In this document: piece after piece, positions 1 through 64,000 of the stretch
Numbering within the stretch: position 1 is the first letter of the stretch
Layout of the letters: the number at the start of each line of letters is the position of its first letter
Source: Hyphomicrobiales bacterium
Lineage (GTDB): Bacteria; Pseudomonadota; Alphaproteobacteria; Rhizobiales; Phreatobacteraceae
Reading direction: 5' to 3'
DNA: 64,000 bases
Assembly: GCA_017304475.1 (NCBI GenBank)
Contig: JAFKKV010000028.1
Location: forward strand, 62,001 to 126,000
The notes under the pieces: generated by a model
What the model was told of the DNA's origin: nothing
The model's database searches: none
The model's input: only the letters and a program-made list of their open reading frames with translations
Position numbers and translations under genes: made by a program

Positions 1-616
1 CGGTCGCGGCCGCCAGCGACAGGACCTCGTCCTGCAGCGATTGGCGCGTCATGGCGTCGAGCGCGCCGAACGGCTCGTCCATCAGCAGGGCACGCGGGTC
101 TTGGGCCAGGCAGCGGGCGATCTGCAGCCTTTGCTGCATGCCGCCCGACATCTCGGTCGGATATTTGTGTGCATGGTCGGGCAGCCCGACCTTGGTCAGG
201 TAGTCCTGGATCAGCGCGCCACGCCGTGCCTTCGGCACCTTGGCCGCCTCCAGCGCCAGCGACACGTTGCCGGCCGCCGTGCGCCAGGGCAGCAGCGCCT
301 TGCCATAGTCCTGGAAAATGATCGCGATGTCCTGGCGCGGCGACAGCATAGGCGCGCCGGCGAAAGTGACCGTGCCGCCGGTGGGCTGGTAGAGCCCGGC
401 GGCGAGGCGCAGCGCCGTGGTCTTGCCGCATCCGGATGCGCCGATGATGCAGACGAACTCGCCCTTGCCGATCTGGAAATCGATATTCTCGACGATCGTC
501 TTGGCGCCGAGCGTCAGGCTGACGCCGGAAAAGTCGAAATGCGGCTCGGCGATTCCCGGGCTTCGGGGCGCGGGCTCGGCGGTCCGCTGGCTTTGGCTCG
601 GGCTGGACACGTTCAT
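1..616 (-). CDS. ABC transporter ATP-binding protein, nitrate/sulfonate/taurine type (partial)
   Basis: This is the ATPase subunit of an uptake ABC transporter of the SsuB/TauB/NrtD kind. About 205 residues are visible and the C-terminus runs off the left edge. Walker A GASGCGKTT lies near residues 59-67, followed by a Q-loop (IIFQDYG), the signature MSGGMQQR and Walker B ALLMDEP with a D-loop GALD. The ATG overlaps the stop of the upstream GntR gene as ATGA, so the two are translationally coupled. A solute-binding protein gene precedes both. The permease is not in the window and may lie further left. The substrate cannot be read from the ATPase. Confidence 0.93.
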   Translation of the reverse strand, partial: MNVSSPSQSQRTAEPAPRSPGIAEPHFDFSGVSLTLGAKTIVENIDFQIGKGEFVCIIGASGCGKTTALRLAAGLYQPTGGTVTFAGAPMLSPRQDIAIIFQDYGKALLPWRTAAGNVSLALEAAKVPKARRGALIQDYLTKVGLPDHAHKYPTEMSGGMQQRLQIARCLAQDPRALLMDEPFGALDAMTRQSLQDEVLSLAAAT

Positions 617-1308
617 TTGGGGACCTGGGGGTAGACGATGTCGAGGGTTGTCCTGAGATGCGAGGACAGGGCCTCGCTCGCGGCGGCGAAATCCTGCGAC
701 AGCACGCTGTCGGCCAGCTTCTGGTGCGACCGGATGAACCGGTCGGGATCGGAAAGGCTCCGCATCATCACGCGGCGATAGCGATAGGCCTGGTCGTAGA
801 GGTTCGAGATCGCCTCGGTCAGCCGGGGTGATCCGCAGCCGCTGATCAGCGACGAGTGAAAGGCCTTGTGCAGCGTGTCGAATTCTTCCGTGCCTTCGCC
901 GAAACTCTCGCCTTGGCGTTCGACATAACGGCGCAGGCGGTGGAGGCTGGCCAGGATGCCGGCCTCCCAGGTGTCGGCGCGATGCGCGATCGACAGGCGC
1001 AGCGCCTCCATCTCGACGAGCACGCGCACCTGCGTGATATCGAGCAGGTCCTCGCGGCTGACGCTCGCGACGCGGAAGCCTCGCTGGCCGATGGCCAGGA
1101 TCAGGCCGCGCGAGACCAGCCGCGACAGGGCCTCGCGCAGCGGCGTCGCGCCGATCTCGTAGCGCTCGACCAGTTCGACGATCCTCAGCCTTGCGCCCGG
1201 CGTCAGCGCCCCCGCCAGGATGTCGCGCTGCACCAGGGCAATGGCCCGGTCGGTCAGCGTGTCGCTGGAATGCCCGTCCTGGGCGGGGTCGCTGGCTGGG
1301 GACGTCAT
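613..1308 (-). CDS. GntR family transcriptional regulator with FCD domain
   Basis: A 231-residue one-component regulator. Residues about 18-85 form the winged helix-turn-helix (ATPLREALSRLVSRGL is the typical GntR recognition region). The rest is the all-helical FCD ligand-binding domain seen in regulators of carboxylic acid catabolism. It lies between the solute-binding protein gene (10 bp gap) and the ATPase gene (4 bp overlap), so it is co-transcribed with the transporter it probably controls. The divergent hydrolase genes are a likely second target. The effector is unknown, though organic acids are common for the family. Confidence 0.92.
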   Translation of the reverse strand: MTSPASDPAQDGHSSDTLTDRAIALVQRDILAGALTPGARLRIVELVERYEIGATPLREALSRLVSRGLILAIGQRGFRVASVSREDLLDITQVRVLVEMEALRLSIAHRADTWEAGILASLHRLRRYVERQGESFGEGTEEFDTLHKAFHSSLISGCGSPRLTEAISNLYDQAYRYRRVMMRSLSDPDRFIRSHQKLADSVLSQDFAAASEALSSHLRTTLDIVYPQVPK

Positions 1309-1318
1309 CGCCTGGTTC

Positions 1319-2248
1319 CTATTCGAGGATGAGCTTGCCGAGATCGGGATTGCCCTGCAGCAGGTTCTGCTGGGCCATGACGGTCACCCACCAGGACAGC
1401 ATGGAGCTGGTCAAGGCCGGCGCGGCATGGCTGCGCGGGCTCGACCTGACGAGATCCATCTGCTGCCGGGTGAAGCGGGCGATCGATTCCGAGGCCTTGT
1501 CCGGATCGTTGTTGACGATCTCGGCCGCCTCGCGAATGCCGGCGCGGAACGCGCTGATGACCTGCGGATTTTGCGCCGCCCAGGTCCGGGACGCGGCATA
1601 GAAGATGATCGGGTCGTTGCGGCCGAGTTCCGCGACATAACGAGCGCCCACCGAGCCGACGCCGGCATTGAGCATGCGGGTCACGATCGGCTCGCCGGAC
1701 AGCACGGCATCGACGGCTCCGGACCGCAGGATGTCGCTCATGGTCGGGAAGGTCACTTCGACGAAATTGACCTTGGCCGGATCGACGCCATTGTCCATCA
1801 GCCATTTGACGAAGAGCACGTGGAGATAGGCGCCGAAGCCGGGCGCGCCGACCTTCTTGCCGATGAAATCGGCCGGTTTGGTCAGGCTGAGGCCGTTGCG
1901 CACGACCACCGCGGTAAACTGGTTGTTGGCGGGCGTCATGGCGGACGCGCCGGCGATGCCGACCAGCCCGAGGCCGCCGTCGGCCGCCTGCAGGAACACC
2001 GTGGCGGTCGGCCCGCCGATCTGGATCGAGTTGGACATGAGGGCCGCTGGGATGTTCGAGTTGATGCCGATCAGCACCATCTCGGCGTCGAGGCCGAGCC
2101 GCTTGAAGATCCCCTGATCGATCGCGACCATGGCGGATGCGCAGTCGGTGGTCGCGGTGCAGCCGATCTTGACCCTTTGCTGTGCCTGGGCCGCGCCGGC
2201 GAGCAGCATGGTCACGCCCGCGATCGTCCCGATGAGTGATTTCAACAT
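1319..2248 (-). CDS. ABC transporter substrate-binding protein (NMT1/TauA-like)
   Basis: Periplasmic binding protein of about 309 residues, first gene of the operon with the GntR regulator and ATPase. The start at 2248 has a strong GGGAGGAG ribosome site and gives a clean Sec signal peptide (MLKSLIGTIAGVTMLLAGAA, cleavage near AQAQQ). The mature part has the SBP_bac/NMT1 pattern of the nitrate/sulfonate/taurine group: KIGCTATTDCASAMVAIDQGIF near the N-terminus and a GKKVGAPGFGAYLHV segment at the domain crossover. Ligand is unknown. The upstream region is shared with the divergent fumarylacetoacetase-family gene, which suggests the transported compound is a substrate of that pathway. Confidence 0.9.
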   Translation of the reverse strand: MLKSLIGTIAGVTMLLAGAAQAQQRVKIGCTATTDCASAMVAIDQGIFKRLGLDAEMVLIGINSNIPAALMSNSIQIGGPTATVFLQAADGGLGLVGIAGASAMTPANNQFTAVVVRNGLSLTKPADFIGKKVGAPGFGAYLHVLFVKWLMDNGVDPAKVNFVEVTFPTMSDILRSGAVDAVLSGEPIVTRMLNAGVGSVGARYVAELGRNDPIIFYAASRTWAAQNPQVISAFRAGIREAAEIVNNDPDKASESIARFTRQQMDLVRSSPRSHAAPALTSSMLSWWVTVMAQQNLLQGNPDLGKLILE

Positions 2249-2346
2249 GTGTCTGGCTCCTCCCAGATGATCAAGCCTTTGGCTTGACTCGTTCATTTTA
2301 TCGATATTCTGTACGTATATATTTATTTAGGCAAGAAGGAGCGACC
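2249..2346. promoter_or_regulatory. Divergent promoter region between transporter operon and hydrolase gene
   Basis: A 98-bp spacer, clearly more AT-rich than its neighbours (the stretch around 2296-2330 is mostly A/T), between the divergent starts at 2248 and 2347. It must hold both promoters and is the natural place for a GntR operator. A short palindrome TACGTA sits near 2312, but no convincing longer dyad was found, so the operator is not assigned. Confidence 0.5.
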
Positions 2347-3336
2347 ATGAAACTCGCGACGTTTCGACACAGCGGCAAGGCCCGTATCGGCATCGTTCAT
2401 TCCGGCGACAGCCGGGTCTTCGACCTGGCATCGGCGGCGGATCGCGCCGGTGCGCCCAACCCGGCCTTCCAGTCGATGCTCGACCTGATCGACGGTGGCG
2501 ATGCCGCGCTCGACCAGGCGCGCCGGCTGTTCGACAGCCGCTCCGGCGAGGCCGACCTGTCCCGGGACCTCGCGGCCGTCGAGCTCCTTTCCCCGCTGCC
2601 GGAGCCCCGGCAGATGCGCGACGCCATGTCGTTCCAGAAGCACATTCTGCAGGGCGGCCGGGGCATGGAGAAAAACGCCGCGCGCCGGAAAGGCGATATG
2701 GCGGAGCTCGCGCGGCTGAATGCCCTGCCACTCGGCGAATTGCCCGAGGTCTACCGGCAGGTGCCGATCTATTACATCACCAATCGCTTCAGCGTCGCCG
2801 GCACAGGGGCGACGGTCAAATGGCCGAAATACAGCCAGATCATGGATTACGAGCTGGAGCTCGCCTGCATCACCAAGGGCAGGGGATCTGATATCGATGC
2901 GAAGGCGGCAAAGGACCATATTTTCGGCTTCACCATTTTCAACGACTTCTCGGCGCGCGACGCCCAGCGCATCGAGATGGCCGGCCGGCTCGGCCCCTCG
3001 AAGGGCAAGAGCTTCGACGGCGGCAATGTCATCGGCCCCTGGATCGTCACGCCCGACGAGATCGGCGACCCCTATCGCCTGGCCATGAAGGCGCGGGTCA
3101 ATGGCGAGACGCGCTGCGATTCCACCAGCGAGGGCATGCTGTTTTCGTTCGAGGAGCTGATCGCCCATATCTCGCGCGACGAGACCCTGATGCCCGGCGA
3201 GTTCATCGGCTCGGGCACCGTCGGTAACGGTTGCGGATTGGAGCTCGGGTTGTTTCTCGAACATGGCGACACGGTCGAGCTCGAGATCGAGAAGATCGGC
3301 GTCCTGAAGAACCGCGTCGAGCGACAGAACACCTGA
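2347..3336 (+). CDS. Fumarylacetoacetate hydrolase family protein
   Basis: A 329-residue FAH-superfamily enzyme; the family hydrolyses or decarboxylates beta-diketo and acylpyruvate-type acids with a divalent metal. Metal-binding elements are visible as DYELELACI (acidic residues in ExE) and FNDFSARD, then the glycine-rich GKSFDGGNVIGPWIV and GSGTVGNGCG segments. Start 2347 has AAGGAG eight bases upstream; the longer reading frame begins inside the promoter. It is followed 120 bp later by a cyclase-family hydrolase on the same strand, so the two probably act in one degradative route. Exact substrate is not predictable. Confidence 0.9.
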   Translation: MKLATFRHSGKARIGIVHSGDSRVFDLASAADRAGAPNPAFQSMLDLIDGGDAALDQARRLFDSRSGEADLSRDLAAVELLSPLPEPRQMRDAMSFQKHILQGGRGMEKNAARRKGDMAELARLNALPLGELPEVYRQVPIYYITNRFSVAGTGATVKWPKYSQIMDYELELACITKGRGSDIDAKAAKDHIFGFTIFNDFSARDAQRIEMAGRLGPSKGKSFDGGNVIGPWIVTPDEIGDPYRLAMKARVNGETRCDSTSEGMLFSFEELIAHISRDETLMPGEFIGSGTVGNGCGLELGLFLEHGDTVELEIEKIGVLKNRVERQNT

Positions 3337-3457
3337 CGCGAGCGCGGCCTGACACGATTGCGGCGGCCGCTCGTCCGGGATGATGCCTCAAGGCGATCCC
3401 GCGCCCGGCCGCCGTCACGACCAAGAAAACAGCAATCAGGAACCCAGGAGAAACGCC

Positions 3458-4231
3458 ATGTCACGCCGATTGGTCGATATTTCGGTGCCCTTGCAGAACG
3501 ACGTGCCGGCCGATCCGCCCGGCGGCCATCCGACCATCGAATATATCGACCACCAGCAGGGCATGGATCGCATGCTCAAATTCTTCCCCGGGCTGAAGCC
3601 GCAGGACCTGCCCGACGGCCAGGCCTGGGCGGTCGAACGGGTGACCCTTTCGACCCATAACGGCACCCACCTGGATGCGCCCTGGCACTATCACCCGACG
3701 ATGAACCGCGGTGAGAGGTCCTGGACGATCGACGAGGTGCCGCTCGAATGGTGCCTGCAGCCGGGCGTGAAGCTGGACTTCCGCCATTTCGCCGACGGCT
3801 ATGTGGTGACCGCCGCCGATGTCGAGCGCGAGCTGGAGCGGATCGGGCACACGCTGAAGCCGTTGAACATCGTCGTGGTCAATACCAGCGCCGGCGTCAA
3901 GTTCGGCCGGCAGGACTATGTCAATTCGGGCTGCGGCATGGGCTATGAGGCGACCATGTACCTGCTCGAACGCGGCGTCCGGGTCACCGGCACGGATGCC
4001 TGGAGCTGGGACACGCCTTTCGTCTATACGGCAAAAAAATATGCCGAGACGGGGGACGCCAGCCTGATCTGGGAGGGCCACAAGGCGGGCCGGCACATCG
4101 GCTATTCGCATATCGAGAAGCTGCACAATCTCGAGCAGCTGCCGTCGACCGGTTTCACCGTGTCCTGTTTCCCGGTGAAGATCGAACGCGCCTCGGCCGG
4201 ATGGACGCGGGCGATCGCCATCATCGACTAG
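3458..4231 (+). CDS. Cyclase family protein (kynurenine formamidase-like metal hydrolase)
   Basis: A 257-residue member of the cyclase / KynB-like family (putative cyclase, PF04199). The family metal site HxGTHxDxPxH is present as HNGTHLDAPWH near residues 68-78. Members hydrolyse amide or lactone-type bonds, for example kynurenine formamidase or isatin hydrolase. The start has AGGAG upstream (CCCAGGAGAAACGCC). It lies behind the fumarylacetoacetase-family gene and is probably co-expressed with it. Which cyclic or amide substrate it opens is unknown. A REP-like repeat pair follows immediately after the stop. Confidence 0.88.
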   Translation: MSRRLVDISVPLQNDVPADPPGGHPTIEYIDHQQGMDRMLKFFPGLKPQDLPDGQAWAVERVTLSTHNGTHLDAPWHYHPTMNRGERSWTIDEVPLEWCLQPGVKLDFRHFADGYVVTAADVERELERIGHTLKPLNIVVVNTSAGVKFGRQDYVNSGCGMGYEATMYLLERGVRVTGTDAWSWDTPFVYTAKKYAETGDASLIWEGHKAGRHIGYSHIEKLHNLEQLPSTGFTVSCFPVKIERASAGWTRAIAIID

Positions 4232-4281
4232 TGTTGCGGCAGGGTGATCATGACGGTTTGAGTGCCGCGAGCGGATCAATG

Positions 4282-4399
4282 CGTGGATGCCCGGGACAAG
4301 CCCGGGCAAGACGAAGCGGCGCCCGAATAGTGAGTTTGTGCCAAGCCGTCATCGTCGCGCTCTGGTCGTCATGGCCGGGCTTGTCCCGGCCATCCACGC
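4282..4399. repeat. REP-like inverted pair
   Basis: Two copies of a roughly 33-nt palindromic element in opposite orientation: 4282-4314 (GTGGATGCCCGGG... sense) and 4366-4399 (reverse sense). Each has a GC-rich hairpin stem with an ACAAG/CTTGT loop. The first has the GCCCGGG stem, the second the GGCCGGG stem. Confidence 0.85.
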
Positions 4400-4803
4400 A
4401 TTCGGCTGTTCGCCCTCGAAGGTACCAAAAAGGCGTCAGCTCATTCGCCCGACCCAAGAGCCATAGCCACCGCGACGGGAACGCTGGCTCCGACATGAAT
4501 GCCGGCTGAACCTACAGTTCAAATCGCGTTTGATCTTGCCAGGTTACTTTGGGGCATGTGTCGGTATCGAGTTCTGGACATGCTCATCAGGTGCGTCGTG
4601 CGGGCGTCGTTGGTCCTGGCACTGGTCGGAACACCCATACTGGCTCCTATCTTCGCCATTGTCCTTCTGTCCGGGGACCGCCTCTCCGCGACAGGGGCGC
4701 CGCCTTCCGCCGTTCTGAACATGCTGCCCGGCGCCCGGGATTGAACCGCGAGCCGGCCACCGGCACGAAGGTCGATCCAGCACGCATTCCCTGACGGTTA
4801 TTC
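4400..4803. other. Intergenic region without a supportable gene
   Basis: About 400 bp between two REP pairs. A reading frame at 4499-4744 (+) would encode 81 residues with one hydrophobic stretch (ASLVLALVGTPILAPIFAIV). There is no good ribosome site and no recognisable family, so it is not called as a gene. Confidence 0.3.
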
Positions 4804-4884
4804 TCGTCTTGGCCGGGCTTGTCCCGGCCATCCACGAATTCGACACGGTTGCCGATGGCCGGGACGAGCCCGGCCAGGGCGACG
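4804..4884. repeat. REP-like inverted pair
   Basis: 4804-4836 carries the GGCCGGGCTTGTCCCGGCC hairpin. 4853-4884 is a slightly diverged copy in the opposite orientation (loop ACGAG). The pair sits just downstream of the GH25 gene stop. Confidence 0.8.
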
Positions 4885-4917
4885 CGGGGCGTGCTGGAAG
4901 ACGGCCGCGAACGGCTT

Positions 4918-5928
4918 CTACGATCGCGCCGACCGCGACGATCGCGCGAGCCAGGTGCGCCAGGCGTTCTCGTCACCATGGAAGACGTTGAGGTCGATCC
5001 GGCCGGTCACGCCATGCGAGAGGCCCGACCCGGAATATTGCCAGAACACCCAGTTGCGGCCCGGATAGACCCTGGAGGGATGCTGCGCCACGGCGCGCAG
5101 CCAGAACGGATAGTCCTGGAAGGCGCCGCGCAGATTGTCGCGGTAGAAGTCCGGGGCCGTATAGATGATCGGGCGCTGGCCGTAGTGGGCCTCGAGCCGC
5201 TCCATGAAGACCCGCATCTTTTCCAGCACCTGCTCGCGCGACGGACGCCGCGTGCAGCGGGACTCGCCGTTCCACTCGACGTCGATGACCGGGGGCAGGG
5301 CGCCCTCGACGCGCGGGACATTGCGGATGAACCAGGCGGCCTGTTCGCTCGCGGACCTGCACCAGTAGAAGAAATGATAGGCGCCGCGCCTCAGGCCTGC
5401 GGCCTCGGCGGCGTGCCAGTTGCGGTGGAACATCGGGTCCAGGTGATCGCCGCCGTCGGTAGCCTTGATATAAGCGAAGTTGGCGCCCTGGCTGCGCAGC
5501 TTCACCCAATCGATCTCGCCTTGCCAGCGCGAGACGTCGACACCGTGAACCGCCAGCCTGCGTGGCGACGCCGCGCCGAAATTGATCGGCTTGGCATCGC
5601 GAAAGCGCCGGCTATGCACCTCTACGGCATCCGCCGCCAGCCGCCGGATGGCCGCGGGGGCGCCGTTCATGGCCACCTGGGTCGGGCGGCTGACGGGCAG
5701 GGGCGCATAGGATGTGCCCGTCGTCATCGACACTGGCGTCGGCCTCTCCTCGGAGAACGCCGGTGCCGCCGCCGCGGGGGCGGCCGCCACCGGCCGCGCG
5801 ACCGACCCTGTCGTTTCGACGGGCGATTGTTGCGGGTCGGCGGCCTCGAGGCGCGAGCTGACGGCGCATCCGGCGAGGCCGGGACATGCGAACAGCAGGG
5901 CGGCGATATAAGTAACGCGTATGTTCAT
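4918..5928 (-). CDS. GH25 family lysozyme-like lipoprotein
   Basis: A 336-residue peptidoglycan muramidase homologue. A lipoprotein signal ends at LAGC (Cys21), placing it in the envelope. Residues about 30-115 are a low-complexity Ala/Pro linker. The GH25 domain starts near residue 117 with GVDVSRWQGEIDW and contains the family elements FAYIKATDGG, GAYHFFYW and PVIDVEWNG, in which the Asp/Glu pair is the expected catalytic set. It is transcribed away from the L,D-transpeptidase gene across a 360-bp AT-rich spacer. Both neighbours act on murein. Confidence 0.92.
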   Translation of the reverse strand: MNIRVTYIAALLFACPGLAGCAVSSRLEAADPQQSPVETTGSVARPVAAAPAAAAPAFSEERPTPVSMTTGTSYAPLPVSRPTQVAMNGAPAAIRRLAADAVEVHSRRFRDAKPINFGAASPRRLAVHGVDVSRWQGEIDWVKLRSQGANFAYIKATDGGDHLDPMFHRNWHAAEAAGLRRGAYHFFYWCRSASEQAAWFIRNVPRVEGALPPVIDVEWNGESRCTRRPSREQVLEKMRVFMERLEAHYGQRPIIYTAPDFYRDNLRGAFQDYPFWLRAVAQHPSRVYPGRNWVFWQYSGSGLSHGVTGRIDLNVFHGDENAWRTWLARSSRSARS

Positions 5929-6290
5929 TCAGATCGTCTGTGCGGCAACGAGAGGTGTTTTTCGTCTCGGTGTGACATTTTGCCCGAACGGCCAATGCGT
6001 CTTTAAAAATTACACCATCCGCCGCTCGCGAAGAGTTGCTTCCGCGTGAAAAGATTCAATTTTAGATGTTATGATTTATGAAACATAAACACTGAGGGTA
6101 GCCGATCTTGCGCTCCCGGGGGGCGATCTCCGGGATATTTGTTTCAGCGCCACACGGGCATGGGATGACGCAGCGCGGCGAGAATTTGTGCGACCGGACG
6201 TAGCGTTGCCGCGCCGCTGTTAACTACAAAAGAGGTAAATCTCCGCGATTATCGCAAGGGCAAGGCCCGTCGGAGCGTCGGAGAGTTTTC
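5929..6290. promoter_or_regulatory. Divergent promoter region between GH25 and L,D-transpeptidase genes
   Basis: A 362-bp spacer with AT-rich patches around 6003-6015 and 6055-6090. It separates two outward-facing cell-wall genes and must contain both promoters. No sigma-EcfG motif, clear dyad or small gene was found. Confidence 0.4.
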
Positions 6291-7562
6291 GTGCAGCAAG
6301 CAACGTCCCATTGTCCCCTGGGCATCAGGGTCGACCGGCGCCGGCTCCTGATCGGTTCGGCGGTTTCGGCCTTGCTCGTCGGCGGCGGCCAGCAGGCTTT
6401 GGCGCAGGGGCCCCGGCGCCCGGCGGGCGATGCCGGACGAAGCGGCAACGCCGCGGCGCCTTATCGTCCGCAGGCGGGAGCAAACAATACTCCGGTCCTG
6501 GGAACGGATACCGTGGCAGGCCTCGAGCGCGCCATCGACGCCTATGCGGGCATCGTCTCCCGCGGTGGGTGGCGGCCGGTCCCCGGGGCTGAGAGGTTGC
6601 GCATCGGCGCGCGCGGGCAGGGCGTCTCATTGCTGCGGGCACACCTGGCCGTGACCGGCGACCTCGGCGGCAATAGCGGCGGCGATCTCTTCGACAATGC
6701 GGTCGAGACGGCGGTCAGGCGGTTCCAGATGCGCCACGGCATATCGCCCGACGGCCAGGTGCGCGCATCGACGCTTGCCGCCTTGAATGTACCGGCCGAG
6801 ACGCGGCTGCGGCAGCTCGAGACCAATCTCGTCCGGGTGCGGGCCTATTCGGGCTTTCTCGGCCACCGCTATGTCGTTCTCAATATTCCCGCGGCCGAGG
6901 CCGAGGCGGTCGAGGACAATGTCGTGGTGTCGCGCCATGTCGCGATCGTCGGCAAGGCCGACCGCCAGTCGCCGGTCATTTCCAGCCGCATCGCCGATAT
7001 CAATTTCAATCCCTATTGGACGATCCCGCCATCGATCATTCGCCGCGACCTCATCCCGAAAATGCAGGCCGAGCCGGATTATCTGTTCAGGAACCGGATC
7101 CGGATCTTCAACGCCGAGGGCCAGGAACTCGACGCCGCCTCGGTCAACTGGAATTCGACTGAGGCCTTGCGGTACCGGTTTCGCCAGGACCCGTTCGAAG
7201 GCAATTCGCTCGGCAATGTGCGCATCAACATTCCGAACGTCCACGCGGTCTATATGCACGACACCCCGGCCAAGGGGCTGTTCGACGAGGACCAGCGGTT
7301 TCACTCCTCCGGCTGTGCCCGCATCCAGGACATCCGGGGCCTGATCGCCTGGGCCCTGCAGGGCACTCCGTGGACCCGCAGCGAGATCGACCAGGTCCTG
7401 CAGACGGATGAGCGGATCGACGCGCGCCCGGCACAGCCGATACCGGTCTATTGGGTCTATGTGACCGCCTGGGCCAGTCCCGGCGGCGTGGTGCGGTTCC
7501 GGCAGGACGTCTATGAGCGCGACGGTGTTCCCGCTCAGCTCGCCCTCAGCCCGCAACGCTAG
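6291..7562 (+). CDS. L,D-transpeptidase with peptidoglycan-binding domain (YcbB/LdtD type)
   Basis: A 423-residue murein L,D-transpeptidase starting with GTG. The N-terminus RRRLLIGSAVSALLVGG followed by AQG is a Tat-like or Sec signal. A peptidoglycan-binding helical domain covers about 110-165 (LRAHLAVTGDL, VRRFQMRHGISPDGQV). The YkuD catalytic domain follows with VYMHDTP and the active-site motif HSSGCAR, catalytic Cys342. It would form 3-3 cross-links or attach proteins to peptidoglycan in the periplasm. The C-terminal region YWVYVTAWASPGGVV is typical of the large YcbB group. Confidence 0.92.
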   Translation: MQQATSHCPLGIRVDRRRLLIGSAVSALLVGGGQQALAQGPRRPAGDAGRSGNAAAPYRPQAGANNTPVLGTDTVAGLERAIDAYAGIVSRGGWRPVPGAERLRIGARGQGVSLLRAHLAVTGDLGGNSGGDLFDNAVETAVRRFQMRHGISPDGQVRASTLAALNVPAETRLRQLETNLVRVRAYSGFLGHRYVVLNIPAAEAEAVEDNVVVSRHVAIVGKADRQSPVISSRIADINFNPYWTIPPSIIRRDLIPKMQAEPDYLFRNRIRIFNAEGQELDAASVNWNSTEALRYRFRQDPFEGNSLGNVRINIPNVHAVYMHDTPAKGLFDEDQRFHSSGCARIQDIRGLIAWALQGTPWTRSEIDQVLQTDERIDARPAQPIPVYWVYVTAWASPGGVVRFRQDVYERDGVPAQLALSPQR

Positions 7563-7575
7563 GGCCGGGGCGTCC

Positions 7576-8559
7576 TCAGATCCGCCGCGCGCTCGCCACG
7601 CCGAAATGGCAGATGCCTTCGCCGGGCTTGGCAGCCGCATGGGGGAAAATGATGTAGCCCGGGCAGGGGGCCGTCACCGGCTCGCCATTGGCGCGCCGGG
7701 CGATGAGGGCGCCGGCGGCGACCGCGTCGCCGGTCCGCCAGCTGCCTTCCAGGCGGTCGCCTTCCGCCTCGCAGACGATGATGTCGACGACATGGATGAC
7801 CGTCTGCGGCCGCCGTTCCGGGCGCGGCCCGTCGGTCAGGCCAAGATGGGCGAGCGTGTTGACGATGGCCGCATAACCGACCTCGGTCGAGGCCGGGTCG
7901 TCATGCGAGCCGCATTCGAGCGTCACGCCGTAGCCGCCTGAGAAGCGGATATATTCGGTCGTCCCGTAGCCCTCGGATATCGCGACTGCGGGAAGGCCGA
8001 TGCGCGCCCGCGCCGCGAGCAGGCGTGCGTAGTTTTCGAGCCAGCCGTGAATGGCGATGCCGGTGCCGAGGCAGGCGGCCAGCGCACCCTCGGCTTCGGC
8101 ATGGCGGAAGGCTTCCAGGGTGCCTTGATTGTTCTCGGGGCCGAAAAACACGAAGGGCTCGCCCTCGCTGCGGAACGAGTGCACGTCGAGCAGCACGTCA
8201 TGCCGGCGCAGCAGGGCGCAGAGGCGATTGCCGATCCGGTCCTCATAGTCGACCGGCGCGGGCTTTTCGCGCAGGTCGCGATTGAGGTTGCGGTCGCCTT
8301 CGCGGGTCTGTTGCAGATAGGCCTTGGGATTGGCCACGGGCACGAAGGTCACGTCGCCGCGCCGGATCAGGAGCTCGCCCGACCGGCACGCGGCCATGGC
8401 GCGGCGGATCGCGTTGGGGCCGCAATTCTCGTTGCCGTGGACCGCGCCGAGCACGATCAGGGCCGGACCGGTGCCGAGGCCGGAGAGGCTGACGCTCTCC
8501 AGGGGCCCGTTCAATGCGACGTCGCGTTCGGTCTCGCGCAGGCTGGGGTTCTCGCTCAA
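7576..8559 (-). CDS. Succinylglutamate desuccinylase/aspartoacylase family protein
   Basis: A 327-residue zinc-dependent deacylase. The M14-like metal motif is GAVHGNENCGP (His and Glu ligands), with DVHSF supplying the later His and NPKAYLQQTR with RDLNRDL-like NLNRDLRE following. A lipoyl-like beta barrel closes the C-terminus (GDAVAAGALIARR). No in-frame ATG fits. TTG at 8559 has GGAAAGGACA upstream and gives a family-like N-terminus (MSENPSLRETE), so it is chosen over the longer frame reaching 8739. Substrate is an N-acyl amino acid or similar and is not further predictable. Confidence 0.86.
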   Translation of the reverse strand: MSENPSLRETERDVALNGPLESVSLSGLGTGPALIVLGAVHGNENCGPNAIRRAMAACRSGELLIRRGDVTFVPVANPKAYLQQTREGDRNLNRDLREKPAPVDYEDRIGNRLCALLRRHDVLLDVHSFRSEGEPFVFFGPENNQGTLEAFRHAEAEGALAACLGTGIAIHGWLENYARLLAARARIGLPAVAISEGYGTTEYIRFSGGYGVTLECGSHDDPASTEVGYAAIVNTLAHLGLTDGPRPERRPQTVIHVVDIIVCEAEGDRLEGSWRTGDAVAAGALIARRANGEPVTAPCPGYIIFPHAAAKPGEGICHFGVASARRI

Positions 8560-8825
8560 AGCACTGTCCTTTCCGAATCCGGCGCGAATGTCTCCACAGC
8601 CCGGCCTTGGAGGCAAGCGCCGCGTCGGGTCTTCCGGCCCTGGCCCGGAGTGTTTCGAGGCCCAGCGCCGTCGCAATCCCTGTCTGCCACGCCACGGTAG
8701 CGCGAACCTCCGGTTGATGATGACGGAGGGCCGTGGCACACAGGCGCGGCAAGACGCTCATGGCCATTGGACGCGCAGCCTTCAGCGCCATGGCGGCGGT
8801 CGGTCTCAGATGTTCGGGGCAGGCG

Positions 8826-9515
8826 ATGTTGAAGCAATTCGGCCCGGATATCTGGATCGCCGATGGCACGGACGTCGTCGTTGCCGGGTTTCACTATCCG
8901 ACCCGGATGGCCGTCATCAGGCTGGCGAACGGGCACCTGTTCATCTGGTCCCCGATAGCGCTGACGGAGGGGCTGCGGGCCGCGGTGGATGGTCTCGGCG
9001 AGGTCCGGCACGTCATTGCCCCCAATTCGCTTCACCATCTGTTTCTCGCCCCGTGGAGAGAGGCTTACCCCGACGCCATGCTCCATGCCCCGCCGGGCCT
9101 GCGCAGGAAGCGCCGGGATATCGCCTTCGATGCCGACCTCGGGGATGTGCCGGGCCCGGATTGGGCCGGCGCGATCGAGCAGGTCCAAGTCCAAGGCAAT
9201 CTGATCACTACGGAGGTCGTGTTCTTCCATGTCGGCAGCGGCACCGTGCTCTTCACCGACCTGATCCAGCAGTTTCCCGCGGGCATGTTTTCCGGCTGGC
9301 GGTCGGTCGTCGCGAAGCTGGATCTCATGGTCGCGCCCGAGCCTTCGGTGCCACGCAAGTTTCGGCTCGCTTTCGTCAACCGGCGCGCGGCGCGGGCCTC
9401 CCTTGAGCGCATTTTCGCATGGCCCGCCGAGAAGGTGCTGATGGCCCACGGCACACCGGTCGAGACCGATGCCCGGGGCTTTCTGCGTCGTGCGTTCTTA
9501 TGGCTGGCCGGATGA
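8826..9515 (+). CDS. DUF4336 domain-containing protein
   Basis: About 229 residues. The pattern MLKQFGPDIWIADG, RMAVIRLANGHLFIWSP, HVIAPNSLHHLFLAPW and VLFTDLIQQF is the metallo-beta-lactamase-like DUF4336 family, whose function is not established. The frame is open from 8733, but the ATG at 8826 gives the usual family start (WIADG near the N-terminus), so it is preferred. The longer frame would add about 31 residues of unusual composition. It is divergent from the deacylase gene. No operon partner is evident. Confidence 0.75.
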   Translation: MLKQFGPDIWIADGTDVVVAGFHYPTRMAVIRLANGHLFIWSPIALTEGLRAAVDGLGEVRHVIAPNSLHHLFLAPWREAYPDAMLHAPPGLRRKRRDIAFDADLGDVPGPDWAGAIEQVQVQGNLITTEVVFFHVGSGTVLFTDLIQQFPAGMFSGWRSVVAKLDLMVAPEPSVPRKFRLAFVNRRAARASLERIFAWPAEKVLMAHGTPVETDARGFLRRAFLWLAG

Positions 9516-9597
9516 TGCGGCAAAGCGCGGCCGACATACCGGCTCGGCGCTGTCGCCAGAACTTCCAATCCGGCGTTGATCCTGTCAGGCTCCCGCG

Positions 9598-10170
9598 ATG
9601 CGACCTCTCCGGTATTCCATCAATGTCACTTTGGACGGCTGCTGCGATCATCGGGCAATTCCCGCGGACGAGGAGTTGCATCGCCACGCGGTCGAGAACC
9701 TCGACCGGGCCGACGCCCTCCTCTTCGGACGGCTGACCTACGCCATGATGGAGGCCGCGTTCCGGCCGCCGGCGCAGGCGGGAGCGAGGCCTGATTGGAC
9801 GGAGGCCTTCGCCCGGACGATCGACGCGGCGAAGAAATATGTCGTGTCGAGCACCTTGGACCGAGTCGATTGGAATGCCGAGCTCGTGCGCGGCGATCTC
9901 GCGAGCGCCGTCCGGGAGCTCAAGCGGGCGCCCGGCAAGGGACTGCTCGTGGGCGGCGTGAAGCTGCCGCTGGCCTTGGCCGCGCTGGGGTTGATCGACG
10001 AATACGAGTTCGTAATTCACCCAAGGCTGGCGGGGCATGGGCCGACATTGTTCGCGGGGCTATCGAGGCATATCGACTTGAAGCTCGTGAGCCGGCTCGA
10101 GCTCGGCTCCGGGGCGGTGGCGATGCGGTATGAGCCTCGCGCCGGCGACTGGCACCAAAGACGCGAATAA
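9598..10170 (+). CDS. Dihydrofolate reductase family protein (RibD C-terminal-like)
   Basis: A 190-residue NADPH-dependent reductase-fold protein. It opens with SINVTLDGCCDH (the usual MSLDG element), continues with LLFGRLTYAMME and YVVSSTLDRVDW, and has the nucleotide-binding segment GLLVGGVKLPLALAALGLIDEYEF and HPRLAGHGPTLF. This is the RibD_C/DHFR-like stand-alone form common in soil bacteria, usually of unknown substrate. It is not the folate enzyme FolA. Single gene unit. Confidence 0.88.
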   Translation: MRPLRYSINVTLDGCCDHRAIPADEELHRHAVENLDRADALLFGRLTYAMMEAAFRPPAQAGARPDWTEAFARTIDAAKKYVVSSTLDRVDWNAELVRGDLASAVRELKRAPGKGLLVGGVKLPLALAALGLIDEYEFVIHPRLAGHGPTLFAGLSRHIDLKLVSRLELGSGAVAMRYEPRAGDWHQRRE

Positions 10171-10323
10171 ATGCTCGCCCGCGGTTGCCGGTCCCGCCGC
10201 GGCCCCTCGAATGCCTGCCGATCTGGGTAAGGCCGGTCGGATCTGCCTTTGGCCTGTCCCGGACGCGGCTCGGCCCCCGATGGCGTTCCAGAGACCAGCC
10301 CAGGGCAGGCTTATCCCAGGCTA

Positions 10324-11874
10324 TTACGAGTTCATGCCCTGATGCGGTCCGTCCATCAGCCGGAGTGATGGTCGTCCGGGGCGGTGTTCCTCGATTTCCG
10401 TGCGGTTTCGGCCGAGCTCCTTGGCGCGGTAGAGCGCCCGGTCCGCCAGCGCGATGAGTTCCTCGGGGCAACCTTCCAGCCGGGGCGTGACGCAGGCGAC
10501 CCCCACGCTCAGGCGCGGTCCTGACGGCGCCTCGCCGGGCTCGGCCTGGGCGAGACGCTGGCGCACCATGTCGGCCACCCGCACGCCGCCTTCGGCCGAG
10601 GTCCCCGGCAGCAGGATCGAGAATTCGTCGCCGCCGTAGCGCGTACCGTGATCGCCCGGCCGCCGGATACTGCCCTTGATCGCCGATCCCAGCGCCTGAA
10701 GCAGCTTGTCGCCGGCCTGATGGCCATGCTGGTCATTATAGGTCTTGAAATGGTCGACATCGAGCATGACGAGCGCCAGCGGTTCGTGGGCGCGTGCGGC
10801 GCGCCCCCACTCGTGATCGAGCGTCTCGTTGAAATGTCGGCGATTGGACAGGCCGGTCAGGCCGTCCGTGGTGGCCAGCAGCTCGAGCTCGGCTTCGGTC
10901 TCCGCGCGCCGCTTCAGTTCGCGCGCCAGATAGACGGCCAGCGTGACGGTCAGCGCGCAGAGCACGGCGACCAGCAGGCTGACGATCGAGGCGTAACGGC
11001 GCCAGGAGGCATAGATGTCGGCCAGCGACTGGCCGACCACGACGACCAGCGGCAGGTCGCCGACCTGGCTATAGACCATCAGCCGGTCGATGCCGTCGGA
11101 GACGACGCGGACCTCGTAGCGGCCGTCCCTTGCCTCGGCATAGTTCTTGAACAGCTCGGTCGGCCGGAGATTCCAGCCGAGCAGATCCTCGCGGAAGGGC
11201 CAGCGCATGAGCATGACGCCGTCGGTCCGCACCAGCGTGATCAGGCCGTCCGTGCCGAGAAAGGTGTCCTTGAACAGCGTGTGGAAATATTCCAGGCGCA
11301 GCGCGCCCAGCGCCACGCCGGCGAAGGAGCCGTCGGGATGTGACAGGCGCCGGCTGACGCCTGCGCTGAGCTGCCCGGTGATCGGATCCTCATAGGGCCG
11401 GCTGATATAGAGCTCGTTCGACGGATTGGCCTTGTGGAACTGGAAATAGTCGCGATCGCTCAGATTGACGGACAGTGGATAGAGCGTTCGCGAATCCAGT
11501 TGCACCTCGCCGGTCTCGTCGATGACCATGATGCCGCCGAGATGGCGCGCGGTGACCGACCGGTCGAACAGAATGATGTGGCGCAGCTCCGGGCCGAGCT
11601 GGTTGATGTCGGGACGCTTCAGTCCCTCGACGACCGCCGACAGCGACAGGTCGACGCTCTCGATGTTGCGCACCGTGTCCGCCTCGATCGCGGCGACCAG
11701 GCTGGTGGCGGTCAGCGCCGCACGCTCGAGTGCCGCGTGGCGTGCCTCGGTCAGCACATGGGCGCACAGCGCGCAGAAGCAACCGGCAATCACGACGATC
11801 GGCACGACCCAACGCAAGGTCGGCCTCTCGCTTGCCCAGTGTGTCATCCAACGCCCGCGCGGCATGTCTTGCAC
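10324..11874 (-). CDS. Membrane-bound diguanylate cyclase (dCache-GGDEF)
   Basis: A 516-residue c-di-GMP synthase. TM1 is near residues 21-40, a periplasmic Cache sensor about 41-295 (RDYFQFHKANPSNELYISRP is the typical double-Cache stretch), TM2 near 296-316, then the GGDEF domain. The active-site motif GGDEF is intact at 414-418, and the product-inhibition I-site RPGD is intact at 405-408, five residues before the active loop. It is therefore predicted to be active and feedback-regulated. The signal sensed is unknown. A c-di-GMP enzyme is a plausible regulator of the exopolysaccharide locus further right, but no direct link is seen. Confidence 0.95.
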   Translation of the reverse strand: MQDMPRGRWMTHWASERPTLRWVVPIVVIAGCFCALCAHVLTEARHAALERAALTATSLVAAIEADTVRNIESVDLSLSAVVEGLKRPDINQLGPELRHIILFDRSVTARHLGGIMVIDETGEVQLDSRTLYPLSVNLSDRDYFQFHKANPSNELYISRPYEDPITGQLSAGVSRRLSHPDGSFAGVALGALRLEYFHTLFKDTFLGTDGLITLVRTDGVMLMRWPFREDLLGWNLRPTELFKNYAEARDGRYEVRVVSDGIDRLMVYSQVGDLPLVVVVGQSLADIYASWRRYASIVSLLVAVLCALTVTLAVYLARELKRRAETEAELELLATTDGLTGLSNRRHFNETLDHEWGRAARAHEPLALVMLDVDHFKTYNDQHGHQAGDKLLQALGSAIKGSIRRPGDHGTRYGGDEFSILLPGTSAEGGVRVADMVRQRLAQAEPGEAPSGPRLSVGVACVTPRLEGCPEELIALADRALYRAKELGRNRTEIEEHRPGRPSLRLMDGPHQGMNS

Positions 11875-12108
11875 TGTTCCCTGCAGAATCCGGGATAATG
11901 CCGGATATGGCTCTACCGAATATTAATGGGCGACCGCGAAGCCTGTCCCAATGGCCCTTTCGTCTTGTTGCTTATAGCAGATCGCGGGCGGGCCACGTCT
12001 TGCAATCGGCGATCGCTGGCCGCGTCCGGCATGATCGCGGCAACCAGGGCGTTTCCCGCATCACCAACAGGCTCGATCGGCGGTGAGAGGCGGCGTCGGT
12101 CCGTGCGT

Positions 12109-12777
12109 CTAGACGGTTTGCCCGAAGCGAGGTTCCGTTCCCGCCAGCAGCCGGCGAATATTCGCGCGATGGCGCAGGATCACGTAGAGGCCGCCGGCAA
12201 TCACCAGGAGCCGGTAGGGCAGGGGCTGCTCCAGACCACAGATGAGGGCGATGGCTGCGAGCGCCGCCAGCATCGAACCGACGGAGACGATCCGGAAGGC
12301 CGCCAGCGCGCCCCCAAAGACCATTGCCGCTCCCAGTCCCACCGGCCAGGATATTGCCAGCAGCACGCCGAGCCCCGTCGCGGCGGATTTTCCGCCGGTG
12401 AAATTCAGCCAGATCGAACGGGCGTGCCCCAGCAGGGCGGCAAGTCCGGCCAGGCACACGGCCCAGGGCATCCAGGCTTGCAGATCCGCCGCTGCCGGCG
12501 GCGTGACCGACGGCAATGTGGCGAGCCAGGGATAAAACCAGCGGACAAAGACGATCGCCGCCGCGCCTTTCAGAACATCCACCAGCAGCACGACGACGGC
12601 CGGCCATGTCCCCAAAGTACGCAGGACATTCGTTGCCCCGATCGATCGGGAGCCGTGCTCCCGCAGATCGATGCCCTTGAGCAGTGCCCCCGCCCAATAG
12701 CCCGTGGGGATGGAGCCGAGGAGATAGGCAACCGCCAGTCCGGCGACACTCGCTGTCCAGAACACCATGGGGCTCAC
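12109..12777 (-). CDS. plsY: Acyl-phosphate:glycerol-3-phosphate acyltransferase PlsY
   Basis: A 222-residue polytopic membrane enzyme that transfers acyl from acyl phosphate to glycerol 3-phosphate in phospholipid synthesis. The three conserved loops are present: GSIPTGYW near residue 21, REHGSRSIGATNVLRTLG near 39, and GHARSIWLNFTGGKSAATGLG near 116. The start could be Met1 or Met4. It stands downstream of the acyl-CoA ligase with about 180 bp between, and may or may not share its transcript. Length fits the family. Confidence 0.95.
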   Translation of the reverse strand: MSPMVFWTASVAGLAVAYLLGSIPTGYWAGALLKGIDLREHGSRSIGATNVLRTLGTWPAVVVLLVDVLKGAAAIVFVRWFYPWLATLPSVTPPAAADLQAWMPWAVCLAGLAALLGHARSIWLNFTGGKSAATGLGVLLAISWPVGLGAAMVFGGALAAFRIVSVGSMLAALAAIALICGLEQPLPYRLLVIAGGLYVILRHRANIRRLLAGTEPRFGQTV

Positions 12778-12960
12778 CTCGGCGCAGCCATTTCGGCGAT
12801 GATCACGTGGTCGTCCGCGTTCTCGGCGGTTTCGGTCATTGTCGACCGCGCCGAGGCGGATGATCGGTTGGCCGCGATCCGCTCTAGCATTGATATGCCG
12901 AGGAAGGCAGCTGCCGATCGCACGTCGATCCGCCCATGGCCGGGCGGCAATGGAACAGGC

Positions 12961-14538
12961 CTAATTGACCCCGCGCTCGCGGCCCGCCCAATAGGGATCG
13001 CGCAAATGCCGCCTGAGGATCTTGCCGGCGGCATTGCGCGGCAGGGCCGTGATGAAATCGACCGATTTGGGCGCCTTGAAGCCGGCGATCCGCGTGCGCG
13101 TCGCCGCGATGATGTCGGCGGCCGTCGCATTCGCTCCAGGCTTCAGCACAACCACGGCCTTCACCGCTTCGCCCCAGATGTCGTCGGGCACGCCGAACAC
13201 CGCGGCCTCCGCGACGTCGGGGTGGTAGCAGACGGCGTTCTCGACCTCGGCGGGATAGATGTTTTCGCCGCCCGAGATGATCATGTCCTTCATCCGGTCA
13301 TGGATATAGACATAGCCGTCGGCATCCAGGTAACCGGCATCGCCGGTGCGCAGCCAGTTGTCCGGGCCGAGCGTCCGGGCGGATGCCGCGGGCTGGTTCC
13401 AGTAGCCGACCATGTTGGCGTCCGAGCGCGTGGCGATTTCGCCGACCTCGCCGACAGGCAGCGGTTGGCCGGCTGCATCGAGAATAGCGATCTCGACGCC
13501 TGCCATGGCCTTGCCGGCCGAGCGTATGCGGGCGAGGCCCTCGACATGGTCCTCGGGTGCCAGCACGACCACCGTGCCGGTGGTTTCGGTCATGCCGTAC
13601 ATCTGCACGAAGCCGCAGCCGAACACCGCGAGACATTCCTTGAGCAGGGCGACGGGGATCGGCGAGGCGCCGTAGAGCATGTAGCGCAGCCGAGAATAAT
13701 CGACCTGCCGCGCCCGGGGATGGCGCACCACGATCTGCATGGCGGCCGGCACGAGGAACAGCTTGGTGACCTCGAAGGTCTCGAAGAAGTCGAGTACGCG
13801 GCTCGGGTCGAACTCCCTGGCGATCACCCCCTTGGCGCCGTGATAGAGGCCCATCACGCCCCAGCCGGAGCCGCCGATGTGAAAGACCGGCATGGCGACC
13901 AGCGAGACGTCGTCCGCCGACCAGCGGTTCCAGTCCGGCGTGTCGACCTTGCCTTGCCGCCTCAGGCTGAGGAAGTTCAGGTGGCTGAGCATGACGCCTT
14001 TCGGATGGCCCGTCGTGCCCGATGTGTAGAGCTGGATCGCGACATCCCTCTCGCCGACCGGCCGATGCGGATCGGCCGGGCTCTGCGCGTCGCGCCAGGC
14101 GATGAAATCCGGCCAGTCGTCCTTGCCGCCTTCGGTGGTCATGAAGGTTCGCACGCCGGGCAGACCTGCTGCGATGGCGCCGATCTGCGCGATGCATTCG
14201 GGGCCGACAAAGACCGCCGCGGCCCGGCTGTCATTGATGATGAAGGCGATCTCGGGACCGGCGAGCCGCCAGTTGACCGGCGCCATCACGATCCCGGCCT
14301 TCATCGCGCCCAGCAGCAGCTCGAAATAGCTGTCGCTGTTCTTGCCGAGATAGCAGACCCGCTCGTCCGGCCGGATGCCGAGCGCCGCGAGGCCATTGGC
14401 GATACGGCTGGTGTGTTCGTCGAGGTCGGCGAAGCTGGTTTCGCGGCCTTCGAAATGAAAGGCGACCGCCTCGCCGCGCGCCTGCGCCTGCAGGCGGACC
14501 ATGTCGACGAGTGTTGCCGGCTCATGGCTGTCGATCAT
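12961..14538 (-). CDS. Acyl-CoA synthetase (AMP-forming, FadD-like)
   Basis: A 525-residue ANL-superfamily ligase. The P-loop is LYTSGTTGHPKGVMLSH near residue 170. MYGMTETTG, GWLRTGD-like NWLRTGDAGYLD, and the C-terminal lysine region LPRNAAGKILRR are all present. It activates a carboxylic or fatty acid to its CoA thioester. It heads a run with two acyl-CoA dehydrogenase genes transcribed on the same strand (14 bp gap to the first), so it probably supplies their substrate. Chain length or ring structure of the acid is unknown. Confidence 0.93.
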   Translation of the reverse strand: MIDSHEPATLVDMVRLQAQARGEAVAFHFEGRETSFADLDEHTSRIANGLAALGIRPDERVCYLGKNSDSYFELLLGAMKAGIVMAPVNWRLAGPEIAFIINDSRAAAVFVGPECIAQIGAIAAGLPGVRTFMTTEGGKDDWPDFIAWRDAQSPADPHRPVGERDVAIQLYTSGTTGHPKGVMLSHLNFLSLRRQGKVDTPDWNRWSADDVSLVAMPVFHIGGSGWGVMGLYHGAKGVIAREFDPSRVLDFFETFEVTKLFLVPAAMQIVVRHPRARQVDYSRLRYMLYGASPIPVALLKECLAVFGCGFVQMYGMTETTGTVVVLAPEDHVEGLARIRSAGKAMAGVEIAILDAAGQPLPVGEVGEIATRSDANMVGYWNQPAASARTLGPDNWLRTGDAGYLDADGYVYIHDRMKDMIISGGENIYPAEVENAVCYHPDVAEAAVFGVPDDIWGEAVKAVVVLKPGANATAADIIAATRTRIAGFKAPKSVDFITALPRNAAGKILRRHLRDPYWAGRERGVN

Positions 14539-14551
14539 GATGCCTCCCGCG

Positions 14552-15742
14552 TCAAAGGCCGAGCATCAGCTTGGCGATGATGTCGCGCTGGATCTCCGAA
14601 GTGCCGCCGAAGATCGTATAGGCGCGGCCGTTCAGATGTTCCGGCACGATCGGCAAGGCGGCTTCCGGGATGGCCGGCGCCTGGTTGATGGCATAGAGCG
14701 GCCGCATCGGCTCGACGGCGAGGGCGTCGAGGCCGATCACCTCGACGCCGAGCCGGGTCACGGCCTGGCGGATTTCGCTGACGCGCAGTTTCAGGAGCGA
14801 GGAGACCGCGCCCGGGTTCTGGCCGGTCTGCATGGCCGAGAGCAGGCGCAATTCGGTCATTTCCAGCGCATCGATATCGACCTCGATTTCCGCAGCGCCG
14901 AGCGCGATGTCGGGATCCTCGATGGCGTGTCCGGTCGCCGCGGAGCGGGCCAGCGCCAGCACCGCGTCGAGGCCCTGGCGCAGCTTCGCCGAAGCGATGC
15001 CCGAGCCGCGCTCGAATTCGAGCAGATATTTGCCATAGGTCCAGCCCTTGCCTTCCTCGCCGACGCGGTCGGCCACCGGCACCCGCACGTCGTCGAAAAA
15101 GACCTGGTTGACCTCGTGGTCGCCGCCGATGGTCAGGATCGGCCGGATCGAGATGCCCGGGCTCTTCATGTCGATCAGGATGAAGCTGATGCCGTCCTGC
15201 GGGCGGGCGCCGGTCTCCGTGCGCACCAGCGCGAACATGCGGTTGGCGTGATGGGCGTGCGTCGTCCAGATCTTGGTGCCGTTGATGACGTAATGGTCGC
15301 CGTCACGTACCGCGCGCGTCTTGAGCGAGGCGAGATCCGAGCCCGAGCCTGGCTCCGAATAGCCCTGGCACCAATAGTCCGCGCCGGACAGGATGCGCGG
15401 CAGGTAAAAAGCCTTCTGTTCCGCCGTTCCGAAACCGATGATCAGCGGGCCGACCATCTTGACGCCCATCGGCGAGACCGAGGGCACGCCGGCGCGGGCG
15501 CATTCGGTCTCGAAGATCCAGCGCTGGATCGGCGTCCAGCCGGTGCCGCCATGGTCGCGCGGCCAGCCGGGCGCGACCCAGCCTTTGGCGTGGAGCGCCT
15601 TTTGCCAGGGGGCGATGATCTCGGGATCGGAGAAGACCGAAGGCGTCAGCGCCTGGGCGCGCCTGATCTCGGGCGTCAGGTGCTCGGCGATGAAACCGCG
15701 GACCTCGGCTGCGAAGGCCTTGTCGTCGACACTGAGATCCAT
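14552..15742 (-). CDS. Acyl-CoA dehydrogenase
   Basis: A 396-residue FAD enzyme. The start at 15742 (MDLSVDDKAF) has GGGAGA upstream; the reading frame itself is open further. FAD/CoA elements are CQGYSEPGSGSDLASLKTRA, YVINGTKIWTTHAHHA and the C-terminal AYTIFGGTSEIQRDIIAK. The classical C-terminal catalytic Glu of the medium-chain enzymes (YEGT) is replaced by FGGT. This is common in subfamilies whose base lies elsewhere or which work as heteromers. The next gene upstream is a second dehydrogenase, so a two-subunit enzyme is plausible (inference). Confidence 0.93.
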   Translation of the reverse strand: MDLSVDDKAFAAEVRGFIAEHLTPEIRRAQALTPSVFSDPEIIAPWQKALHAKGWVAPGWPRDHGGTGWTPIQRWIFETECARAGVPSVSPMGVKMVGPLIIGFGTAEQKAFYLPRILSGADYWCQGYSEPGSGSDLASLKTRAVRDGDHYVINGTKIWTTHAHHANRMFALVRTETGARPQDGISFILIDMKSPGISIRPILTIGGDHEVNQVFFDDVRVPVADRVGEEGKGWTYGKYLLEFERGSGIASAKLRQGLDAVLALARSAATGHAIEDPDIALGAAEIEVDIDALEMTELRLLSAMQTGQNPGAVSSLLKLRVSEIRQAVTRLGVEVIGLDALAVEPMRPLYAINQAPAIPEAALPIVPEHLNGRAYTIFGGTSEIQRDIIAKLMLGL

Positions 15743-15768
15743 ATCCGCTTTTCTCCCGTCGGAGCCGT

Positions 15769-16923
15769 TCAGCCGGTGGCCCCGGCCGCGCGGCCGAGGG
15801 CCGCATGCCGGCGGTAGTGATGGCTGCTGCCGCCGAACAGCGTCTCGAAGGCCAGCAGCCGCTTGAAATAGGCACCGATATCGAGCTCTTCGGTGACGCC
15901 CATGGCGCCATGGAGCTGCACCGCCTGTTCCGCGACGAACTGGGCGCATTTGCCGATCTTGGCCTTGGCGCCGGAGGCCGCGCGGCTCCGGTCGCGCGGC
16001 GCGGCGGAGGCCATGAGCGCCGCGCGCAAGGCCATCGACCGAGCCTCCTCGCAGCGGACCGACATGTCGACGAGGCGATGGCGGACGACCTGGTTGGCGG
16101 CGAGCGGCCGGCCGAACTGCTGGCGCGTCTTGACGTAGTCGAGCGTTCGGTCGAGCACGGCCTGCATCATGCCGACCGCCTCGGCACCGAGCGCGGCCAG
16201 CGCCCGGTCGACCACGGTCTCGATCGCTTCCAGGCTGTCCGGACTAGGGTCGACCTCGCCGAGGTGCGCATCGGGCGCCAGGCGGACATCGGCGAGATCG
16301 ATGTTGCAGGCGCCGCCGCCGCCGAGCCGCGGATAGTCGCGCATCGTCAGGCCGGCCGCATTGGGCGCCACCAGGAACAACGCCAGCGGCCGGCCGTCCT
16401 CCTCGGCAAGGCGCGCGGAGACGATGATCCGTCCGGCCGCGCGGCCGTCGAGCACGGCGATCTTGTGTCCGTCGATGCGCCAGCCCTCGGGCGTTCGCCG
16501 CGCCAGGGTTTCAACCGTTGCCAGGTCGAAACGCGCGGCGCGTTCCGAATGGGCGAAGGCGAGATGCAGCTTGCCTGCGGCGACCTCGGGCAGAATGGCC
16601 TGCTTCTGCGTCTCGCTCCCGCAGGCAGCGACCAGTCCGGCGCCGAGGATGACGGTTGCCAGATAGGGCTCGCTGACCAGACCGCGGCCAAAGGCCTCCA
16701 TGACGATGCCGGTCTCGACGGCGCCGCCACCGAGGCCGCCATGGGCCGGATCGATCGGCAGCGCCAGCCAGCCGAGATCGGCGAAGCGTCGCCAGGTGTC
16801 GGCGCTGAAGCCTGCCGGCTCGCCGGCGTTGCGGCGTCGCAGGTCCGCCGTATAGGTGTCGGCGACGAAGCGCTCGACGCTGTCGCGCAGCAGGCGCTGC
16901 TCGTCGGTCGGGTTGATATCCAT
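15769..16923 (-). CDS. Acyl-CoA dehydrogenase, second paralogue
   Basis: A 384-residue acyl-CoA dehydrogenase-like protein. The start at 16923 (MDINPTDEQRLLRDSV) is chosen because the 42 residues before it are Ala/Thr-rich and unlike the family. Middle and C-terminal domains are recognisable (TRQQFGRPLAANQVVRHRLVDM, AVQLHGAMGVTEELDIGAYFKRL). The FAD-side signature is weaker than in its neighbour (LAFAHSERAARFDL), and the terminal segment FGGSSHHYRRHAALGR lacks the usual Glu. It resembles the beta-like partner of heteromeric dehydrogenases. It overlaps no gene and is 26 bp upstream of its partner. Confidence 0.9.
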   Translation of the reverse strand: MDINPTDEQRLLRDSVERFVADTYTADLRRRNAGEPAGFSADTWRRFADLGWLALPIDPAHGGLGGGAVETGIVMEAFGRGLVSEPYLATVILGAGLVAACGSETQKQAILPEVAAGKLHLAFAHSERAARFDLATVETLARRTPEGWRIDGHKIAVLDGRAAGRIIVSARLAEEDGRPLALFLVAPNAAGLTMRDYPRLGGGGACNIDLADVRLAPDAHLGEVDPSPDSLEAIETVVDRALAALGAEAVGMMQAVLDRTLDYVKTRQQFGRPLAANQVVRHRLVDMSVRCEEARSMALRAALMASAAPRDRSRAASGAKAKIGKCAQFVAEQAVQLHGAMGVTEELDIGAYFKRLLAFETLFGGSSHHYRRHAALGRAAGATG

Positions 16924-17321
16924 GGGATGGTCAGGCGCGGTTGACGCGGTCGCGGTCGCGGCCGCCGCCGCCGGGCAAACGTGCCGGGTACGGCCGTGAC
17001 GCCGAGGGATCGACAAGGCCCATGACGGTTCTCCCCGCAGGTTCCGCATCGCGGATTATTGTCTGGACGGCAATGCTCCGGCCGATTGTGCTGGCGTCAT
17101 GGCATGTTCACGCGCTTGTCGGCCGGCAGTCCAGGCTATGCGATCTTTCCGCGGCCGAGCTATCCGTCATGTGACGGGGGCGGCGGCGCGGGCGCTGCGG
17201 CGTCGATCGGCAGGATCTGACATCCGCCTGTCGTGGCCGCCATCCTAGATCGGCATGATCAGCTGTGTTTCGCAGGGCAGGCCAGACGTGCCGGCCCCTC
17301 ATCAAGGCGCAAGGTGACCCG
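16924..17321. other. Intergenic region between divergent acyl-CoA and decarboxylase operons
   Basis: About 400 bp. It must hold the promoters of the ligase/dehydrogenase operon (leftward) and of the acetoacetate decarboxylase pair (rightward). Small open frames here lack ribosome sites and family features. No repeat or clear operator was seen. Confidence 0.35.
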
Positions 17322-18059
17322 ATGAAAGCCCAGGACGTCAGAGCATCCGCATTCGCCATGCCCTTGCACCGGCCGTCATACCCGCCGGGGCCCTACCGTT
17401 TCGTCGACCGGGAATATCTGACGGTCTGCTATCCCTGCGATCCCGCCGCACTCCGGCGCGTCGTGCCGAAACCGCTCGAAGTGGCGGACGCCACGGTCCG
17501 CATCGAGTTCGTCCGCATGCCCGACTCGACCGGCTTCGGCGCCTATAGCGGCGCGGCCCAGGTGATCCCGGTGACCTTCGGCGGCGAGAAGGGCAGCTAT
17601 ATCCGTTTCATGTTCCTCGACACCCACCCGCCGATCTCGGGCGGCCGGGAACTCTGGGGCTTCCCGCAGAAACTCGCCGGGCCGAAGCTTGGCGTCGAGC
17701 GCGACACGCTGGTGGGCACGCTCGATTTCGGCCGCATCCGGGTCGCTACCGGCACGATGGGCTACAAACATGTGCGGGCCGATGCGGCGGCGACCGAAGC
17801 CGGCTTTGTCGAGCCGACCTTCCTCCTGAAGATCATCCCCCATGTCGACGGCCGGCCGCGCATCTGCGAGCTCGTCCGGGTGACCAAAAGCGGCGTGACC
17901 CTGAAGGGGGCCTGGACCGGCCCGGCCGCGCTGGAGCTTCACCCCCATGCCCTGGCCCCGCTCGGCGACCTGGCGATCGCCGGTCCCGTCACCGGCCTTC
18001 ACATGATCGCCGATTACACGCTCGATCTCGGCAAGGTCGTGCACGACTACCTCGCCTGA
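17322..18059 (+). CDS. Acetoacetate decarboxylase family protein, catalytic residues changed
   Basis: A 245-residue member of the acetoacetate decarboxylase (ADC) family, start ATG after AAGGTGA. The fold signatures are all present: [57 protein letters not shown]. In the characterised clostridial enzyme the Schiff-base lysine is the first K of a PKK motif and a Glu lies in TESGQV. Here these positions are Gln116 (PQK) and Gly77 (YSGAAQV). It therefore probably does not decarboxylate acetoacetate and may be an aldolase/dehydratase-like or binding paralogue. The next gene is a close paralogue with both residues intact. Confidence 0.88.
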
Positions 18060-18115
18060 GCTGCCGACCTCGCCCTTCACGCTGCCGCGCCGACGCCGCA
18101 CCAAGGACCGTTTTG

Positions 18116-18868
18116 ATGGAACCCGCCGACATCCTCAGCAAAGCCTATGCGATGCCCCTGGAGAACCCGTCCTTTCCGCCCGGGCCCTATCGCTTCGTCA
18201 ACCGCGAATTCCTGATCATCACCTATCGGACGAGCCGCGAGGCGCTGGAGCGCGTGGTTCCCGCGCCGCTCGAGATCGTCGAGCCTATCGTCAAATACGA
18301 GTTCATTCGCATGCCCGACTCCACCGGCTTCGGCGACTACACCGAGTCCGGACAGGTCATTCCAGTCCGGCTGCCGGACGGGCAGGGCGGCTACCAGACC
18401 GGCGGCTTCGTCCATGCCATGTTCCTGGATGACGACCCGCCGATCGCCGGCGGCCGGGAGCTCTGGGGCTTTCCGAAAAAGCTCGCCGCGCCGAGCCTGA
18501 AAGTGGAAGGCGACACGCTGGTCGGCACGCTCGATTTCGGGCCGGCGCGGATCGCCACCGGCACGATGGGCTACAAGCACCAGCGCGTGCCCGACGAAAA
18601 GGCCCTGCATGCGCTGCAGGAGCCGGGCTTCCTGCTCAAGATCATTCCCGATGTCGACGGCAGCCCGCGTGTCTGCGAGCTCGTGCGCTATTACCTGCGC
18701 GACCTCAACCTCAAGGGCGCCTGGAGCGGCCCGGCGGCACTGGAGCTAAGCCCCCATGCTTTGGCGCCGGTGGCCGACCTGCCGGTGCTGGAGATCCTGT
18801 CCGGCGTCCACCTCATCGCCGATCTCACCCTCGATCTCGGCGAGGTCGTCCATGACTATCTTGCCTGA
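18116..18868 (+). CDS. Acetoacetate decarboxylase
   Basis: A 250-residue ADC-family enzyme that converts acetoacetate to acetone and CO2, or a related beta-keto acid. The Schiff-base motif is intact (PKK, Lys121-Lys122), and Glu77 in TESGQVIPV matches the catalytic Glu. It is clearly a tandem duplicate of the gene 56 bp upstream, sharing long identical stretches such as RELWGFP and GTMGYKH. An AAGGA ribosome site precedes ATG 18116. The location beside acyl-CoA ligase and dehydrogenase genes suggests ketone body or keto acid metabolism. Confidence 0.93.
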
Positions 18869-18874
18869 GCCTGA

Positions 18875-19264
18875 TCATTGTGGCCGAGCTCGCGTCCCGG
18901 GCGCGGCGCCTCCGCCGGCGAGATCGAGCATGGCCATGAACAGCGCGCGCTGAGCCCGCAGGGCATCGAGCCGCCGGGCGGCCGCCTTCATCTGCCGCTC
19001 GGCTTCGGCCAGAAGGCGCTCGTCGGCGGGGGCCCGCTCGCCATGGTCGACGCTGTCCGTTCCGGCTATGGCGGCGGCCGTGCCGGAGGCCTCGGTGAGC
19101 TGGCGCCTCAGCGCCTGTTCCTCGTATGCGAGCGAGGTGAGCGCCTGCCGGACCGCGGTCCTGATGCCGCCGAGGCGCGCCTGGTCGGCATGGCCTTCGC
19201 GATCGCCGGCGCCGCCGAACCGCAGCGCGCGCGCCACCGTCCGGAAGCGCTGGAACAGTGCCAT
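18875..19264 (-). CDS. Hypothetical coiled-coil protein
   Basis: A 129-residue protein of unknown function. It is rich in Ala, Arg, Glu and Leu, with heptad-like helices around residues 30-65 and 80-115 (TSLAYEEQALRRQL, EAERQMKAAARRLDALRAQ). It has no signal peptide or membrane segment. It ends 6 bp from the convergent decarboxylase stop. An overlapping frame on the other strand looks like a shadow because it lacks domain-like composition. Called on amphipathic composition and fit between neighbours only. Confidence 0.5.
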   Translation of the reverse strand: MALFQRFRTVARALRFGGAGDREGHADQARLGGIRTAVRQALTSLAYEEQALRRQLTEASGTAAAIAGTDSVDHGERAPADERLLAEAERQMKAAARRLDALRAQRALFMAMLDLAGGGAAPGTRARPQ

Positions 19265-19472
19265 GGCCTATGCGCTCCGCCTGGCGCCCGCCAGACATGG
19301 CCGGTGGGCGGAATTTCGGAGGCTCACCGCCCGACATCAGCCATGCGGGCTCACGCCGGATCGCTTCGCCGGTCCGGCAAGCCTTCGACCGGCATGGTCG
19401 GTGAAGCCAGCGCCATGCCCGATGCCGCGTGGCGGAGGTCGCCGCACCCGGGCATTTGGCGGCCAAATGTGG

Positions 19473-19700
19473 TTAGCGAATATTAAGCTTGCTCAGCACC
19501 TGCAGCAAGGCACTGGCGAAGGAGCCGTTCTCCTTGGCCGGGCGGGGCAGCCAGAACGTCATAAGAACTGCACCGAGCAATACCACCGCGCTGACGACGA
19601 CCGGCGCGCCGATGAGAGCAACGAGCGCGCCATAGGGCCAGAGCAATATGGTCGTCAGGCCCCCGATGGCGATTGCGGCAACAATCAATACGACGATCAT
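19473..19700 (-). CDS. Small membrane protein of unknown function
   Basis: A 75-residue protein that is almost entirely hydrophobic: two predicted membrane helices (about 2-25 and 28-50) and a short basic tail (PRPAKENGSFASALLQVLSKLNIR). No family was recognised. It lies alone between the coiled-coil protein and the exopolysaccharide locus, so a link to export is possible but not shown. Confidence 0.55.
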   Translation of the reverse strand: MIVVLIVAAIAIGGLTTILLWPYGALVALIGAPVVVSAVVLLGAVLMTFWLPRPAKENGSFASALLQVLSKLNIR

Positions 19701-20029
19701 CGGGCGGGGCCTTACCTGGATGCCAAGCGTTGCGATCTTCTCGTCGATCTCGACACAGCCTAGACGATCTCGCCCAGAAGAGCGAATGCATCACCGGCGC
19801 GTCGGACCAGCAGCGAAGCCGCCAATCCATTCCATAGCAGAGCCATCACTGTCGGTATTGTTATTCGAGGAACGTCAAGAGGAATTGAGACGTCGCCGCA
19901 GCGTGGCCGCAAAATTGCTTGATGCTCGATAGGCGGCCTCGGCGGCCGAGGCGCTCGCGATGCGTCTGCGGCCAAGCCGTCGCGGCCGCATAAGGCGCCG
20001 GGCAGGCGGCCATGCAAAGGGAGTGTCCG
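19701..20029. other. Intergenic region before the exopolysaccharide locus
   Basis: About 330 bp with no supportable gene. It contains the presumed promoter of the ExoF-like gene. A partial GGAAC-N17-CGTC near 19869 resembles a stress promoter but fails at the last base and is not called. Confidence 0.3.
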
Positions 20030-21385
20030 ATGGTTCGCGACAGGTCTCTGCAATTCGCGCTGATGATGTCGACCTTGTCTCGGGCGCGGCGCGCCTGGCT
20101 CATGCTGCTGTGTTTCCTCGCAGCCCTGCTCGCGGCGACGTCGGCGGCCTCGGCCGTCGAAGCGGACTATCGGCTCGGGCCCCAGGACAAGATCCGCGTC
20201 AAGGTCTGGGAATGGCGCGCCGCCTCGGGCGACACCTTCGAGTGGACCGCGCTGAACGGCGAGTTCACCATCAATTCCGCCGGCATTCTCGCCATGCCCT
20301 TGATCGGCGCGGTTCACGCGGAAGGCGCGACGACGGGCGAGGTGGCCGGCATCATCGCCGACCGGCTGAAGGCGGTGGCAGGGCTGGTCAAGGCCCCCAA
20401 TGCGGCGGTGGAAATTGCCCAGTACCGGCCGTTCTACATCGTCGGCACGGTCGAGCGGCCAGGCGAATATCCCTATCGCCCGGGCATGAGCGTGCTTCAG
20501 GCGGTCAGCATCGCCGGCGGCTTCTACCGCCCGGACACCAATCTGTCGCGTTTCGAGCGGGAAAGCATCATTGCCCAGGGTGATATCAAGGTCAGCGAGA
20601 GCCAGCGGCTCGCCTTGATCATGCGGCGCGACCGGCTGGGCGCGGAAGCGCGCGGCGACGGCAATCTGCTCTTTTCCGAGGAAATCATGCAGCGCCAAAG
20701 CGAGGCCCTGATCGCCCAGGGCATGCGCGAGGAGGGCATGATCTTCGCCACCCGGCGCCAGTCGCTGCAGGCGCAGGTCGACCTGCTGGTTCAGGCCAAC
20801 GCCCTGCTCGACGAGGAGCTGAGGACTCTCGCCGCCAAGAGCGTCACCCAGCAGAAGCAATATGACCTGGCGCGCCGGGAGCTCGAGAGCATCAACAGCC
20901 TGATGGCGCGCGGCCTCGCCGTCAGCGGTCGGCAGGTGTCGGTCGAGCAGAATGTCGCGCAGATGGAAAGCATGATGCTCGACCTGACGCTTGCCCAGGC
21001 GCGCACCCGGCAGGACATCAGCCGCAACCAGCGCAACATGATCGAACTCGGCAATCAGCGCGCGAATGACGTGCTGAAGGAGCTGCGCGAGACCCAGGTC
21101 AATCTCGACCAGGTCACCGAGAGGATCTCGACCTTCCAGGTTCTGCTCTACGATTCCCAGGTCACCGGGCCGCGCCAGCAATTGCTGCAGGCCGACGAAG
21201 CCTCCAGGCTGAGCTTTCAGATCGTCCGGCGGCAGGACGGGCGCCTTCAGGAAATCGGCGCCGACGCCTCGGCCGAGGTCCTGCCGGGTGACATCATCAA
21301 GATCCAGCGACCGGCGATGAACCGGTCGTCGAGCGGCGAGGCGGCGGCGAATTTCGCGCAGAGGCAGTCGGCCGGGAGCCGTTAG
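20030..21385 (+). CDS. Polysaccharide export protein, ExoF/Wza-like
   Basis: About 451 residues. The ATG at 20030 has AGGGAG six bases upstream, better than ATG 20012. A Sec signal covers the first 40 or so residues (LMLLCFLAALLAATSAASAVEA). The polysaccharide export domain follows (YRLGPQDKIRVKVWEW, EFTINSAGILAMPLIGAV), then an SLBB-like segment (YIVGTVERPGEYPYRPGMSVLQAVSIAGGFYR). Residues about 210-400 form a long coiled coil, which is the ExoF arrangement in rhizobia. It is expected in the periplasm/outer membrane export path. It is convergent with the glycosyltransferase next door. Confidence 0.9.
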   Translation: MVRDRSLQFALMMSTLSRARRAWLMLLCFLAALLAATSAASAVEADYRLGPQDKIRVKVWEWRAASGDTFEWTALNGEFTINSAGILAMPLIGAVHAEGATTGEVAGIIADRLKAVAGLVKAPNAAVEIAQYRPFYIVGTVERPGEYPYRPGMSVLQAVSIAGGFYRPDTNLSRFERESIIAQGDIKVSESQRLALIMRRDRLGAEARGDGNLLFSEEIMQRQSEALIAQGMREEGMIFATRRQSLQAQVDLLVQANALLDEELRTLAAKSVTQQKQYDLARRELESINSLMARGLAVSGRQVSVEQNVAQMESMMLDLTLAQARTRQDISRNQRNMIELGNQRANDVLKELRETQVNLDQVTERISTFQVLLYDSQVTGPRQQLLQADEASRLSFQIVRRQDGRLQEIGADASAEVLPGDIIKIQRPAMNRSSSGEAAANFAQRQSAGSR

Positions 21386-21404
21386 CAACGGGGCGCGCGG
21401 GATC

Positions 21405-22514
21405 TCATGCGTTGACACCCGAGCCCTGGCCGTTTCTCAAGGCGGCGATGTGCTTGGCCATCCGGGTCTCGAAAATCTCCGCCGAGAAGCGCCGCGCATG
21501 GGCCGCGATGGCGGCGGGGTCGAATTGACCGGCGCCGAGCCGCTGTTCGGCGTCGATGATCGCCTCCACCGTCTGCCTGTCGAAAAACACGCCGGTCACG
21601 CCGTCGACCACCGTTTCGGTGGCGCCGCCGCGTCCATAGGCGATCACTGGCCGCCCGGAGGCCATGGCCTCGACGGGCACGATGCCGAAATCCTCCTCGC
21701 CCGGAAAGATCAGGGCCCGGCAGCGCGAATAGTGATCCTTCAGGACGCTGAATGGCTGCGATCCCAGGATCTGCACATTGGGCTTCGCCAGCTTGCGCAA
21801 TTCGCCGAGCATTTCGCCGCCGCCGATCACCACCAGCTTCCGGCCGGTCCGGTTGAAGGCCTCGACCGCCAGGTCCGGGCGCTTATAGCCGACCAACTCG
21901 CCGGCCATCAGGTAGAAATCGCCGATCTGCTCGTCCGGCAGAACGTCGAAGGCATCGACGTCGACGGGCGGATGAATGACCTCGGCGTCGCGGCGGTAGT
22001 AGCGCTGCACGCGGGCCGCCACCGTCGCGGAATTGGCGATGTAGTGATCGACGCGATTGGCCGAAACGGCGTCCCAGTTGCGGATGTAATGGGCGACGAG
22101 CGGCATCAGGGTCCGGGTCAGCACCCCCGACCTGTTGCGGTAATCGTGGAACATGTTCCAGATGTAGCGCATGGGGGAGTGGCAATAGCAGATATGGATC
22201 GAGCCGGGCGGCGGGATGATGCCCTTGGCCGGACCGGACTCGCTGCTGATGATCAGGTCGTAACCCCGGAGGTCGAGCTGTTCCAGGGCGAGCGGCATGA
22301 GCGGCAGATAGCGCTGATAATAGCGCCCGGCCCGCGGCAGCCGGTTGATGAAGCTGGTCTTGACCCGATGGCGATTAATCGTCTCGGAAATGGCCTCGGG
22401 AACATGGACGTGGGTGAACACGTCGGCGTCTGGATACATGCGGCACAGGGATTCGACGACCTTTTCGCCGCCTCTCATCCCGACCAGCCAATAGTGGACG
22501 ATGGCGACCTTCAT
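21405..22514 (-). CDS. Glycosyltransferase family 4
   Basis: A 369-residue GT-B glycosyltransferase. The start at 22514 (MKVAIVHYWLVGMRGGEKVV) is set by the family N-terminus; the frame upstream runs through a REP element. Donor-binding elements are seen in the C-terminal half: AGELVGYKRPDLAVEAFNRTGRKLVVIGGG, FPGEEDFGIVPVEAMASGRPVIAYGRGGATETV (the EX7E-type region). It probably adds a sugar to the exopolysaccharide repeat unit on the cytoplasmic side. Acceptor and donor are not predictable. Confidence 0.92.
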   Translation of the reverse strand: MKVAIVHYWLVGMRGGEKVVESLCRMYPDADVFTHVHVPEAISETINRHRVKTSFINRLPRAGRYYQRYLPLMPLALEQLDLRGYDLIISSESGPAKGIIPPPGSIHICYCHSPMRYIWNMFHDYRNRSGVLTRTLMPLVAHYIRNWDAVSANRVDHYIANSATVAARVQRYYRRDAEVIHPPVDVDAFDVLPDEQIGDFYLMAGELVGYKRPDLAVEAFNRTGRKLVVIGGGEMLGELRKLAKPNVQILGSQPFSVLKDHYSRCRALIFPGEEDFGIVPVEAMASGRPVIAYGRGGATETVVDGVTGVFFDRQTVEAIIDAEQRLGAGQFDPAAIAAHARRFSAEIFETRMAKHIAALRNGQGSGVNA

Positions 22515-22536
22515 CGGATGTACCGGCGACAATTTT

Positions 22537-22626
22537 CGTCTTGCCCGGGCTTGTCCCGGCCATCCACGACGTGATCGCCGTGAGCGGACGAATACGTGGA
22601 TGCCCGGGACAAGCCCGGGCAAGACG
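22537..22626. repeat. REP-like inverted pair
   Basis: 22537-22568 and 22595-22626 are oppositely oriented copies. The first has a mismatched stem (GCCCGGG on one side, CCCGGCC on the other). The second is a perfect GCCCGGG/CCCGGGC hairpin. They lie in the spacer between the glycosyltransferase start and the end of the chain-length ATPase gene, which are transcribed in the same direction. Confidence 0.85.
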
Positions 22627-22726
22627 ACGTGGTGCGAGTTGCGAGGAAGAGGTACCAGGCCGCCATTGCCCCGCTGTCTCCATCAGCGCTGCGCCTATCC
22701 AGTCAAAGAGTCGTCGTGTCGCGACA

Positions 22727-24367
22727 CTAGTTCATCCGCTCGTTCAGCACGGCGCCGGCGATCGCGGTGGTGGCCGAGCCGAGGGCTGTGACCATCTCCG
22801 CCGCGTCGCGCTGCCGGGTTCGGCCGGCCTCGACGACCAGAATGTAGGAGTCGAGCAGCGATCCCATGGCGAAGGCGTCGGGCAGCACCGAAAAGGCCGG
22901 CAGGTCGACGACGATCCGGTCATATTTGGCCCGGAGCGCCTCGAACAGCTCGCGTCCCTTGGGCCTGTCGATCACGTCGCTGAAATGGATCCACTGATGG
23001 TCGCGCCCGACCGGCAAGAAGGACAGGCCCCGGATCAGCGTGGCGACCAGGGAGCCTTCGGGCGCGCCGCTCGCCATGGCCTGGACCAGGCCGCTGTCCT
23101 GGCCGTCGGGCATGCTGGCGGCGAGCCTCCTGGTCAGGCTCGGATTTTGCGGATTGGCATCGATCAGCAGGGTCCTGCGGCCGGCCGCGGCGAAGGCCAG
23201 CGCCAGGTGATAGGCGATGACCGTCTTGCCTTCGCCCGGCAGGGTCGAGGTGACGCCGATGCATTGCCGCCCCGACGAGCGCAGCGTCATCTCGAAGGTG
23301 GTCCGGATCTCGCGGATGCCGGTGCTGACCGGCGCCGAGGGCTGGTCGACGATGATATTGACGCCCCAGCTCTCCGCGCCCTCGGCCATGACGCCGTCCA
23401 TGTCGGTGAAGTCTTCGCCGAGTTCCTGGATCGAGCCGAGATAGGCAAGGCCGAGTTCGTGCTCGATCTGCGACCTCTCGCGAATGACGTTGAGCAGGCG
23501 GAACCGGGTCAGCGCCGCGACCCCGCCGATGAACAGGCCGATGGCGCCGGCAAGGCCGAGAATGAGCGAGGTCCGGGGGGCCGACGGCCCGGTCGGCGGC
23601 AGTGCCGCCGTGATCACCCGGGCGTCGGCGGCGGGAAACGAACCGACATCGATGATCCCGGTCTTCAGCGCCTGGGCGGCGGCCTCGCCGTCGGCGTTCA
23701 ATTCGCGCATGGTCCGCTCGAACTGGCCGGTCCGGCGGGCCGCCTCGATGCGTGGCGCCAGTTGCCGGCCGATATAGGCGGCGGTCACCGCATTGGCGAG
23801 GCGCGCAGCCTTTTCCGGGTCGATAGACTGGAAGCTGACCTGAAGCACGTAGGACTGCCCGAGCCGGCGGACGTCCAGTCTTTGGTCGAACTGGCTGACG
23901 ACGGTGCTGTAGCTGCCGGCGCCGCCGCCACGGCTGATCAGCGATTTGAACCATGCCGGGATCGACAGGGAGGGGCGGGCGAATTCCGGATCGCGCTCCA
24001 GGTCATGGGCGGCGATGACGCTTCGATAGACCTGCTCGGATTTCAAAAGCTGGATCTGGCTTTCGAGCTGGGCCGCGTCGATGGAGACCTGCACGAGTTC
24101 CCGGTCGGAGGCTTGGCGGGAGGTGTCCGGCCGGCGCGGGTCGAACAGCACGCGCGCGCTCGCCTGGTAGACCGGCCGCGACGTCGCGACGATGACGATG
24201 CCCACCACCAGCGCCGCCGCGACGGCGCCGAGGATCATCCGCGCGTGCAGACGAAAGGCCACGACCAGATCCCGAGCGGGCTCGGGATCGCGCCGATCGA
24301 TCTCGGGATCGGGTTGTGGGCGGGCCTTGGTTGCGATCAGCCCGTCCGGGCCCGGGACGTGTAGCAT
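22727..24367 (-). CDS. Wzc-like chain-length determinant / CpsD-type ATPase
   Basis: About 546 residues. TM helices near 45-62 and 267-287 flank a periplasmic Wzz domain with coiled-coil segments. The cytoplasmic part is a BY-kinase/MinD-like ATPase with Walker A TLPGEGKT near 375-382, Walker A' LLIDANP near 400-406 and Walker B RIVVDLP. It controls polymer length and assembly in the inner membrane. Bacterial tyrosine kinases normally end in a tyrosine cluster, but this one ends AGAVLNERMN with none, so autophosphorylation of a tail is unlikely. The start is by the Wzz-like N-terminus; the ribosome site is weak. Confidence 0.9.
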   Translation of the reverse strand: MLHVPGPDGLIATKARPQPDPEIDRRDPEPARDLVVAFRLHARMILGAVAAALVVGIVIVATSRPVYQASARVLFDPRRPDTSRQASDRELVQVSIDAAQLESQIQLLKSEQVYRSVIAAHDLERDPEFARPSLSIPAWFKSLISRGGGAGSYSTVVSQFDQRLDVRRLGQSYVLQVSFQSIDPEKAARLANAVTAAYIGRQLAPRIEAARRTGQFERTMRELNADGEAAAQALKTGIIDVGSFPAADARVITAALPPTGPSAPRTSLILGLAGAIGLFIGGVAALTRFRLLNVIRERSQIEHELGLAYLGSIQELGEDFTDMDGVMAEGAESWGVNIIVDQPSAPVSTGIREIRTTFEMTLRSSGRQCIGVTSTLPGEGKTVIAYHLALAFAAAGRRTLLIDANPQNPSLTRRLAASMPDGQDSGLVQAMASGAPEGSLVATLIRGLSFLPVGRDHQWIHFSDVIDRPKGRELFEALRAKYDRIVVDLPAFSVLPDAFAMGSLLDSYILVVEAGRTRQRDAAEMVTALGSATTAIAGAVLNERMN

Positions 24368-24449
24368 TGTGACTGCACCATGCTCCAAGTCTGGGAATGA
24401 AAGTCTGGGAATGAAGGTCGGCGAATGAAAGCGGCCGCCGGTCGGCGGA

Positions 24450-25160
24450 TCAGCGGCTTCCTTGCTGCAGCAGGACCGCCGGGATGGTCCTGACGATGAT
24501 CTCGACGTCGAGCCAGATGCTCCAGTTGCTGGCATAGCGGCGGTCGAGGGCGATGCGGCCGTCGTAGCCGCAATCGCTGCGGCCGCTCACCTGCCAGAGG
24601 CCGGTGAGGCCAGGGGGCACCGAAAAACAGTGCGAGAAATTCTCGCCGTAGCGATGGATTTCATCGGGCACGATCGGCCGCGGGCCGACCAGGCTCATTT
24701 GCCCCATCAGGATATTGGCGAGCTGGGGCAATTCGTCGAGGCTGGTCCTGCGCAGGAAGGCGCCGAGCCGGGTGATCCTCGGATCATCAGTCAGTTTCTG
24801 GTTCTCCTGCCACTCCCGCCGCACGTGTGGACAGTGCTCCAGATGGGCCTTCAACGCCGCATCGGCGTCGCGAACCATGGACCGGAATTTGAAGCATTTG
24901 AACGGTCGCCCATTCTTGCCGATCCGCGTCTGCGCGAAGACGGCCGGTCCGCCATCCGCCATGCGAATGGACAAGGCGATGATGATGAACAGAGGCCATA
25001 GAAAGGCCAGGGCAGCGAGCGCGCCGCAAACATCTATTGTGCGCTTGAGGCACAGATTTGCGATGTTGCTATACGATGGCAGGGCGGCGCGATCGGCCGC
25101 GAATACCAGCATGATGCCGTGAGATGGAAGCGTCTTTGACACAGAACGCACGCCTCTCAA
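24450..25160 (-). CDS. Undecaprenyl-phosphate sugar-1-phosphate transferase (ExoY-like)
   Basis: Up to 236 residues. This is the initiating enzyme that puts the first sugar phosphate onto the lipid carrier. Features: one membrane helix (ALAALAFLWPLFIIIALSI), FAQTRIGKNGRPFKCFKFRSMVRDAD, TRLGAFLRRTSLDELPQL, MSLVGPRPI and PPGLTGLWQVSGRSD, the complete bacterial sugar transferase signature. The longest frame starts with TTG at 25160; GTG a few codons on or ATG 25112 are alternatives. It is the first gene of the leftward EPS transcript (with the chain-length ATPase). Confidence 0.94.
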   Translation of the reverse strand: MRGVRSVSKTLPSHGIMLVFAADRAALPSYSNIANLCLKRTIDVCGALAALAFLWPLFIIIALSIRMADGGPAVFAQTRIGKNGRPFKCFKFRSMVRDADAALKAHLEHCPHVRREWQENQKLTDDPRITRLGAFLRRTSLDELPQLANILMGQMSLVGPRPIVPDEIHRYGENFSHCFSVPPGLTGLWQVSGRSDCGYDGRIALDRRYASNWSIWLDVEIIVRTIPAVLLQQGSR

Positions 25161-25498
25161 ACATTGCGACCGATAAGAATTAACGGTTTTTTAACTGGCC
25201 ATCAAGTCAGTTTGTGCGGTGCACAAGATTTGGACGGTTTCTGGCTACCTACGAATGAGGCGCCCAACAATTATACAGAAAATCGCCGTGCTTGCATCCG
25301 GTGACGCCATGCCACCATGCGAGAGGGCGCCGAACCCGCTGATCGGGGCGCTCTCCTGGCCGGGTTGAGGCCCCTTTGGAGCCGTCAAACGGCCATTTAC
25401 CGGTTGTTCACGATGTTGTGTCGGACGCCGCGAGGCGGTCCTCGTGTCTCCGCGGACCGGAGCTTGCATGACAAGGTGGGGCGGCGAGGGATGCAGGC
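25161..25498. promoter_or_regulatory. Divergent promoter region inside the exopolysaccharide locus
   Basis: A 338-bp spacer between the ExoY-like gene (leftward) and a glycosyltransferase (rightward). It has AT-rich patches at 25170-25215 and 25260-25290. It should drive both halves of the locus. No operator could be assigned with confidence. Confidence 0.4.
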
Positions 25499-26587
25499 AT
25501 GGCCAAGCCGGACTGGTTCATCAACGGGCGCTTCCTGACCCAGAAGACATCAGGTGTTCAGCGCTATGCACGCGAGATCGTCCGGTCGCTTGACGCGCTG
25601 CTGGAGGAGGGCCATCCGCTCGCCCGGGGGCGCCGCCTCTGCCTCGTGACCCCGCCTCATGCGGACATCTTGCCCGGGCTCGGGATGATCGAGCAGCGCG
25701 TGGTCGGCAGTTTGCGCGGCCATGCCTGGGAGCAGGTCTCGCTGCCCAGGTATGCGCGCGGCGGCCTTCTGAACCTGTGCAACACCGCGCCCTTGCTGGG
25801 GCGCCGGAACATCGTCTGCATTCACGACACCAATGTCGCTGATTATCCGGAGAGCTATTCGCGCCAGTTCCGGTTGCTCTACCGCGCGCTGGTGCCGCCG
25901 GTGGCGCGTGGGGCCGCAATGGTGGCGACCGTATCGGCCTATTCGGCCGGCCGGATCGCGCGCTTCGGCCTCGACAGAGGGGCGATCGCCGTGCTGCCCA
26001 ATGGCCATGAGCATGTCGCGCGCTGGCGGGCCGTTGCCTCGCCCGCGATTGCGGCGGCTGCCGGCCCGAACACGATCGTGGTGCTGGGCAGCCGTGCTCC
26101 GCACAAGAATCTCGGCATGCTCTTGGGCCTGGCCGGCGCGCTGGCGGGCCAAGGCTTCAGGATCGCCATTGCCGGAGCCGCCGACGCCCATGTTTTCCAG
26201 GGGGCGGCAGCCGGTGAGGCCGGCAATGTGGTGTCGGTCGGCCGGATCTCCGACGACGAACTGGCGGCCTTGCTCCAGGGCGCGCATTGCCTGGCTTTCC
26301 CGTCTTTCGTCGAGGGGTTCGGCCTACCTCCTCTGGAGGCTTTTGCGATCGGTTGCCCGGTGGTATCGTCTGACCGCGCCAGCCTGCCGGAAGTTTGCGG
26401 TGAGGCTGCGCTTTATGCCGCGCCCGATCGACCCGACCAATGGCTTTCGGCCTTTTGCGCGCTGCGGGATGATCCGCGGTTGCGCGCAGCATTGATCGAG
26501 CGGGGACATGCGAGAGCCAGGGCCTTTTCCTGGCGCGAATCCGCGTTGGGTTATCTCGGTGCCATGGCGCACCTGGACGAGGCCTGA
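25499..26587 (+). CDS. Glycosyltransferase family 4
   Basis: A 362-residue GT-B enzyme beginning WFINGRFLTQKTSGVQRYAREIV, a start typical of WbaZ/mannosyl- or rhamnosyl-type transferases. Donor-site elements are VVLGSRAPHKNLGMLLGLAG, AGAADAHVFQG, LAFPSFVEGFGLPPLEAFAIGCPVV and the following SLPEVCGEAALYA. It is the first gene of the rightward EPS transcript that continues with glf. Sugar specificity unknown. Confidence 0.92.
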   Translation: MAKPDWFINGRFLTQKTSGVQRYAREIVRSLDALLEEGHPLARGRRLCLVTPPHADILPGLGMIEQRVVGSLRGHAWEQVSLPRYARGGLLNLCNTAPLLGRRNIVCIHDTNVADYPESYSRQFRLLYRALVPPVARGAAMVATVSAYSAGRIARFGLDRGAIAVLPNGHEHVARWRAVASPAIAAAAGPNTIVVLGSRAPHKNLGMLLGLAGALAGQGFRIAIAGAADAHVFQGAAAGEAGNVVSVGRISDDELAALLQGAHCLAFPSFVEGFGLPPLEAFAIGCPVVSSDRASLPEVCGEAALYAAPDRPDQWLSAFCALRDDPRLRAALIERGHARARAFSWRESALGYLGAMAHLDEA

Positions 26588-26734
26588 ACGGGCTCTGGGA
26601 TGACCGGGCCGTCCGTGGCGGCACCGGCCGTGGCATATCGTTTGCTTGATAACGGATAGCGAAAGCGGGCTTTCGCGACGTCTCGATCGACCACGCTTCC
26701 AACGGGCGGCCATTCCTGGTCCATCAGTGCGGAC

Positions 26735-27868
26735 ATGCGCGTGACATCACCTGACTGGATCATCGTCGGCGCGGGCTTTACCGGAGCGGTCCTCGCGGAG
26801 CGCCTGGCATCTCAGGCGGGCCGGCGCGTCCTGGTCGTCGACAGGCGCGATCATATCGCCGGTAACGCCTATGACTATCGCGGGCCCTGGGACATCCTGG
26901 TCCATAGATACGGGCCCCATATCTTCCATACCAACAGCAAGAAGATATGGGACTACCTGTCGCGCTTTACCGAGTGGCGTCCGTATTTCCACCACGTCGT
27001 GGCGCATATCGACGGCAAATACGCACCCATTCCGTTCAACCTGAACACGATCGAAGATCTCTTCCCGCGCCGCATGGCCGAGGCGATGACGCAAGGCCTC
27101 ATCGATACCTATGGCTACGGCGCCAAGGTGCCGATCCTCAGGATGCGGGAGGAGGGGGCTGAGCAACTGCGCTACCTCGCCGACTATATCTACAGGAAGG
27201 TCTTCGAGAACTACACGTTCAAGCAGTGGTCCTTGAAGCCGGAGGAACTCGACCCCTCCGTCAGCGCGCGTGTCCCCATTCATGTCAGCCGGGACGACCG
27301 GTACTTTCAGGACATCTACCAGGCCATGCCGGTGGACGGCTATTCGGCGATGTTCGCCCGCATCCTGGCGCATGAAAACATCACGGTTTCGACCTCCACC
27401 GAATTCGAGGCGGTGAGGGGCCTCTATCCCGGCGCCAAGGTGGTGTTCACCGGACCGATCGACGAATATTTCAAATTCGAGCACGGCGCGCTGCCCTATC
27501 GCAGCCTGCGGTTTCGCCTGTTCGAGCGTCCCGGGCCCGAAGCACAGCCGGTCGGAACCGTGAACTACCCCAATGAGTTCGATTTCACGCGCATCACCGA
27601 ATTCAAGCATCTGACCGGTCAGCGGGCCGATGGCACGATCCTGATCGAGGAATATCCGGAAGCCTACGTGCCGGGGCGCAACGAGCCCTATTATCCGATA
27701 CCGACGGGGGATACCGCAGCCGCCCTGGTGCCTTACCAGGCCATGGCCCATCAATTGAAGGGGAAGGTCTGGTTCGCCGGGCGCCTCGGAGACTACGCCT
27801 ATTACAATATGGACCAGGCCTGCGGCCGTGCCCTCGCCTTGTTCGAAAAGCAACTGGCCGTCACATAG
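26735..27868 (+). CDS. glf: UDP-galactopyranose mutase
   Basis: A 377-residue flavoenzyme that isomerises UDP-galactopyranose to UDP-galactofuranose. The N-terminal FAD fold (WIIVGAGFTGAVLAERLA, RRDHIAGNAYDY), GPHIFHTNSKKIWDYLSRFTEW and the C-terminal YYPIPTGD, VWFAGRLGDYAYYNMDQACGRALA are all family hallmarks, at full length. It shows that the polysaccharide made by this locus probably contains galactofuranose. It lies between two glycosyltransferase genes on the same strand, one of which should use UDP-Galf. Confidence 0.97.
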   Translation: MRVTSPDWIIVGAGFTGAVLAERLASQAGRRVLVVDRRDHIAGNAYDYRGPWDILVHRYGPHIFHTNSKKIWDYLSRFTEWRPYFHHVVAHIDGKYAPIPFNLNTIEDLFPRRMAEAMTQGLIDTYGYGAKVPILRMREEGAEQLRYLADYIYRKVFENYTFKQWSLKPEELDPSVSARVPIHVSRDDRYFQDIYQAMPVDGYSAMFARILAHENITVSTSTEFEAVRGLYPGAKVVFTGPIDEYFKFEHGALPYRSLRFRLFERPGPEAQPVGTVNYPNEFDFTRITEFKHLTGQRADGTILIEEYPEAYVPGRNEPYYPIPTGDTAAALVPYQAMAHQLKGKVWFAGRLGDYAYYNMDQACGRALALFEKQLAVT

Positions 27869-27936
27869 ACGAAAAAAGGGGGAGCGAAGAGGCCGAAATA
27901 CGCATGCGTTCCATTTCCTATGCGTAAGGACGTGCC

Positions 27937-29016
27937 ATGAGTAAAGTGTCAGTCTTGATGGCGACCTATAACGGGGCGCCTTATATTGCGGAACAATTGG
28001 AAAGCATCGGCCGACAGACCCATCTTCCGCATGAGTTATGGGTGACGGATGACGGATCGAGCGACGACACGCTGCGCATCGTCTCCGCCTTTGCCGAGCG
28101 CGCGCGATTTCCCGTACGCATCCGGATGAACACGCAGCGCCTCGGTTATGGCGAGAACTTCCTGAGCGCGGCCATGCTCTGCGAGGGTGAGTTCATCGCG
28201 TTCTGCGACCAGGATGACGAATGGCATCCGGAAAAGCTCGAGCGATGCGTCGGAGCGCTGGAGCGGGAAGGCGCGCTTCTCTGCGCCCATACCGCGACGC
28301 TGATCGATGCTGAATCGCGCTATCTCGGCTATTTCGACCAGGGAATTGCCCGCACCGAAACCTATCCGCCGCTGCACCTGCCGCCTTGGGAGGTGTTTTT
28401 CGGGATGACCGAGGTGTTCCGGCGCGATCTCCTGGGCCTGATCGACATCAAGCACCGCGGCCTCGACAGCCACACCTTGAACAGCCAGCTCGCCCATGAC
28501 CGCTGGGTCTATTTTCTCGCCCACAGCCTCGGCAAGGTCGTGACGCTCGCCCATCCCCTGGTGGCCTATCGCCAGCACGGCAAGAACGCCTATGGCGGGC
28601 TGAAGAAGAGCCTCATGACCCGGCTGCGCGGCAAGCTGGTCGGCTCGGCCGACATCCTGCGCAAGCACGAGGCCATGGCGCTGCACCGGGCGCATGTGCT
28701 GGCGGAGCTCTCCAAGACGCCGGCCGGCGGGGCGGTGGCGGACCAGGCGCGCGCCGCCGCGGCCTATTGGCGGCGGCTCGGCGACATCTATGCCCTGCGT
28801 GCGCGCCTCTATGACGGCACGACCTTCGGCGCGCGCCGGTCGGCCCTGGCCCGGCTGGTCGGCCGCGGCGCCTATCGCACGGGCGGCGGCGCGATCAGCA
28901 CGAAGGTGCTGATGAAAGATGTCATGCTCGGGCTGTTCCGCATTCCCGTGTCGCGGGCGGGACCGGCCCGGCACCGCAGGGGCAAGTCGGGCATCCGCGT
29001 CGAGGACAAGTCATGA
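27937..29016 (+). CDS. Glycosyltransferase family 2
   Basis: A 359-residue GT-A enzyme. It starts VSVLMATYNGAPYIAEQLESIGRQ, followed by the nucleotide site WVTDDGSSDDT and the DxD-like FCDQDDEWHPEKLERC. The pattern resembles rhamnosyltransferases of EPS and O-antigen loci, such as those acting with dTDP-rhamnose made by rmlCBDA further right, but a galactofuranosyl role is equally possible given the adjacent glf. It overlaps the next gene by 4 bp (ATGA), so the two are translationally coupled. Confidence 0.92.
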   Translation: MSKVSVLMATYNGAPYIAEQLESIGRQTHLPHELWVTDDGSSDDTLRIVSAFAERARFPVRIRMNTQRLGYGENFLSAAMLCEGEFIAFCDQDDEWHPEKLERCVGALEREGALLCAHTATLIDAESRYLGYFDQGIARTETYPPLHLPPWEVFFGMTEVFRRDLLGLIDIKHRGLDSHTLNSQLAHDRWVYFLAHSLGKVVTLAHPLVAYRQHGKNAYGGLKKSLMTRLRGKLVGSADILRKHEAMALHRAHVLAELSKTPAGGAVADQARAAAAYWRRLGDIYALRARLYDGTTFGARRSALARLVGRGAYRTGGGAISTKVLMKDVMLGLFRIPVSRAGPARHRRGKSGIRVEDKS

Positions 29017-29972
29017 CGGCGCTGGCGCCGCGCTACCGGCGGGTCGCCGTCTATGCTCCTTCGGCCTCGATGACCGGCGGCCCGGAACTGCTGCACCAGC
29101 TGGTTCACGAAATCCGGGCGAATGGCGGCGAGGCGGCGATCCACTATGTGCCCGATCCCCTGGCCGCCGTTCCCGAGCGATACCGGGTCTATGACATCAA
29201 GACCTTGGCCACCGTCGATCCGGCGGAAGGCGACTGCATCGTGGTGCCCGAGACCATGGTGCGGCGGCTGCCGCTCTGGTCGCCGGCGGCGCGTTATATC
29301 TGGTGGCTCAGCTTCGATTTTTTCCAGAGCCGGCACCGGGGCAGGGCGGAACGCATCCTGGCCAATCTCTACAAGGAAGGCCTGATCCGGTGCCTGACCC
29401 GGCTCGGCACCAGGCATCTGTTCCAGTCGCATTATGCCCGCAGCCGGCTGCTCAGCCGCGGCATGAATGGCGCGCTCCTGTCCGACTATCTCCTGACCGG
29501 CGCGCCGCCGGACGACGCCGCGCCGCGCGAAGACCTGATCCTGTACAATCCGAAAAAAGGCATCGAGATCACCGAGCGGTTGCGCCGCCAACGGCCCGAC
29601 CTGGCTTTCCTGCCGATCGTCGACATGACCAGGCAGCAGGTCGAGGCGGCGTTCCGGCGGGCCAAGGTCTATATCGATTTCGGCGAGCATCCGGGCAAGG
29701 ACCGGCTGCCGCGCGAAGCGGCCATGATGGGGACGGTCGTGGTCGTCGGCATGCGCGGCGCCGCGGCCTTCGACGAAGACGTCACCTTGCCGGCGGCCTA
29801 CAAGCTGGCGATCGACGACCGCCTGGCGGCCAGGTTCCGCGCCCTGATCGACGCCATCATGGCCGACTTCCCGACGCATCAGGCCGCGCAGCGCCCCTAT
29901 CGCCAGATCATCGAAGCCGAGCGCGAAATCTTCGCGCAGCAGGTGCGAGATGTCTTTTTTGTCGCGAACTGA
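29013..29972 (+). CDS. Putative glycosyltransferase-like protein, unclassified
   Basis: A 319-residue protein without a family I can name. It has a GT-B-like rhythm: an N-terminal fold (RRVAVYAPSASMTGGPELLHQLVHEI), a central LILYNPKKGIEITERLRRQRPDL, and a C-terminal VYIDFGEHPGKDRLPREAAMMGTVVVVGMRGAAAF where a donor-binding segment would be. Coupling to the preceding glycosyltransferase (4 bp overlap) and its position before the polymerase support a role in assembling the repeat unit. No signal peptide or membrane span. Confidence 0.75.
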   Translation: MTALAPRYRRVAVYAPSASMTGGPELLHQLVHEIRANGGEAAIHYVPDPLAAVPERYRVYDIKTLATVDPAEGDCIVVPETMVRRLPLWSPAARYIWWLSFDFFQSRHRGRAERILANLYKEGLIRCLTRLGTRHLFQSHYARSRLLSRGMNGALLSDYLLTGAPPDDAAPREDLILYNPKKGIEITERLRRQRPDLAFLPIVDMTRQQVEAAFRRAKVYIDFGEHPGKDRLPREAAMMGTVVVVGMRGAAAFDEDVTLPAAYKLAIDDRLAARFRALIDAIMADFPTHQAAQRPYRQIIEAEREIFAQQVRDVFFVAN

Positions 29973-29999
29973 GCCGTCGCCGCCGGCGGGAGCACGGCG

Positions 30000-31421
30000 A
30001 TGACCTGGCCTGTCGGGATGTTCTGGCTGCTGCTGGCCTGGGGGCTCTTGAGCCGCCGGCCGGTGCTGATGGACCTGTTCTTCGCGACCGCCGCCTTCGG
30101 AACGCTCGCCGTCGTGCCGGTCGACATGGTCGGCGGCATCAATCTCCTGCCGCAGCCGGTCTGCGCAAGCGCCATCGTCCTGCGCCTGGCGCTCGATCCG
30201 CGCGGGCGCTCGCAGGCAGTGCAGGCCATGGCGGACATGCGGCGGCTCGGCCTGCTGTCGTTGTTCCTGGCGGTGAGCGTCCTGGTCACCGTCTTCATGC
30301 CGCGGCTGTTCGCCGGAACGGTCGATGTGGTTTCGATGACCGGCGTCACCGAGGGGCCGCAACCCCTGGCGCCCGGCACGTTCAACCTGACCCAGATCGC
30401 TTATCTCGGCCTCTCCGTGCTGACGGTTGCCGCATTCGCGGTGGCGGCGGCTGATCGCGCCATGATGGCGACCGTGGGCCGCGCGGTTCTCGTCGGCGGC
30501 GCGACGGTTGCCGCGACCGGCCTGGCGAGCATGCTGGCGGATGCGAGCGGCATGGGCGCGCTGCTGGAGCCGTTCAGGACGGTGACCTATGTGCTGCTCA
30601 CCGAGGACGAGGCGCTCGGGCTGCGCCGCCTGACCGGCCTGATGCCCGAGGCCTCGGCCTTCGGCGCCCTCTGCGTGCTCTACGGCGCCGCGTCGGGGCT
30701 GCTTTATCCCTGCTTCGAGGGCACCACGCGGCGGTTCGCGGCGGCCATCGCGCTCACGCTGTTCGTCATGGCGGCCTTGTCGACCTCGTCGACCGCCTTT
30801 GTCGGGCTCGCCGTCGGGGCAGGCCTGATCGCGGCTAACTGGTTGCGCCGCCTGCTGTCGCCGGCCTCGCTCCGGCCGACCGGCGGCCAGATCGAATTCG
30901 TCGTCGGCATGTCGCTGGTGATCGCCGCACTCGCCCTGCTGCTCGTCGATACGCGGCTGTTCGACCAGGCTGGCGACATGATCGACCTCATGCTGTTCCA
31001 GAAGGTCTCGTCGGATTCCTATATCGAGCGAATGCGCTGGAACGACACGGCCATGGACGGCTTCTGGGCGACCCTGGGGCTCGGCGTCGGGCTCGGCTCG
31101 GCGCGTGCGTCGAACTGGTTCATCGCGCTGCTCAGCAATACCGGGGCGATCGGCGCCGCGCTCATGCTCGGTTTCGTGGCGCAGAGCTTCATGCGCAAGC
31201 CGCCGCCGGGCGATCCCCTGCGGGCGGAATTCACATGGGCGTTCAAGGCGGTCCTGCTGCTCGCCTTGGTCATGGGCGCCCTGGCGGGCACCTCGGCCGA
31301 TTTCGGCGTCGGGATCGCAGCCGTCTACGGCATGCTCACCGGGCTTGCCGGCCGGCGGAGCGCCGGCGGCCGGGCAGGCTGGTCCGGGTTGCGGACAGGC
31401 CTCCGCGAACGGGCGGGTTGA
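30000..31421 (+). CDS. Wzy/ExoQ-like polysaccharide polymerase or ligase
   Basis: A 473-residue polytopic membrane protein with about ten to twelve hydrophobic segments and a larger hydrophilic loop near residues 320-365 (DQAGDMIDLMLFQKVSSDSYIERMRWNDTAM is split by it). That topology, and a position between glycosyltransferases and the flippase, is what O-antigen/EPS polymerases show. Sequence conservation in this family is low, so the call rests on topology and context. It would polymerise lipid-linked repeat units in the periplasm. Confidence 0.78.
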   Translation: MTWPVGMFWLLLAWGLLSRRPVLMDLFFATAAFGTLAVVPVDMVGGINLLPQPVCASAIVLRLALDPRGRSQAVQAMADMRRLGLLSLFLAVSVLVTVFMPRLFAGTVDVVSMTGVTEGPQPLAPGTFNLTQIAYLGLSVLTVAAFAVAAADRAMMATVGRAVLVGGATVAATGLASMLADASGMGALLEPFRTVTYVLLTEDEALGLRRLTGLMPEASAFGALCVLYGAASGLLYPCFEGTTRRFAAAIALTLFVMAALSTSSTAFVGLAVGAGLIAANWLRRLLSPASLRPTGGQIEFVVGMSLVIAALALLLVDTRLFDQAGDMIDLMLFQKVSSDSYIERMRWNDTAMDGFWATLGLGVGLGSARASNWFIALLSNTGAIGAALMLGFVAQSFMRKPPPGDPLRAEFTWAFKAVLLLALVMGALAGTSADFGVGIAAVYGMLTGLAGRRSAGGRAGWSGLRTGLRERAG

Positions 31422-31434
31422 GCCGTCTGCACGC

Positions 31435-32526
31435 TCAAGCGCCGCGGAGCCAAGGCGACGACGCCACGCCGGAGGCCAAAAGCGAGGCATATAGCCGGTC
31501 ATAATCGGCATGCAGACGCTCGACCGTGAAGCGTTCCAGATTGCCGCGCGCCTGCATCTTCATCCGCGCCAGCATGGCCGGGTCGCGCAGCAGGCCGCTG
31601 ATCGCCTCGGCGAAGGCCGCGACGTCGCCGGGTGGCACCAGAAGCCCGGCGGCGCCATGGTCCAGGGCCTCGGGAATGCCGCCGACATTGGACGCGACAA
31701 TGGCGCATCCCGCCGATCGGGCCTCGATATTGACCAGGCCGAGCGGTTCGGCATGGGAGGCGAGGACGAAAATGTCGGTGTTGCGCAGCACCGTCTGCGG
31801 GTCGTTGAGCGACCCGTGGAAATGGATGCGAGCGCCGAAGCCGGTCGCAGCCGCGGCGGCCTCGAGCTTGGCCCGGTCCGGGCCGTCGCCGACGATATGC
31901 AGTTCGGCGGCATGCGCGGCCGCCACCCGCGCGAAGGCGGCGATGATGGTGTCGACGCCCTTGCGCTCGTGCAGGCCGCAGACCGTGGCGATGCTCGGCC
32001 GTGCCAGCGCAGCCGGCGGTTCATCGGCAAAATAGAGGCTGCGCGCGCCGCCGAGCGGCGCATTGAGAATGGTGACCAGCTTGTGCGCGGCGAAGCCGCG
32101 CTGCACCAGCGTGACGCGTTCGGCCTCGCTGACCGCGGCAATGCCGTCGGCCAACCGCATGATCGCCGAATGGCCGTCGAAGGAATTGTGCACCGTGGCG
32201 ACGAGCGCGGCCCGGGTCAGCCGCGTCGCGCAATAGCCCAGCACGGTGCCCGCCATCATATGGGCGTGCACGATGTCGATCCGGCGCTGCCGGACGATCC
32301 GGCGCAGGCGGACGATCGCCTGGAGCAATTCCCGTGGATTGCCGGTGCGCTGCCGGAGCGGGATATGGTCGACCCCGGATCGAACCAGCAGGTCGCGCAA
32401 TTCGCCGCCTTCGCCGGCATAGGCCACCACATCGCCCTTAGCCGCCTGGATACAGGCGAGGTCGACGGCGGCATGCACATTGCCGTGGCCGAGCCGGCAA
32501 TGATTGACCAGGTGCAGGATTTTCAT
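31435..32526 (-). CDS. Glycosyltransferase family 4
   Basis: A 363-residue GT-B enzyme. The start at 32526 (MKILHLVNHCRLGHGNVHAAVDLA) follows the family; the frame upstream is only fortuitously open. Features: HAHMMAGTVLGY, VCGLHERKGVDTIIAAFARV, LHIVGDGPDRAKLEAAAAATG, FVLASHAEPLGLVNIEARSAGCAIVASNVGGIPEAL. It is transcribed leftward together with the GH16 and GT2 genes and convergent with the polymerase (13 bp apart). Confidence 0.93.
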   Translation of the reverse strand: MKILHLVNHCRLGHGNVHAAVDLACIQAAKGDVVAYAGEGGELRDLLVRSGVDHIPLRQRTGNPRELLQAIVRLRRIVRQRRIDIVHAHMMAGTVLGYCATRLTRAALVATVHNSFDGHSAIMRLADGIAAVSEAERVTLVQRGFAAHKLVTILNAPLGGARSLYFADEPPAALARPSIATVCGLHERKGVDTIIAAFARVAAAHAAELHIVGDGPDRAKLEAAAAATGFGARIHFHGSLNDPQTVLRNTDIFVLASHAEPLGLVNIEARSAGCAIVASNVGGIPEALDHGAAGLLVPPGDVAAFAEAISGLLRDPAMLARMKMQARGNLERFTVERLHADYDRLYASLLASGVASSPWLRGA

Positions 32527-32557
32527 GGCGCCGGCCTCGATCGGAACTGCCACCCGC

Positions 32558-33424
32558 TCATTTCGCATAGACCCTGATGTAATCGACGAACATATGCGAG
32601 GGGTTCGGCGTCTCGGTGATCGGCCAGCCGCTGCCGAGCGCGAGATTGACCAGCGGAAACAAGGGCTGGGCGAATTCGGGCGGCGTCTCGATGCGCCAGA
32701 ACGATTGCCCGTCGAGATAGAAGGTCGTCCAGCGCGGCTCGACCATGACGCCGAAGATGTGCCAGTCGGCCGAGAGGTCATACTCGAGCCGCATGACATG
32801 CGGCACGTGGCGGGTCGGATAGACCTTGTCCATCGACCAGACGTGGTAGACGCTGTGGAAGATCCTGGGATCGTGGCCGTAGAATTCCATCACGTCGATT
32901 TCGACCGCATAGCGCGTGCGCTCCGTGCCCATCAGCCAGAAGGCCGGCCAGACGCCTTTGCCCGGCGGCAGCTTGGCGCGCATTTCGAAATAGCCGTACA
33001 TCTGGGCAAAGCCGTTGCCCTTCAGGTCGTTGGCGGCGAGCAGGCCGGACTCCCAGACACCCTCGGCATTCTTGGCGGCCTCGATCCTGAGCACGCCGTT
33101 TTCGACGGTGAAGGGAAAGCCCGGCCTCGGATCGACGAAACGGGCATCGCCGAAATCGCCGTTCCATGGCGTATGGGCGATCCAGCGGCTGCCCGGGCCC
33201 CATGGCGAGACGCTGAGACTGTCGAATTCCTCGGCGAAAGTCAGGGTATAGCCGGTCAGGTCCAGCGGCTCGGCGCTGTCGGCTTGCTGGGACCAGCCGG
33301 TGAAGACACCAACCGTGATCACCGCGACGGCGAACAGCGCCGACCATCCCAGCGCCCGTCTGCGCCGGGCTCTCGCGGGCCTGGTCCAGGCGCGTGGCGG
33401 GAAGGGCCTTTCCCGGCCGGTCAT
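32558..33424 (-). CDS. Glycoside hydrolase family 16 (EPS glycanase-like)
   Basis: A 288-residue endo-beta-glucanase/galactanase-family protein. A basic N-terminus and one membrane segment (residues 26-44) act as signal peptide or anchor. The catalytic motif EIDVMEF gives Glu175, Asp177 and Glu180 at the expected spacing. FEMRAKLPPGKGVWPAFWLMG precedes it. In rhizobia, such enzymes (ExoK-type) trim nascent exopolysaccharide. A 17-codon frame with a strong GGGAGGAG site ends in TGA overlapping this ATG (ATGA), suggesting coupled translation from a short leader. Confidence 0.9.
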   Translation of the reverse strand: MTGRERPFPPRAWTRPARARRRRALGWSALFAVAVITVGVFTGWSQQADSAEPLDLTGYTLTFAEEFDSLSVSPWGPGSRWIAHTPWNGDFGDARFVDPRPGFPFTVENGVLRIEAAKNAEGVWESGLLAANDLKGNGFAQMYGYFEMRAKLPPGKGVWPAFWLMGTERTRYAVEIDVMEFYGHDPRIFHSVYHVWSMDKVYPTRHVPHVMRLEYDLSADWHIFGVMVEPRWTTFYLDGQSFWRIETPPEFAQPLFPLVNLALGSGWPITETPNPSHMFVDYIRVYAK

Positions 33425-33475
33425 GGGCGAGACCACCGGGACGTGGTCGGGGGATGGTCGGCGCTGCCTGCCATG
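33421..33475 (-). CDS. Possible 17-codon leader peptide before GH16 gene
   Basis: Read on the minus strand: GGGAGGAG, then ATG GCA GGC AGC and 13 further codons to TGA, which overlaps the GH16 start codon as ATGA. The GH16 ATG itself has no good ribosome site, so ribosomes may reach it by termination-reinitiation. The alternative is an undetected frameshift that joins this start to the GH16 frame. Confidence 0.35.
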
Positions 33476-33491
33476 CGGCTCCTCCCGATAT

Positions 33492-34388
33492 TCACTCGAA
33501 TTCCAGGATATTGCGCGGATGGAGCCGCCCGAGGCAGAGATCGCGCAGCGCCAGCGCATTGCCGTAGAGCCGGCCTTTGCGATCGATCCAGGGTTCCGGC
33601 CTGACGGTTCCCGCGATATTCGCCGCGACATTGCGGGCCGCCTGGATCAGGGCCCGGTCTGGCCGCATCGTACGCTTTTTCAGGAGATGCCAGGGATTGG
33701 CGATCTGCGAATAGCCGAACCGGAGACCCGAGGATCGGCCTCTCTTCGAACCGAGATGGACGCCGCGCATGGTCGCGCTGCCGACGATCCGGCCGTAGGC
33801 CGCCATCCGGCGGCTGAGGTCGACATCCTCAAGCCAGGCATAGAGCGGCAGGTCTTCGTCGAAGCGGATGCCGTGGGCATGGATGACCCTCAGCCGCACC
33901 GTCATGTTGCAGCCATAGCCGTTATAGAGCGGCTGCGGCGGGCGATCGGCGCCCTGGTCGCCGGCGCGGCCGATGATCGCGCGGGCGTCCTCCGGGCTCA
34001 GCCCCGGACCGGTGGCGCCGTCGGCGAGCACCAGGCCCGAGGCCACGACGATATCGTCGCCGGCGTCGAACAGCGCCTCGACCTCGGCCAGATAGCTCGG
34101 CAATGGGAAGAAGTCGTCGTCGAAGAAGATGAGCAGGCCGTCGGCGGTTTCGGGCAAGGCGCCGAGGATCGCGTTGCGCTGATGGCAGGTGCCCCGGGAC
34201 GACCGGACCACGGTGATCGGGAGCGGCAGGCGGGCGGCGGCCTCGGCGTCGAAATCGTCGGGGGCGGCAGGGCAGACGAAGACATGATCCGGGCTGCGGG
34301 TCTGCCGGGCCAGCTCCTTGAGCGTCTCGGTCAGGACCTCGCGGCGCCCCGATGTCGCGATCCCGATGAAGATGGGCCGGTCGGTCAT
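33492..34388 (-). CDS. Glycosyltransferase family 2
   Basis: A 298-residue GT-A glycosyltransferase. N-terminal IFIGIATSGRREVLTETLKELARQT, then SSRGTCHQRNAILGAL and LLIFFDDDFFPLPSYLAEVEALF with the acidic metal/nucleotide site. YAWLEDVDLSRRMAAYGRI is the usual acceptor-side ED motif. It is the first gene of the leftward trio (GT2, GH16, GT4) and probably decorates or extends the EPS repeat. Specificity unknown. Confidence 0.9.
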   Translation of the reverse strand: MTDRPIFIGIATSGRREVLTETLKELARQTRSPDHVFVCPAAPDDFDAEAAARLPLPITVVRSSRGTCHQRNAILGALPETADGLLIFFDDDFFPLPSYLAEVEALFDAGDDIVVASGLVLADGATGPGLSPEDARAIIGRAGDQGADRPPQPLYNGYGCNMTVRLRVIHAHGIRFDEDLPLYAWLEDVDLSRRMAAYGRIVGSATMRGVHLGSKRGRSSGLRFGYSQIANPWHLLKKRTMRPDRALIQAARNVAANIAGTVRPEPWIDRKGRLYGNALALRDLCLGRLHPRNILEFE

Positions 34389-34990
34389 GTCAGGGTCTCC
34401 CGACGCCGTGGCGGCAAAGGGCGCGAAACCGGGCCCGCTGCCAGCCTCGGTCGACGATCGCCTGACGAGTTTGCCGGGTGAAAATGGCGGGAACGAGGGA
34501 TGCGACGGTCATGGTCGAGACACTCGTGTCGATCAACGCAGCCGCTGACCTGGTGACGCCTGAAAGATCTCCGGCGCGATCGCGGCCGGACGGGCTGCAC
34601 TGAATGACTGCCCAGCCGCGATCGGGGCTTTTCGGCTTGCGCGCCGGGCCCGGCATGACGGTGCCGCTCGACCGGAGGCGAAGCATAATCCGTGCCGCAC
34701 GAACCGGGTTCAGCCCGCGGCGGCCGCATGCTTTACTTCGGTCGCGAGGCCACCCACCTGATCCACCGGCGCCGCCTCGGCGGCCCGACCCGGCCCGGCG
34801 CGTCGGTCGCCGCGCGGAGGCGCGCCGGCCCTGTGATCAGTGCATCGTCGGGGCGGCCTGTGCGGCACGATGTTTGCTGGGCAAGCGAGGGGATGACCGT
34901 TCGATCCTATCGATCAGGAGGACGCGACGTGCAGCATCCGCACAAGACCGCGCAGATCAGCAATCGACCCGGCATCGGGGATCCGGCGCC
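34389..34990. other. Long intergenic region between GT2 and flippase genes
   Basis: About 600 bp between divergent genes. Open frames exist on both strands, including one in frame with the flippase from 34604, but their composition (Arg/Pro/Gly-rich) and lack of ribosome sites make them unconvincing. It presumably holds two promoters. No repeat was seen. Confidence 0.35.
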
Positions 34991-36289
34991 GTGACGGTGG
35001 AGGCGGGCCCGCGCCCCGAGGCCAAACGGCCAAGCCTCGCCGAGAACATCGTCTCGCTCGGCGCGCTGCAGCTGTCGTCCTATCTGCTGCCGGTGGCGAT
35101 CGCCGCCTATACCACACGGGTGCTGGGCATCGAGGCCTGGGGCCGCGTGGCGCTGGTGCAACTGGTGCTCGGCTATTTCACGCTTGTCATCGGCTGGGGA
35201 TTTTCGTGGAGCGCCACGCGCAAGATCGCGGCGCTGCACGACGACCAGGCGGAGATCTCCAGGGTCGCCGTCGCCACCATGGCCGGGCAGGCCATGCTCG
35301 CCGCCGCCATGGCGCTCGTGCTGGTGATCCTGGTGCTGTCGGTGCCGTTTTTTGCGCGCGACGCGGCCTTCTATCTCTGGGGCATCGGCGTGCTGCTCGG
35401 CGCGGCGGTCTTTCCGACCTGGCTGCTGACCGGCCTGGAGCGCATGCGCGACTTCTCGATCATCCAGATCTCCGCCCGCTTCGTCACGCTGGGGCTCGTC
35501 GTGGTGCTGGTCCACAAGCCCTCCGACGCTCCCTTGATGATCGCCGCCAATGCCATTGCCGGAATTTGCGCCGGTGCGGCGACCCTTTTCTGGCTCAGGC
35601 GCAGCGCCTTGCTGGCCTGGCGGCGGCCGACGCTCCTTCAAATCCGGGGCGAACTGCGCGATGGCGGCACGATCTTTGCGTCGACTACGGCGATCGGCCT
35701 CTATGTCAATCTGACGCCGATCATCCTGGGAGCGCTGATGGGACCTGCCGCCACCGGATATTTCGTTCTGGCCGACCGCATCCGCCAGGCCGCGCAATCG
35801 GTGCTGGCGCCGGTGTCCAATGCGTTGTTTCCGCGCATCAGCCGGCTGGTCGCGACCGATCCGCTGCTCGCCCGCTCCATGCTGCGGCGCTCGGGCGCCG
35901 CCATTTTCGGCGTTTCCGCGCTGATCAGCGCGGCACTGTTCGTCGGAGCCGATCACCTGGTGACGCTTGTCGGCGGCCCGGCCTTCCTGCCGGCGGGCCG
36001 GGTGCTCTGCTGGCTCGCCATGCTGCCCGTGGTCATGTCTTTTTCCACCTTTTTCGGCTTGCAGGTGCTGCTGCCGAACCAGAAGAACAAGGTCTTCAAC
36101 ATCATTCTGGGTGCGGCGGGCGCTTTGAGCCTGATGATCATCGTGCCCCTGATCGCATGGAAGGGGACCGAGGGCGCCGCGATTTCGCTCTGCATCACGG
36201 AAGCCTTCGTTTCCGCCGCCATGACCGCTTATCTCGTCCGGTCAGGGTTCTTTACCGGGAAATGGAGCCGCCCGCCGCCGGCGCAATAG
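34991..36289 (+). CDS. Wzx-like polysaccharide flippase
   Basis: About 432 residues, GTG start. This is a MATE/MVF-fold lipid-linked oligosaccharide flippase with about twelve membrane segments and the N-terminal pattern LAENIVSLGALQLSSYLLPVAIAAYTTRVLG, followed by GRVALVQLVLGYFTLVIGWGFSWSATRKIA, typical of Wzx/RfbX. It moves the undecaprenyl-linked repeat unit across the inner membrane for the Wzy-like polymerase. The frame stays open upstream to 34604, but those residues are not membrane-protein-like, so the GTG with GGGGAT upstream is taken. Confidence 0.9.
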   Translation: MTVEAGPRPEAKRPSLAENIVSLGALQLSSYLLPVAIAAYTTRVLGIEAWGRVALVQLVLGYFTLVIGWGFSWSATRKIAALHDDQAEISRVAVATMAGQAMLAAAMALVLVILVLSVPFFARDAAFYLWGIGVLLGAAVFPTWLLTGLERMRDFSIIQISARFVTLGLVVVLVHKPSDAPLMIAANAIAGICAGAATLFWLRRSALLAWRRPTLLQIRGELRDGGTIFASTTAIGLYVNLTPIILGALMGPAATGYFVLADRIRQAAQSVLAPVSNALFPRISRLVATDPLLARSMLRRSGAAIFGVSALISAALFVGADHLVTLVGGPAFLPAGRVLCWLAMLPVVMSFSTFFGLQVLLPNQKNKVFNIILGAAGALSLMIIVPLIAWKGTEGAAISLCITEAFVSAAMTAYLVRSGFFTGKWSRPPPAQ

Positions 36290-36573
36290 ACCCGGACGGG
36301 CTCTGTCATCCGGGGCGAGCATTTTTCGGGCCGTGCAGCCTCCGTCGATCGACAACCCGAGGACCGCAGGTCATGCGCGCAGAAGGGCACGAGCAGCGCA
36401 TCAGGCCGGCCCCGGTCATGCCAGCATGGTCCGCGGGCAGGGCCGGCATGGTTCCCTCGAGGCCAGTCCGGTCGAGAATCTCTATGGTCTATTTCCGTGT
36501 CATGGGTATCAACAGCCATTCCTGCCTGCGCCGCCCGGGCGGCCGCAGACATGAGGACATCAGGGGATCGTCG

Positions 36574-37152
36574 ATGGACATTCAGACACTGGCCATTCCG
36601 GAGGTCGTTCTCGTCAGGCCGCGGCGGCACGCCGATCCCCGGGGCTTTTTCTCGGAGGTTTTCGTCGACCGGCTGTTCCGGGCCGAGGTCGCCGACGTCG
36701 TCTTCGTTCAGGACAACCACTCCCTGTCCCGCGACAAGGGGGTCATTCGCGGCCTGCATTTCCAGCTTTCGCCGCATGTCCAGGGCAAGCTGGTGCGCTG
36801 CACCAGGGGCAGGATCCTCGATGTCGCCGTGGACATCAGGACGGGCTCGCCGACCTTCGGCCGGCATGTCGCGGTCGAATTGTCGGCCGAGAACGGCAGC
36901 CAGCTCTGGGTTCCCGGCGGGTTCGCCCATGGGTTCTGCACGCTCGAAACCGATACCGAGGTGCTCTACAAGGTCACGGAATATTACGCCCCGGAATGCG
37001 ACCGTGGTCTGGCCTATGACGATCCCACGCTCGGGATCGCCTGGCCGGACCTGGATCATCCGCCGATCCTGTCGGCGCGCGACCGGCACCATCCAAGGCT
37101 CGCCGATCTCGGCGACGTCTTCGGTTATGACGGACCGCCGGCGGGATCGTGA
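36574..37152 (+). CDS. rfbC: dTDP-4-dehydrorhamnose 3,5-epimerase
   Basis: A 192-residue cupin-fold epimerase (RmlC), third step of dTDP-L-rhamnose synthesis. Typical elements: [33 protein letters not shown] (catalytic His in RGLHFQ), [26 protein letters not shown]. The start has AGGGGAT upstream; the frame is open far upstream but without family sequence. First of the rmlCBDA operon; the next start is 15 bp downstream. Confidence 0.96.
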
Positions 37153-37166
37153 GGGAGAGTTGGACT

Positions 37167-38219
37167 ATGCGGGTTCTCGTTACCGGCGGCGCCGGCTTCA
37201 TCGGATCGGCGGTTTGCCGGCACCTCGTCAACGATCTCGGCGTGTCCGTCGTCAATGTCGACAAGCTGACCTATGCGGCCAATCTCGCTTCGCTCGAAAC
37301 GGTGGCCGCAGATCCCCGCTACGCCTTCGAGCGGCTCGATATCTGTGACCGCGACGGGCTGGATCGGGTGTTCCGCGCCCATGCCCCCGATGCCGTCATG
37401 CATCTGGCCGCCGAAAGCCATGTCGACCGCTCGATTTCCGGCGCGCGGGTCTTTGTCGACACCAATATCGTCGGCACCTTCACCTTGCTGGAGGCGACGC
37501 GGGCCTATCTCGCCAAGGCGTCGCCAGAGCAGCGCGCGGCCTTCCGCTTCCTGCATGTCTCGACCGACGAGGTCTATGGTTCGCTCGGCGCCGACGGCCT
37601 GTTCTGCGAGGACACGCCCTATGATCCGAGCTCGCCCTATTCGGCCAGCAAGGCGGCCTCCGACCATCTGGCGCTCGCCTGGCACCGCACCTATGGCCTG
37701 CCTGTCGTCGTGTCGAACTGCTCGAACAATTACGGGCCCTATCATTTCCCGGAAAAGCTCATTCCGCTGATCATCCTCAACGCGATCGAGGCGAAACCTC
37801 TGCCGGTCTATGGCGCCGGCCTGAACATCCGCGACTGGCTCTATGTCGACGATCACGCGCGCGCCCTGTTCCAGGTCCTGACGCGCGGCCGGCCGGGCCA
37901 GAAATACAATATTGGCGGGCGCAACGAGATCAGGAACATCGATGTCGTCCGCCAGATCTGCGCGATCATGGACCAGATGATGCCGAAGGCCTTTCCCCAT
38001 GCCGATCTCATCACCTTCGTCGAGGATCGGCCGGGCCACGATCTCCGATATGCGATCGATGCGACGAAGAGCGAGGCGGAGCTCGGCTGGCGCGCCGAGG
38101 AGACTTTCGAGACCGGCCTGGCCAAGACCGTGCGCTGGTATCTCGACCGGCGCGACTGGTGGGAACCGCTGAGGCGCGACGCCTATGGCGGCGAGCGGCT
38201 CGGCCTGGTGAAGAGCTGA
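37167..38219 (+). CDS. rfbB: dTDP-glucose 4,6-dehydratase
   Basis: A 350-residue extended SDR enzyme (RmlB), second step of dTDP-L-rhamnose synthesis. NAD-binding [14 protein letters not shown], the [12 protein letters not shown] segment, the STDEVYGSL catalytic region and the YSASK active site (Tyr/Lys) with [14 protein letters not shown] are all present. ATG 37167 with AGGGAGAG is preferred to GTG 37149, which overlaps the rfbC stop. It lies within rmlCBDA. Confidence 0.97.
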
Positions 38220-38231
38220 AGGCTCCACGTC

Positions 38232-39152
38232 ATGCATATTCTGGTGATCGGCCGGCAAGGGCAGGTGGCGCGTTCGCTGATCGAACGCGCGGAGACGCGC
38301 GGTGGCATCGTGCTGACCGCGCTCGGCCGCCCGGAACTCGACCTGTCACGGCCGGACCGCCTGGACGACCTGCTGCGACGGCATGGCCCGGATGTGGTGA
38401 TCAATCCAGCGGCCTATACCGCGGTCGACAGGGCCGAGACTGACAGCGCCGCCGCCTTCGCGGTGAACCGCGACGGCGCGCGGGCGGTGGCCGAGGCCGC
38501 TGGGCGCCTTGGCGTGCCGGTCATTCACCTGTCGACCGATTACGTCTTCGACGGCGCGGGCGAAGGAGCCTATCGCGAAGACGATCCGGTCGGTCCGCGA
38601 AGCGTCTATGGCCGGTCCAAGCTTGCCGGCGAGCAAGCGGTCGCCGAAGCCAATGCCAAGCATCTGATCATCCGCACGGCCTGGGTCTATTCGCCGTTCG
38701 GGGCCAATTTCGCCAGGACCATGCTGCGGCTCGGCCGCGAGCGGCCCTCGCTCGGGGTGGTCGACGATCAATGGGGATCGCCGACCTATGCACCCGATCT
38801 CGCCGACGCCTTGCTGGCGCTGGCGCCGAGGCTGGCGGGGCCGGCCTGGTGCGACGATTTCGCCGGCATCTATCACCTCGCGGGGGCACCGGCCATGACC
38901 TGGTGCGCTTTTGCCCGGGAGATCTTCGCCGTCTCGGCACGTCACGGTGGTCCAGCGGTGCCGGTCCAGGCAATCGGCACGGCGGATTATCCGACCGCGG
39001 CCGTGCGGCCGGCCAATTCACGGCTCGATTGCAGCAGGATCGAGCACCGCTTCGGCCTTCGCCTGCCGGAGGTCCGGGACGCGCTCGAACGCTGCGTTCC
39101 GCGGATCCTCGCAGCCAACCCGGCCAACACCACGATCGGAGCCACGCGATGA
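38232..39152 (+). CDS. rfbD: dTDP-4-dehydrorhamnose reductase
   Basis: A 306-residue SDR enzyme (RmlD), final reduction to dTDP-L-rhamnose. [10 protein letters not shown] nucleotide site, [34 protein letters not shown], and the [12 protein letters not shown] active-site helix are standard. It overlaps rfbA by 4 bp (ATGA), so translation is coupled. Confidence 0.97.
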
Positions 39153-40015
39153 AGGGTATCATTCTGGCCGGCGGCAGCGGCACGCGCCTGCACCCGATGA
39201 CCATGGTGTCGTCGAAACAGCTCTTGCCGGTCTACGACAAGCCGATGATCTATTATCCCCTGTCGACGCTCATGCTGGCCGGCATTCGGGAGATCCTGAT
39301 CATTTCGACGCCGCAGGACCTGCCGGCCTTCCGCAGCCTGCTGGGCGACGGCCGGCGCTGGGGCCTGGAGATCTCCTATGCCGAGCAGCCGCGCCCCGAG
39401 GGCCTGGCGCAGGCCTTCATCATCGGCGCGGATTTCGTGCGTGGCGGGCCTTCGGCGCTGATCCTCGGCGACAACATCTATTACGGCCACGGCCTGCCGG
39501 TCATCCTGACCGAGGCGGCGAGGCTGACGGCGGGCGCGACCGTCTTCGCCTATCATGTCACCGATCCCGAGCGTTACGGGGTCGTCGCCTTCGACGCGGC
39601 GGGAAGGGCCCTGTCGATCGAGGAGAAGCCGGTAAGGCCCCGTTCGAACTGGGCGGTGACCGGGCTCTATTTCTACGACGCCGAGGTGGTCGAGATCGCC
39701 CGCTCGATCAAGCCCTCCGCGCGCGGCGAACTCGAAATCACCGACGTCAACAGCGCCTATCTGAGCCGTGGCGACCTGCGTGTCGAACGCCTCGGCCGCG
39801 GCTTCGCCTGGCTCGATACCGGCACGCCGGACAGCCTGCTCGAAGCCGGCGAATTTGTCCGCGCCCTGACCAAGCGCCAGGGCTTTCGCATTTGCTGTCC
39901 TGAGGAGATCGCATTCCAGCTCGGCTACATCACCCGGGACGAATTCGCGGCTCTCGGCGAGGCCTTGTCGAAAAGCGATTACGGCAAATACCTGCTGGCG
40001 CTGAGCGGGTCATAG
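39149..40015 (+). CDS. rfbA: Glucose-1-phosphate thymidylyltransferase
   Basis: A 288-residue nucleotidyltransferase (RmlA), first step: glucose 1-phosphate plus dTTP to dTDP-glucose. [65 protein letters not shown] and [12 protein letters not shown] are the full family signature. Last gene of rmlCBDA. The order C-B-D-A and tight coupling suggest one transcript dedicated to the EPS made by the genes to the left. Confidence 0.98.
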
Positions 40016-40118
40016 GCGGGCAAGGCTGAGCGGGTCTTCGGAGCGGAGCGCCGCGATTTTTCGGCTGTGCGACCGCAAAGAAGACGGTCCACTCCGCTTC
40101 ATCGGAGAAAGAGCCTGT

Positions 40119-40964
40119 TCAGCTGGCCTTGTCGCGGCTGATCGTCTGGATCTTCTCCCAGATCTTTCCTGGCTCGGGAATGTCGAGGTGGAAAATCGTA
40201 TCGAGTGTGTCGGCAAGATGATCCGCACTCGTGATGCTCTGTTCGCCGACGCCATCTGCCGTCACGCTGCGCAGGCAATCGTTCTTCAGGGCGAGATAAC
40301 CATCCGCGGTGTGCCGGAGGATCGCCAGTGCGTTTGTGAACGGCGAGCCGGGATCCTGTGTCAGCCAGCCGAGCGTAGTGGCTATGGCGGCCTCGTCGCT
40401 GTGATCGGGCCGGAAATCGAAGCTGCGCGCAAGGCCATGCTGATGGTTGTTGAAGCGCAGCCAGCCGTCATCCGCCGGCATGATCGAAAAATCGAAACCG
40501 CGCTGGCTGATGGGCCCGACGGCAAGCGGTACCGGTTCGACGATGCCGTCCGCCAGGCCGACCTCGGCAAGGTATGGGCGGTCGAGATCGATACGCAGCG
40601 TCAGATGGTTGCCGACGGCGATGTCGCCCATCACTTCACGATCGACGCCACCGCACAGGCGGGTTACGCGGAAGCCGAGCGCGGCGAGTGCCGCGCCGAA
40701 CAGACCGTTCATCTCGTAGCACCAGCCGCCGCGCTTGCCCTCCACCATCTTCGCGAAGGCGGCGGCCGGGGCGATCGAGGACGGCCATCCCATGAAAGCA
40801 TCCAGCGCCTCCCAGGTGAAGGCCATGAGATGGGCGCGGTGAAGTTCCGACAGGCTGTCGATACTGAGAGAAACCGGCCGGCCGACCCCGATCCTGGCGA
40901 GATAGGCGTCCAGTTGGCCTGATGTCAGGGTCATTCCACTTTCGCTCGAGGAGGCGTGCGTCAT
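40119..40964 (-). CDS. Arylamine N-acetyltransferase, catalytic Asp replaced by Glu
   Basis: A 281-residue NAT-family enzyme that transfers acetyl from acetyl-CoA to arylamines or hydrazines. The nucleophile is in RGGWCYEMN (Cys82) and the His in GNHLTLRI (His120). In the family the third triad member is Asp in a VDVGFG motif. Here the segment reads LAEVGLAD, so Glu134 takes the Asp position and the following Gly is Ala. Length fits. Start Met1 or Met11. It may be a less active or altered-specificity member. Confidence 0.9.
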   Translation of the reverse strand: MTHASSSESGMTLTSGQLDAYLARIGVGRPVSLSIDSLSELHRAHLMAFTWEALDAFMGWPSSIAPAAAFAKMVEGKRGGWCYEMNGLFGAALAALGFRVTRLCGGVDREVMGDIAVGNHLTLRIDLDRPYLAEVGLADGIVEPVPLAVGPISQRGFDFSIMPADDGWLRFNNHQHGLARSFDFRPDHSDEAAIATTLGWLTQDPGSPFTNALAILRHTADGYLALKNDCLRSVTADGVGEQSITSADHLADTLDTIFHLDIPEPGKIWEKIQTISRDKAS

Positions 40965-41079
40965 CCCTGGATTTCCTTTCGCGGGACCGTTTTCGAGGTT
41001 TCCGATGCCGTGTTTCAGGAGGCCCGTTGCCCGATCGCGGTGCAGGGTGCGTTAGATCGGCCCGATCAGCGGGTGCCGA

Positions 41080-42399
41080 TCACGCCGCGGACAGGGCTCT
41101 TTGGGACGTCCTGAGCGCGAAGTCCTCGATTTCCGCCACGAGGCGTGCGGGCCCCGGGCCTTCGTCGGCAATGGCGCGTCCAAGAGCCACCGCCCGCTCG
41201 GTGAAGCCCGGTTCGGAAAAGACGCGCCGCACGGCCTCGCCGAGCACATGCGGCGATGCCGAGACATCGAGGCGCAGGCCCGCACCGTGATAGTCGACAC
41301 GCGCGGCATTGTCGTTCTGATCGCGCCCCATCGGGAGAACGACGAGGGGGACGCCGTGGCACAGCGATCGCATGATCGTACCGTGCCCGCCGTGAGTGAC
41401 GACAGCGCGGGCCTTGGCCAGGATGTCGTCATGCGCGGCATTGGGCAGTATCGTGACATTCGCCGGCGATTGAAGACGAAGCCCTTCGAGCGCTTTGCCA
41501 AGGGTGACGACCACCTCGACCGGCTGCCCGGCCAAACCGGATATCACCCGCTGCAGCACATCGGCCTGCCCCTGATTGGTGGTGCTGAACGATACGAGCA
41601 CGAGTGGCCGCATCTCGCCCGCCGGTGGGTTCGTCCAGCGTTCGCGGGCCCAGCTCGGCATCTCCAGAAGCGGCCCCACATAGCGCACATGGTCGGGCAG
41701 GCGCGCGGTGGGAAAATCGAAGCTGCTGCTGGTGGCAAGGAGATGGCGGCCGGCGCTCAAGGGCTGTTCGAGGACATGGGCCAGCGGTGCAGCGCCGAAA
41801 TGAGCACGGGCGGCGTTGAGGCCAGGCAAGAAGCCGTCCCACAATTGCTCGACCATTGCGGAGACCTCGGCGTCGCGCGCTCGGTCCGCCGCCGACTGGG
41901 CGGGCTGGAGGCCCGGACCGAACGGCGGATGTCCGGGGAGAGGCCAGAGCGAGATGTTGCTTGCGAGCAGAGCCGTCGGAACCTGCGCAATTTCGCCTGC
42001 GAGCATGCTGCCGAACAGCAGATCCGAGCCGAGAAGGATATCGGCCGGCTCCGTTGCCAGCGCTTCGAGAATATCCTCGGCGTGGGATTGCGCCGGTCCG
42101 ACGAAGATCCGTTCGCATCCTCTTTGGAAGCCGGCCAGAGCATCGGCGGTTTCCCAATCGCGCACGAAGCAGCTTTCGGGTGAGCGGTCGGGACGGTTCG
42201 GCGCGCGCTTCCATGGCAGGAACCGAGCGCCCGCCTCGATCGCCTCCGCTCTCATCGTGTCGTCGGCGATAAGGCGCACGTCGTGGCCCCGGCCGGCGAG
42301 GGCTCGCACCGCCGTGAGCGTCGGCGGCACATTGCCGCCGCCTTCCCAGCAGGCCGCCAGGATGCGCAGATGCGGTGCCGCACCTGTCGTCTTGATCAT
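41080..42399 (-). CDS. UGT/MGT-type glycosyltransferase (family 1)
   Basis: A 439-residue GT1 enzyme related to macrolide and UDP-glucuronosyl transferases. The N-terminal acceptor domain starts LRILAACWEGGGNVPPTLTAVRALAGRGHDVRL. The C-terminal donor signature is VVTHGGHGTIMRSLCHGVPLVVLPMGRDQNDNAARV. It would glycosylate a small hydrophobic molecule, such as an antibiotic or phenolic compound. It is downstream of, and in the same direction as, a TetR gene (30 bp gap), so the pair looks like a xenobiotic-inducible detoxification unit. Confidence 0.93.
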   Translation of the reverse strand: MIKTTGAAPHLRILAACWEGGGNVPPTLTAVRALAGRGHDVRLIADDTMRAEAIEAGARFLPWKRAPNRPDRSPESCFVRDWETADALAGFQRGCERIFVGPAQSHAEDILEALATEPADILLGSDLLFGSMLAGEIAQVPTALLASNISLWPLPGHPPFGPGLQPAQSAADRARDAEVSAMVEQLWDGFLPGLNAARAHFGAAPLAHVLEQPLSAGRHLLATSSSFDFPTARLPDHVRYVGPLLEMPSWARERWTNPPAGEMRPLVLVSFSTTNQGQADVLQRVISGLAGQPVEVVVTLGKALEGLRLQSPANVTILPNAAHDDILAKARAVVTHGGHGTIMRSLCHGVPLVVLPMGRDQNDNAARVDYHGAGLRLDVSASPHVLGEAVRRVFSEPGFTERAVALGRAIADEGPGPARLVAEIEDFALRTSQRALSAA

Positions 42400-42429
42400 C
42401 GCCTTGGTCCTTTCTGGATGGAGACCGGA

Positions 42430-43026
42430 TCAGTTCGTCCCATCCTCACGCAGCAGGCGCTCGATCGCCTGCGTCATGAGCCGGTGTGTGTCCGCCGCCG
42501 AATGTCTTTGCGCCCGGCGCAGCAGATGCCAGATCCAAACATCGGTCTGGGCCAACAACTGCGCGAGCCGGTCCCCGCGGGACTGGCTGTCGAGCTTGTC
42601 GAGCCAGCCCCTGAACATATCCTCGATCCACTCGCGATGGCCCTTGCGTCCGCGGTCGAGGACGGCGGCGAATTCGGGAATGCGCGCCTCCTGTCCGAGC
42701 GTCCGCACGAGGACGTCGCCGGTGCGTTCGTAATCGTCCGTCAGCAGCGTCACGATGTCCGCCACGCTTTGGGCCGGCGTACTCCAGCGCTGGGCCCGGA
42801 TCGAGACGTCCATCTGGGCTGCCATGGCGCTGAGCACGCCGCTCTTGCTGCCGAAACGCCGTATCACGGTTTGGCGGGTGGTGCCGGCCGCGGCGGCGAT
42901 GTCGTCGAGAGTGATCTCGTCGAACCAGCGCTCTTCGAGGAGCGCGATCAACGCGTCGACGATCTGCTGTTCGGTATCCTGAACGGCATCGGCGCGCGCC
43001 GATTGGCGATAGGCTCGCGGAGACAT
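42430..43026 (-). CDS. TetR family transcriptional regulator
   Basis: A 198-residue repressor-type regulator. The HTH is at residues about 25-65 (ITLDDIAAAAGTTRQTVIRRFGSKSGVLSAM), typical of TetR/AcrR. The C-terminal ligand domain is unassigned. It precedes the glycosyltransferase gene and probably controls it and itself, because two nested palindromes lie 10-46 bp upstream of its start. The ligand may be the glycosyl acceptor. Confidence 0.93.
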   Translation of the reverse strand: MSPRAYRQSARADAVQDTEQQIVDALIALLEERWFDEITLDDIAAAAGTTRQTVIRRFGSKSGVLSAMAAQMDVSIRAQRWSTPAQSVADIVTLLTDDYERTGDVLVRTLGQEARIPEFAAVLDRGRKGHREWIEDMFRGWLDKLDSQSRGDRLAQLLAQTDVWIWHLLRRAQRHSAADTHRLMTQAIERLLREDGTN

Positions 43027-43035
43027 GGTATCGCT

Positions 43036-43072
43036 CTCAATTTGGTGTTACATCATGTAATGCGAAATTGAG
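43036..43072. promoter_or_regulatory. Probable TetR operator: nested palindromes
   Basis: Outer inverted repeat CTCAATTT (43036-43043) and AAATTGAG (43065-43072). Inner dyad TTACATCATGTAA (43048-43060), six-base arms around one base. The site is AT-rich in GC-rich surroundings and lies just upstream of the TetR start at 43026, as expected for an autoregulatory operator overlapping the promoter. Confidence 0.6.
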
Positions 43073-43359
43073 CGGGTGTCAACGGGACTGGCGGCGCGCG
43101 GAGCTGCGGCGTCGGGTTGTGCTTGCCGCGATTGCAGGAAGAGCCTCGGCGTGGGATCGAGGGAGGCTGAATATCGCGCGAACGATCCGCGACCGGCTTA
43201 GCCTGAGGACATCGCCCCCGGCTGAAAGCTGCTGATCAACAATTGGGGTCGTTGGATTGGGATCCTGCGACCTGGTGTGGCCGGCTGCCCGCTAGCGCCA
43301 CTTTGCCCTTTGCTGCCCTTGCGCCGGTATTCACGTCTTCCTCCGGGGCCAAGGCCATT

Positions 43360-43583
43360 CGTGGATGGCCGGGACAACCCCGGCCAAGACGAAGGGGTGG
43401 GGCGCGATAGGGGGCACGAGGGCGGGCGGCGGCCGGCCCGATGGTCCAGCGCGAAAAAAAAGCCGCTGATCGGTCGCGCGCTTCGCGCCTCGCCGCGTCT
43501 TGCCCGGGCTTGTCCCGGGCATCCACGTCTTCCTTCGGGGCCAAGGCTATTCGTGCATGACCGGGACAGGCCCGGCCAAGACG
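43360..43583. repeat. Cluster of three REP-like elements
   Basis: 43360-43392 (stem GGCCGGG, loop with ACAAC), 43496-43527 (GCCCGGG/CCCGGGC in the opposite orientation) and 43552-43583 (diverged loop ACAGG). The last two form an inverted pair about 25 bp apart. They fill the spacer between the TetR promoter region and the end of the amidase gene. Nothing else was seen in 43073-43586. Confidence 0.85.
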
Positions 43584-43586
43584 AAT

Positions 43587-45011
43587 TCAACCGAGCCTGC
43601 CTAGTTGATCCGTCAGCACCGGGTGCGGCTGTGGGAAGGCCAGGACCTGCTCGATCGCCAGACAGGCCTCCAGGATCAGCCGTTCGGAATATTTCGGCCC
43701 CGAGACCTGCAGGCCGATCGGCAGGCCGTCGCGCGACAGGCCGCAGGGCAGCGTCGCGGCCGGTAGGCCGGTCAGGTTGAAGGGCAGGGTATAGGGCACG
43801 CCGTCGCGCCAGCGGTCATAACCCTGCGAGTGGTAGACGGTCTCCACGGGGGCGGCCACCCGCGGCATGGTCGGGGTCAGGAGCAGGTCGAAATCGCGGT
43901 GCAGGACCGCGAATTCGCGCCCGAGCGCGGCGCGCGCCGCTTCGCCCGCCAGGACCGCGTCGATATCGATAGCGAGCCCGCTCTCGGCAACCTCGCGGAA
44001 CTTCGGATCGAGCTCGTCCCAGCGCTCGCGCGGGATCGACCGCAGGCGGCGGGCAAAGCCGGCGAGCCAAAAGGCGTTGAACGTCGTCTTCAGGTCGCCG
44101 ATGACAGGGCCGACCTCGGTGATGGCGGCGCCGGCGGCGCGCAGGCCGGCAATGGCCGTCTCCATGCCGGCGCGCACGTCCGGATCCGGAGCTATGCCGC
44201 CGAGGTCGGGGGAATAGGCCAGGCGCAGGCCGGCAAGCCGCGGCCGCAATCCGGAGAGCCAACCGGCCTCCGGCGGCGGCAGCGCGAACCAGTCGCGGTC
44301 GTCGGGCCGCGCCATGACCTCCAGCACCGTCACCGCTTCGGCGACGGTCCGGGTCATCGGCCCGCCGGAGACCAGCGTCGCGAACAGTCCTTCCTGCGGA
44401 TGATGCGGCACCCGGCCGAAAGTCGGCTTGATGCCGAAAATGCCGCAGAAGCTCGCGGGGATACGGATCGATCCACCGCCGTCATTGCCGAAGGCGAAAG
44501 TGCCGATGCCGGCGGCGACGCAGGCCGCGCCGCCGCCGCTCGATCCACCGGGCGTCCGTCCGGGGTTCCAGGGGTTGCGGGTCGGAGCGTCCTGCAGCGG
44601 GCCGTCGGTCAGGCCTTTCCAGCCGAATTCAGGCAGGCGGGTCTTGCCCAGAATGACGCTGCCGGCCTCGCGCAGCCGCGCCACCACGGGTGAATCGGCC
44701 GCCGCCGGCGTTTCCTCGGAGGTGCGCGAACCATGGCGTGTCGGCAGGCCCGCGATATCGACATTGTCCTTGATCGTCACGGGCACGCCGTCGAGCGGTC
44801 CGATCGGCTGGCCGGCCTGCCAGCGGGCGGTGCTGTCGACTGCGGCCTTCAGCGCGCCCTCGGCATCGATGAGTTGGAAGGCGTTGAGCGCGGGTTCGAG
44901 CCGGGCGATGCGCTGCAGGTGCAGGAGCGTTACCGCCGTCGGTGTCAGCATGCCCTGGGCATAACGATTGCCGAGTTCGTCGACGGTCAGGAAGCAGTCG
45001 GCTTCATTCAT
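43587..45011 (-). CDS. Amidase (amidase signature family)
   Basis: A 474-residue AS-family hydrolase. The Ser-Ser-Lys triad is complete: Lys81 in TIKDNVD, cis-Ser157 in PGGSSGGG and nucleophile Ser181 in NDGGGSIRIPAS, with the 24-residue spacing seen in the family. Start ATG 45011. It lies 13 bp downstream of a second amidase gene on the same strand, so both are probably co-transcribed with overlapping roles in cleaving amides. Substrate unknown. The divergent family-5 binding protein may import a peptide or amide substrate. Confidence 0.93.
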   Translation of the reverse strand: MNEADCFLTVDELGNRYAQGMLTPTAVTLLHLQRIARLEPALNAFQLIDAEGALKAAVDSTARWQAGQPIGPLDGVPVTIKDNVDIAGLPTRHGSRTSEETPAAADSPVVARLREAGSVILGKTRLPEFGWKGLTDGPLQDAPTRNPWNPGRTPGGSSGGGAACVAAGIGTFAFGNDGGGSIRIPASFCGIFGIKPTFGRVPHHPQEGLFATLVSGGPMTRTVAEAVTVLEVMARPDDRDWFALPPPEAGWLSGLRPRLAGLRLAYSPDLGGIAPDPDVRAGMETAIAGLRAAGAAITEVGPVIGDLKTTFNAFWLAGFARRLRSIPRERWDELDPKFREVAESGLAIDIDAVLAGEAARAALGREFAVLHRDFDLLLTPTMPRVAAPVETVYHSQGYDRWRDGVPYTLPFNLTGLPAATLPCGLSRDGLPIGLQVSGPKYSERLILEACLAIEQVLAFPQPHPVLTDQLGRLG

Positions 45012-45024
45012 CACGGCTCTGTCC

Positions 45025-46458
45025 TCACAAGCCCGCCGGGCGATGCTGCGCCCAGGGCCGCGCCTGTTCGAGCAGGGCGCCGAGCCGCAGGACATCGGTC
45101 TCCGCCCCCCAGGGCCCGACGATCTGCACGCCGGTGGGCAGGCCGTCGGCGGCAAAGCCGGAAGGGACCGAGAGGGCGGGATGTCCGGTGAGGTTGAACG
45201 GGTATTGATAGGAGGTCCAACCCTGGCGGGTGATGCCGCATTTCACGCCGTCGACCTCGACCTCGTCATTGGCCGCGTCGAATTCGACCGGCAGGGCCGA
45301 GCGGGTATTGGTCGGCGTGACCAGAAAATCATAACGCTCGAACAGGCCCTGAATGGCGCGGAACAGGCGCGTGCGGGCAAATTGCGCATTGCGGAAATCG
45401 GCCAGATTGAACTTGGCGCCGCGCTCCATGAAGGCGAGCGTCACCGGGTCCATCTGGTTTTGCCAGCGCGGCAGATAGGGGGCGCAGAACACGGTGAAAT
45501 TGGCCTGGTAGAGAACACGGCCTTCGAGCTCGATCCAGTCGATCGCGTCGGTGACCTCTTCGACGTCCGCCCCAAGGGTTGCCCAGGCGTCGAGGGCGGC
45601 GCGCGTATTGGCGGTCACGTCGGCGGCCACGCGCGGATTGGCGCAGCGCGCGATGGTGCCGATGCGGATGCCCGCGAGGTCGCTGCCGATCAGTTTCGGC
45701 GAAAGCTGCCTCTGGTCTTCGCCCTTGATGCTCCACGGGTCTTTCGCCGAAGGACCGGTCAGCACGGCATGCATCACGGCGGCGTCGGTGACGGTGCGGG
45801 CGAGGGGGCCGGCATAGATATTGTTGCCGAAGGCGTCGCGGGTCGTGTCGGCCGGTACCGCGCCAAGCGTCGGCTTGAGGCCGACGACACCGCAGCAGGC
45901 CGCGGGACCGCGCACCGAACCGGCGCCATCGGTGCCGAGGCCGAGTGGGCCGAGACCCGCGGCGACCGCCGCCGCCGCGCCGCCGCTCGACCCGCCGGAG
46001 GTGCGGCCGAGATTCCAGGGATTGCGCGTGATGCCGTGGCTCGGGCTGTCGGTCAGTCCCTTATTGCCGAATTCCGGTGTCGTCGATTTGCCGATGATGA
46101 TGGCGCCGGCCGCTTTCAGGCGCTGCACCAGCACATCGTCTGCTGTCGCGACATTGTCCTGGAAAATCGCCGAGCCATGCTTGGTCGGCACGCCGGCGAC
46201 GTCGACCAGGTCCTTGATGCTGACCGGCACGCCGTGCAGGGGACCGAGCCTGTCGCCGGCCATCACCGCGTGTTCGGCGCGCCGGGCGTCGGCGCGCGCC
46301 TGATCGGCGGTCACCGTGACGAAGGCGTTGATGCGCGGCTGCTGGCGCGCGATGGCGCCGAGCACGGCCTCGACATAGTCGACCGGCGAGAGCTTGCGCG
46401 CGCGGATGAGGGCAGCCGCCTTCGTTGCCGGCATGAACAGGAGGTCGGCGTCTTGCAT
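45025..46458 (-). CDS. Amidase (amidase signature family), second paralogue
   Basis: A 477-residue AS-family hydrolase. Triad: Lys82 (SIKDLVD), Ser157 (SGGSSGG) and Ser181 (TDGAGSVRGP). Distantly related to its neighbour. Start ATG 46458 from the family N-terminus. First gene of the leftward amidase pair and divergent from the solute-binding protein gene at 46740, with a 281-bp spacer that should hold both promoters. Confidence 0.93.
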   Translation of the reverse strand: MQDADLLFMPATKAAALIRARKLSPVDYVEAVLGAIARQQPRINAFVTVTADQARADARRAEHAVMAGDRLGPLHGVPVSIKDLVDVAGVPTKHGSAIFQDNVATADDVLVQRLKAAGAIIIGKSTTPEFGNKGLTDSPSHGITRNPWNLGRTSGGSSGGAAAAVAAGLGPLGLGTDGAGSVRGPAACCGVVGLKPTLGAVPADTTRDAFGNNIYAGPLARTVTDAAVMHAVLTGPSAKDPWSIKGEDQRQLSPKLIGSDLAGIRIGTIARCANPRVAADVTANTRAALDAWATLGADVEEVTDAIDWIELEGRVLYQANFTVFCAPYLPRWQNQMDPVTLAFMERGAKFNLADFRNAQFARTRLFRAIQGLFERYDFLVTPTNTRSALPVEFDAANDEVEVDGVKCGITRQGWTSYQYPFNLTGHPALSVPSGFAADGLPTGVQIVGPWGAETDVLRLGALLEQARPWAQHRPAGL

Positions 46459-46739
46459 GGGAGCTCCGGGAGACCAAACGGCACGGCAGGCATCGATCTC
46501 GGCGCGTCGATCTCGCCACATCGATCTTGGCCCGCCGCAGAGTGTCCGCCCCGGGTCGGCTCGTCCAGGCTTGGTGCGGCGCACAAGGCCCGGTTCAGGG
46601 CTGCCCTGCGACAGATGAACGCCAGGCATGATCGGCGGTTGCGTCGGGCCGGCCGCCGGGTCACCTTGCTCGTCCGACAGTGCATGCAATCGTTTGACGG
46701 CAGCCGCTTCTAAGGTTCGAAGACCAAGGAGAGACTAGC

Positions 46740-48314
46740 ATGGCAGGCAAGTCGATGTCCCGTCGGTCCATGCTGCTGACCGGCAGCGCGGCGCTCGCCG
46801 CCGCCGGCATCATTCGCCCGCGCGAGGCGCGCGCCGCCAAGTCGCTCAACGTCGTGCTGGAATCCGAAGTCGTCATCTTCGACCCGCATTTCACCACCGC
46901 GGCGATCACCCGCACCTTCGGAACCCATGTCTTCGACACCTTGTTCGCGATGGACGGCAGGGGTGACATTCAACCGCAAATGGTCGAGAGCTTCGAGACT
47001 TCGGCCGACAAGCTCATCTGGAAATTCAAGCTGCGCGATGGTCTGCGCTGGCATAGCGGCGAGCAGGTGACGGCTGCCGACTGTGTCGCCTCGCTCAATC
47101 GCTGGGCGCCGCGCGACGCGCTTGGCCGCATGCTGGCCGCCGCCACCGCCTCGCTCATCGCCGACGGCCCGCGCAAATTCACCATTCAGTTGAAACAGCC
47201 TTTCCCACTCATGCTGGCGACGCTCGGCAAGGCCAATGCGCCATTGCCTGTCATGATGCCGGAGCGGCTGGCCAAGACGCCCGGCGACCAGCGCATCACC
47301 ACGCCCATCGGTTCCGGGCCGTTCCGCTTCCGCTCGGACCTCTGGCGCTCCGGCAATGTCATGGTGCTCGAGCGCAACCCGGACTATGTGCCGCGCCAGG
47401 AGCCGCCGGATTTTCTCGCCGGCGGCAAGACCGTCAAGATCGACCTGCTCGAACTGCGCGTCATGCCCGACCAGTCGACCGGCGCCAATGCGCTGATGCG
47501 CGGCGAGATCGACTACATGCAATATCTGCCGTTCGACATGCTGCCTCTGTTGCAGCGGGCGCGCGGCGTCAATTTGCTCGGGCTCGGCGGCATTCACCAG
47601 TTCCAGGGCAATTTCAGGCTGAACCACCAGTTCCCGCCCTTCGACGACCCGGCGGTCCGGCGGGTCCTGTGGAAACTCGCCGATCAGTCTTCGATCCTGA
47701 CCGCCATCGGCATTCCCGAGCAGTTCCGGGCACCGCAATGCCCATCTTTCTGGATGTGCGACGCACCGCTGTCGACCACGGCGGGCTCGCAGGCCGCGCG
47801 TCTCGACATCGAGGCGGCGAAAGCCGAGCTGAAGGCGACGAGCTATCGCGGCCAGCCGGTCATCCTGCTGGAGGTCGCCGGCTCGATCAGCCAGACGGCT
47901 GCCAATGTCCTGGCGCAGAACATGAAGAATGCCGGTTTCGTGGTCGACGAGCAGACCATGGACTGGGGCACGGTGCTGGCGCGCCGGGCCAAGAAGGACG
48001 GCTGGTCGATGTTCTCGGTCTATTCGAACGGCACCGACATGATCTCACCGCTGTCGCATTTCTACATCGCGTCGACCTGCGCCGACTATCCCGGCTGGTC
48101 CTGCGACCAGCGTATGCCGGCGCTGCTCGAAAGCTTCGCCAAGGCGGATAGCGAGGCGGATCGCAAGCGCGTCGCCGCCGAGATCCAGACGCTCGCCTAT
48201 GAACTGACGCCATCGGTCATGTGGGGCCAGTTCACCATTCCTGCGGGCTACCGCAGCCACCTCAACAATCTCATCCGCTCGTCCTATCCGATGTTCTGGG
48301 AGGTCGACCGGTAA
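46740..48314 (+). CDS. ABC transporter substrate-binding protein, family 5 (peptide/nickel/opine type)
   Basis: A 524-residue periplasmic binding protein. The N-terminus SRRSMLLTGSAALAAAGII followed by AREARAA-like sequence is a Tat-type signal (RRS). SBP_bac_5 hallmarks: FDPHFTTAAITRTFGTHVFDTL, LRDGLRWHSGEQVTAADCVASLNRW, IGSGPFRF, LERNPDYV. AAGGAGAG precedes the ATG. No permease or ATPase gene is adjacent, so it is an orphan binding protein next to two amidase genes. It may capture a peptide- or amide-like substrate for them. Confidence 0.92.
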   Translation: MAGKSMSRRSMLLTGSAALAAAGIIRPREARAAKSLNVVLESEVVIFDPHFTTAAITRTFGTHVFDTLFAMDGRGDIQPQMVESFETSADKLIWKFKLRDGLRWHSGEQVTAADCVASLNRWAPRDALGRMLAAATASLIADGPRKFTIQLKQPFPLMLATLGKANAPLPVMMPERLAKTPGDQRITTPIGSGPFRFRSDLWRSGNVMVLERNPDYVPRQEPPDFLAGGKTVKIDLLELRVMPDQSTGANALMRGEIDYMQYLPFDMLPLLQRARGVNLLGLGGIHQFQGNFRLNHQFPPFDDPAVRRVLWKLADQSSILTAIGIPEQFRAPQCPSFWMCDAPLSTTAGSQAARLDIEAAKAELKATSYRGQPVILLEVAGSISQTAANVLAQNMKNAGFVVDEQTMDWGTVLARRAKKDGWSMFSVYSNGTDMISPLSHFYIASTCADYPGWSCDQRMPALLESFAKADSEADRKRVAAEIQTLAYELTPSVMWGQFTIPAGYRSHLNNLIRSSYPMFWEVDR

Positions 48315-48487
48315 CGGTCGTCAGGCGCGACGCGCGCGCGACCGCGGTTTGGCCTGACGGTCTAAAGGGCCGGCAAATCGGGTGTCGCGGGACAGTGATT
48401 ACGGCTCCTCGGTTGAATAGGCGCAGCGCTGACTGAGACAGCGGCGCAATGGTGGCTTGGCGCCACTTCCTCATGCTCGCACCACGT

Positions 48488-48578
48488 CGTCTTGCCCGGG
48501 CTTGTCCCGGGCATCCACGCATTTTGTCCACGTGCGGCAATCAATTCGTGGATGGCCGGGACAAGCCCGGCCAAGACG
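48488..48578. repeat. REP-like inverted pair
   Basis: 48488-48519 (GCCCGGG stem) and 48547-48578 (GGCCGGG stem, opposite orientation). Both hairpins are perfect. The pair lies between the family-5 binding protein and the small protein gene, which converge. Confidence 0.87.
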
Positions 48579-48638
48579 AGAATTGTCTTTGGAGCGATGG
48601 GCGCTGGATCGACCCGGCGCGGCAACGGTGCAGCGACG

Positions 48639-48857
48639 CTAGCCGGCCTGGCTATAGCGCTTGTGCGGTTTCGGAGGAGGGCCCCGCACCAGGCCTTCGA
48701 CGTCACGGTCCCGCTGGTCTCCGAAAGTCCCGGCTCCGACCATGTCGCCGTGGTTGCGGTCCTGTCCCTGATTGCCGCGGGACGTCCCGCCCGTCTTGTT
48801 GGGTTCGTCTCGATTGACGTCTCGGCGCGATCCACCGGGATGCGGGCTGTTCGACAT
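48639..48857 (-). CDS. Small hydrophilic protein, putative stress-regulon member
   Basis: A 72-residue protein rich in Gly, Arg, Asp, Asn and Pro (SPHPGGSRRDVNRDEPNK, then QGQDRNHGD). It is probably disordered, with no family recognised. A very strong AGGAGG site precedes the ATG, and an EcfG-type promoter lies 70-94 bp upstream, which together support a real gene of the general stress response. It is divergent from the gene at 49024. Confidence 0.7.
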   Translation of the reverse strand: MSNSPHPGGSRRDVNRDEPNKTGGTSRGNQGQDRNHGDMVGAGTFGDQRDRDVEGLVRGPPPKPHKRYSQAG

Positions 48858-48926
48858 GACGACCTCCTGTCGGGCGCTTCAGCAGCCACACGCCCGATCG
48901 ACGGTGCCCGGCGCCCCTTGCAAATC

Positions 48927-48951
48927 AACCGCCGGTGGGCCCGGTTGTTCC
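48927..48951 (-). promoter_or_regulatory. Sigma-EcfG-type promoter (for 48639-48857)
   Basis: On the minus strand: GGAAC (48951-48947), 17-nt spacer, GTT (48929-48927). It matches the alphaproteobacterial EcfG consensus and points at the small hydrophilic protein gene. Confidence 0.7.
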
Positions 48952-48970
48952 CCCATCCCTGTTTCGGTCT

Positions 48971-48995
48971 GGAACCGCGGGCCCGCCTGCGCGTT
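48971..48995 (+). promoter_or_regulatory. Sigma-EcfG-type promoter (for 49024-49428)
   Basis: GGAAC (48971-48975), 16-nt spacer, CGTT (48992-48995): an exact match to the EcfG consensus, 29 bp before the start codon. Confidence 0.75.
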
Positions 48996-49023
48996 TGGAA
49001 GACGGATGCGCCGAGGAAATCCG

Positions 49024-49428
49024 ATGCCCACCGACGAACCATGGATGCGCCCCTATATCCTCTCGATTACCGGCCTGTTCCTGGAAGACGGCTTCGCGCG
49101 GCTCGCCGAAGCCTTCGCGCGGCTGGACAGGGGGGCGGCCGAGGCGGCTCTTGCGCGGTTCGAGGAGACGATCCGCGAGCAGGTGGCCGAGATCGGCGAG
49201 CAGGACGATATTCCGCCCGCGGTGCTGGCTGATCTGCGCCACAATATCGAGACGCGGATGGCGGCGGTGTTTGCCCGCGCCCGCCAGCGCATGACCGCGC
49301 CCCTGATCGACGCGGTGGCGAACCCGCCTGATGACGCCGGGCGGCAGGGCCTTGCCGATCCGGTCGGCCGGCCGTCGATCGCGGCCAGCCCGGATGGCGT
49401 GCGGCGCTGGCTCGGCATGGCCGGCTAG
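49024..49428 (+). CDS. Hypothetical protein, helical, putative stress-regulon member
   Basis: A 134-residue acidic, mostly helical protein (LFLEDGFARLAEAFARLDRGAAEAALARFEETIREQ). No membrane span or known domain. GAGGAAA precedes the ATG and an exact EcfG promoter lies just upstream. Its stop TAG and the stop of the convergent small membrane gene share the tetranucleotide CTAG. Confidence 0.72.
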   Translation: MPTDEPWMRPYILSITGLFLEDGFARLAEAFARLDRGAAEAALARFEETIREQVAEIGEQDDIPPAVLADLRHNIETRMAAVFARARQRMTAPLIDAVANPPDDAGRQGLADPVGRPSIAASPDGVRRWLGMAG

Positions 49429-49589
49429 ACGCCGGCGCCGAGGCCCCCGAGCAGATAGATGATCAGCACGATCACCAGCACGGTGCCCAGACCTCCGCCG
49501 AGTCCGGCTGTGCCATAGGCGCGATGGCCGAAATAGCCTCCACCTCCGAGCAGGAGGAGAATGAGGATGATCAGCAGCAGCGGCGACAT
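49425..49589 (-). CDS. Small membrane protein, DUF3309-like
   Basis: A 54-residue protein read directly from the sequence. It begins MSPLLLIILILLLLGGGG, has a short polar centre (YFGHRAYGTAG), and ends with a second hydrophobic helix (TVLVIVLIIYLLGGLGAGV). The layout of two short helices around a Gly-rich centre resembles DUF3309 proteins. GGAGGAG lies seven bases before the ATG. It follows the gene at 49640-49885 on the same strand by 50 bp and is probably co-transcribed from its EcfG promoter. Confidence 0.72.
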   Translation of the reverse strand: MSPLLLIILILLLLGGGGYFGHRAYGTAGLGGGLGTVLVIVLIIYLLGGLGAGV

Positions 49590-49639
49590 GTGAAACTCCT
49601 CCGGATCAGGTGTGGGTGGGCGAAGCCCGGCCCACGGCC

Positions 49640-49885
49640 TCAGGCTTGGCGACGCGGTTTCGACGGCGCGCCCGGCTTGGTTTCCGACGAGGTGGCGGCC
49701 ACCGGGTCGCTTGCCGGGAATGTGTCCTTCAGCGCCTTGGTCAGGTCACTGTCTGCTTCATGATCGCCATGTTTCGGCGGCATGGTGGGCCCCGATCCGG
49801 CGATGGCTTCCTCGAATTCGCGCGTTCCCTCGGCCTGCATGTCCTGGGCCTTGCGGTCGGCAAGCGATTTTCCGGAATGAGCCAT
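49640..49885 (-). CDS. Small hydrophilic protein, putative stress-regulon member
   Basis: An 81-residue, probably disordered protein. The start MAHSGKSLADRKAQDMQAEG is set by AGGAGGACAGT just upstream; the frame is open further but lacks any other ribosome site. The C-terminal half has ALKDTFPASDPVAATSSETKPG, a segment that recurs in small rhizobial stress proteins. An EcfG promoter sits 25-49 bp upstream. Divergent from the DUF2188-like gene. Confidence 0.72.
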   Translation of the reverse strand: MAHSGKSLADRKAQDMQAEGTREFEEAIAGSGPTMPPKHGDHEADSDLTKALKDTFPASDPVAATSSETKPGAPSKPRRQA

Positions 49886-49909
49886 ACTGTCCTCCTGTTG
49901 TTCATCATC

Positions 49910-49934
49910 AACTGAGGGCACGTCGATCGGTTCC
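49910..49934 (-). promoter_or_regulatory. Sigma-EcfG-type promoter (for 49640-49885)
   Basis: Minus strand GGAAC (49934-49930), 17-nt spacer, GTT (49912-49910). Confidence 0.68.
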
Positions 49935-49957
49935 AGGGGAAGGCCATGTCGCACCCG

Positions 49958-49982
49958 GGAACTTCCGCGCGCCGGACGGGTT
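49958..49982 (+). promoter_or_regulatory. Sigma-EcfG-type promoter (for 50010 operon)
   Basis: GGAAC (49958-49962), 16-nt spacer, GGTT (49979-49982), 28 bp before the DUF2188-like gene. Confidence 0.7.
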
Positions 49983-50009
49983 TGTCGCTGGTGACGAGGG
50001 AGGGCGGCC

Positions 50010-50270
50010 ATGCCTGAGGTTCATTATGCGGTGATCCAGCATGACGGTGGTTGGGCCTATCGGCTGGGCGAGGTCATTTCGGAGACTTTCGCGTCGCGGG
50101 ACGAGGCCCTGGTGGCCGCCGAAAGCGCGGCGGCCCGCCAGCGCACGCCCGGCGAGGCCGTCGAGATCGAATATGAGGACGGCGACGGCCGCTGGCACAA
50201 GGAGCGTTCGGCCGGCGACGACCGGCCCGAGGCAACCGTCGACGACGCCACGCGCCGGAGAGAGCCGTGA
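50010..50270 (+). CDS. DUF2188-like small protein
   Basis: An 86-residue protein with the two-strand/helix pattern of DUF2188: YAVIQHDGGWAYRLGEVISETFASRDEALVAAESAAARQ. The tail is charged. GAGGGAGG precedes the ATG and an EcfG promoter lies upstream. The stop overlaps the next gene (TGATG), so this, the following small gene and the lipid kinase appear to form a stress-induced operon. Function of the family is unknown. Confidence 0.75.
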   Translation: MPEVHYAVIQHDGGWAYRLGEVISETFASRDEALVAAESAAARQRTPGEAVEIEYEDGDGRWHKERSAGDDRPEATVDDATRRREP

Positions 50271-50473
50271 TGGGCCATCCGATCCCGAAACACAGTCCCG
50301 GTTTCGACGAGGACGATCCGGCCCGCCGCCGGCGGGTGCCCGACGACGACCGCGAGGCGGTGATCGATCCGACACGCCATCCCGACCAGGACCCGGCGAT
50401 CGACCGGCCGATCGACGGCGTCGACGACCCGCCGGGCGAGCCGCGGACGGGCGATGACCAGGGGCCCGATTGA
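50270..50473 (+). CDS. Small acidic, Asp/Pro-rich protein
   Basis: A 67-residue protein, mostly Asp, Pro and Arg (DEDDPARRRRVPDDDREAVI), expected to be disordered. ATG overlaps the preceding stop; a GTG in frame three bases earlier is an alternative. Its end runs into a 15-bp tandem repeat array. No family recognised. Called because of coupling to the preceding gene. Confidence 0.5.
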   Translation: MGHPIPKHSPGFDEDDPARRRRVPDDDREAVIDPTRHPDQDPAIDRPIDGVDDPPGEPRTGDDQGPD

Positions 50474-50528
50474 TCCGGCCATGATTGATCCGGCCATGAT
50501 TGATCCGGGCATGACTGATCTCGCCATG
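50469..50528 (+). repeat. Four tandem copies of a 15-bp unit
   Basis: Units at 50469, 50484, 50499 and 50514: two identical copies of ATTGATCCGGCCATG, a third with one change and a fourth with three. In the frame of the following kinase gene they read as IDPAM repeats, each with a possible ATG. The array may be a slippage-prone element before the kinase. Confidence 0.9.
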
Positions 50529-50594
50529 AACCAGGATCTGTCCAGGCGGCCGACCTCCGATCGGGAAGAGACCGGCAATGTTTCGAGGGGGCGA

Positions 50595-51524
50595 TTGACC
50601 GAGAGCATGGCATTTGGACTGGCGCCGGGCGCCTCGGTGGCGATCCTCGCCAATCGCAGTTCGGGGCTCACATCGCGCACCGGGCAGGCCGTCGACATCG
50701 CGGTGTCGATGCTCGCCGCGCATGGCTTTTACCCCCGGCTGTTCATGGCGAAGCGCGGCCGGCTGGGCGAAGCGCTGGCGGCCTGCCGGCGCGACGATCC
50801 GGATCTCGTCATCGTCATCGGCGGTGACGGAACCATTCTCGCCGCCGCGGAAGCCTTTCTCGAGACCGGGACGCCGCTCGCCATCGTGCCGCTCGGCACG
50901 GTCAATCAGCTCGCCCGCGACCTCGATATTCCCCTGGATCCGCAACTGGCCATGGCGGCGCTGGCGGCCGGCACGGTCAAGGGCATCGATGTCGGACGGG
51001 TCAACGGCCAGGCCTTTCTCTGCACCTGCGTGGTCGGGCCGCTCGCGCGGCTGCAGCGCTATCGCGAACAGGCGCGCGGCCGGCTTCCCGCGACGCTGCT
51101 CGCCATGGCGACGACCTTGCTGAAGGCCTTCAGCCTGAGACCCATGCATCTGGTTCTCGGCGACGGCGCCCGCACCTGGCGGGAGGACAGCCGCGGCGTG
51201 ATCGTCTCGGTCAATCCGTTCCTGACCCAGCCGTCGCGCATTCCCAGGCGCGGCCGGCTCGATGGCGGCCGGCTGGCCGTCTATGCCGCGCGCGACCATG
51301 GCCGCCTGACGCTGGTGCGGATGGCCGCGGCCATTCTCGCCGGGCGTGGCGGCGACGATGCCGGCATCGTTTATCACGAGGCGCCCGCCGTCACGATCGC
51401 GGCGCGGCGCAGGCGCATCACCGTCCTGAACGACGGCGAGGTCCGCCTCCTGGCGACGCCGCTACGCTTCGAACTGAGCCCGGCGGCCCTGCATGTCCTG
51501 GTGCCTGGCCCCGCCGGCGCCTAG
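50595..51524 (+). CDS. Diacylglycerol/lipid kinase family protein
   Basis: About 309 residues. DAGK catalytic domain with ILANRSSG at the N-terminus and the nucleotide motif VIVIGGDGTILAAAEAFL; PLGTVNQLARDLDIP follows. The C-terminal beta domain is present. It phosphorylates a lipid such as diacylglycerol or a related substrate at the membrane. The TTG at 50595 has AGGGGGCGA at good spacing; ATG 50609 and upstream ATGs within the tandem repeat are alternatives. It ends convergently with otsB, sharing CTAG at the stops. Probably expressed from the stress promoter at 49958. Confidence 0.88.
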   Translation: MTESMAFGLAPGASVAILANRSSGLTSRTGQAVDIAVSMLAAHGFYPRLFMAKRGRLGEALAACRRDDPDLVIVIGGDGTILAAAEAFLETGTPLAIVPLGTVNQLARDLDIPLDPQLAMAALAAGTVKGIDVGRVNGQAFLCTCVVGPLARLQRYREQARGRLPATLLAMATTLLKAFSLRPMHLVLGDGARTWREDSRGVIVSVNPFLTQPSRIPRRGRLDGGRLAVYAARDHGRLTLVRMAAAILAGRGGDDAGIVYHEAPAVTIAARRRRITVLNDGEVRLLATPLRFELSPAALHVLVPGPAGA

Positions 51525-52306
51525 GCCGGCCTGCCATTGGCGATGCGCGACAGCCAGGACCGCACCTCCGCCGGCTGCTGGAAGGCCGCGTCGGCGTGGC
51601 GGAAATGCTCGCCCGCCACCTTCAGGCCGAAGCCGCCGGCGGCCTCGGCCACAGTGAAGGCATCCTCGTCGGCGCGGTCGTCGCCGATCATGATCGGGAT
51701 CCGTTCGGCAAAGGGCTTTCGGCGCATGATTTCCCTGAGCGCGGTCGCCTTCGACGTGCCGTTGGGGATCACCTCGATCACCGCGCGGCCCTCCTTGAGG
51801 TGATGATCGAGATTGAGCTCGACCAGGAGATGGGCCAGCGTATTGAGCAGTGCGGGTCCTGCCTCCGGCGCCTGGCGGAAGTGAACGGCGAGGATCGGCC
51901 CCTTATATTCCAGCCGGACGCCGGGATGGCTTGCCGCAAGCGCAACCGCACGCGCGAGCAGGGCGGGCGCTATCGCGGGCGGCAGGGGCTCGACCGGCCC
52001 CGCCGTGGCGAAGCTGAATTCGAGGCCATGGAGGCCTGAGCCGGCAAGCCGGGTGGGGGCGATCATGCGCGCGACATCGGCGAGATGCCGGCCGGTCACC
52101 ACGGCGACGGCACCGCCGAGGCGCTGCTGCAGCCGGGCGAGATCGGGCGTCAGGGTGGGCGGCAGGATCACCTCTTCGGGCGTGTCGGCAATGTCCACCA
52201 GCGTGCCGTCGAAGTCGAAATAGACGGCATAGTCGTCCGGACGCAGGCAGATCTGCGGAACCAGCAGGTCCGGCAGCGATCGGGATCTGGAGGCGTCGGT
52301 CATCAT
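51521..52306 (-). CDS. otsB: Trehalose-6-phosphate phosphatase
   Basis: A 261-residue HAD phosphatase that makes trehalose from trehalose 6-phosphate. HAD motif I is DFDGTLVDIADTPEE, followed by VVTGRHLADVARM, HGLEF (cap region), EVIPNGTSKATALREIM and motif IV MIGDDRADEDAF. Start Met1 or Met2 at 52306/52303. No otsA is in the window. An exact EcfG promoter lies about 85 bp upstream, which fits the known role of trehalose in the general stress response. Confidence 0.95.
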   Translation of the reverse strand: MMTDASRSRSLPDLLVPQICLRPDDYAVYFDFDGTLVDIADTPEEVILPPTLTPDLARLQQRLGGAVAVVTGRHLADVARMIAPTRLAGSGLHGLEFSFATAGPVEPLPPAIAPALLARAVALAASHPGVRLEYKGPILAVHFRQAPEAGPALLNTLAHLLVELNLDHHLKEGRAVIEVIPNGTSKATALREIMRRKPFAERIPIMIGDDRADEDAFTVAEAAGGFGLKVAGEHFRHADAAFQQPAEVRSWLSRIANGRPA

Positions 52307-52389
52307 GCAGCCTGTTGGAGAGATATCCGGCGGGGCCGTCCGGGGCAGGGCGGCCGGCCGGGGAATTCCGGTCTTGGGATATGGGGCGC

Positions 52390-52414
52390 AACGCCGGTGC
52401 ATCGGCGAGGTTCC
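52390..52414 (-). promoter_or_regulatory. Sigma-EcfG-type promoter (for otsB)
   Basis: Minus strand GGAAC (52414-52410), 16-nt spacer, CGTT (52393-52390): exact consensus. Confidence 0.78.
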
Positions 52415-52511
52415 GGCGCGCATTCTAGCGCATGGCGGCCGGCCGTCGAGGAACCCGATCGCCCGGGCTTGTGAAGGGGACGCCGCGAGGGCTTGAAATC
52501 GGCAGCGGACG

Positions 52512-52537
52512 GGAACTGTCGGCCCGGCCTTTGGGTT
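52512..52537 (+). promoter_or_regulatory. Sigma-EcfG-type promoter (for 52562-52717)
   Basis: GGAAC (52512-52516), 17-nt spacer, GGTT (52534-52537), 25 bp before the small gene. Confidence 0.65.
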
Positions 52538-52561
52538 GTTGAGGGGAACCCAGAGGAGGCG

Positions 52562-52717
52562 ATGATGATGCACCCGAAGGAACCAGGTGGCTGGCAGGAT
52601 GCCCAGGCGCCGGAGAAGCCCGATGACGGCAAGCGCGGCCAGCAGACCCAGACCGGCAGCCGCGAGAAGGAACAACAGGGCGGCCAGAAAAGCGGGCCCG
52701 CCGGCCAGCAGCGCTGA
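52562..52717 (+). CDS. Small hydrophilic protein, putative stress-regulon member
   Basis: A 51-residue Gln/Gly/Lys-rich protein (KPDDGKRGQQTQTGSREK) with three ATG codons in a row at the start and AGAGGAGG just before them. It has no recognised family and is probably disordered. Evidence is the ribosome site, the EcfG promoter and the likeness in composition to the other small genes of this island. A frame on the opposite strand looks hydrophobic but has no start site and would run through the otsB promoter. Confidence 0.62.
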   Translation: MMMHPKEPGGWQDAQAPEKPDDGKRGQQTQTGSREKEQQGGQKSGPAGQQR

Positions 52718-52817
52718 TCCGGCCGGCCCGGGCTATCGGGCACAACCGCGCGGCGATTGGAACAAAACAGGAAACGTGTCATCCACGGGCTGATGCCACC
52801 GAGGGGATGATTCGGCC

Positions 52818-54887
52818 TTGTCCGCTGCCGCCAGCTATCTGACCAAGCTCAACCCCGAGCAGCGGCGGGCGGTGGAACATGGCGCGGGCGCTGCCACCGG
52901 CGGCGGGCCGCTTCTGGTGATCGCCGGTGCCGGCTCCGGCAAGACCAATACGCTGGCGCACCGGGTGGCCCATCTGATCGTCGGCGGCGCCGATCCACGC
53001 CGGATCATGCTGCTGACCTTTTCGCGCCGGGCGGCGGCCGAAATGACCCGCAGGGTCGAGCGCATCGCAGCCGAAGCGCTCGGCGCCAAGGCGGGCGTGA
53101 TGACCGATGCCTTGAGCTGGGCCGGCACGTTTCACGGCGTCGGCGCGCGCATCCTGCGCGACTATGCCGGCGAGATCGGCCTCGATCCCGGCTTCACCAT
53201 TCACGACCGTGAGGATTCGGCCGATCTCATCAACCTCTGCCGGCACGAGCTCGGCTTCTCCAAGACCGAAACGCGGTTTCCGACCAAGGGCACCTGCCTT
53301 GCCATCTATTCGCGCGCGGTCAATGCCGAGATGGCGCTGGAGGAGGTGCTTCGGCTGGCCTTCCCCTGGTGCATCGCCTGGACCGCCGAACTGAAGCAGC
53401 TGTTCTCAGCCTATGTCGAGGCCAAGCAGGGCCAGAACGTGCTCGATTACGACGACCTGCTGCTCTATTGGGCGCAAATGGCCGCCGAACCGGCGCTGGC
53501 GGAGGACCTGTCCGCCCGTTTCGACCACATCCTGGTCGACGAATACCAGGACACCAACCGGCTTCAGTCGTCCATCCTGGTCGCCTTGAAGCCGCGCGGC
53601 ACCGGCCTGACCGTCGTTGGCGACGATGCCCAGTCGATCTATTCGTTCCGCGCCGCGACGGTGCGCAACATTCTCGATTTTCCCGGCCAGTTCGATCCAC
53701 CGGCCGCGATCGTCACGCTCGACCGCAATTACCGCTCGACCCAGCCGATCCTGGCCGCCGCCAATGCGGTCATCGGCGAGGCCAAGGAGCGCTTCACCAA
53801 GAACCTCTGGACCGAGCGCGCCTCCGGCGCCCGTCCCGGGCTGATCACGGTCCGGGACGAGATCGACCAGGCGCGTTATGTCGCCGACCGGATCCTGGAA
53901 AATCGCGAGGCGGGCACGGCGCTGAAGGCCCAGGCCGTGCTGTTCCGCACCTCCCACCACGGCGGTCCGCTGGAGGTCGAGCTCGTCCGGCGCAACATTC
54001 CCTTCGTCAAGTTCGGCGGGCTCAAATTTCTCGACAGCGCCCATGTCAAAGACCTCCTGGCGCTGCTCCGGCTGGTGCAGAACCCGCGCGACCGGGTCGC
54101 CGGCTTCCGGGTGCTGCAGCTCATTCCCGGCATCGGCGCCGGCTCGGCCGGGCGCCTGCTCGACCACATGGCCGTGGCCGAAGACCCGGTCGCCGCGCTG
54201 GCCGGCGCGCCCGCGCCGCCGCGTGCCGCCGCCGACTGGCCGGCCTTCGTGGCGCTTGTCGGCGATCTGCGCGCCGGCCGGTGCGGCTGGCCGGCCGAAC
54301 TCGGCGCGGCCCGGCTCTGGTACGAGCCGCATCTGGAACGCATGCATGAGGACGCGAGCGTTCGCCGCGCCGATCTCCTGCAACTGGAGCAGATCGCCGG
54401 CGGTTATGCCTCGCGCGAGCGGTTCCTGACCGAACTGACCCTCGATCCGCCCGACGCCACCAGCGACCAGGCCGGCGTGCCGCTGCTCGACGAAGACTAT
54501 CTCATCCTGTCGACCATCCATTCCGCCAAGGGCCAGGAATGGAAATCGGTCTTCGTGCTCAATGCGGTGGACGGCTGCATTCCCTCCGATCTCGGCGCCG
54601 GCACCAGTTCGGAGATCGAGGAGGAGCGGCGGCTGCTCTATGTCGCGATGACGCGGGCCAAGGACGACCTGCATCTGATGGTGCCGCAGCGCTTCTTCAC
54701 CCATCAGCAGTCCTCCGGCGGCGACCGGCATGTCTATGCCCAGCGCACGCGCTTCATCCCGCCGGCCATTCTGGCGCTGTTCCAGCACGGCACCTGGCCG
54801 GTGGCGCGCGATCAGGCCGGCGCCTCCCGCGCCACCGCGCCCCTGAAGGTCGATATCGGCCAGCGCATGCGCGGCATGTGGCGCTGA
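52818..54887 (+). CDS. UvrD/Rep-family ATP-dependent DNA helicase
   Basis: A 689-residue superfamily 1 helicase starting at TTG. Motif I is AGAGSGKTNTLAHR, Ia MLLTFSRRAAAEM, II VDEYQDTN, III VVGDDAQSIYSFRAA, IV LDRNYRSTQPIL, V STIHSAKGQEWKSVFV and VI LLYVAMTRAKDDLHLM. All are intact, so it should be an active 3'-5' helicase in DNA repair or replication. It has no own EcfG motif, but the small gene 100 bp upstream on the same strand does, so readthrough could make it stress-responsive. It is shorter than UvrD because of a reduced 2B region and C-terminus. Confidence 0.94.
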   Translation: MSAAASYLTKLNPEQRRAVEHGAGAATGGGPLLVIAGAGSGKTNTLAHRVAHLIVGGADPRRIMLLTFSRRAAAEMTRRVERIAAEALGAKAGVMTDALSWAGTFHGVGARILRDYAGEIGLDPGFTIHDREDSADLINLCRHELGFSKTETRFPTKGTCLAIYSRAVNAEMALEEVLRLAFPWCIAWTAELKQLFSAYVEAKQGQNVLDYDDLLLYWAQMAAEPALAEDLSARFDHILVDEYQDTNRLQSSILVALKPRGTGLTVVGDDAQSIYSFRAATVRNILDFPGQFDPPAAIVTLDRNYRSTQPILAAANAVIGEAKERFTKNLWTERASGARPGLITVRDEIDQARYVADRILENREAGTALKAQAVLFRTSHHGGPLEVELVRRNIPFVKFGGLKFLDSAHVKDLLALLRLVQNPRDRVAGFRVLQLIPGIGAGSAGRLLDHMAVAEDPVAALAGAPAPPRAAADWPAFVALVGDLRAGRCGWPAELGAARLWYEPHLERMHEDASVRRADLLQLEQIAGGYASRERFLTELTLDPPDATSDQAGVPLLDEDYLILSTIHSAKGQEWKSVFVLNAVDGCIPSDLGAGTSSEIEEERRLLYVAMTRAKDDLHLMVPQRFFTHQQSSGGDRHVYAQRTRFIPPAILALFQHGTWPVARDQAGASRATAPLKVDIGQRMRGMWR

Positions 54888-54922
54888 GGCTCGGGGCCGG
54901 CCGGTTGGCCGGCAGCGCGGCC

Positions 54923-54947
54923 GGAACCTCCCGCCTTCGATCGGGTT
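54923..54947 (+). promoter_or_regulatory. Sigma-EcfG-type promoter (for 55001-55282)
   Basis: GGAAC (54923-54927), 16-nt spacer, GGTT (54944-54947). Confidence 0.68.
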
Positions 54948-55000
54948 GCATCCTTGACGGGCGCGAGGCCCGCATTGTCGCGATCCGATGGAGGCATGTC

Positions 55001-55282
55001 ATGGCTGATGCGCAAGGCCGCACGGGACCGAAGGGGGCAGGGGCGGACGGCCCGACCGAGCTCGAGGACAAGATCGTCCGCGGCGCCAGCGATTTGGCCT
55101 CCTCCGCGAGCAAGACGCTGAAGACCGTCGGTGTCGACACCGATGTCATGGTCGATGCCGCCAAGGGCCAGGCGACCGAATTGCAGAAACTGCTGATCGA
55201 CGAGATCGCCGCCCGGCCGTTCCGGGCGCTTGGCATCGCCGCGGCGATCGGCTTCGTGGTCGGCGTGTGGAACGCGCGGTAG
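55001..55282 (+). CDS. DUF883/ElaB-like membrane-anchored stress protein
   Basis: A 93-residue protein. A charged N-terminal helix region (ELEDKIVRGASDLASSASKTLKTVG) is followed by a C-terminal glycine-rich anchor (RPFRALGIAAAIGFVVGVWNAR), the layout of YqjD/ElaB-type proteins, which bind ribosomes at the inner membrane in stationary-phase E. coli. GGAGG precedes ATG 55001, and an EcfG promoter is 54-78 bp upstream. Function here is inferred from layout only. Confidence 0.78.
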   Translation: MADAQGRTGPKGAGADGPTELEDKIVRGASDLASSASKTLKTVGVDTDVMVDAAKGQATELQKLLIDEIAARPFRALGIAAAIGFVVGVWNAR

Positions 55283-55336
55283 GACCGATGCTTGTTTTCG
55301 CTTGATCTGCGAGCGACCGGCGTCCGCGCGCGCTCT

Positions 55337-55423
55337 CGTCTTGGCCGGGCTTGTCCCGGCCATCCACGAATTCTCCTGAGGCCGCGCAAGACGTGGATGC
55401 CCGGGACAAGCCCGGGCCAGACG
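55337..55423. repeat. REP-like inverted pair
   Basis: 55337-55368 (GGCCGGG stem) and 55392-55423 (GCCCGGG stem, opposite orientation). They lie between the convergent ElaB-like and transglutaminase genes. Confidence 0.87.
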
Positions 55424-55479
55424 CGGTGAGGGTGGGCGCGCTCGCGAATGACCGGCGCTTCCACGTCAGGTCATAAGCC

Positions 55480-56385
55480 TCAACGCCCCGGGCGGTGCCG
55501 CTGCGAGGCGGTCTGGGCGGCGTGGGCGCGGCGATCTTCGGCGCTCACCGGGAAGCGCTGGCCGAGAACCTCCTCGGCGATGACCTCGAAACGCGTCAGC
55601 CTATGGGCGCCGAAGGAATTGATGATCGGCACGTCGGCGGCATCCTGGCCATAGGCCATGACGATGCGGCCGATGCGCGGCATGTTGTGGCGCGCGTCGA
55701 ATGTGTACCACTGGCCGTCGAGAAAGGCCTCGAACCAGGCGCAGAAATCCATCGGGGCGGGATCCCTGGGCACGCCGATATCGGGCAGGTAGCCGGTGGC
55801 GTAGCGGGCGGGAATGTTCATGCAGCGGCACAGCGTGATCGCCAGATGGGCGAAGTCGCGGCACACCCCGACGCGCTCCTCATAGGCCTCGGCCGCGGTG
55901 CGCGTGTCGCGGGCATATTGATAACCGAAGCCGAGCCGGTCATGGACGAAGCTGGTGATCGCCTGAACGCGCCCCCAGCCGGGAGCGACCGCGCCGAAGC
56001 GCTGCCAGGCCATGGCCGACAATTGATCGGTTTCGCAATAGCGGCTGCCGCGCAGGAAGATCAACGTCTCCGCGGGCAGGTTTTCCGGGGCGACCTCGCC
56101 GGCCGAAGGCGCCACCGTGTCGGGAAAGCCGGGGTCGAAGATCACGCCGCCGGCCGCGAGCGACAGGCCGCCCGCGGGCGCCGTGATGCGCCGGCTGAGA
56201 TTGCCGAACTGGTCTTCGTGCAGCGACTGCTCGACCGGCATGGCCGGGTCGGCCAGCGCCAGCGCGGAGAGGTCATGGGCTTCCGTCAGGTCCTGCCGCC
56301 GCCCGGGATGGATGTCGAGCAAGGTGATCAATGGCGTCGGAGCGTCGCAGGCGATGTCGATGTGAAAGCCATAACGGATATGCAT
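55480..56385 (-). CDS. Transglutaminase-like family protein
   Basis: A 301-residue protein with a transglutaminase/protease-like core. The N-terminal beta domain starts MHIRYGFHIDIACDAPTPL; the core has VHDRLGFGYQYARDTRTAAEAYEERVGVCRDFAHL (nucleophile Cys in VGVCRDFAH) and WYTFDARHNMPRIG (His with Asp). This is the bacterial transglut_core group of unknown substrate, possibly a cysteine protease or amidohydrolase. Start set at 56385 by family N-terminus. No EcfG motif was found upstream. Confidence 0.9.
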   Translation of the reverse strand: MHIRYGFHIDIACDAPTPLITLLDIHPGRRQDLTEAHDLSALALADPAMPVEQSLHEDQFGNLSRRITAPAGGLSLAAGGVIFDPGFPDTVAPSAGEVAPENLPAETLIFLRGSRYCETDQLSAMAWQRFGAVAPGWGRVQAITSFVHDRLGFGYQYARDTRTAAEAYEERVGVCRDFAHLAITLCRCMNIPARYATGYLPDIGVPRDPAPMDFCAWFEAFLDGQWYTFDARHNMPRIGRIVMAYGQDAADVPIINSFGAHRLTRFEVIAEEVLGQRFPVSAEDRRAHAAQTASQRHRPGR

Positions 56386-56518
56386 TGCACGCTCCGGCGG
56401 CGGAAAAAGCGGGGAACCGCGACGCCATGCTACAGCACGGACGCGCGGGTTGGCGCCATCCTTTCGTAAAAAGGGCGCGAGCGGCAAGCTCGCGCCCGAT
56501 CGGCTCGATGGCTGAGGC

Positions 56519-56911
56519 TCACATCCAGTAGGGGCTGGTGCCGTAATAGTCGTAGATGCGCTTGCCGTAAGTACGATCGCTCCAGTCCGGCTCGCCGGCT
56601 CTGTCATACATCGGCGCGTTTTCCAGCCGGTCGCGGGTCAGCGGCACGACATAGCCGCCGCGCCCGGTATCGTATTTCAGCACGCTCCAGGGCAGCGGAT
56701 GGTATTTCTCGCCGATGCTCAGAAAGCCGCCGAAGGACATGACGGCATAGACGACATGGCCGGATTCCTTGTCGAGGATGATGTCGTGGATCTCGCCCAG
56801 ATGCTCGCCGGCGCTGTTATAGACTTCGGTCCCCACGACCTGGTCCGCCGCGATGATGGAATGGGCGGATCGGGCCGCGCCGGACAGGGTTCCCGTGGCT
56901 TGGTTGGCCAT
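56519..56911 (-). CDS. PRC-barrel domain-containing protein
   Basis: A 130-residue protein with one PRC-barrel (SIIAADQVVGTEVYNSAGEHLGEIHDIILDKESGHVVYAVMSFGGFL). The C-terminus is Tyr-rich (YGKRIYDYYGTSPYWM). Such proteins are widespread in alphaproteobacterial stress regulons, with unclear function. Start MANQATG at 56911. An exact EcfG promoter (N17 spacer) lies about 55 bp upstream. Confidence 0.9.
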   Translation of the reverse strand: MANQATGTLSGAARSAHSIIAADQVVGTEVYNSAGEHLGEIHDIILDKESGHVVYAVMSFGGFLSIGEKYHPLPWSVLKYDTGRGGYVVPLTRDRLENAPMYDRAGEPDWSDRTYGKRIYDYYGTSPYWM

Positions 56912-56965
56912 TTCGCAATCTCCAGGTTTTGCTGCTGAACCCGCTCGGCGGGTGGACAACAAGGA

Positions 56966-56991
56966 AACGCCCCCCGCAGCGGCCGGGTTCC
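56966..56991 (-). promoter_or_regulatory. Sigma-EcfG-type promoter (for PRC-barrel gene)
   Basis: Minus strand GGAAC (56991-56987), 17-nt spacer, CGTT (56969-56966): exact consensus with the longer spacer. Confidence 0.75.
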
Positions 56992-57026
56992 CGGTCGCGG
57001 TCGATAGCGGATGGTTGCCGGCCGCG

Positions 57027-57791
57027 TCAGATCAGTGGCCGCGGCGTCGCCTCGCGTTCGAACTGCGCCGCCATGCGGGCGGTCAGGCGCGGGTTGAGCA
57101 GGGTCAGCCGCCCCCCGGAAAAGGTGAACAGGCCGGCGCGCCGCAGCCTGGACCAAGTCTTGCTGGTATGGACCAGCGACAGCCCGAGCGCATCCGCCAT
57201 GTGCTGCTGCGACAGGGGGAACTGGAAGGTGCGGTCGTTGACCAGGCCGAGCGCGTCGGACCGCCGATAGAGCGAAATGATCAGCGCGGCGACCCGTTCG
57301 GCGGCATTGCGCTGGCCGACCGAGACGAGGTTCTCGTCGACCATGCTCTCCTCGCGCGAGCCGAGCCAGGCGAGCTCATAGGCCATGGCGGGCATCTTGA
57401 CGAACAGGTCCCAGATATGGCGGCGGGCGAAGACGCAGACCTCGGCGTCGGTCAGCGCTTCGATGCCGTGCTGCGACGCGCTCAGGAGCGAGGCCTGCAG
57501 CCCCAATATGTCGCCGGGCAGCAGGAAATTGAGGATCTGCCGCCGCCCGTCCGGCAAGGTCTTGTAGCGATAGGCCCAGCCGGCGAACAGCGTGAACAGC
57601 TCGGCATTGGTCTCGCCCGGGCTGATGATGTCGGTGCCCGCCTTGATCAGGCGGTGATCGATCTTCATCGACTGGATGAACGAGACGTCGGCATCGCTTT
57701 TGTCGGCAAAGACCGGCTTTGCCCGAAGCGGGCAGGCGGCGCAGGGAATTCCGGCGCGCGGCAGGCGGCTTTTGTCGTTTATCACGAGCAT
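57027..57791 (-). CDS. Crp/Fnr family transcriptional regulator
   Basis: A 254-residue regulator. N-terminal Cys pair in PCAACPLRAKP (Cys17, Cys20), then a cyclic-nucleotide-binding-type beta roll (GTDIISPGETNAELFTLFAGWAYRYKTLPDGRRQILNFLLPGDILGL is its core), and a C-terminal winged HTH (QQHMADALGLSLVHTSKTWSRLRRAGLF). It has only part of the Fnr cysteine set, so oxygen sensing by an Fe-S cluster is uncertain. GGGAGA precedes ATG 57791. An exact EcfG promoter drives it, and a second drives the divergent ABC transporter. Confidence 0.92.
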   Translation of the reverse strand: MLVINDKSRLPRAGIPCAACPLRAKPVFADKSDADVSFIQSMKIDHRLIKAGTDIISPGETNAELFTLFAGWAYRYKTLPDGRRQILNFLLPGDILGLQASLLSASQHGIEALTDAEVCVFARRHIWDLFVKMPAMAYELAWLGSREESMVDENLVSVGQRNAAERVAALIISLYRRSDALGLVNDRTFQFPLSQQHMADALGLSLVHTSKTWSRLRRAGLFTFSGGRLTLLNPRLTARMAAQFEREATPRPLI

Positions 57792-57819
57792 TCGGGTCTC
57801 CCTGCTTGGACAGCACGAC

Positions 57820-57844
57820 AACGGCGGCGCGGCCCGGAAGTTCC
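57820..57844 (-). promoter_or_regulatory. Sigma-EcfG-type promoter (for Crp/Fnr gene)
   Basis: Minus strand GGAAC (57844-57840), 16-nt spacer, CGTT (57823-57820): exact consensus. Confidence 0.78.
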
Positions 57845-57855
57845 GCGCATCCGGC

Positions 57856-57880
57856 GGAACCGGTGCGGGCATCGGGCGTT
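57856..57880 (+). promoter_or_regulatory. Sigma-EcfG-type promoter (for SbmA-like ABC transporter)
   Basis: GGAAC (57856-57860), 16-nt spacer, CGTT (57877-57880): exact consensus, about 80 bp before the start codon. Confidence 0.78.
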
Positions 57881-57958
57881 GACACTGGCGACGCCTGTCC
57901 GGCTCCGGTCGAGTGCGGCTCTCCCGCGCGGTCGCGCTCCTCCGAATGGATGGTCATA

Positions 57959-59788
57959 ATGGCTGAAAAGGAAGGTCTGCCGCGGGACGATGGTCCGTCC
58001 GGTCCGTCCCGCGAGCGTTCCAGGGCGCGTGAATTCTTTCGCACCGCGCTGGGGTTCTGGCGGGGGCGCTCCAGGCTGCGTGCCTGGGGCCTGACGCTGC
58101 TGGTTCTCGCCTTCGCCGCCGCCCAGCTCGGCGCGCAGCTCGGCATCAATGCCTGGCAACGCCTGTTCTTCGACGCGCTCGAGCGCAAATCCGTCGGCGA
58201 GGTTCTCGGCGCCATCGGCTGGGTGCCGGTCATTGTCGGCTTTTCGGCGGTCACGCTGTCGGGCGTGGTGGTCACGCGCATGCTCCTGCAGACGCGCTGG
58301 CGCGAATGGCTGACGCTGCATCTCGCCGGCTGGTGGATCGCCGACCAGCGCTACTACCGGCTGGGTTTCATCGCCGAGGAACAGACCGCTCCGGAATTCC
58401 GCATCGCCGAGGATGTCCGGCTGTCGGTCGAGCCGCTGGTCGAGTTCGCCCTGGGCCTGATCACCGCCACCGTCACGGCGCTGACATTTGCCGCCATTCT
58501 CTGGCAGGTGGCGGGATCGATCGAATTCCGGCTGGCCGGAACCACGGTCGTCATTCCCTTCTACATGGCGATCGCGGCGATCCTCTATGCCGTCACGGTC
58601 TCGCTCGCGGCCTATTTCACCGGCCGCCCGCTGGTCGCCAAGGTGTCGCACAAGAACCAGATGGAAGCGCAGTTTCGCGCCGAAATGACCAGGCTCCGGG
58701 AAAATGCCGAGAGCATCGCGCTGATCAAGGGCGACGACGACGAGCGGGCCTCGGTCCAGGACAATTACCGCAATGTCGTGCGCTCCTGGATCCATATCGT
58801 TCGCCAGCAGGGCGTCATCGCCATCGTGATGAACACCAATGGTGCGCTGTTCCCGATCATCCCGCTGGTGCTGATCGCGCCGAAATATCTCTCCGGCGAC
58901 CTGTCGCTCGGCGCGGTCATGCAGGTGACGGCCGCCTTCAGCGCCGTCCAGTCGGCGCTGATCTGGTTCGTCGACAATTTCGTCAAGCTCGCCGAATGGT
59001 ATGCCTCGCTCGAGCGCGTCGACGAGCTGGTCGAGACGCTGGAAGATCTCGATATCGGCACGATCATGGAGGGTGAGGGGCAGGTCGAGCTCGGCACCAG
59101 CGCCGACGACGCCATCCATATCGACAATCTGTCGCTCGCCCATCGCAACGGCCGCGTCGTCATCGCCGACGCATCGGTGATCATCAAGGCCGGCGAAAAG
59201 GTGCTGATCACCGGCGCGAGCGGCACCGGCAAGAGCACGCTGATCCGCGCACTCGCCGGACTGTGGCCCTGGGGATCGGGCTCGATCAGCGTGCCGCCGG
59301 GCCAGGACATCGCCTTCGTGCCGCAGAAACCCTATATCCCCACCGGCAATCTGAAGGCCGCCCTGGTCTATCCCCATGCCGACATGGCTGTCGGCAACGA
59401 GGTCATCGTCGAGGCGATGAAACGTTGCGGGCTCGGCTATCTCAGCCGGCGCCTGGACGACGACAATGACAAGTGGGACCAGACGCTGTCGGGCGGCGAG
59501 CGCCAGCGGATCGCCTTCGCGCGCCTGCTGATCCAGAAGCCGGACATCATCATCATGGACGAGGCGACCTCGGCGCTGGACGAGGACAGCCAGAACGGGC
59601 TGCTCGGCCTGCTGCGCGAGGACCTCGCGGCCGCCACCGTCATCAGCGTCGGCCATCGCGCCGGCCTGGAGGAGTTCCACGACCGCAAGATCACCCTGGA
59701 GCGCCGGCCGGCCGGCGCCCGCCTGACCTCGGAACGGCTGACCAATCCGCTCTGGCGCATCTTCGGGCTGAACAAGGCCGGCGCCTGA
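57959..59788 (+). CDS. ABC transporter, fused SbmA/BacA-like permease and ATPase
   Basis: A 609-residue half transporter. Six membrane segments in the SbmA/BacA fold come first (residues about 40-340; WREWLTLHLAGWWIADQRYYRL and NAESIALIKGDDDE are typical), then the ATPase: Walker A TGASGTGKST, FVPQKPYIPTGNLK, signature LSGGERQR, Walker B IIIMDEATSALDE. The family (YddA/ABCD-like) is linked to uptake of peptides, B12 or very-long-chain acyl compounds. ATG 57959 or in-frame ATG 57950 may be used. Its exact EcfG promoter places it in the stress regulon. Confidence 0.92.
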   Translation: MAEKEGLPRDDGPSGPSRERSRAREFFRTALGFWRGRSRLRAWGLTLLVLAFAAAQLGAQLGINAWQRLFFDALERKSVGEVLGAIGWVPVIVGFSAVTLSGVVVTRMLLQTRWREWLTLHLAGWWIADQRYYRLGFIAEEQTAPEFRIAEDVRLSVEPLVEFALGLITATVTALTFAAILWQVAGSIEFRLAGTTVVIPFYMAIAAILYAVTVSLAAYFTGRPLVAKVSHKNQMEAQFRAEMTRLRENAESIALIKGDDDERASVQDNYRNVVRSWIHIVRQQGVIAIVMNTNGALFPIIPLVLIAPKYLSGDLSLGAVMQVTAAFSAVQSALIWFVDNFVKLAEWYASLERVDELVETLEDLDIGTIMEGEGQVELGTSADDAIHIDNLSLAHRNGRVVIADASVIIKAGEKVLITGASGTGKSTLIRALAGLWPWGSGSISVPPGQDIAFVPQKPYIPTGNLKAALVYPHADMAVGNEVIVEAMKRCGLGYLSRRLDDDNDKWDQTLSGGERQRIAFARLLIQKPDIIIMDEATSALDEDSQNGLLGLLREDLAAATVISVGHRAGLEEFHDRKITLERRPAGARLTSERLTNPLWRIFGLNKAGA

Positions 59789-59882
59789 GGGACGGTTTGG
59801 TCGAGGCCGCCTGGGGGGCGGCATGTCCAGCGGACTCGGCAAGGGAGAGGGCGCCGATCATCGCTTGCGTTCCGGTTTCGCA

Positions 59883-60061
59883 TCGCCATGGCCGTGCCTG
59901 TCACGGCTGTCCACGTCTGTTCGGTCAAGGCTATTCGTGGATGGCCGGTACGAGGCCGGCCATGACGGACAGGGCGATCAGGCCGGGCAGGGGCCTATCC
60001 GGCGACCTCGGCTCGCCAGCTCTGCCCCCGTCATGGCCGTGCTTGTCACAGCCATCCACGA
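59883..60061. repeat. Three diverged REP-like elements
   Basis: 59883-59915, 59936-59968 (opposite orientation) and 60030-60061. They keep the CATGGCCG...CGGC-ATCCACG outline but have loop and stem changes (TGCCTGTCACGGC, GTACGAGGCC), so they look like older copies. The rest of the 59789-60183 spacer holds only the promoter below. Confidence 0.65.
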
Positions 60062-60127
60062 CCGGCCTCCGGTCACGATCCCCGACGAAAGCGGCGGGGC
60101 AGCTCGCCCCTCAGGGGCTGCTGCCCG

Positions 60128-60152
60128 GGAACAACCCGCCATTTCGCGGGTT
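60128..60152 (+). promoter_or_regulatory. Sigma-EcfG-type promoter (for 60190-60435)
   Basis: GGAAC (60128-60132), 16-nt spacer, GGTT (60149-60152). Confidence 0.68.
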
Positions 60153-60189
60153 GAGACTGCATCGATCCGAAACGAGGCAGGAGATGTTC

Positions 60190-60435
60190 ATGTCCATCGC
60201 ATCGCGTCCGGTTCTGCCGCTGCTGTCGTTTGCCGCGGCCATCCTGGTGATCCTGGCGATCTGTCTGGTCAGCATGATGCTCCAGCCGGTCTACCGGCCG
60301 GCCGTGCTGGGCGGCGCTACCGATCAGCTCATTCAAATGCCGGCCGGCGGCTTGGCGGTCGACGCGGCCGCGGCCAAGGATACGCTGGCTCTGGTCCTGC
60401 CCAACGGCGGTGATCACCAGGTCGTCGAGCGTTGA
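60190..60435 (+). CDS. Small membrane protein, putative stress-regulon member
   Basis: About 81 residues with one N-terminal membrane helix (VLPLLSFAAAILVILAICLVSMML) and a periplasmic tail (QPVYRPAVLGGATDQLIQM). GGAG lies six bases before ATG 60190; ATG 60184 in the same frame is an alternative. It has an EcfG promoter upstream and ends 6 bp from the convergent histidine kinase gene. No family recognised. Confidence 0.65.
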   Translation: MSIASRPVLPLLSFAAAILVILAICLVSMMLQPVYRPAVLGGATDQLIQMPAGGLAVDAAAAKDTLALVLPNGGDHQVVER

Positions 60436-60441
60436 TGCGGA

Positions 60442-62091
60442 TCAGGCCGTGATGCGCCACGTGCCGAGTTCGCTCGCCGTCGCCGGGGCGGGCTGAACCG
60501 CCTCGGCCTGGGCAGCGAGCCCTGCCAGCATGCGCGGCTGTGGTCCGGGCACCAGGGCGCGATCAGCCGTCAGCCGCACTTCGAAGGCCTTGACGTCAGG
60601 ATCTTCGCCGTCGTCGGCCACGTGCAGCGTGACGCGCACCTCCGGCACCGTCGACAGGCAACGCGAGACGGCCTCGACCACTAGCAGGCCTAGCGCGATG
60701 AGACGGTCGATCGGCAGGCTCAGGTCCGACGTGATATCGCCGTCGATCGTCTGGCCGGACCGGGGCAGCAGCCGTGAGATCGCCGCGAGGACCTCGTCGA
60801 GAAAGACATCGACACGCACCGCATGCATCTCGCCATGGGCGAGCGAGAACCGGTAGGCGATGGACAGCACCTGGACGCGGCATTCCGCCTCGCTCAGCGC
60901 ACGGTTGGCCTCGGCCGAGTGGTTGCGTTTGGCCAGCGACAGGTAGCTCTGAACGATCTGCAGGCTGTTCTTGACCCGATGGTGCAGTTCGCGCACCAGC
61001 AGGCGGTTCTGGTCGAGCGCCGCCTGCAGCGCATGCTGGCGCTGTTCCTGGGCGTCGACCATGGCGTTGAAGGCCCGCGCCACGCTCTTGATGTCGGACG
61101 GCATTTCCTCCGCGACCAGCGCACGCGCGGTGAAGGAGGACTGTTCTTCCTGCCGCGCCGCCTGTTCGATGCCGCGCAGCCAGCGCAGGATATGGCTGTG
61201 AATGGCATGCAGGTAGACCGTGCACAAAAGGGCGAGCGTCGCCAGCGGAATGATCAGCAGCGCCAGGAACTGAGCGCGCGCGGCAAGCGCCGCCGTCTGG
61301 TCGAGGCTCGCCAGCACATAGAGGTTCGGCGCGGCGATCCATTCCCCTGAATAGGATCGCCTGGCGCCGGCGCGGCTCGGCGCGTCGAAGCGTGTGCCGG
61401 TGCGTGGAATCGGCTCGATCGCCGGCAGCCAGCCGGCATCGCTTTCCTCGCTGCCGCGTGCGATCAGCACCTCGTCGCGATGACCGATGAGACCGATCAC
61501 CGCCCCGGATGCCAGGGCGCCGAGATCGAAAGTGCGTTCCAGCGCGGCGACATCGGTCAGCAGCAGGGCCTGCCAGGCGGTGCCGGTCCGGCCGTCGCCG
61601 CTCGCATGAATCGCGAAATAGCGCTTTCCGTCGATCTCGACATAATCGTAGCGCGCCGCCGCGGGCTGGGACGGCGTCGCGGCGGCCGATGGCGGGGCCG
61701 GCATCATGGCATCGATCTTCGCCGCCGACAGTGCCTCGCTACGGCTTGCGAGGCACTCCGTGCCATTGGCGAAACGGATGCGCAGGGCCTGATAGTCCGG
61801 GGCGCCGGCGAGGACACGCCGGCCGATCGCATCGCAATCCGGGCTGCGGACCTCAGCGGCCTGTGCGCCGGCGACCGTTGCCTGAAGGATGCGCAGCGTT
61901 CCGTCGAACCAGACGCGCGTCCTGACCGCATAGTTGGCGACAGCTTCGGTCTGGCGATCCTCGATCGATCCCAGCACCGACCGGTAGGTGGTCACCGCCG
62001 CGGTCGCCGACAGCAGTGCCATCGGCACCGCGATCAGGACCAGAAGTCCGATCAGGCGGCCTCGGACGGTCTGAAACTGGGAAAGCTTCAT
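60442..62091 (-). CDS. Membrane histidine kinase homologue (HisKA_2/HWE type) with degenerate ATP-binding domain
   Basis: A 549-residue inner-membrane protein: TM1 near 13-33, periplasmic sensor about 35-270, TM2 near 274-296, HAMP-like linker, then the dimerisation/phosphotransfer helix VRELHHRVKNSLQIVQSYLSLAKR (H-box His371, intact). The C-terminal region should be an HATPase, but the N-box NELVTNA is LVVEAVSRC (the two Asn replaced by Val472 and Arg477), and no DxGxG or GxG box follows. It therefore probably cannot bind ATP. It is third in the nepR-ecfG operon (15 bp gap), which suggests it controls PhyR as a phosphatase or phosphorelay partner, like PhyP of Sphingomonas. Confidence 0.9.
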   Translation of the reverse strand: MKLSQFQTVRGRLIGLLVLIAVPMALLSATAAVTTYRSVLGSIEDRQTEAVANYAVRTRVWFDGTLRILQATVAGAQAAEVRSPDCDAIGRRVLAGAPDYQALRIRFANGTECLASRSEALSAAKIDAMMPAPPSAAATPSQPAAARYDYVEIDGKRYFAIHASGDGRTGTAWQALLLTDVAALERTFDLGALASGAVIGLIGHRDEVLIARGSEESDAGWLPAIEPIPRTGTRFDAPSRAGARRSYSGEWIAAPNLYVLASLDQTAALAARAQFLALLIIPLATLALLCTVYLHAIHSHILRWLRGIEQAARQEEQSSFTARALVAEEMPSDIKSVARAFNAMVDAQEQRQHALQAALDQNRLLVRELHHRVKNSLQIVQSYLSLAKRNHSAEANRALSEAECRVQVLSIAYRFSLAHGEMHAVRVDVFLDEVLAAISRLLPRSGQTIDGDITSDLSLPIDRLIALGLLVVEAVSRCLSTVPEVRVTLHVADDGEDPDVKAFEVRLTADRALVPGPQPRMLAGLAAQAEAVQPAPATASELGTWRITA

Positions 62092-62106
62092 GCGCGGCTG
62101 GCTTCG

Positions 62107-62667
62107 TCAGTTGCCGGACCCCGAAGCGCCCGATGTCTGCAGGGCCGCCGTGGTCCTCCGGTCCGGGCCGAATTCATCGGCGCCGTGAATCTGCAGGAGT
62201 TCGGCAAGCTTGCCGCGGGCGCGATTGACCCGGCTCTTGACCGTGCCGACGGCAACCCCGCAGATCTCCGCGGTCTCCTCGTAGGACAGTCCGCTGGCGC
62301 CGACCATGATCAGCACTTCGCGCTGCTCTTCGGGCAAGGTCGCCAGGGCCTTGCGGAAATCGGCGAGGTCCAGATGGCTTTCCTGATTGCCCTGGGTGGA
62401 CAGGCGTTCGGTATAGGTGCCCTCGCTGTCCTGGATCTCGCGGCCGCGCTTGCGGTAGAGCGAGAAATAGGTGTTGCGCAGGATGGTGAAGAGCCAGGCG
62501 CGCAGGCTCGTCCCGAGTTCGAACTTCTCGGCATTCGACCAGGCTTTCAGGAGCGTGTCCTGAACCAGGTCGTCGGCCAGTTGCATGGAACCCGACAGCG
62601 ACGCCGCGAAGGCTCGCAGGTTCGGGATTTCCGCGACCAGGCCGTCCTTGAACGCATCACCGCTCAT
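62107..62667 (-). CDS. ecfG: General stress response sigma factor EcfG
   Basis: A 186-residue ECF sigma factor. Region 2: LADDLVQDTLLKAW and GTSLRAWLFTILRNTYFSLYRKRGRE. Region 4: TLPEEQREVLIMVGASGLSYEETAEICGVAVGTVKSRVNRAR. It directs RNA polymerase to GGAAC-N16/17-CGTT promoters. ATG 62667 overlaps the end of nepR by 11 bp (an in-frame GTG lies 9 bp further up), so it is translationally coupled to its anti-sigma factor. Confidence 0.97.
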   Translation of the reverse strand: MSGDAFKDGLVAEIPNLRAFAASLSGSMQLADDLVQDTLLKAWSNAEKFELGTSLRAWLFTILRNTYFSLYRKRGREIQDSEGTYTERLSTQGNQESHLDLADFRKALATLPEEQREVLIMVGASGLSYEETAEICGVAVGTVKSRVNRARGKLAELLQIHGADEFGPDRRTTAALQTSGASGSGN

Positions 62668-62878
62668 CGGCGTCACCGTTGCGCTGCGCCTTCAGCTCCT
62701 TGGCCTCGAGCTGCGCCAGCAGAACCAGGAAGCGATCCGGGATCGGCGCTTTGACGAGATCGTCGTAATGGGCCTTGAGCGACCGTCCGATGGCATCCTG
62801 GACGCGTTGATCGAGAACCGGTTCGGTCTCGAAGACCTCGGCATCCTGGGTCGGGTCGTCGTCTCTCGGCTTTGCCAT
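62657..62878 (-). CDS. nepR: Anti-sigma factor NepR
   Basis: A 73-residue anti-sigma factor that sequesters EcfG until phosphorylated PhyR takes it away. The conserved core is VLDQRVQDAIGRSLKAHYDDLVKAPIPDRFLVLLAQLE, with the typical acidic, disordered N-terminus. It leads the nepR-ecfG-kinase operon from the shared EcfG promoter and is divergent from phyR, the standard alphaproteobacterial arrangement. Confidence 0.97.
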   Translation of the reverse strand: MAKPRDDDPTQDAEVFETEPVLDQRVQDAIGRSLKAHYDDLVKAPIPDRFLVLLAQLEAKELKAQRNGDADER

Positions 62879-62978
62879 GCTCGTCCTCTTTCATCGCCTT
62901 GCGCGATCCGATCCGCTGCCGCCGCTCGCTCGCGGCAATGTCGGCGGCGGCGGCGCGCAGATACACAAATCCGGTCAT

Positions 62979-63005
62979 GGAACCTATCGCGCTGATGAAA
63001 GTTCC
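62979..63005. promoter_or_regulatory. Bidirectional palindromic sigma-EcfG promoter between nepR and phyR
   Basis: GGAAC (62979-62983), 17 nt, GTTCC (63001-63005). Read rightward it gives GGAAC-N16-AGTT before phyR; read leftward it gives GGAAC-N16-GGTT before nepR. The -35 element of one strand overlaps the -10 element of the other, so the two promoters occupy the same 27 bp and should be auto-activated by EcfG. Confidence 0.78.
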
Positions 63006-63083
63006 ATGCTCGGGCAAAAATAAAGTGCTTGCCAAGCGAGGGTGGCAAATGGTCGCCTTCCGACCATCAAGGAGAACGCAACG

Positions 63084-63869
63084 ATGTCGATCGCGAAGGA
63101 AATAGCGCAACATCTTCCGTATCTTAGGCGCTTCGCCCGCGCCCTGTGCGGAACCCAGGCGAGCGGCGACGCCTATGTCGTCGCCACGCTCGAGGCGCTG
63201 ATCGCGGATCCCTCCGTCTATGAACGCAATCTCGGCGAACGCATCGCCCTCTACCGGATCTTCCTCAAGCTCTGGTCCTCCGTCGGTATCAATGTCGAGG
63301 CGGCCGGCGACCGCTCCTTCGCCGAGCGCAACCTCGACGCGCTGACGCCACGGTCGCGCCAGGCCTTCCTGCTGCGCACGGTCGAGGGCTTTTCGCTGCC
63401 CGAGGTCGCGACCATCATGGCCCAGCCGGTGGTCGAGACCGCCGATCTGCTCGACCGCGCCGGCCGCGAGATCGCCGAGCAGATGGCGACCGACGTCCTG
63501 ATCATCGAGGATGAGCCGATCATCGCGCTCGACATCGAAACCATGGTGCAGGAGCTCGGCCACCGCGTCACCGGCATCGCGCGCACCCACAAGGAGGCCG
63601 TCGCCCTGGTCGCCGCCAAGCGTCCCGGGCTGGTGCTGGCCGACATCCAGCTCGCCGACGGCAGCTCCGGTCTCGATGCCGTCAACGAGATCCTGCGGTC
63701 GATTTCGGTGCCGGTCATCTTCATCACCGCCTATCCGGAGCGCCTGCTGACCGGCGACCGGCCGGAACCGGCCTTCCTGATCACCAAGCCGTTCCAGCAG
63801 GATGCGGTGAAGGCGGCGATCAGCCAGGCTCTGTTCTTCGACCGACGCGCCGGCAAGGCGGCAGCCTGA
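63084..63869 (+). CDS. phyR: Response regulator PhyR (anti-anti-sigma factor)
   Basis: A 261-residue protein. Residues 1-135 are the sigma-like domain that mimics EcfG and binds NepR (HLPYLRRFARALCGTQASGDAYV, FLLRTVEGFSLPEVATIM). Residues 138-255 are the receiver domain (VLIIEDEP, phosphoacceptor Asp187 in VLADIQLAD, Lys235 in ITKPF). On phosphorylation it releases EcfG by binding NepR. AAGGAG precedes the ATG. It is autoregulated through the bidirectional EcfG promoter. Confidence 0.98.
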   Translation: MSIAKEIAQHLPYLRRFARALCGTQASGDAYVVATLEALIADPSVYERNLGERIALYRIFLKLWSSVGINVEAAGDRSFAERNLDALTPRSRQAFLLRTVEGFSLPEVATIMAQPVVETADLLDRAGREIAEQMATDVLIIEDEPIIALDIETMVQELGHRVTGIARTHKEAVALVAAKRPGLVLADIQLADGSSGLDAVNEILRSISVPVIFITAYPERLLTGDRPEPAFLITKPFQQDAVKAAISQALFFDRRAGKAAA

Positions 63870-63893
63870 TCCTTTCGTCGGGAATCGATGAAT

Positions 63894-63931
63894 AAAAACC
63901 CCGCGTCGGTTGCACCGGCGCGGGGTTTTTT
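63894..63931. terminator. Rho-independent terminator, probably bidirectional
   Basis: Stem ACCCCGCG (63898-63905) with CGCGGGGT (63919-63926) around a 13-nt loop, a run of six T after it and five A before it. It lies 25 bp after the phyR stop and, by its symmetry, also serves leftward transcripts entering from the right edge. Confidence 0.85.
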
Positions 63932-63954
63932 GCGGGCGTTCCGCCTGCATGCCC

Positions 63955-64000
63955 TCACCAATGCATGAAATACATCAAGAGAATGAGGGGCAGGGGCACG
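63955..64000 (-). CDS. C-terminal end of a small membrane protein (partial)
   Basis: The last 46 bp read on the minus strand as VPLPLILLMYFMHW and a stop, a hydrophobic tail typical of very small membrane proteins. The start is beyond the right edge. Called because of hydrophobicity and the terminator that follows it. Confidence 0.35.
   Translation of the reverse strand, partial: VPLPLILLMYFMHW

Follow-up and report, generated by a model that had tools for sequence, protein, structure and literature searches.

Does the dense run of EcfG-type promoters beside phyR, nepR and ecfG form a physically grouped regulon, and is such a grouping unusual? The window, i.e. the whole 64,000-nucleotide stretch of DNA that was analysed, belongs to an 8.4-Mb Phreatobacter assembly with an estimated contamination of 5.44%, and no NepR or PhyR/EcfG set besides the one at its locus was found there. 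From the sequence, we conclude with a probability of about 0.86 that the window encodes the sole switch of the general stress response (GSR) in a Phreatobacter species, set amid ~21 kb of targets that this switch would control.

The assignment of the locus to phyR, nepR and ecfG, made in the original prediction, is borne out by Pfam domains. The gene for the ECF sigma factor of the GSR, ecfG (62107..62667, minus strand), matches Sigma70_r2, Sigma70_r4_2 and PhyR_sigma2; the anti-sigma factor gene nepR (62657..62878, minus), which overlaps the ecfG start, gives the sole NepR match in the assembly (3.8e-15); and phyR (63084..63869, plus), encoding a response regulator with a sigma-like domain, matches PhyR_sigma2, PhyR_sigma-like and Response_reg. 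Domains and coordinates together thus place the NepR gene next to the ECF sigma gene and divergent from phyR. A sensor kinase gene (60442..62091, minus; HisKA_2, HWE_HK) starts 15 nt downstream of ecfG, as read from the coordinates, and is probably co-transcribed with nepR-ecfG; a second HWE/HisKA2 kinase gene is found near the locus, to the right of the window (L006:1208-2485). Between nepR and phyR lies a palindromic promoter, GGAAC-N17-GTTCC (62979..63005, both strands), read as AGTT toward phyR (62979, plus) and as GGTT toward nepR (62981, minus). This arrangement is shared with G008, the closest relative searched, and is absent from the eight other genus members shown; with 2 of 80 named loci and one of nine genus relatives having it, it was rejected as a general rule. 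The EcfG consensus is present upstream of nepR-ecfG in the own genome and in all nine genus members compared, and, beyond G000 and G008, no exact phyR site was found in the other eight genus members.

We scanned for the EcfG consensus GGAAC-N16/17-NGTT, of which the stricter form ends in CGTT. The window contains 15 matches, compared to 1.54 expected and to at most 5 in 100 shuffles. Thirteen of them are the sites listed in the original prediction (twelve places, one on both strands), all of which were recovered, and the remaining two, at 27554 and 46920 (both plus), are intragenic. Five orientations, and not six as first counted, have the full CGTT. Over positions 48601-70000, i.e. window plus right flank, we observed 18 sites, all intergenic, the 13 listed ones included, amounting to 4.48 per intergenic kb; no intergenic site was found in window positions 1-48600 (7,347 intergenic bases) or in the right flank at 70001-84000. 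The predicted orientation toward a start codon holds for 17 of the 18, which aim at a called start at most 250 nt away, and the 18th (48927, minus) aims at an uncalled ORF 69 nt off. In the same interval, a spacing of 16 gives 15 sites and a spacing of 17 gives 3, while the remaining spacings between 12 and 22 yield 0-2 each. Eighty-seven permuted motifs, from which permutations retaining GGAAC were excluded and among which one-base-shifted motifs still overlap true sites, had a mean of 0.28 intergenic matches there, with a top of 7 and a next of 2. Note that the top one, CGGAA...GTT, is the true motif shifted by a single base, hence overlapping it. When one mismatch was allowed and GGA kept, no weaker site appeared at any of 12 starts of site-less genes examined.

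The idea that these motifs arose by chance, from GC-rich intergenic sequence or from a dispersed repeat, draws on the shortness of the pattern and on whole-genome totals of 274 matches versus 397 for the reversed pattern (104 versus 155 for the CGTT form), many non-cluster matches being probably fortuitous, but it has a negligible likelihood given the uniformly intergenic position of the cluster sites, their sharp spacing, the low permuted mean and a site state concordant with G008 for 27 of the 28 gene pairs. The shuffles, the permuted motifs and the spacing control rule out chance and base composition for the cluster in its entirety; any single site could still be fortuitous.

At the left end of the cluster, two sites diverge. 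The GGTT site at 48927..48951 (minus), kept in G008 and not in G006, points to the uncalled 72-aa ORF without Pfam match (48639..48857, minus), whose orthologue in G008 (84%) has a site as well; the CGTT site at 48971..48995 (plus) points to a 134-aa protein gene without Pfam match (49024..49428, plus). An AGTT site (49910..49934, minus) stands before the gene for an 81-aa protein without Pfam match (49640..49885, minus), for which the site is kept in both G008 and G006; the DUF3309 small-protein gene downstream of it (49425..49589, minus; 2.6e-9) is likely part of the same unit. The GGTT site at 49958..49982 (plus) heads the stretch 50010-51524, which encodes a DUF2188 protein (50010..50270, plus; Pfam), a 67-aa protein whose gene overlaps its neighbours as in an operon and is without a site of its own here and in G008 (50270..50473, plus), and a diacylglycerol-kinase-like lipid kinase (50454..51524, plus; DAGK_cat, YegS_C). 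The trehalose-phosphatase gene (51521..52306, minus; Trehalose_PPase, 3.2e-27) is preceded by a CGTT site (52390..52414, minus) that is kept in G006 and has no exact counterpart in G008.

Further to the right, a GGTT site with a spacer of 17 (52512..52537, plus) precedes a gene for a 50-aa protein without Pfam match (52565..52717, plus), and the following UvrD-like helicase gene (52818..54887, plus; Pfam) has no exact or near site upstream. A GGTT site (54923..54947, plus) precedes the gene for a DUF883-like small membrane protein (55001..55282, plus), assigned from a weak DUF883_C match below the cut-off, relatives of which are preceded by EcfG sites near phyR in other loci. The transglutaminase-like gene (55480..56385, minus; Pfam) is without its own site here; its best matches carry one in seven of nine genus members, five of these at 58-61% identity and two at 29-30%. 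CGTT sites then stand before genes for a PRC-barrel protein (56519..56911, minus, Pfam; site 56966..56991, minus, spacer 17), a Crp-family regulator (57027..57791, minus, cNMP_binding and HTH_Crp_2; site 57820..57844, minus) and an SbmA/BacA-like ABC transporter (57959..59788, plus, ABC_membrane_2 and SbmA_BacA; site 57856..57880, plus). The last of these sites is kept in all eight genus members for which the searched stretches include an orthologue. A GGTT site (60128..60152, plus) precedes the gene for an 83-aa protein without Pfam match (60184..60435, plus).

Conservation of the motifs in relatives, proposed as a check, was observed. The site is kept for 17 of 18 island genes in G008 (17 genes with a site in both genomes, 1 with a site here alone, none with a site in G008 alone and 10 with a site in neither), where the site-to-gene distance changes by a median of 1 nt and spacer identity is 0.64, and for 9 of 13 in G006 (9 with a site in both, 4 here alone, none in G006 alone and 2 in neither), where spacer identity is just 0.34 while both promoter elements persist. 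In more distant genus members, site states disagree more often and fewer genes are shared; in one of them, G002, both genomes have the site in 6 cases, the own only in 2 and the relative only in 3. G004 has merely 5 NGTT sites within 20 kb either side of nepR, thus the cluster is not universal even within the genus. The genome of the cultured Phreatobacter strain NMCR1094 does carry it. In the complete genome G006, up to 9 of 95 sites fall in 20 kb, compared to 6 in the largest of 2000 random draws and to a maximum of 3 of 71 for the reversed motif. Twelve control stretches from two genus members gave 7 NGTT sites in 240 kb.

The grouping claimed for this regulon is well supported by the sequence, although its proposed end at 63869 is not: five further sites lie 0.28-5.9 kb past the window (L006), for a total of 18 sites in 21 kb. 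A genome scan for equal motif density elsewhere showed that density is not equal, with strong enrichment in three clusters, the one in the window and two others. Together they cover 62 kb of 8.38 Mb (0.74% of the genome) and hold 48 of the 274 NGTT sites (2.03 expected), 28 of the 104 CGTT sites (0.77 expected) and 23 of the 50 CGTT sites in promoter position. Outside the clusters, 27 of 76 CGTT sites are also in promoter position, thus the regulon is not confined to them. The second cluster is syntenic in G008, which rules out that this genome newly acquired it; by hand count, 12 of its 14 genes with a site and a G008 match have a site there, compared to 0 of 18 genes without a site.

The third cluster (C1, 545-552 kb) has the features of a mobile island, namely a tRNA-Lys gene (L004:4080-4155) near an integrase gene (L004:5196-5786), a lower GC (0.58-0.64, preceded by 0.64-0.71) and a patchy presence in relatives; no direct repeat of the tRNA 3′ end (att) was found in 23 kb, at which point the contig ends. 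Its integrase end (the opening 3.7 kb of the query) is found again once in G004 and at two places in G011, its EcfG-bearing part is matched only as pieces of 65-74% identity, and relatives of its two Ku genes occur in G001, G002, G005, G007 and G008. The integrase end in G004 and G011 and the Ku relatives rule out an element wholly absent from relatives. End joining in Sinorhizobium is said to be stress-inducible, which our literature search did not retrieve. That the window cluster is likewise a mobile genomic island would have a precedent in C1, but it is extremely unlikely: its GC of 0.67 is host-like, there is no tRNA in the window, and orthologues with matching sites are found in G008 and G006. 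A broader and rather doubtful idea is that the GSR of these bacteria consists of modular regulon islands growing by capture of promoter-gene units, with the EcfG promoter as a plug-in standard. Incoming DNA bearing such a promoter, e.g. the tRNA-Lys/integrase cluster with two Ku genes, would be quiet in healthy cells and join the host stress programme, and captured end-joining genes might favour further capture.

The promoters could also be real and be used by a different ECF sigma factor with a similar specificity. In Sinorhizobium, the accessible part of one study reports that the motifs of RpoE6 and RpoE2 are alike and that their regulons overlap (27 of 40 RpoE6 targets; PMC6180224). Here, however, the cluster centres on ecfG, nepR and phyR, with their own promoters included, and PhyR_sigma2 matching found no second EcfG-like protein in the assembly, making this alternative very unlikely. 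We retain a GSR switch surrounded by its putative targets, with the mechanism of the known GSR partner switch. Stress would activate the HWE kinases, phosphorylated PhyR would bind NepR and so release EcfG, and EcfG-RNA polymerase would initiate at the GGAAC-N16/17-NGTT promoters, which would head ~13 units in the window and five just beyond. Predicted targets are the trehalose-phosphatase, PRC-barrel, Crp, SbmA-like ABC, DUF883-like, DUF3309, DUF1328, AI-2E and lipid-kinase genes, with feedback onto nepR-ecfG-kinase and onto phyR. In this lineage, an ancestral phyR clustering would have grown, with two additional EcfG clusters in the genome.

The view that clustering beside the sigma gene is in itself unusual was not supported by a survey of 80 named loci, in which 367 sites surround phyR compared to a control mean of 84.7 (87 control totals, the highest being 213), and in 56 of the 80 loci the count reaches three times the mean of the controls. 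Beyond the order but within the class, 16 loci of 14 genomes gave 80 sites versus 14.1; permutations retaining GGAAC were again left out of both sets of controls. A milder grouping is thus common in related bacteria, and it is the extent, seen in the share of sites held by the three clusters, that stands out here. Counting ±10 kb around phyR gives 12 sites in this genome, and at least 12 are found in 4 of 59 full-length named loci. Families recurring near phyR are DUF883-like (34 loci), HWE kinase (22) and PRC (16). Clustering centred on phyR is thus a widespread habit of alphaproteobacterial GSR loci, and probably ancestral. A search of mostly open-access literature on EcfG/PhyR systems yielded, among the passages retrieved, no statement that EcfG targets are grouped around phyR.

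Such a habit might reflect neutral inheritance, i.e. genes staying where ancestors had them, their proximity bringing no benefit. This reading addresses the reason for the grouping and does not conflict with the explanation favoured above; we hold it to be somewhat short of an even bet. It fits the enrichment of the phyR neighbourhood with its recurring families, but orthologues in G006 occupy different places with respect to phyR while remaining nearby, several with sites, and some homologues from the second cluster are found no more than ~25 kb from ecfG in that genome, which suggests repeated gain near the locus.

If the GSR switch with its neighbouring targets is confirmed, much of a global stress regulon could be read, removed or relocated in a few contiguous pieces, and one could then test whether being close to the sigma gene makes a difference. 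The survey corrects the view of EcfG targets as simply scattered, the promoters hint at stress roles for small uncharacterised proteins (e.g. those at window positions 48639, 49024, 49640, 52565 and 60184), and, judging by the integrase-linked cluster, mobile DNA may be able to connect itself to the host general stress response.

The GSR locus resembles those of Rhizobium etli, Methylobacterium extorquens and Caulobacter in bringing together PhyR, NepR, EcfG and an HWE/HisKA2 kinase. As in other alphaproteobacterial GSR loci, an EcfG-type promoter precedes nepR, and the R. etli consensus given in the text available to us, GGAAC-N16-CGTT, matches (PMC3892343); unlike them, this locus is surrounded by 13 promoters within 14 kb, or 18 within 21 kb when the flank is counted, and has a palindromic promoter common to phyR and nepR. 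The promoter type is also that of the EcfG/RpoE2 regulons of Sphingomonas melonis and Sinorhizobium meliloti, and so are, in the sections available, the kinds of targets: PRC-barrel, Crp-like, Ku, topoisomerase IB and trehalose/glycan genes (PMC6599016, PMC6180224). For S. melonis, the EcfG-dependent genes measured include Crp-like, Ku, PRC-barrel, topoisomerase IB and glycosyltransferase genes, as far as the accessible text goes (PMC6599016). Whereas these regulons are given there as gene lists without a word on grouping, nearly half of the promoter-position CGTT sites (23 of 50) fall here in three clusters. Finally, the accessible part of the R. etli study describes the sRNA ReC64, with an EcfG1 motif, beside phyR-tcrY (PMC3892343); an EcfG-controlled element, predicted in our case, thus adjoins phyR in both, as a single element in R. 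etli and as a run of units here.

The EcfG consensus, GGAAC-N16/17-NGTT, is matched 15 times in the window, where 1.54 matches were expected and at most 5 arose in 100 shuffles. The 13 site orientations of the original prediction are all among these matches, and five of them, rather than the six counted there, carry the full CGTT ending. Between 48601 and 70000, a range that runs into the flank to the right of the window (L006), we found 18 sites, all of them intergenic (18/18), whereas the intergenic DNA of positions 1-48600, 7,347 bases in all, and that of 70001-84000 had none. When spacings of 12 to 22 were compared over 48601-70000, spacing 16 gave 15 sites and spacing 17 gave 3, with 0-2 for each of the others. 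The five flank sites, at L006:277, 3496, 4706, 5823 and 5914, precede a DUF1328 gene, a DUF883-like gene below Pfam's cut-off, an AI-2E family gene and two small genes of unknown function.

In this family of partner switches, phosphorylated PhyR binds NepR and EcfG is freed. By Pfam matches, the stretch 60442-63869 encodes an HWE/HisKA_2 kinase, an EcfG-type sigma factor, NepR and PhyR; L006:1208-2485 encodes a further HWE kinase, which has a CHASE3 domain. The whole assembly (8,382,456 bases, 79 contigs) holds a single NepR match, within the phyR/nepR/ecfG locus, and two PhyR_sigma2 matches, which are the PhyR and EcfG of that same locus. With operons read from overlaps and short gaps in the coordinates, the sites could serve nearly all genes of 48639-63869: the site at 49958 would head a DUF2188 gene, a gene for a 67-aa protein and a lipid kinase gene, the site at 49910 a gene of unknown function and a DUF3309 gene, and the nepR site nepR, ecfG and the kinase gene. 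Two genes, for the UvrD-like helicase (52818-54887) and the transglutaminase, lack an upstream site, even a near match to the consensus. The helicase gene sits mid-cluster, an arrangement also present in the closest relative searched, G008.

At 62979-63005, a GGAAC-N17-GTTCC palindrome gives the consensus on both strands, and because it does so, the -35 element of one promoter overlaps the -10 element of the other; the phyR and nepR directions, if both fire, should be mutually exclusive. Among nine relatives of the genus this palindrome is common to G008 alone, the eight other members shown having the nepR site only, and it occurs at 2 of 80 named phyR loci.

The genome-wide scan bears out the predicted concentration of sites. 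The genome contains 274 NGTT matches, compared with 397 for the reversed pattern, and 104 CGTT matches (100 listed plus four on the window's own contig, C78, in the window or its right flank), compared with 155. Three clusters, namely that of the window, a second on contig C47 (41.5-76 kb; 21 NGTT, 14 CGTT) and a third on contig C1 (545-552 kb; 9 NGTT, 6 CGTT), together span 61,991 bases (0.74% of the assembly); within them lie 48 of the 274 NGTT sites (2.03 expected) and 28 of the 104 CGTT sites (0.77 expected). Genes were called around all 104 CGTT sites with a simple codon-model script, which is not an annotation, and a site was taken to be in promoter position when it lay outside genes and at most 250 nt from a start. 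This held for 23 of 28 CGTT sites within the clusters and 27 of 76 elsewhere (19/60, plus 8/16 assessed by hand), so that 23 of the 50 promoter-position sites fall in the three clusters. Some of the sites outside may be genuine too, and the regulon therefore looks concentrated in the clusters, not confined to them.

Conservation within the genus, which the original prediction had proposed to check, favors the sites. Genes of the 21-kb window cluster were matched to the surroundings of nepR in nine members, matches below 40% identity being excluded from the kept and lost counts. In G008, the site is kept at 17 of 18 site-bearing genes, its distance shifting by a median of 1 nt, and all ten genes that are site-less here (10/10) also lack a site there. 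G006, a complete genome, keeps the site at 9 of 13 genes with spacers just 34% identical; several of its orthologues are shifted in position relative to phyR, yet stay nearby and have sites. In the seven further members, sites are shared at 1-7 genes, present here only at 1 or 2 and there only at 0-3. The nepR site is found in 9/9 members and that of the SbmA-like ABC transporter in 8/8 members with the gene in the stretches searched, and the best match of the transglutaminase gene has a site in 7/9 (five at 58-61% identity, two at 29-30%).

Clustering itself recurs in some of these relatives. G006 has 95 CGTT sites, of which its ecfG locus (938-968 kb) holds 11, the stretch 2982-2990 kb 6 and the stretch 3839-3842 kb 4; its maximum per 20 kb is 9, versus 3 for the reversed motif (71 sites) and no more than 6 across 2000 random draws. 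In G008, the stretch 5987-6007 kb holds at least 12 of the 123 CGTT sites, as counted among the 100 matches listed. In G004 the sites are hardly clustered, with 5 NGTT in 40 kb, and 12 control stretches of 20 kb at round coordinates in G006 and G007 total 7 NGTT.

The C47 cluster encodes topoisomerase IB, CsbD, a PRC-barrel protein, NRAMP, a LigD primase-polymerase, an HWE kinase, a glycosyltransferase and a glycogen-debranching-like enzyme. It is syntenic in G008 at 6834-6861 kb, with 30 NGTT in the 60 kb around, and by hand count a site is present there for 12 of 14 site-bearing and 0 of 18 site-less genes. At 8.4 Mb and 7.4 Mb, this genome and G008, which have the large second EcfG cluster in common, are far larger than the other listed members (4.1-5.0 Mb).

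The C1 cluster is part of a GC-poor element of the C1 contig (L004:4080-16650), past a tRNA-Lys gene and, ~1 kb further along, an integrase gene; GC content falls there from 0.64-0.71 to 0.58-0.64. Both of its Ku genes have a site, as does a PRC-barrel gene; genes are sparsely called here, the codon model having learned chiefly from host-like DNA. The first 3.7 kb of the query, its integrase end, had matches of 69-80% identity, one in G004 and two in G011, so that this end is shared and looks mobile; the EcfG-bearing part is matched in relatives as pieces only. Relatives of the Ku genes, at 65-72%, occur in G001, G002, G005, G007 and G008, so that these genes need not be foreign to the genus; the G008 relatives sit inside its second cluster (6839-6841 kb), where our genome has no Ku pair. 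As the contig ends soon after and assembly contamination is estimated at 5.44%, the element is only likely to belong to this genome. Elsewhere in this genome (C13:18262 and C21:35581), short sequences located on or next to isolated EcfG sites are ~80% identical to parts of the element, a likeness that hints at duplicated promoter-gene units. A dispersed intergenic repeat of ~150-190 bases (L002:5758-5950) is matched over 20 times in this genome, among the matches listed, and also occurs in relatives; inverted stretches resembling it by eye lie near 48490-48580, 55340-55430 and 59880-60060 of the window.

The genes may be grouped through an inherited old neighborhood, a benefit of proximity or repeated capture; we tentatively favor repeated local gain upon an ancestral neighborhood. 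From consensus, spacing, position, conservation and gene kinds as in Sphingomonas melonis, we infer that EcfG uses the sites. The kinds of genes measured as EcfG-dependent in S. melonis agree with those here (PMC6599016).

The original prediction called clustering as dense as this beside the sigma gene unusual. Around 80 named phyR loci (the best 80 of at least 558 candidates, phyR-nepR gap left out) we counted 367 sites, whereas 87 permuted motifs averaged 84.7 and reached 213 at most; 56 loci reach at least three times their own control mean, 26 exceed every permuted motif and 9 have none or one site. Density is highest, 0.62 per kb, just past the start of phyR and has come down to that of the controls at 8-10 kb. 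Of 114 genomes in the class sample, this one counted, 16 gave a NepR match; outside the order, 16 loci of 14 genomes hold 80 sites, compared with 14.1 on average and 31 at most for the permuted motifs (gap included; one of 15 new NepR genomes omitted, its match being below cut-off). Among 283 site-gene pairs, 11 kinds of genes of the window and right flank recur EcfG-preceded near phyR; the recurring families, named from Pfam matches of these two stretches, include DUF883-like (34 loci), HWE kinase (22), PRC-barrel (16), DUF1328 (11), AI-2E (7), SbmA-like (5), Crp (5) and transglutaminase (4). Given this enrichment and these recurring families at other phyR loci, the view of grouping as unusual is not upheld; what is distinctive of this lineage is the size and number of its clusters, not grouping itself.
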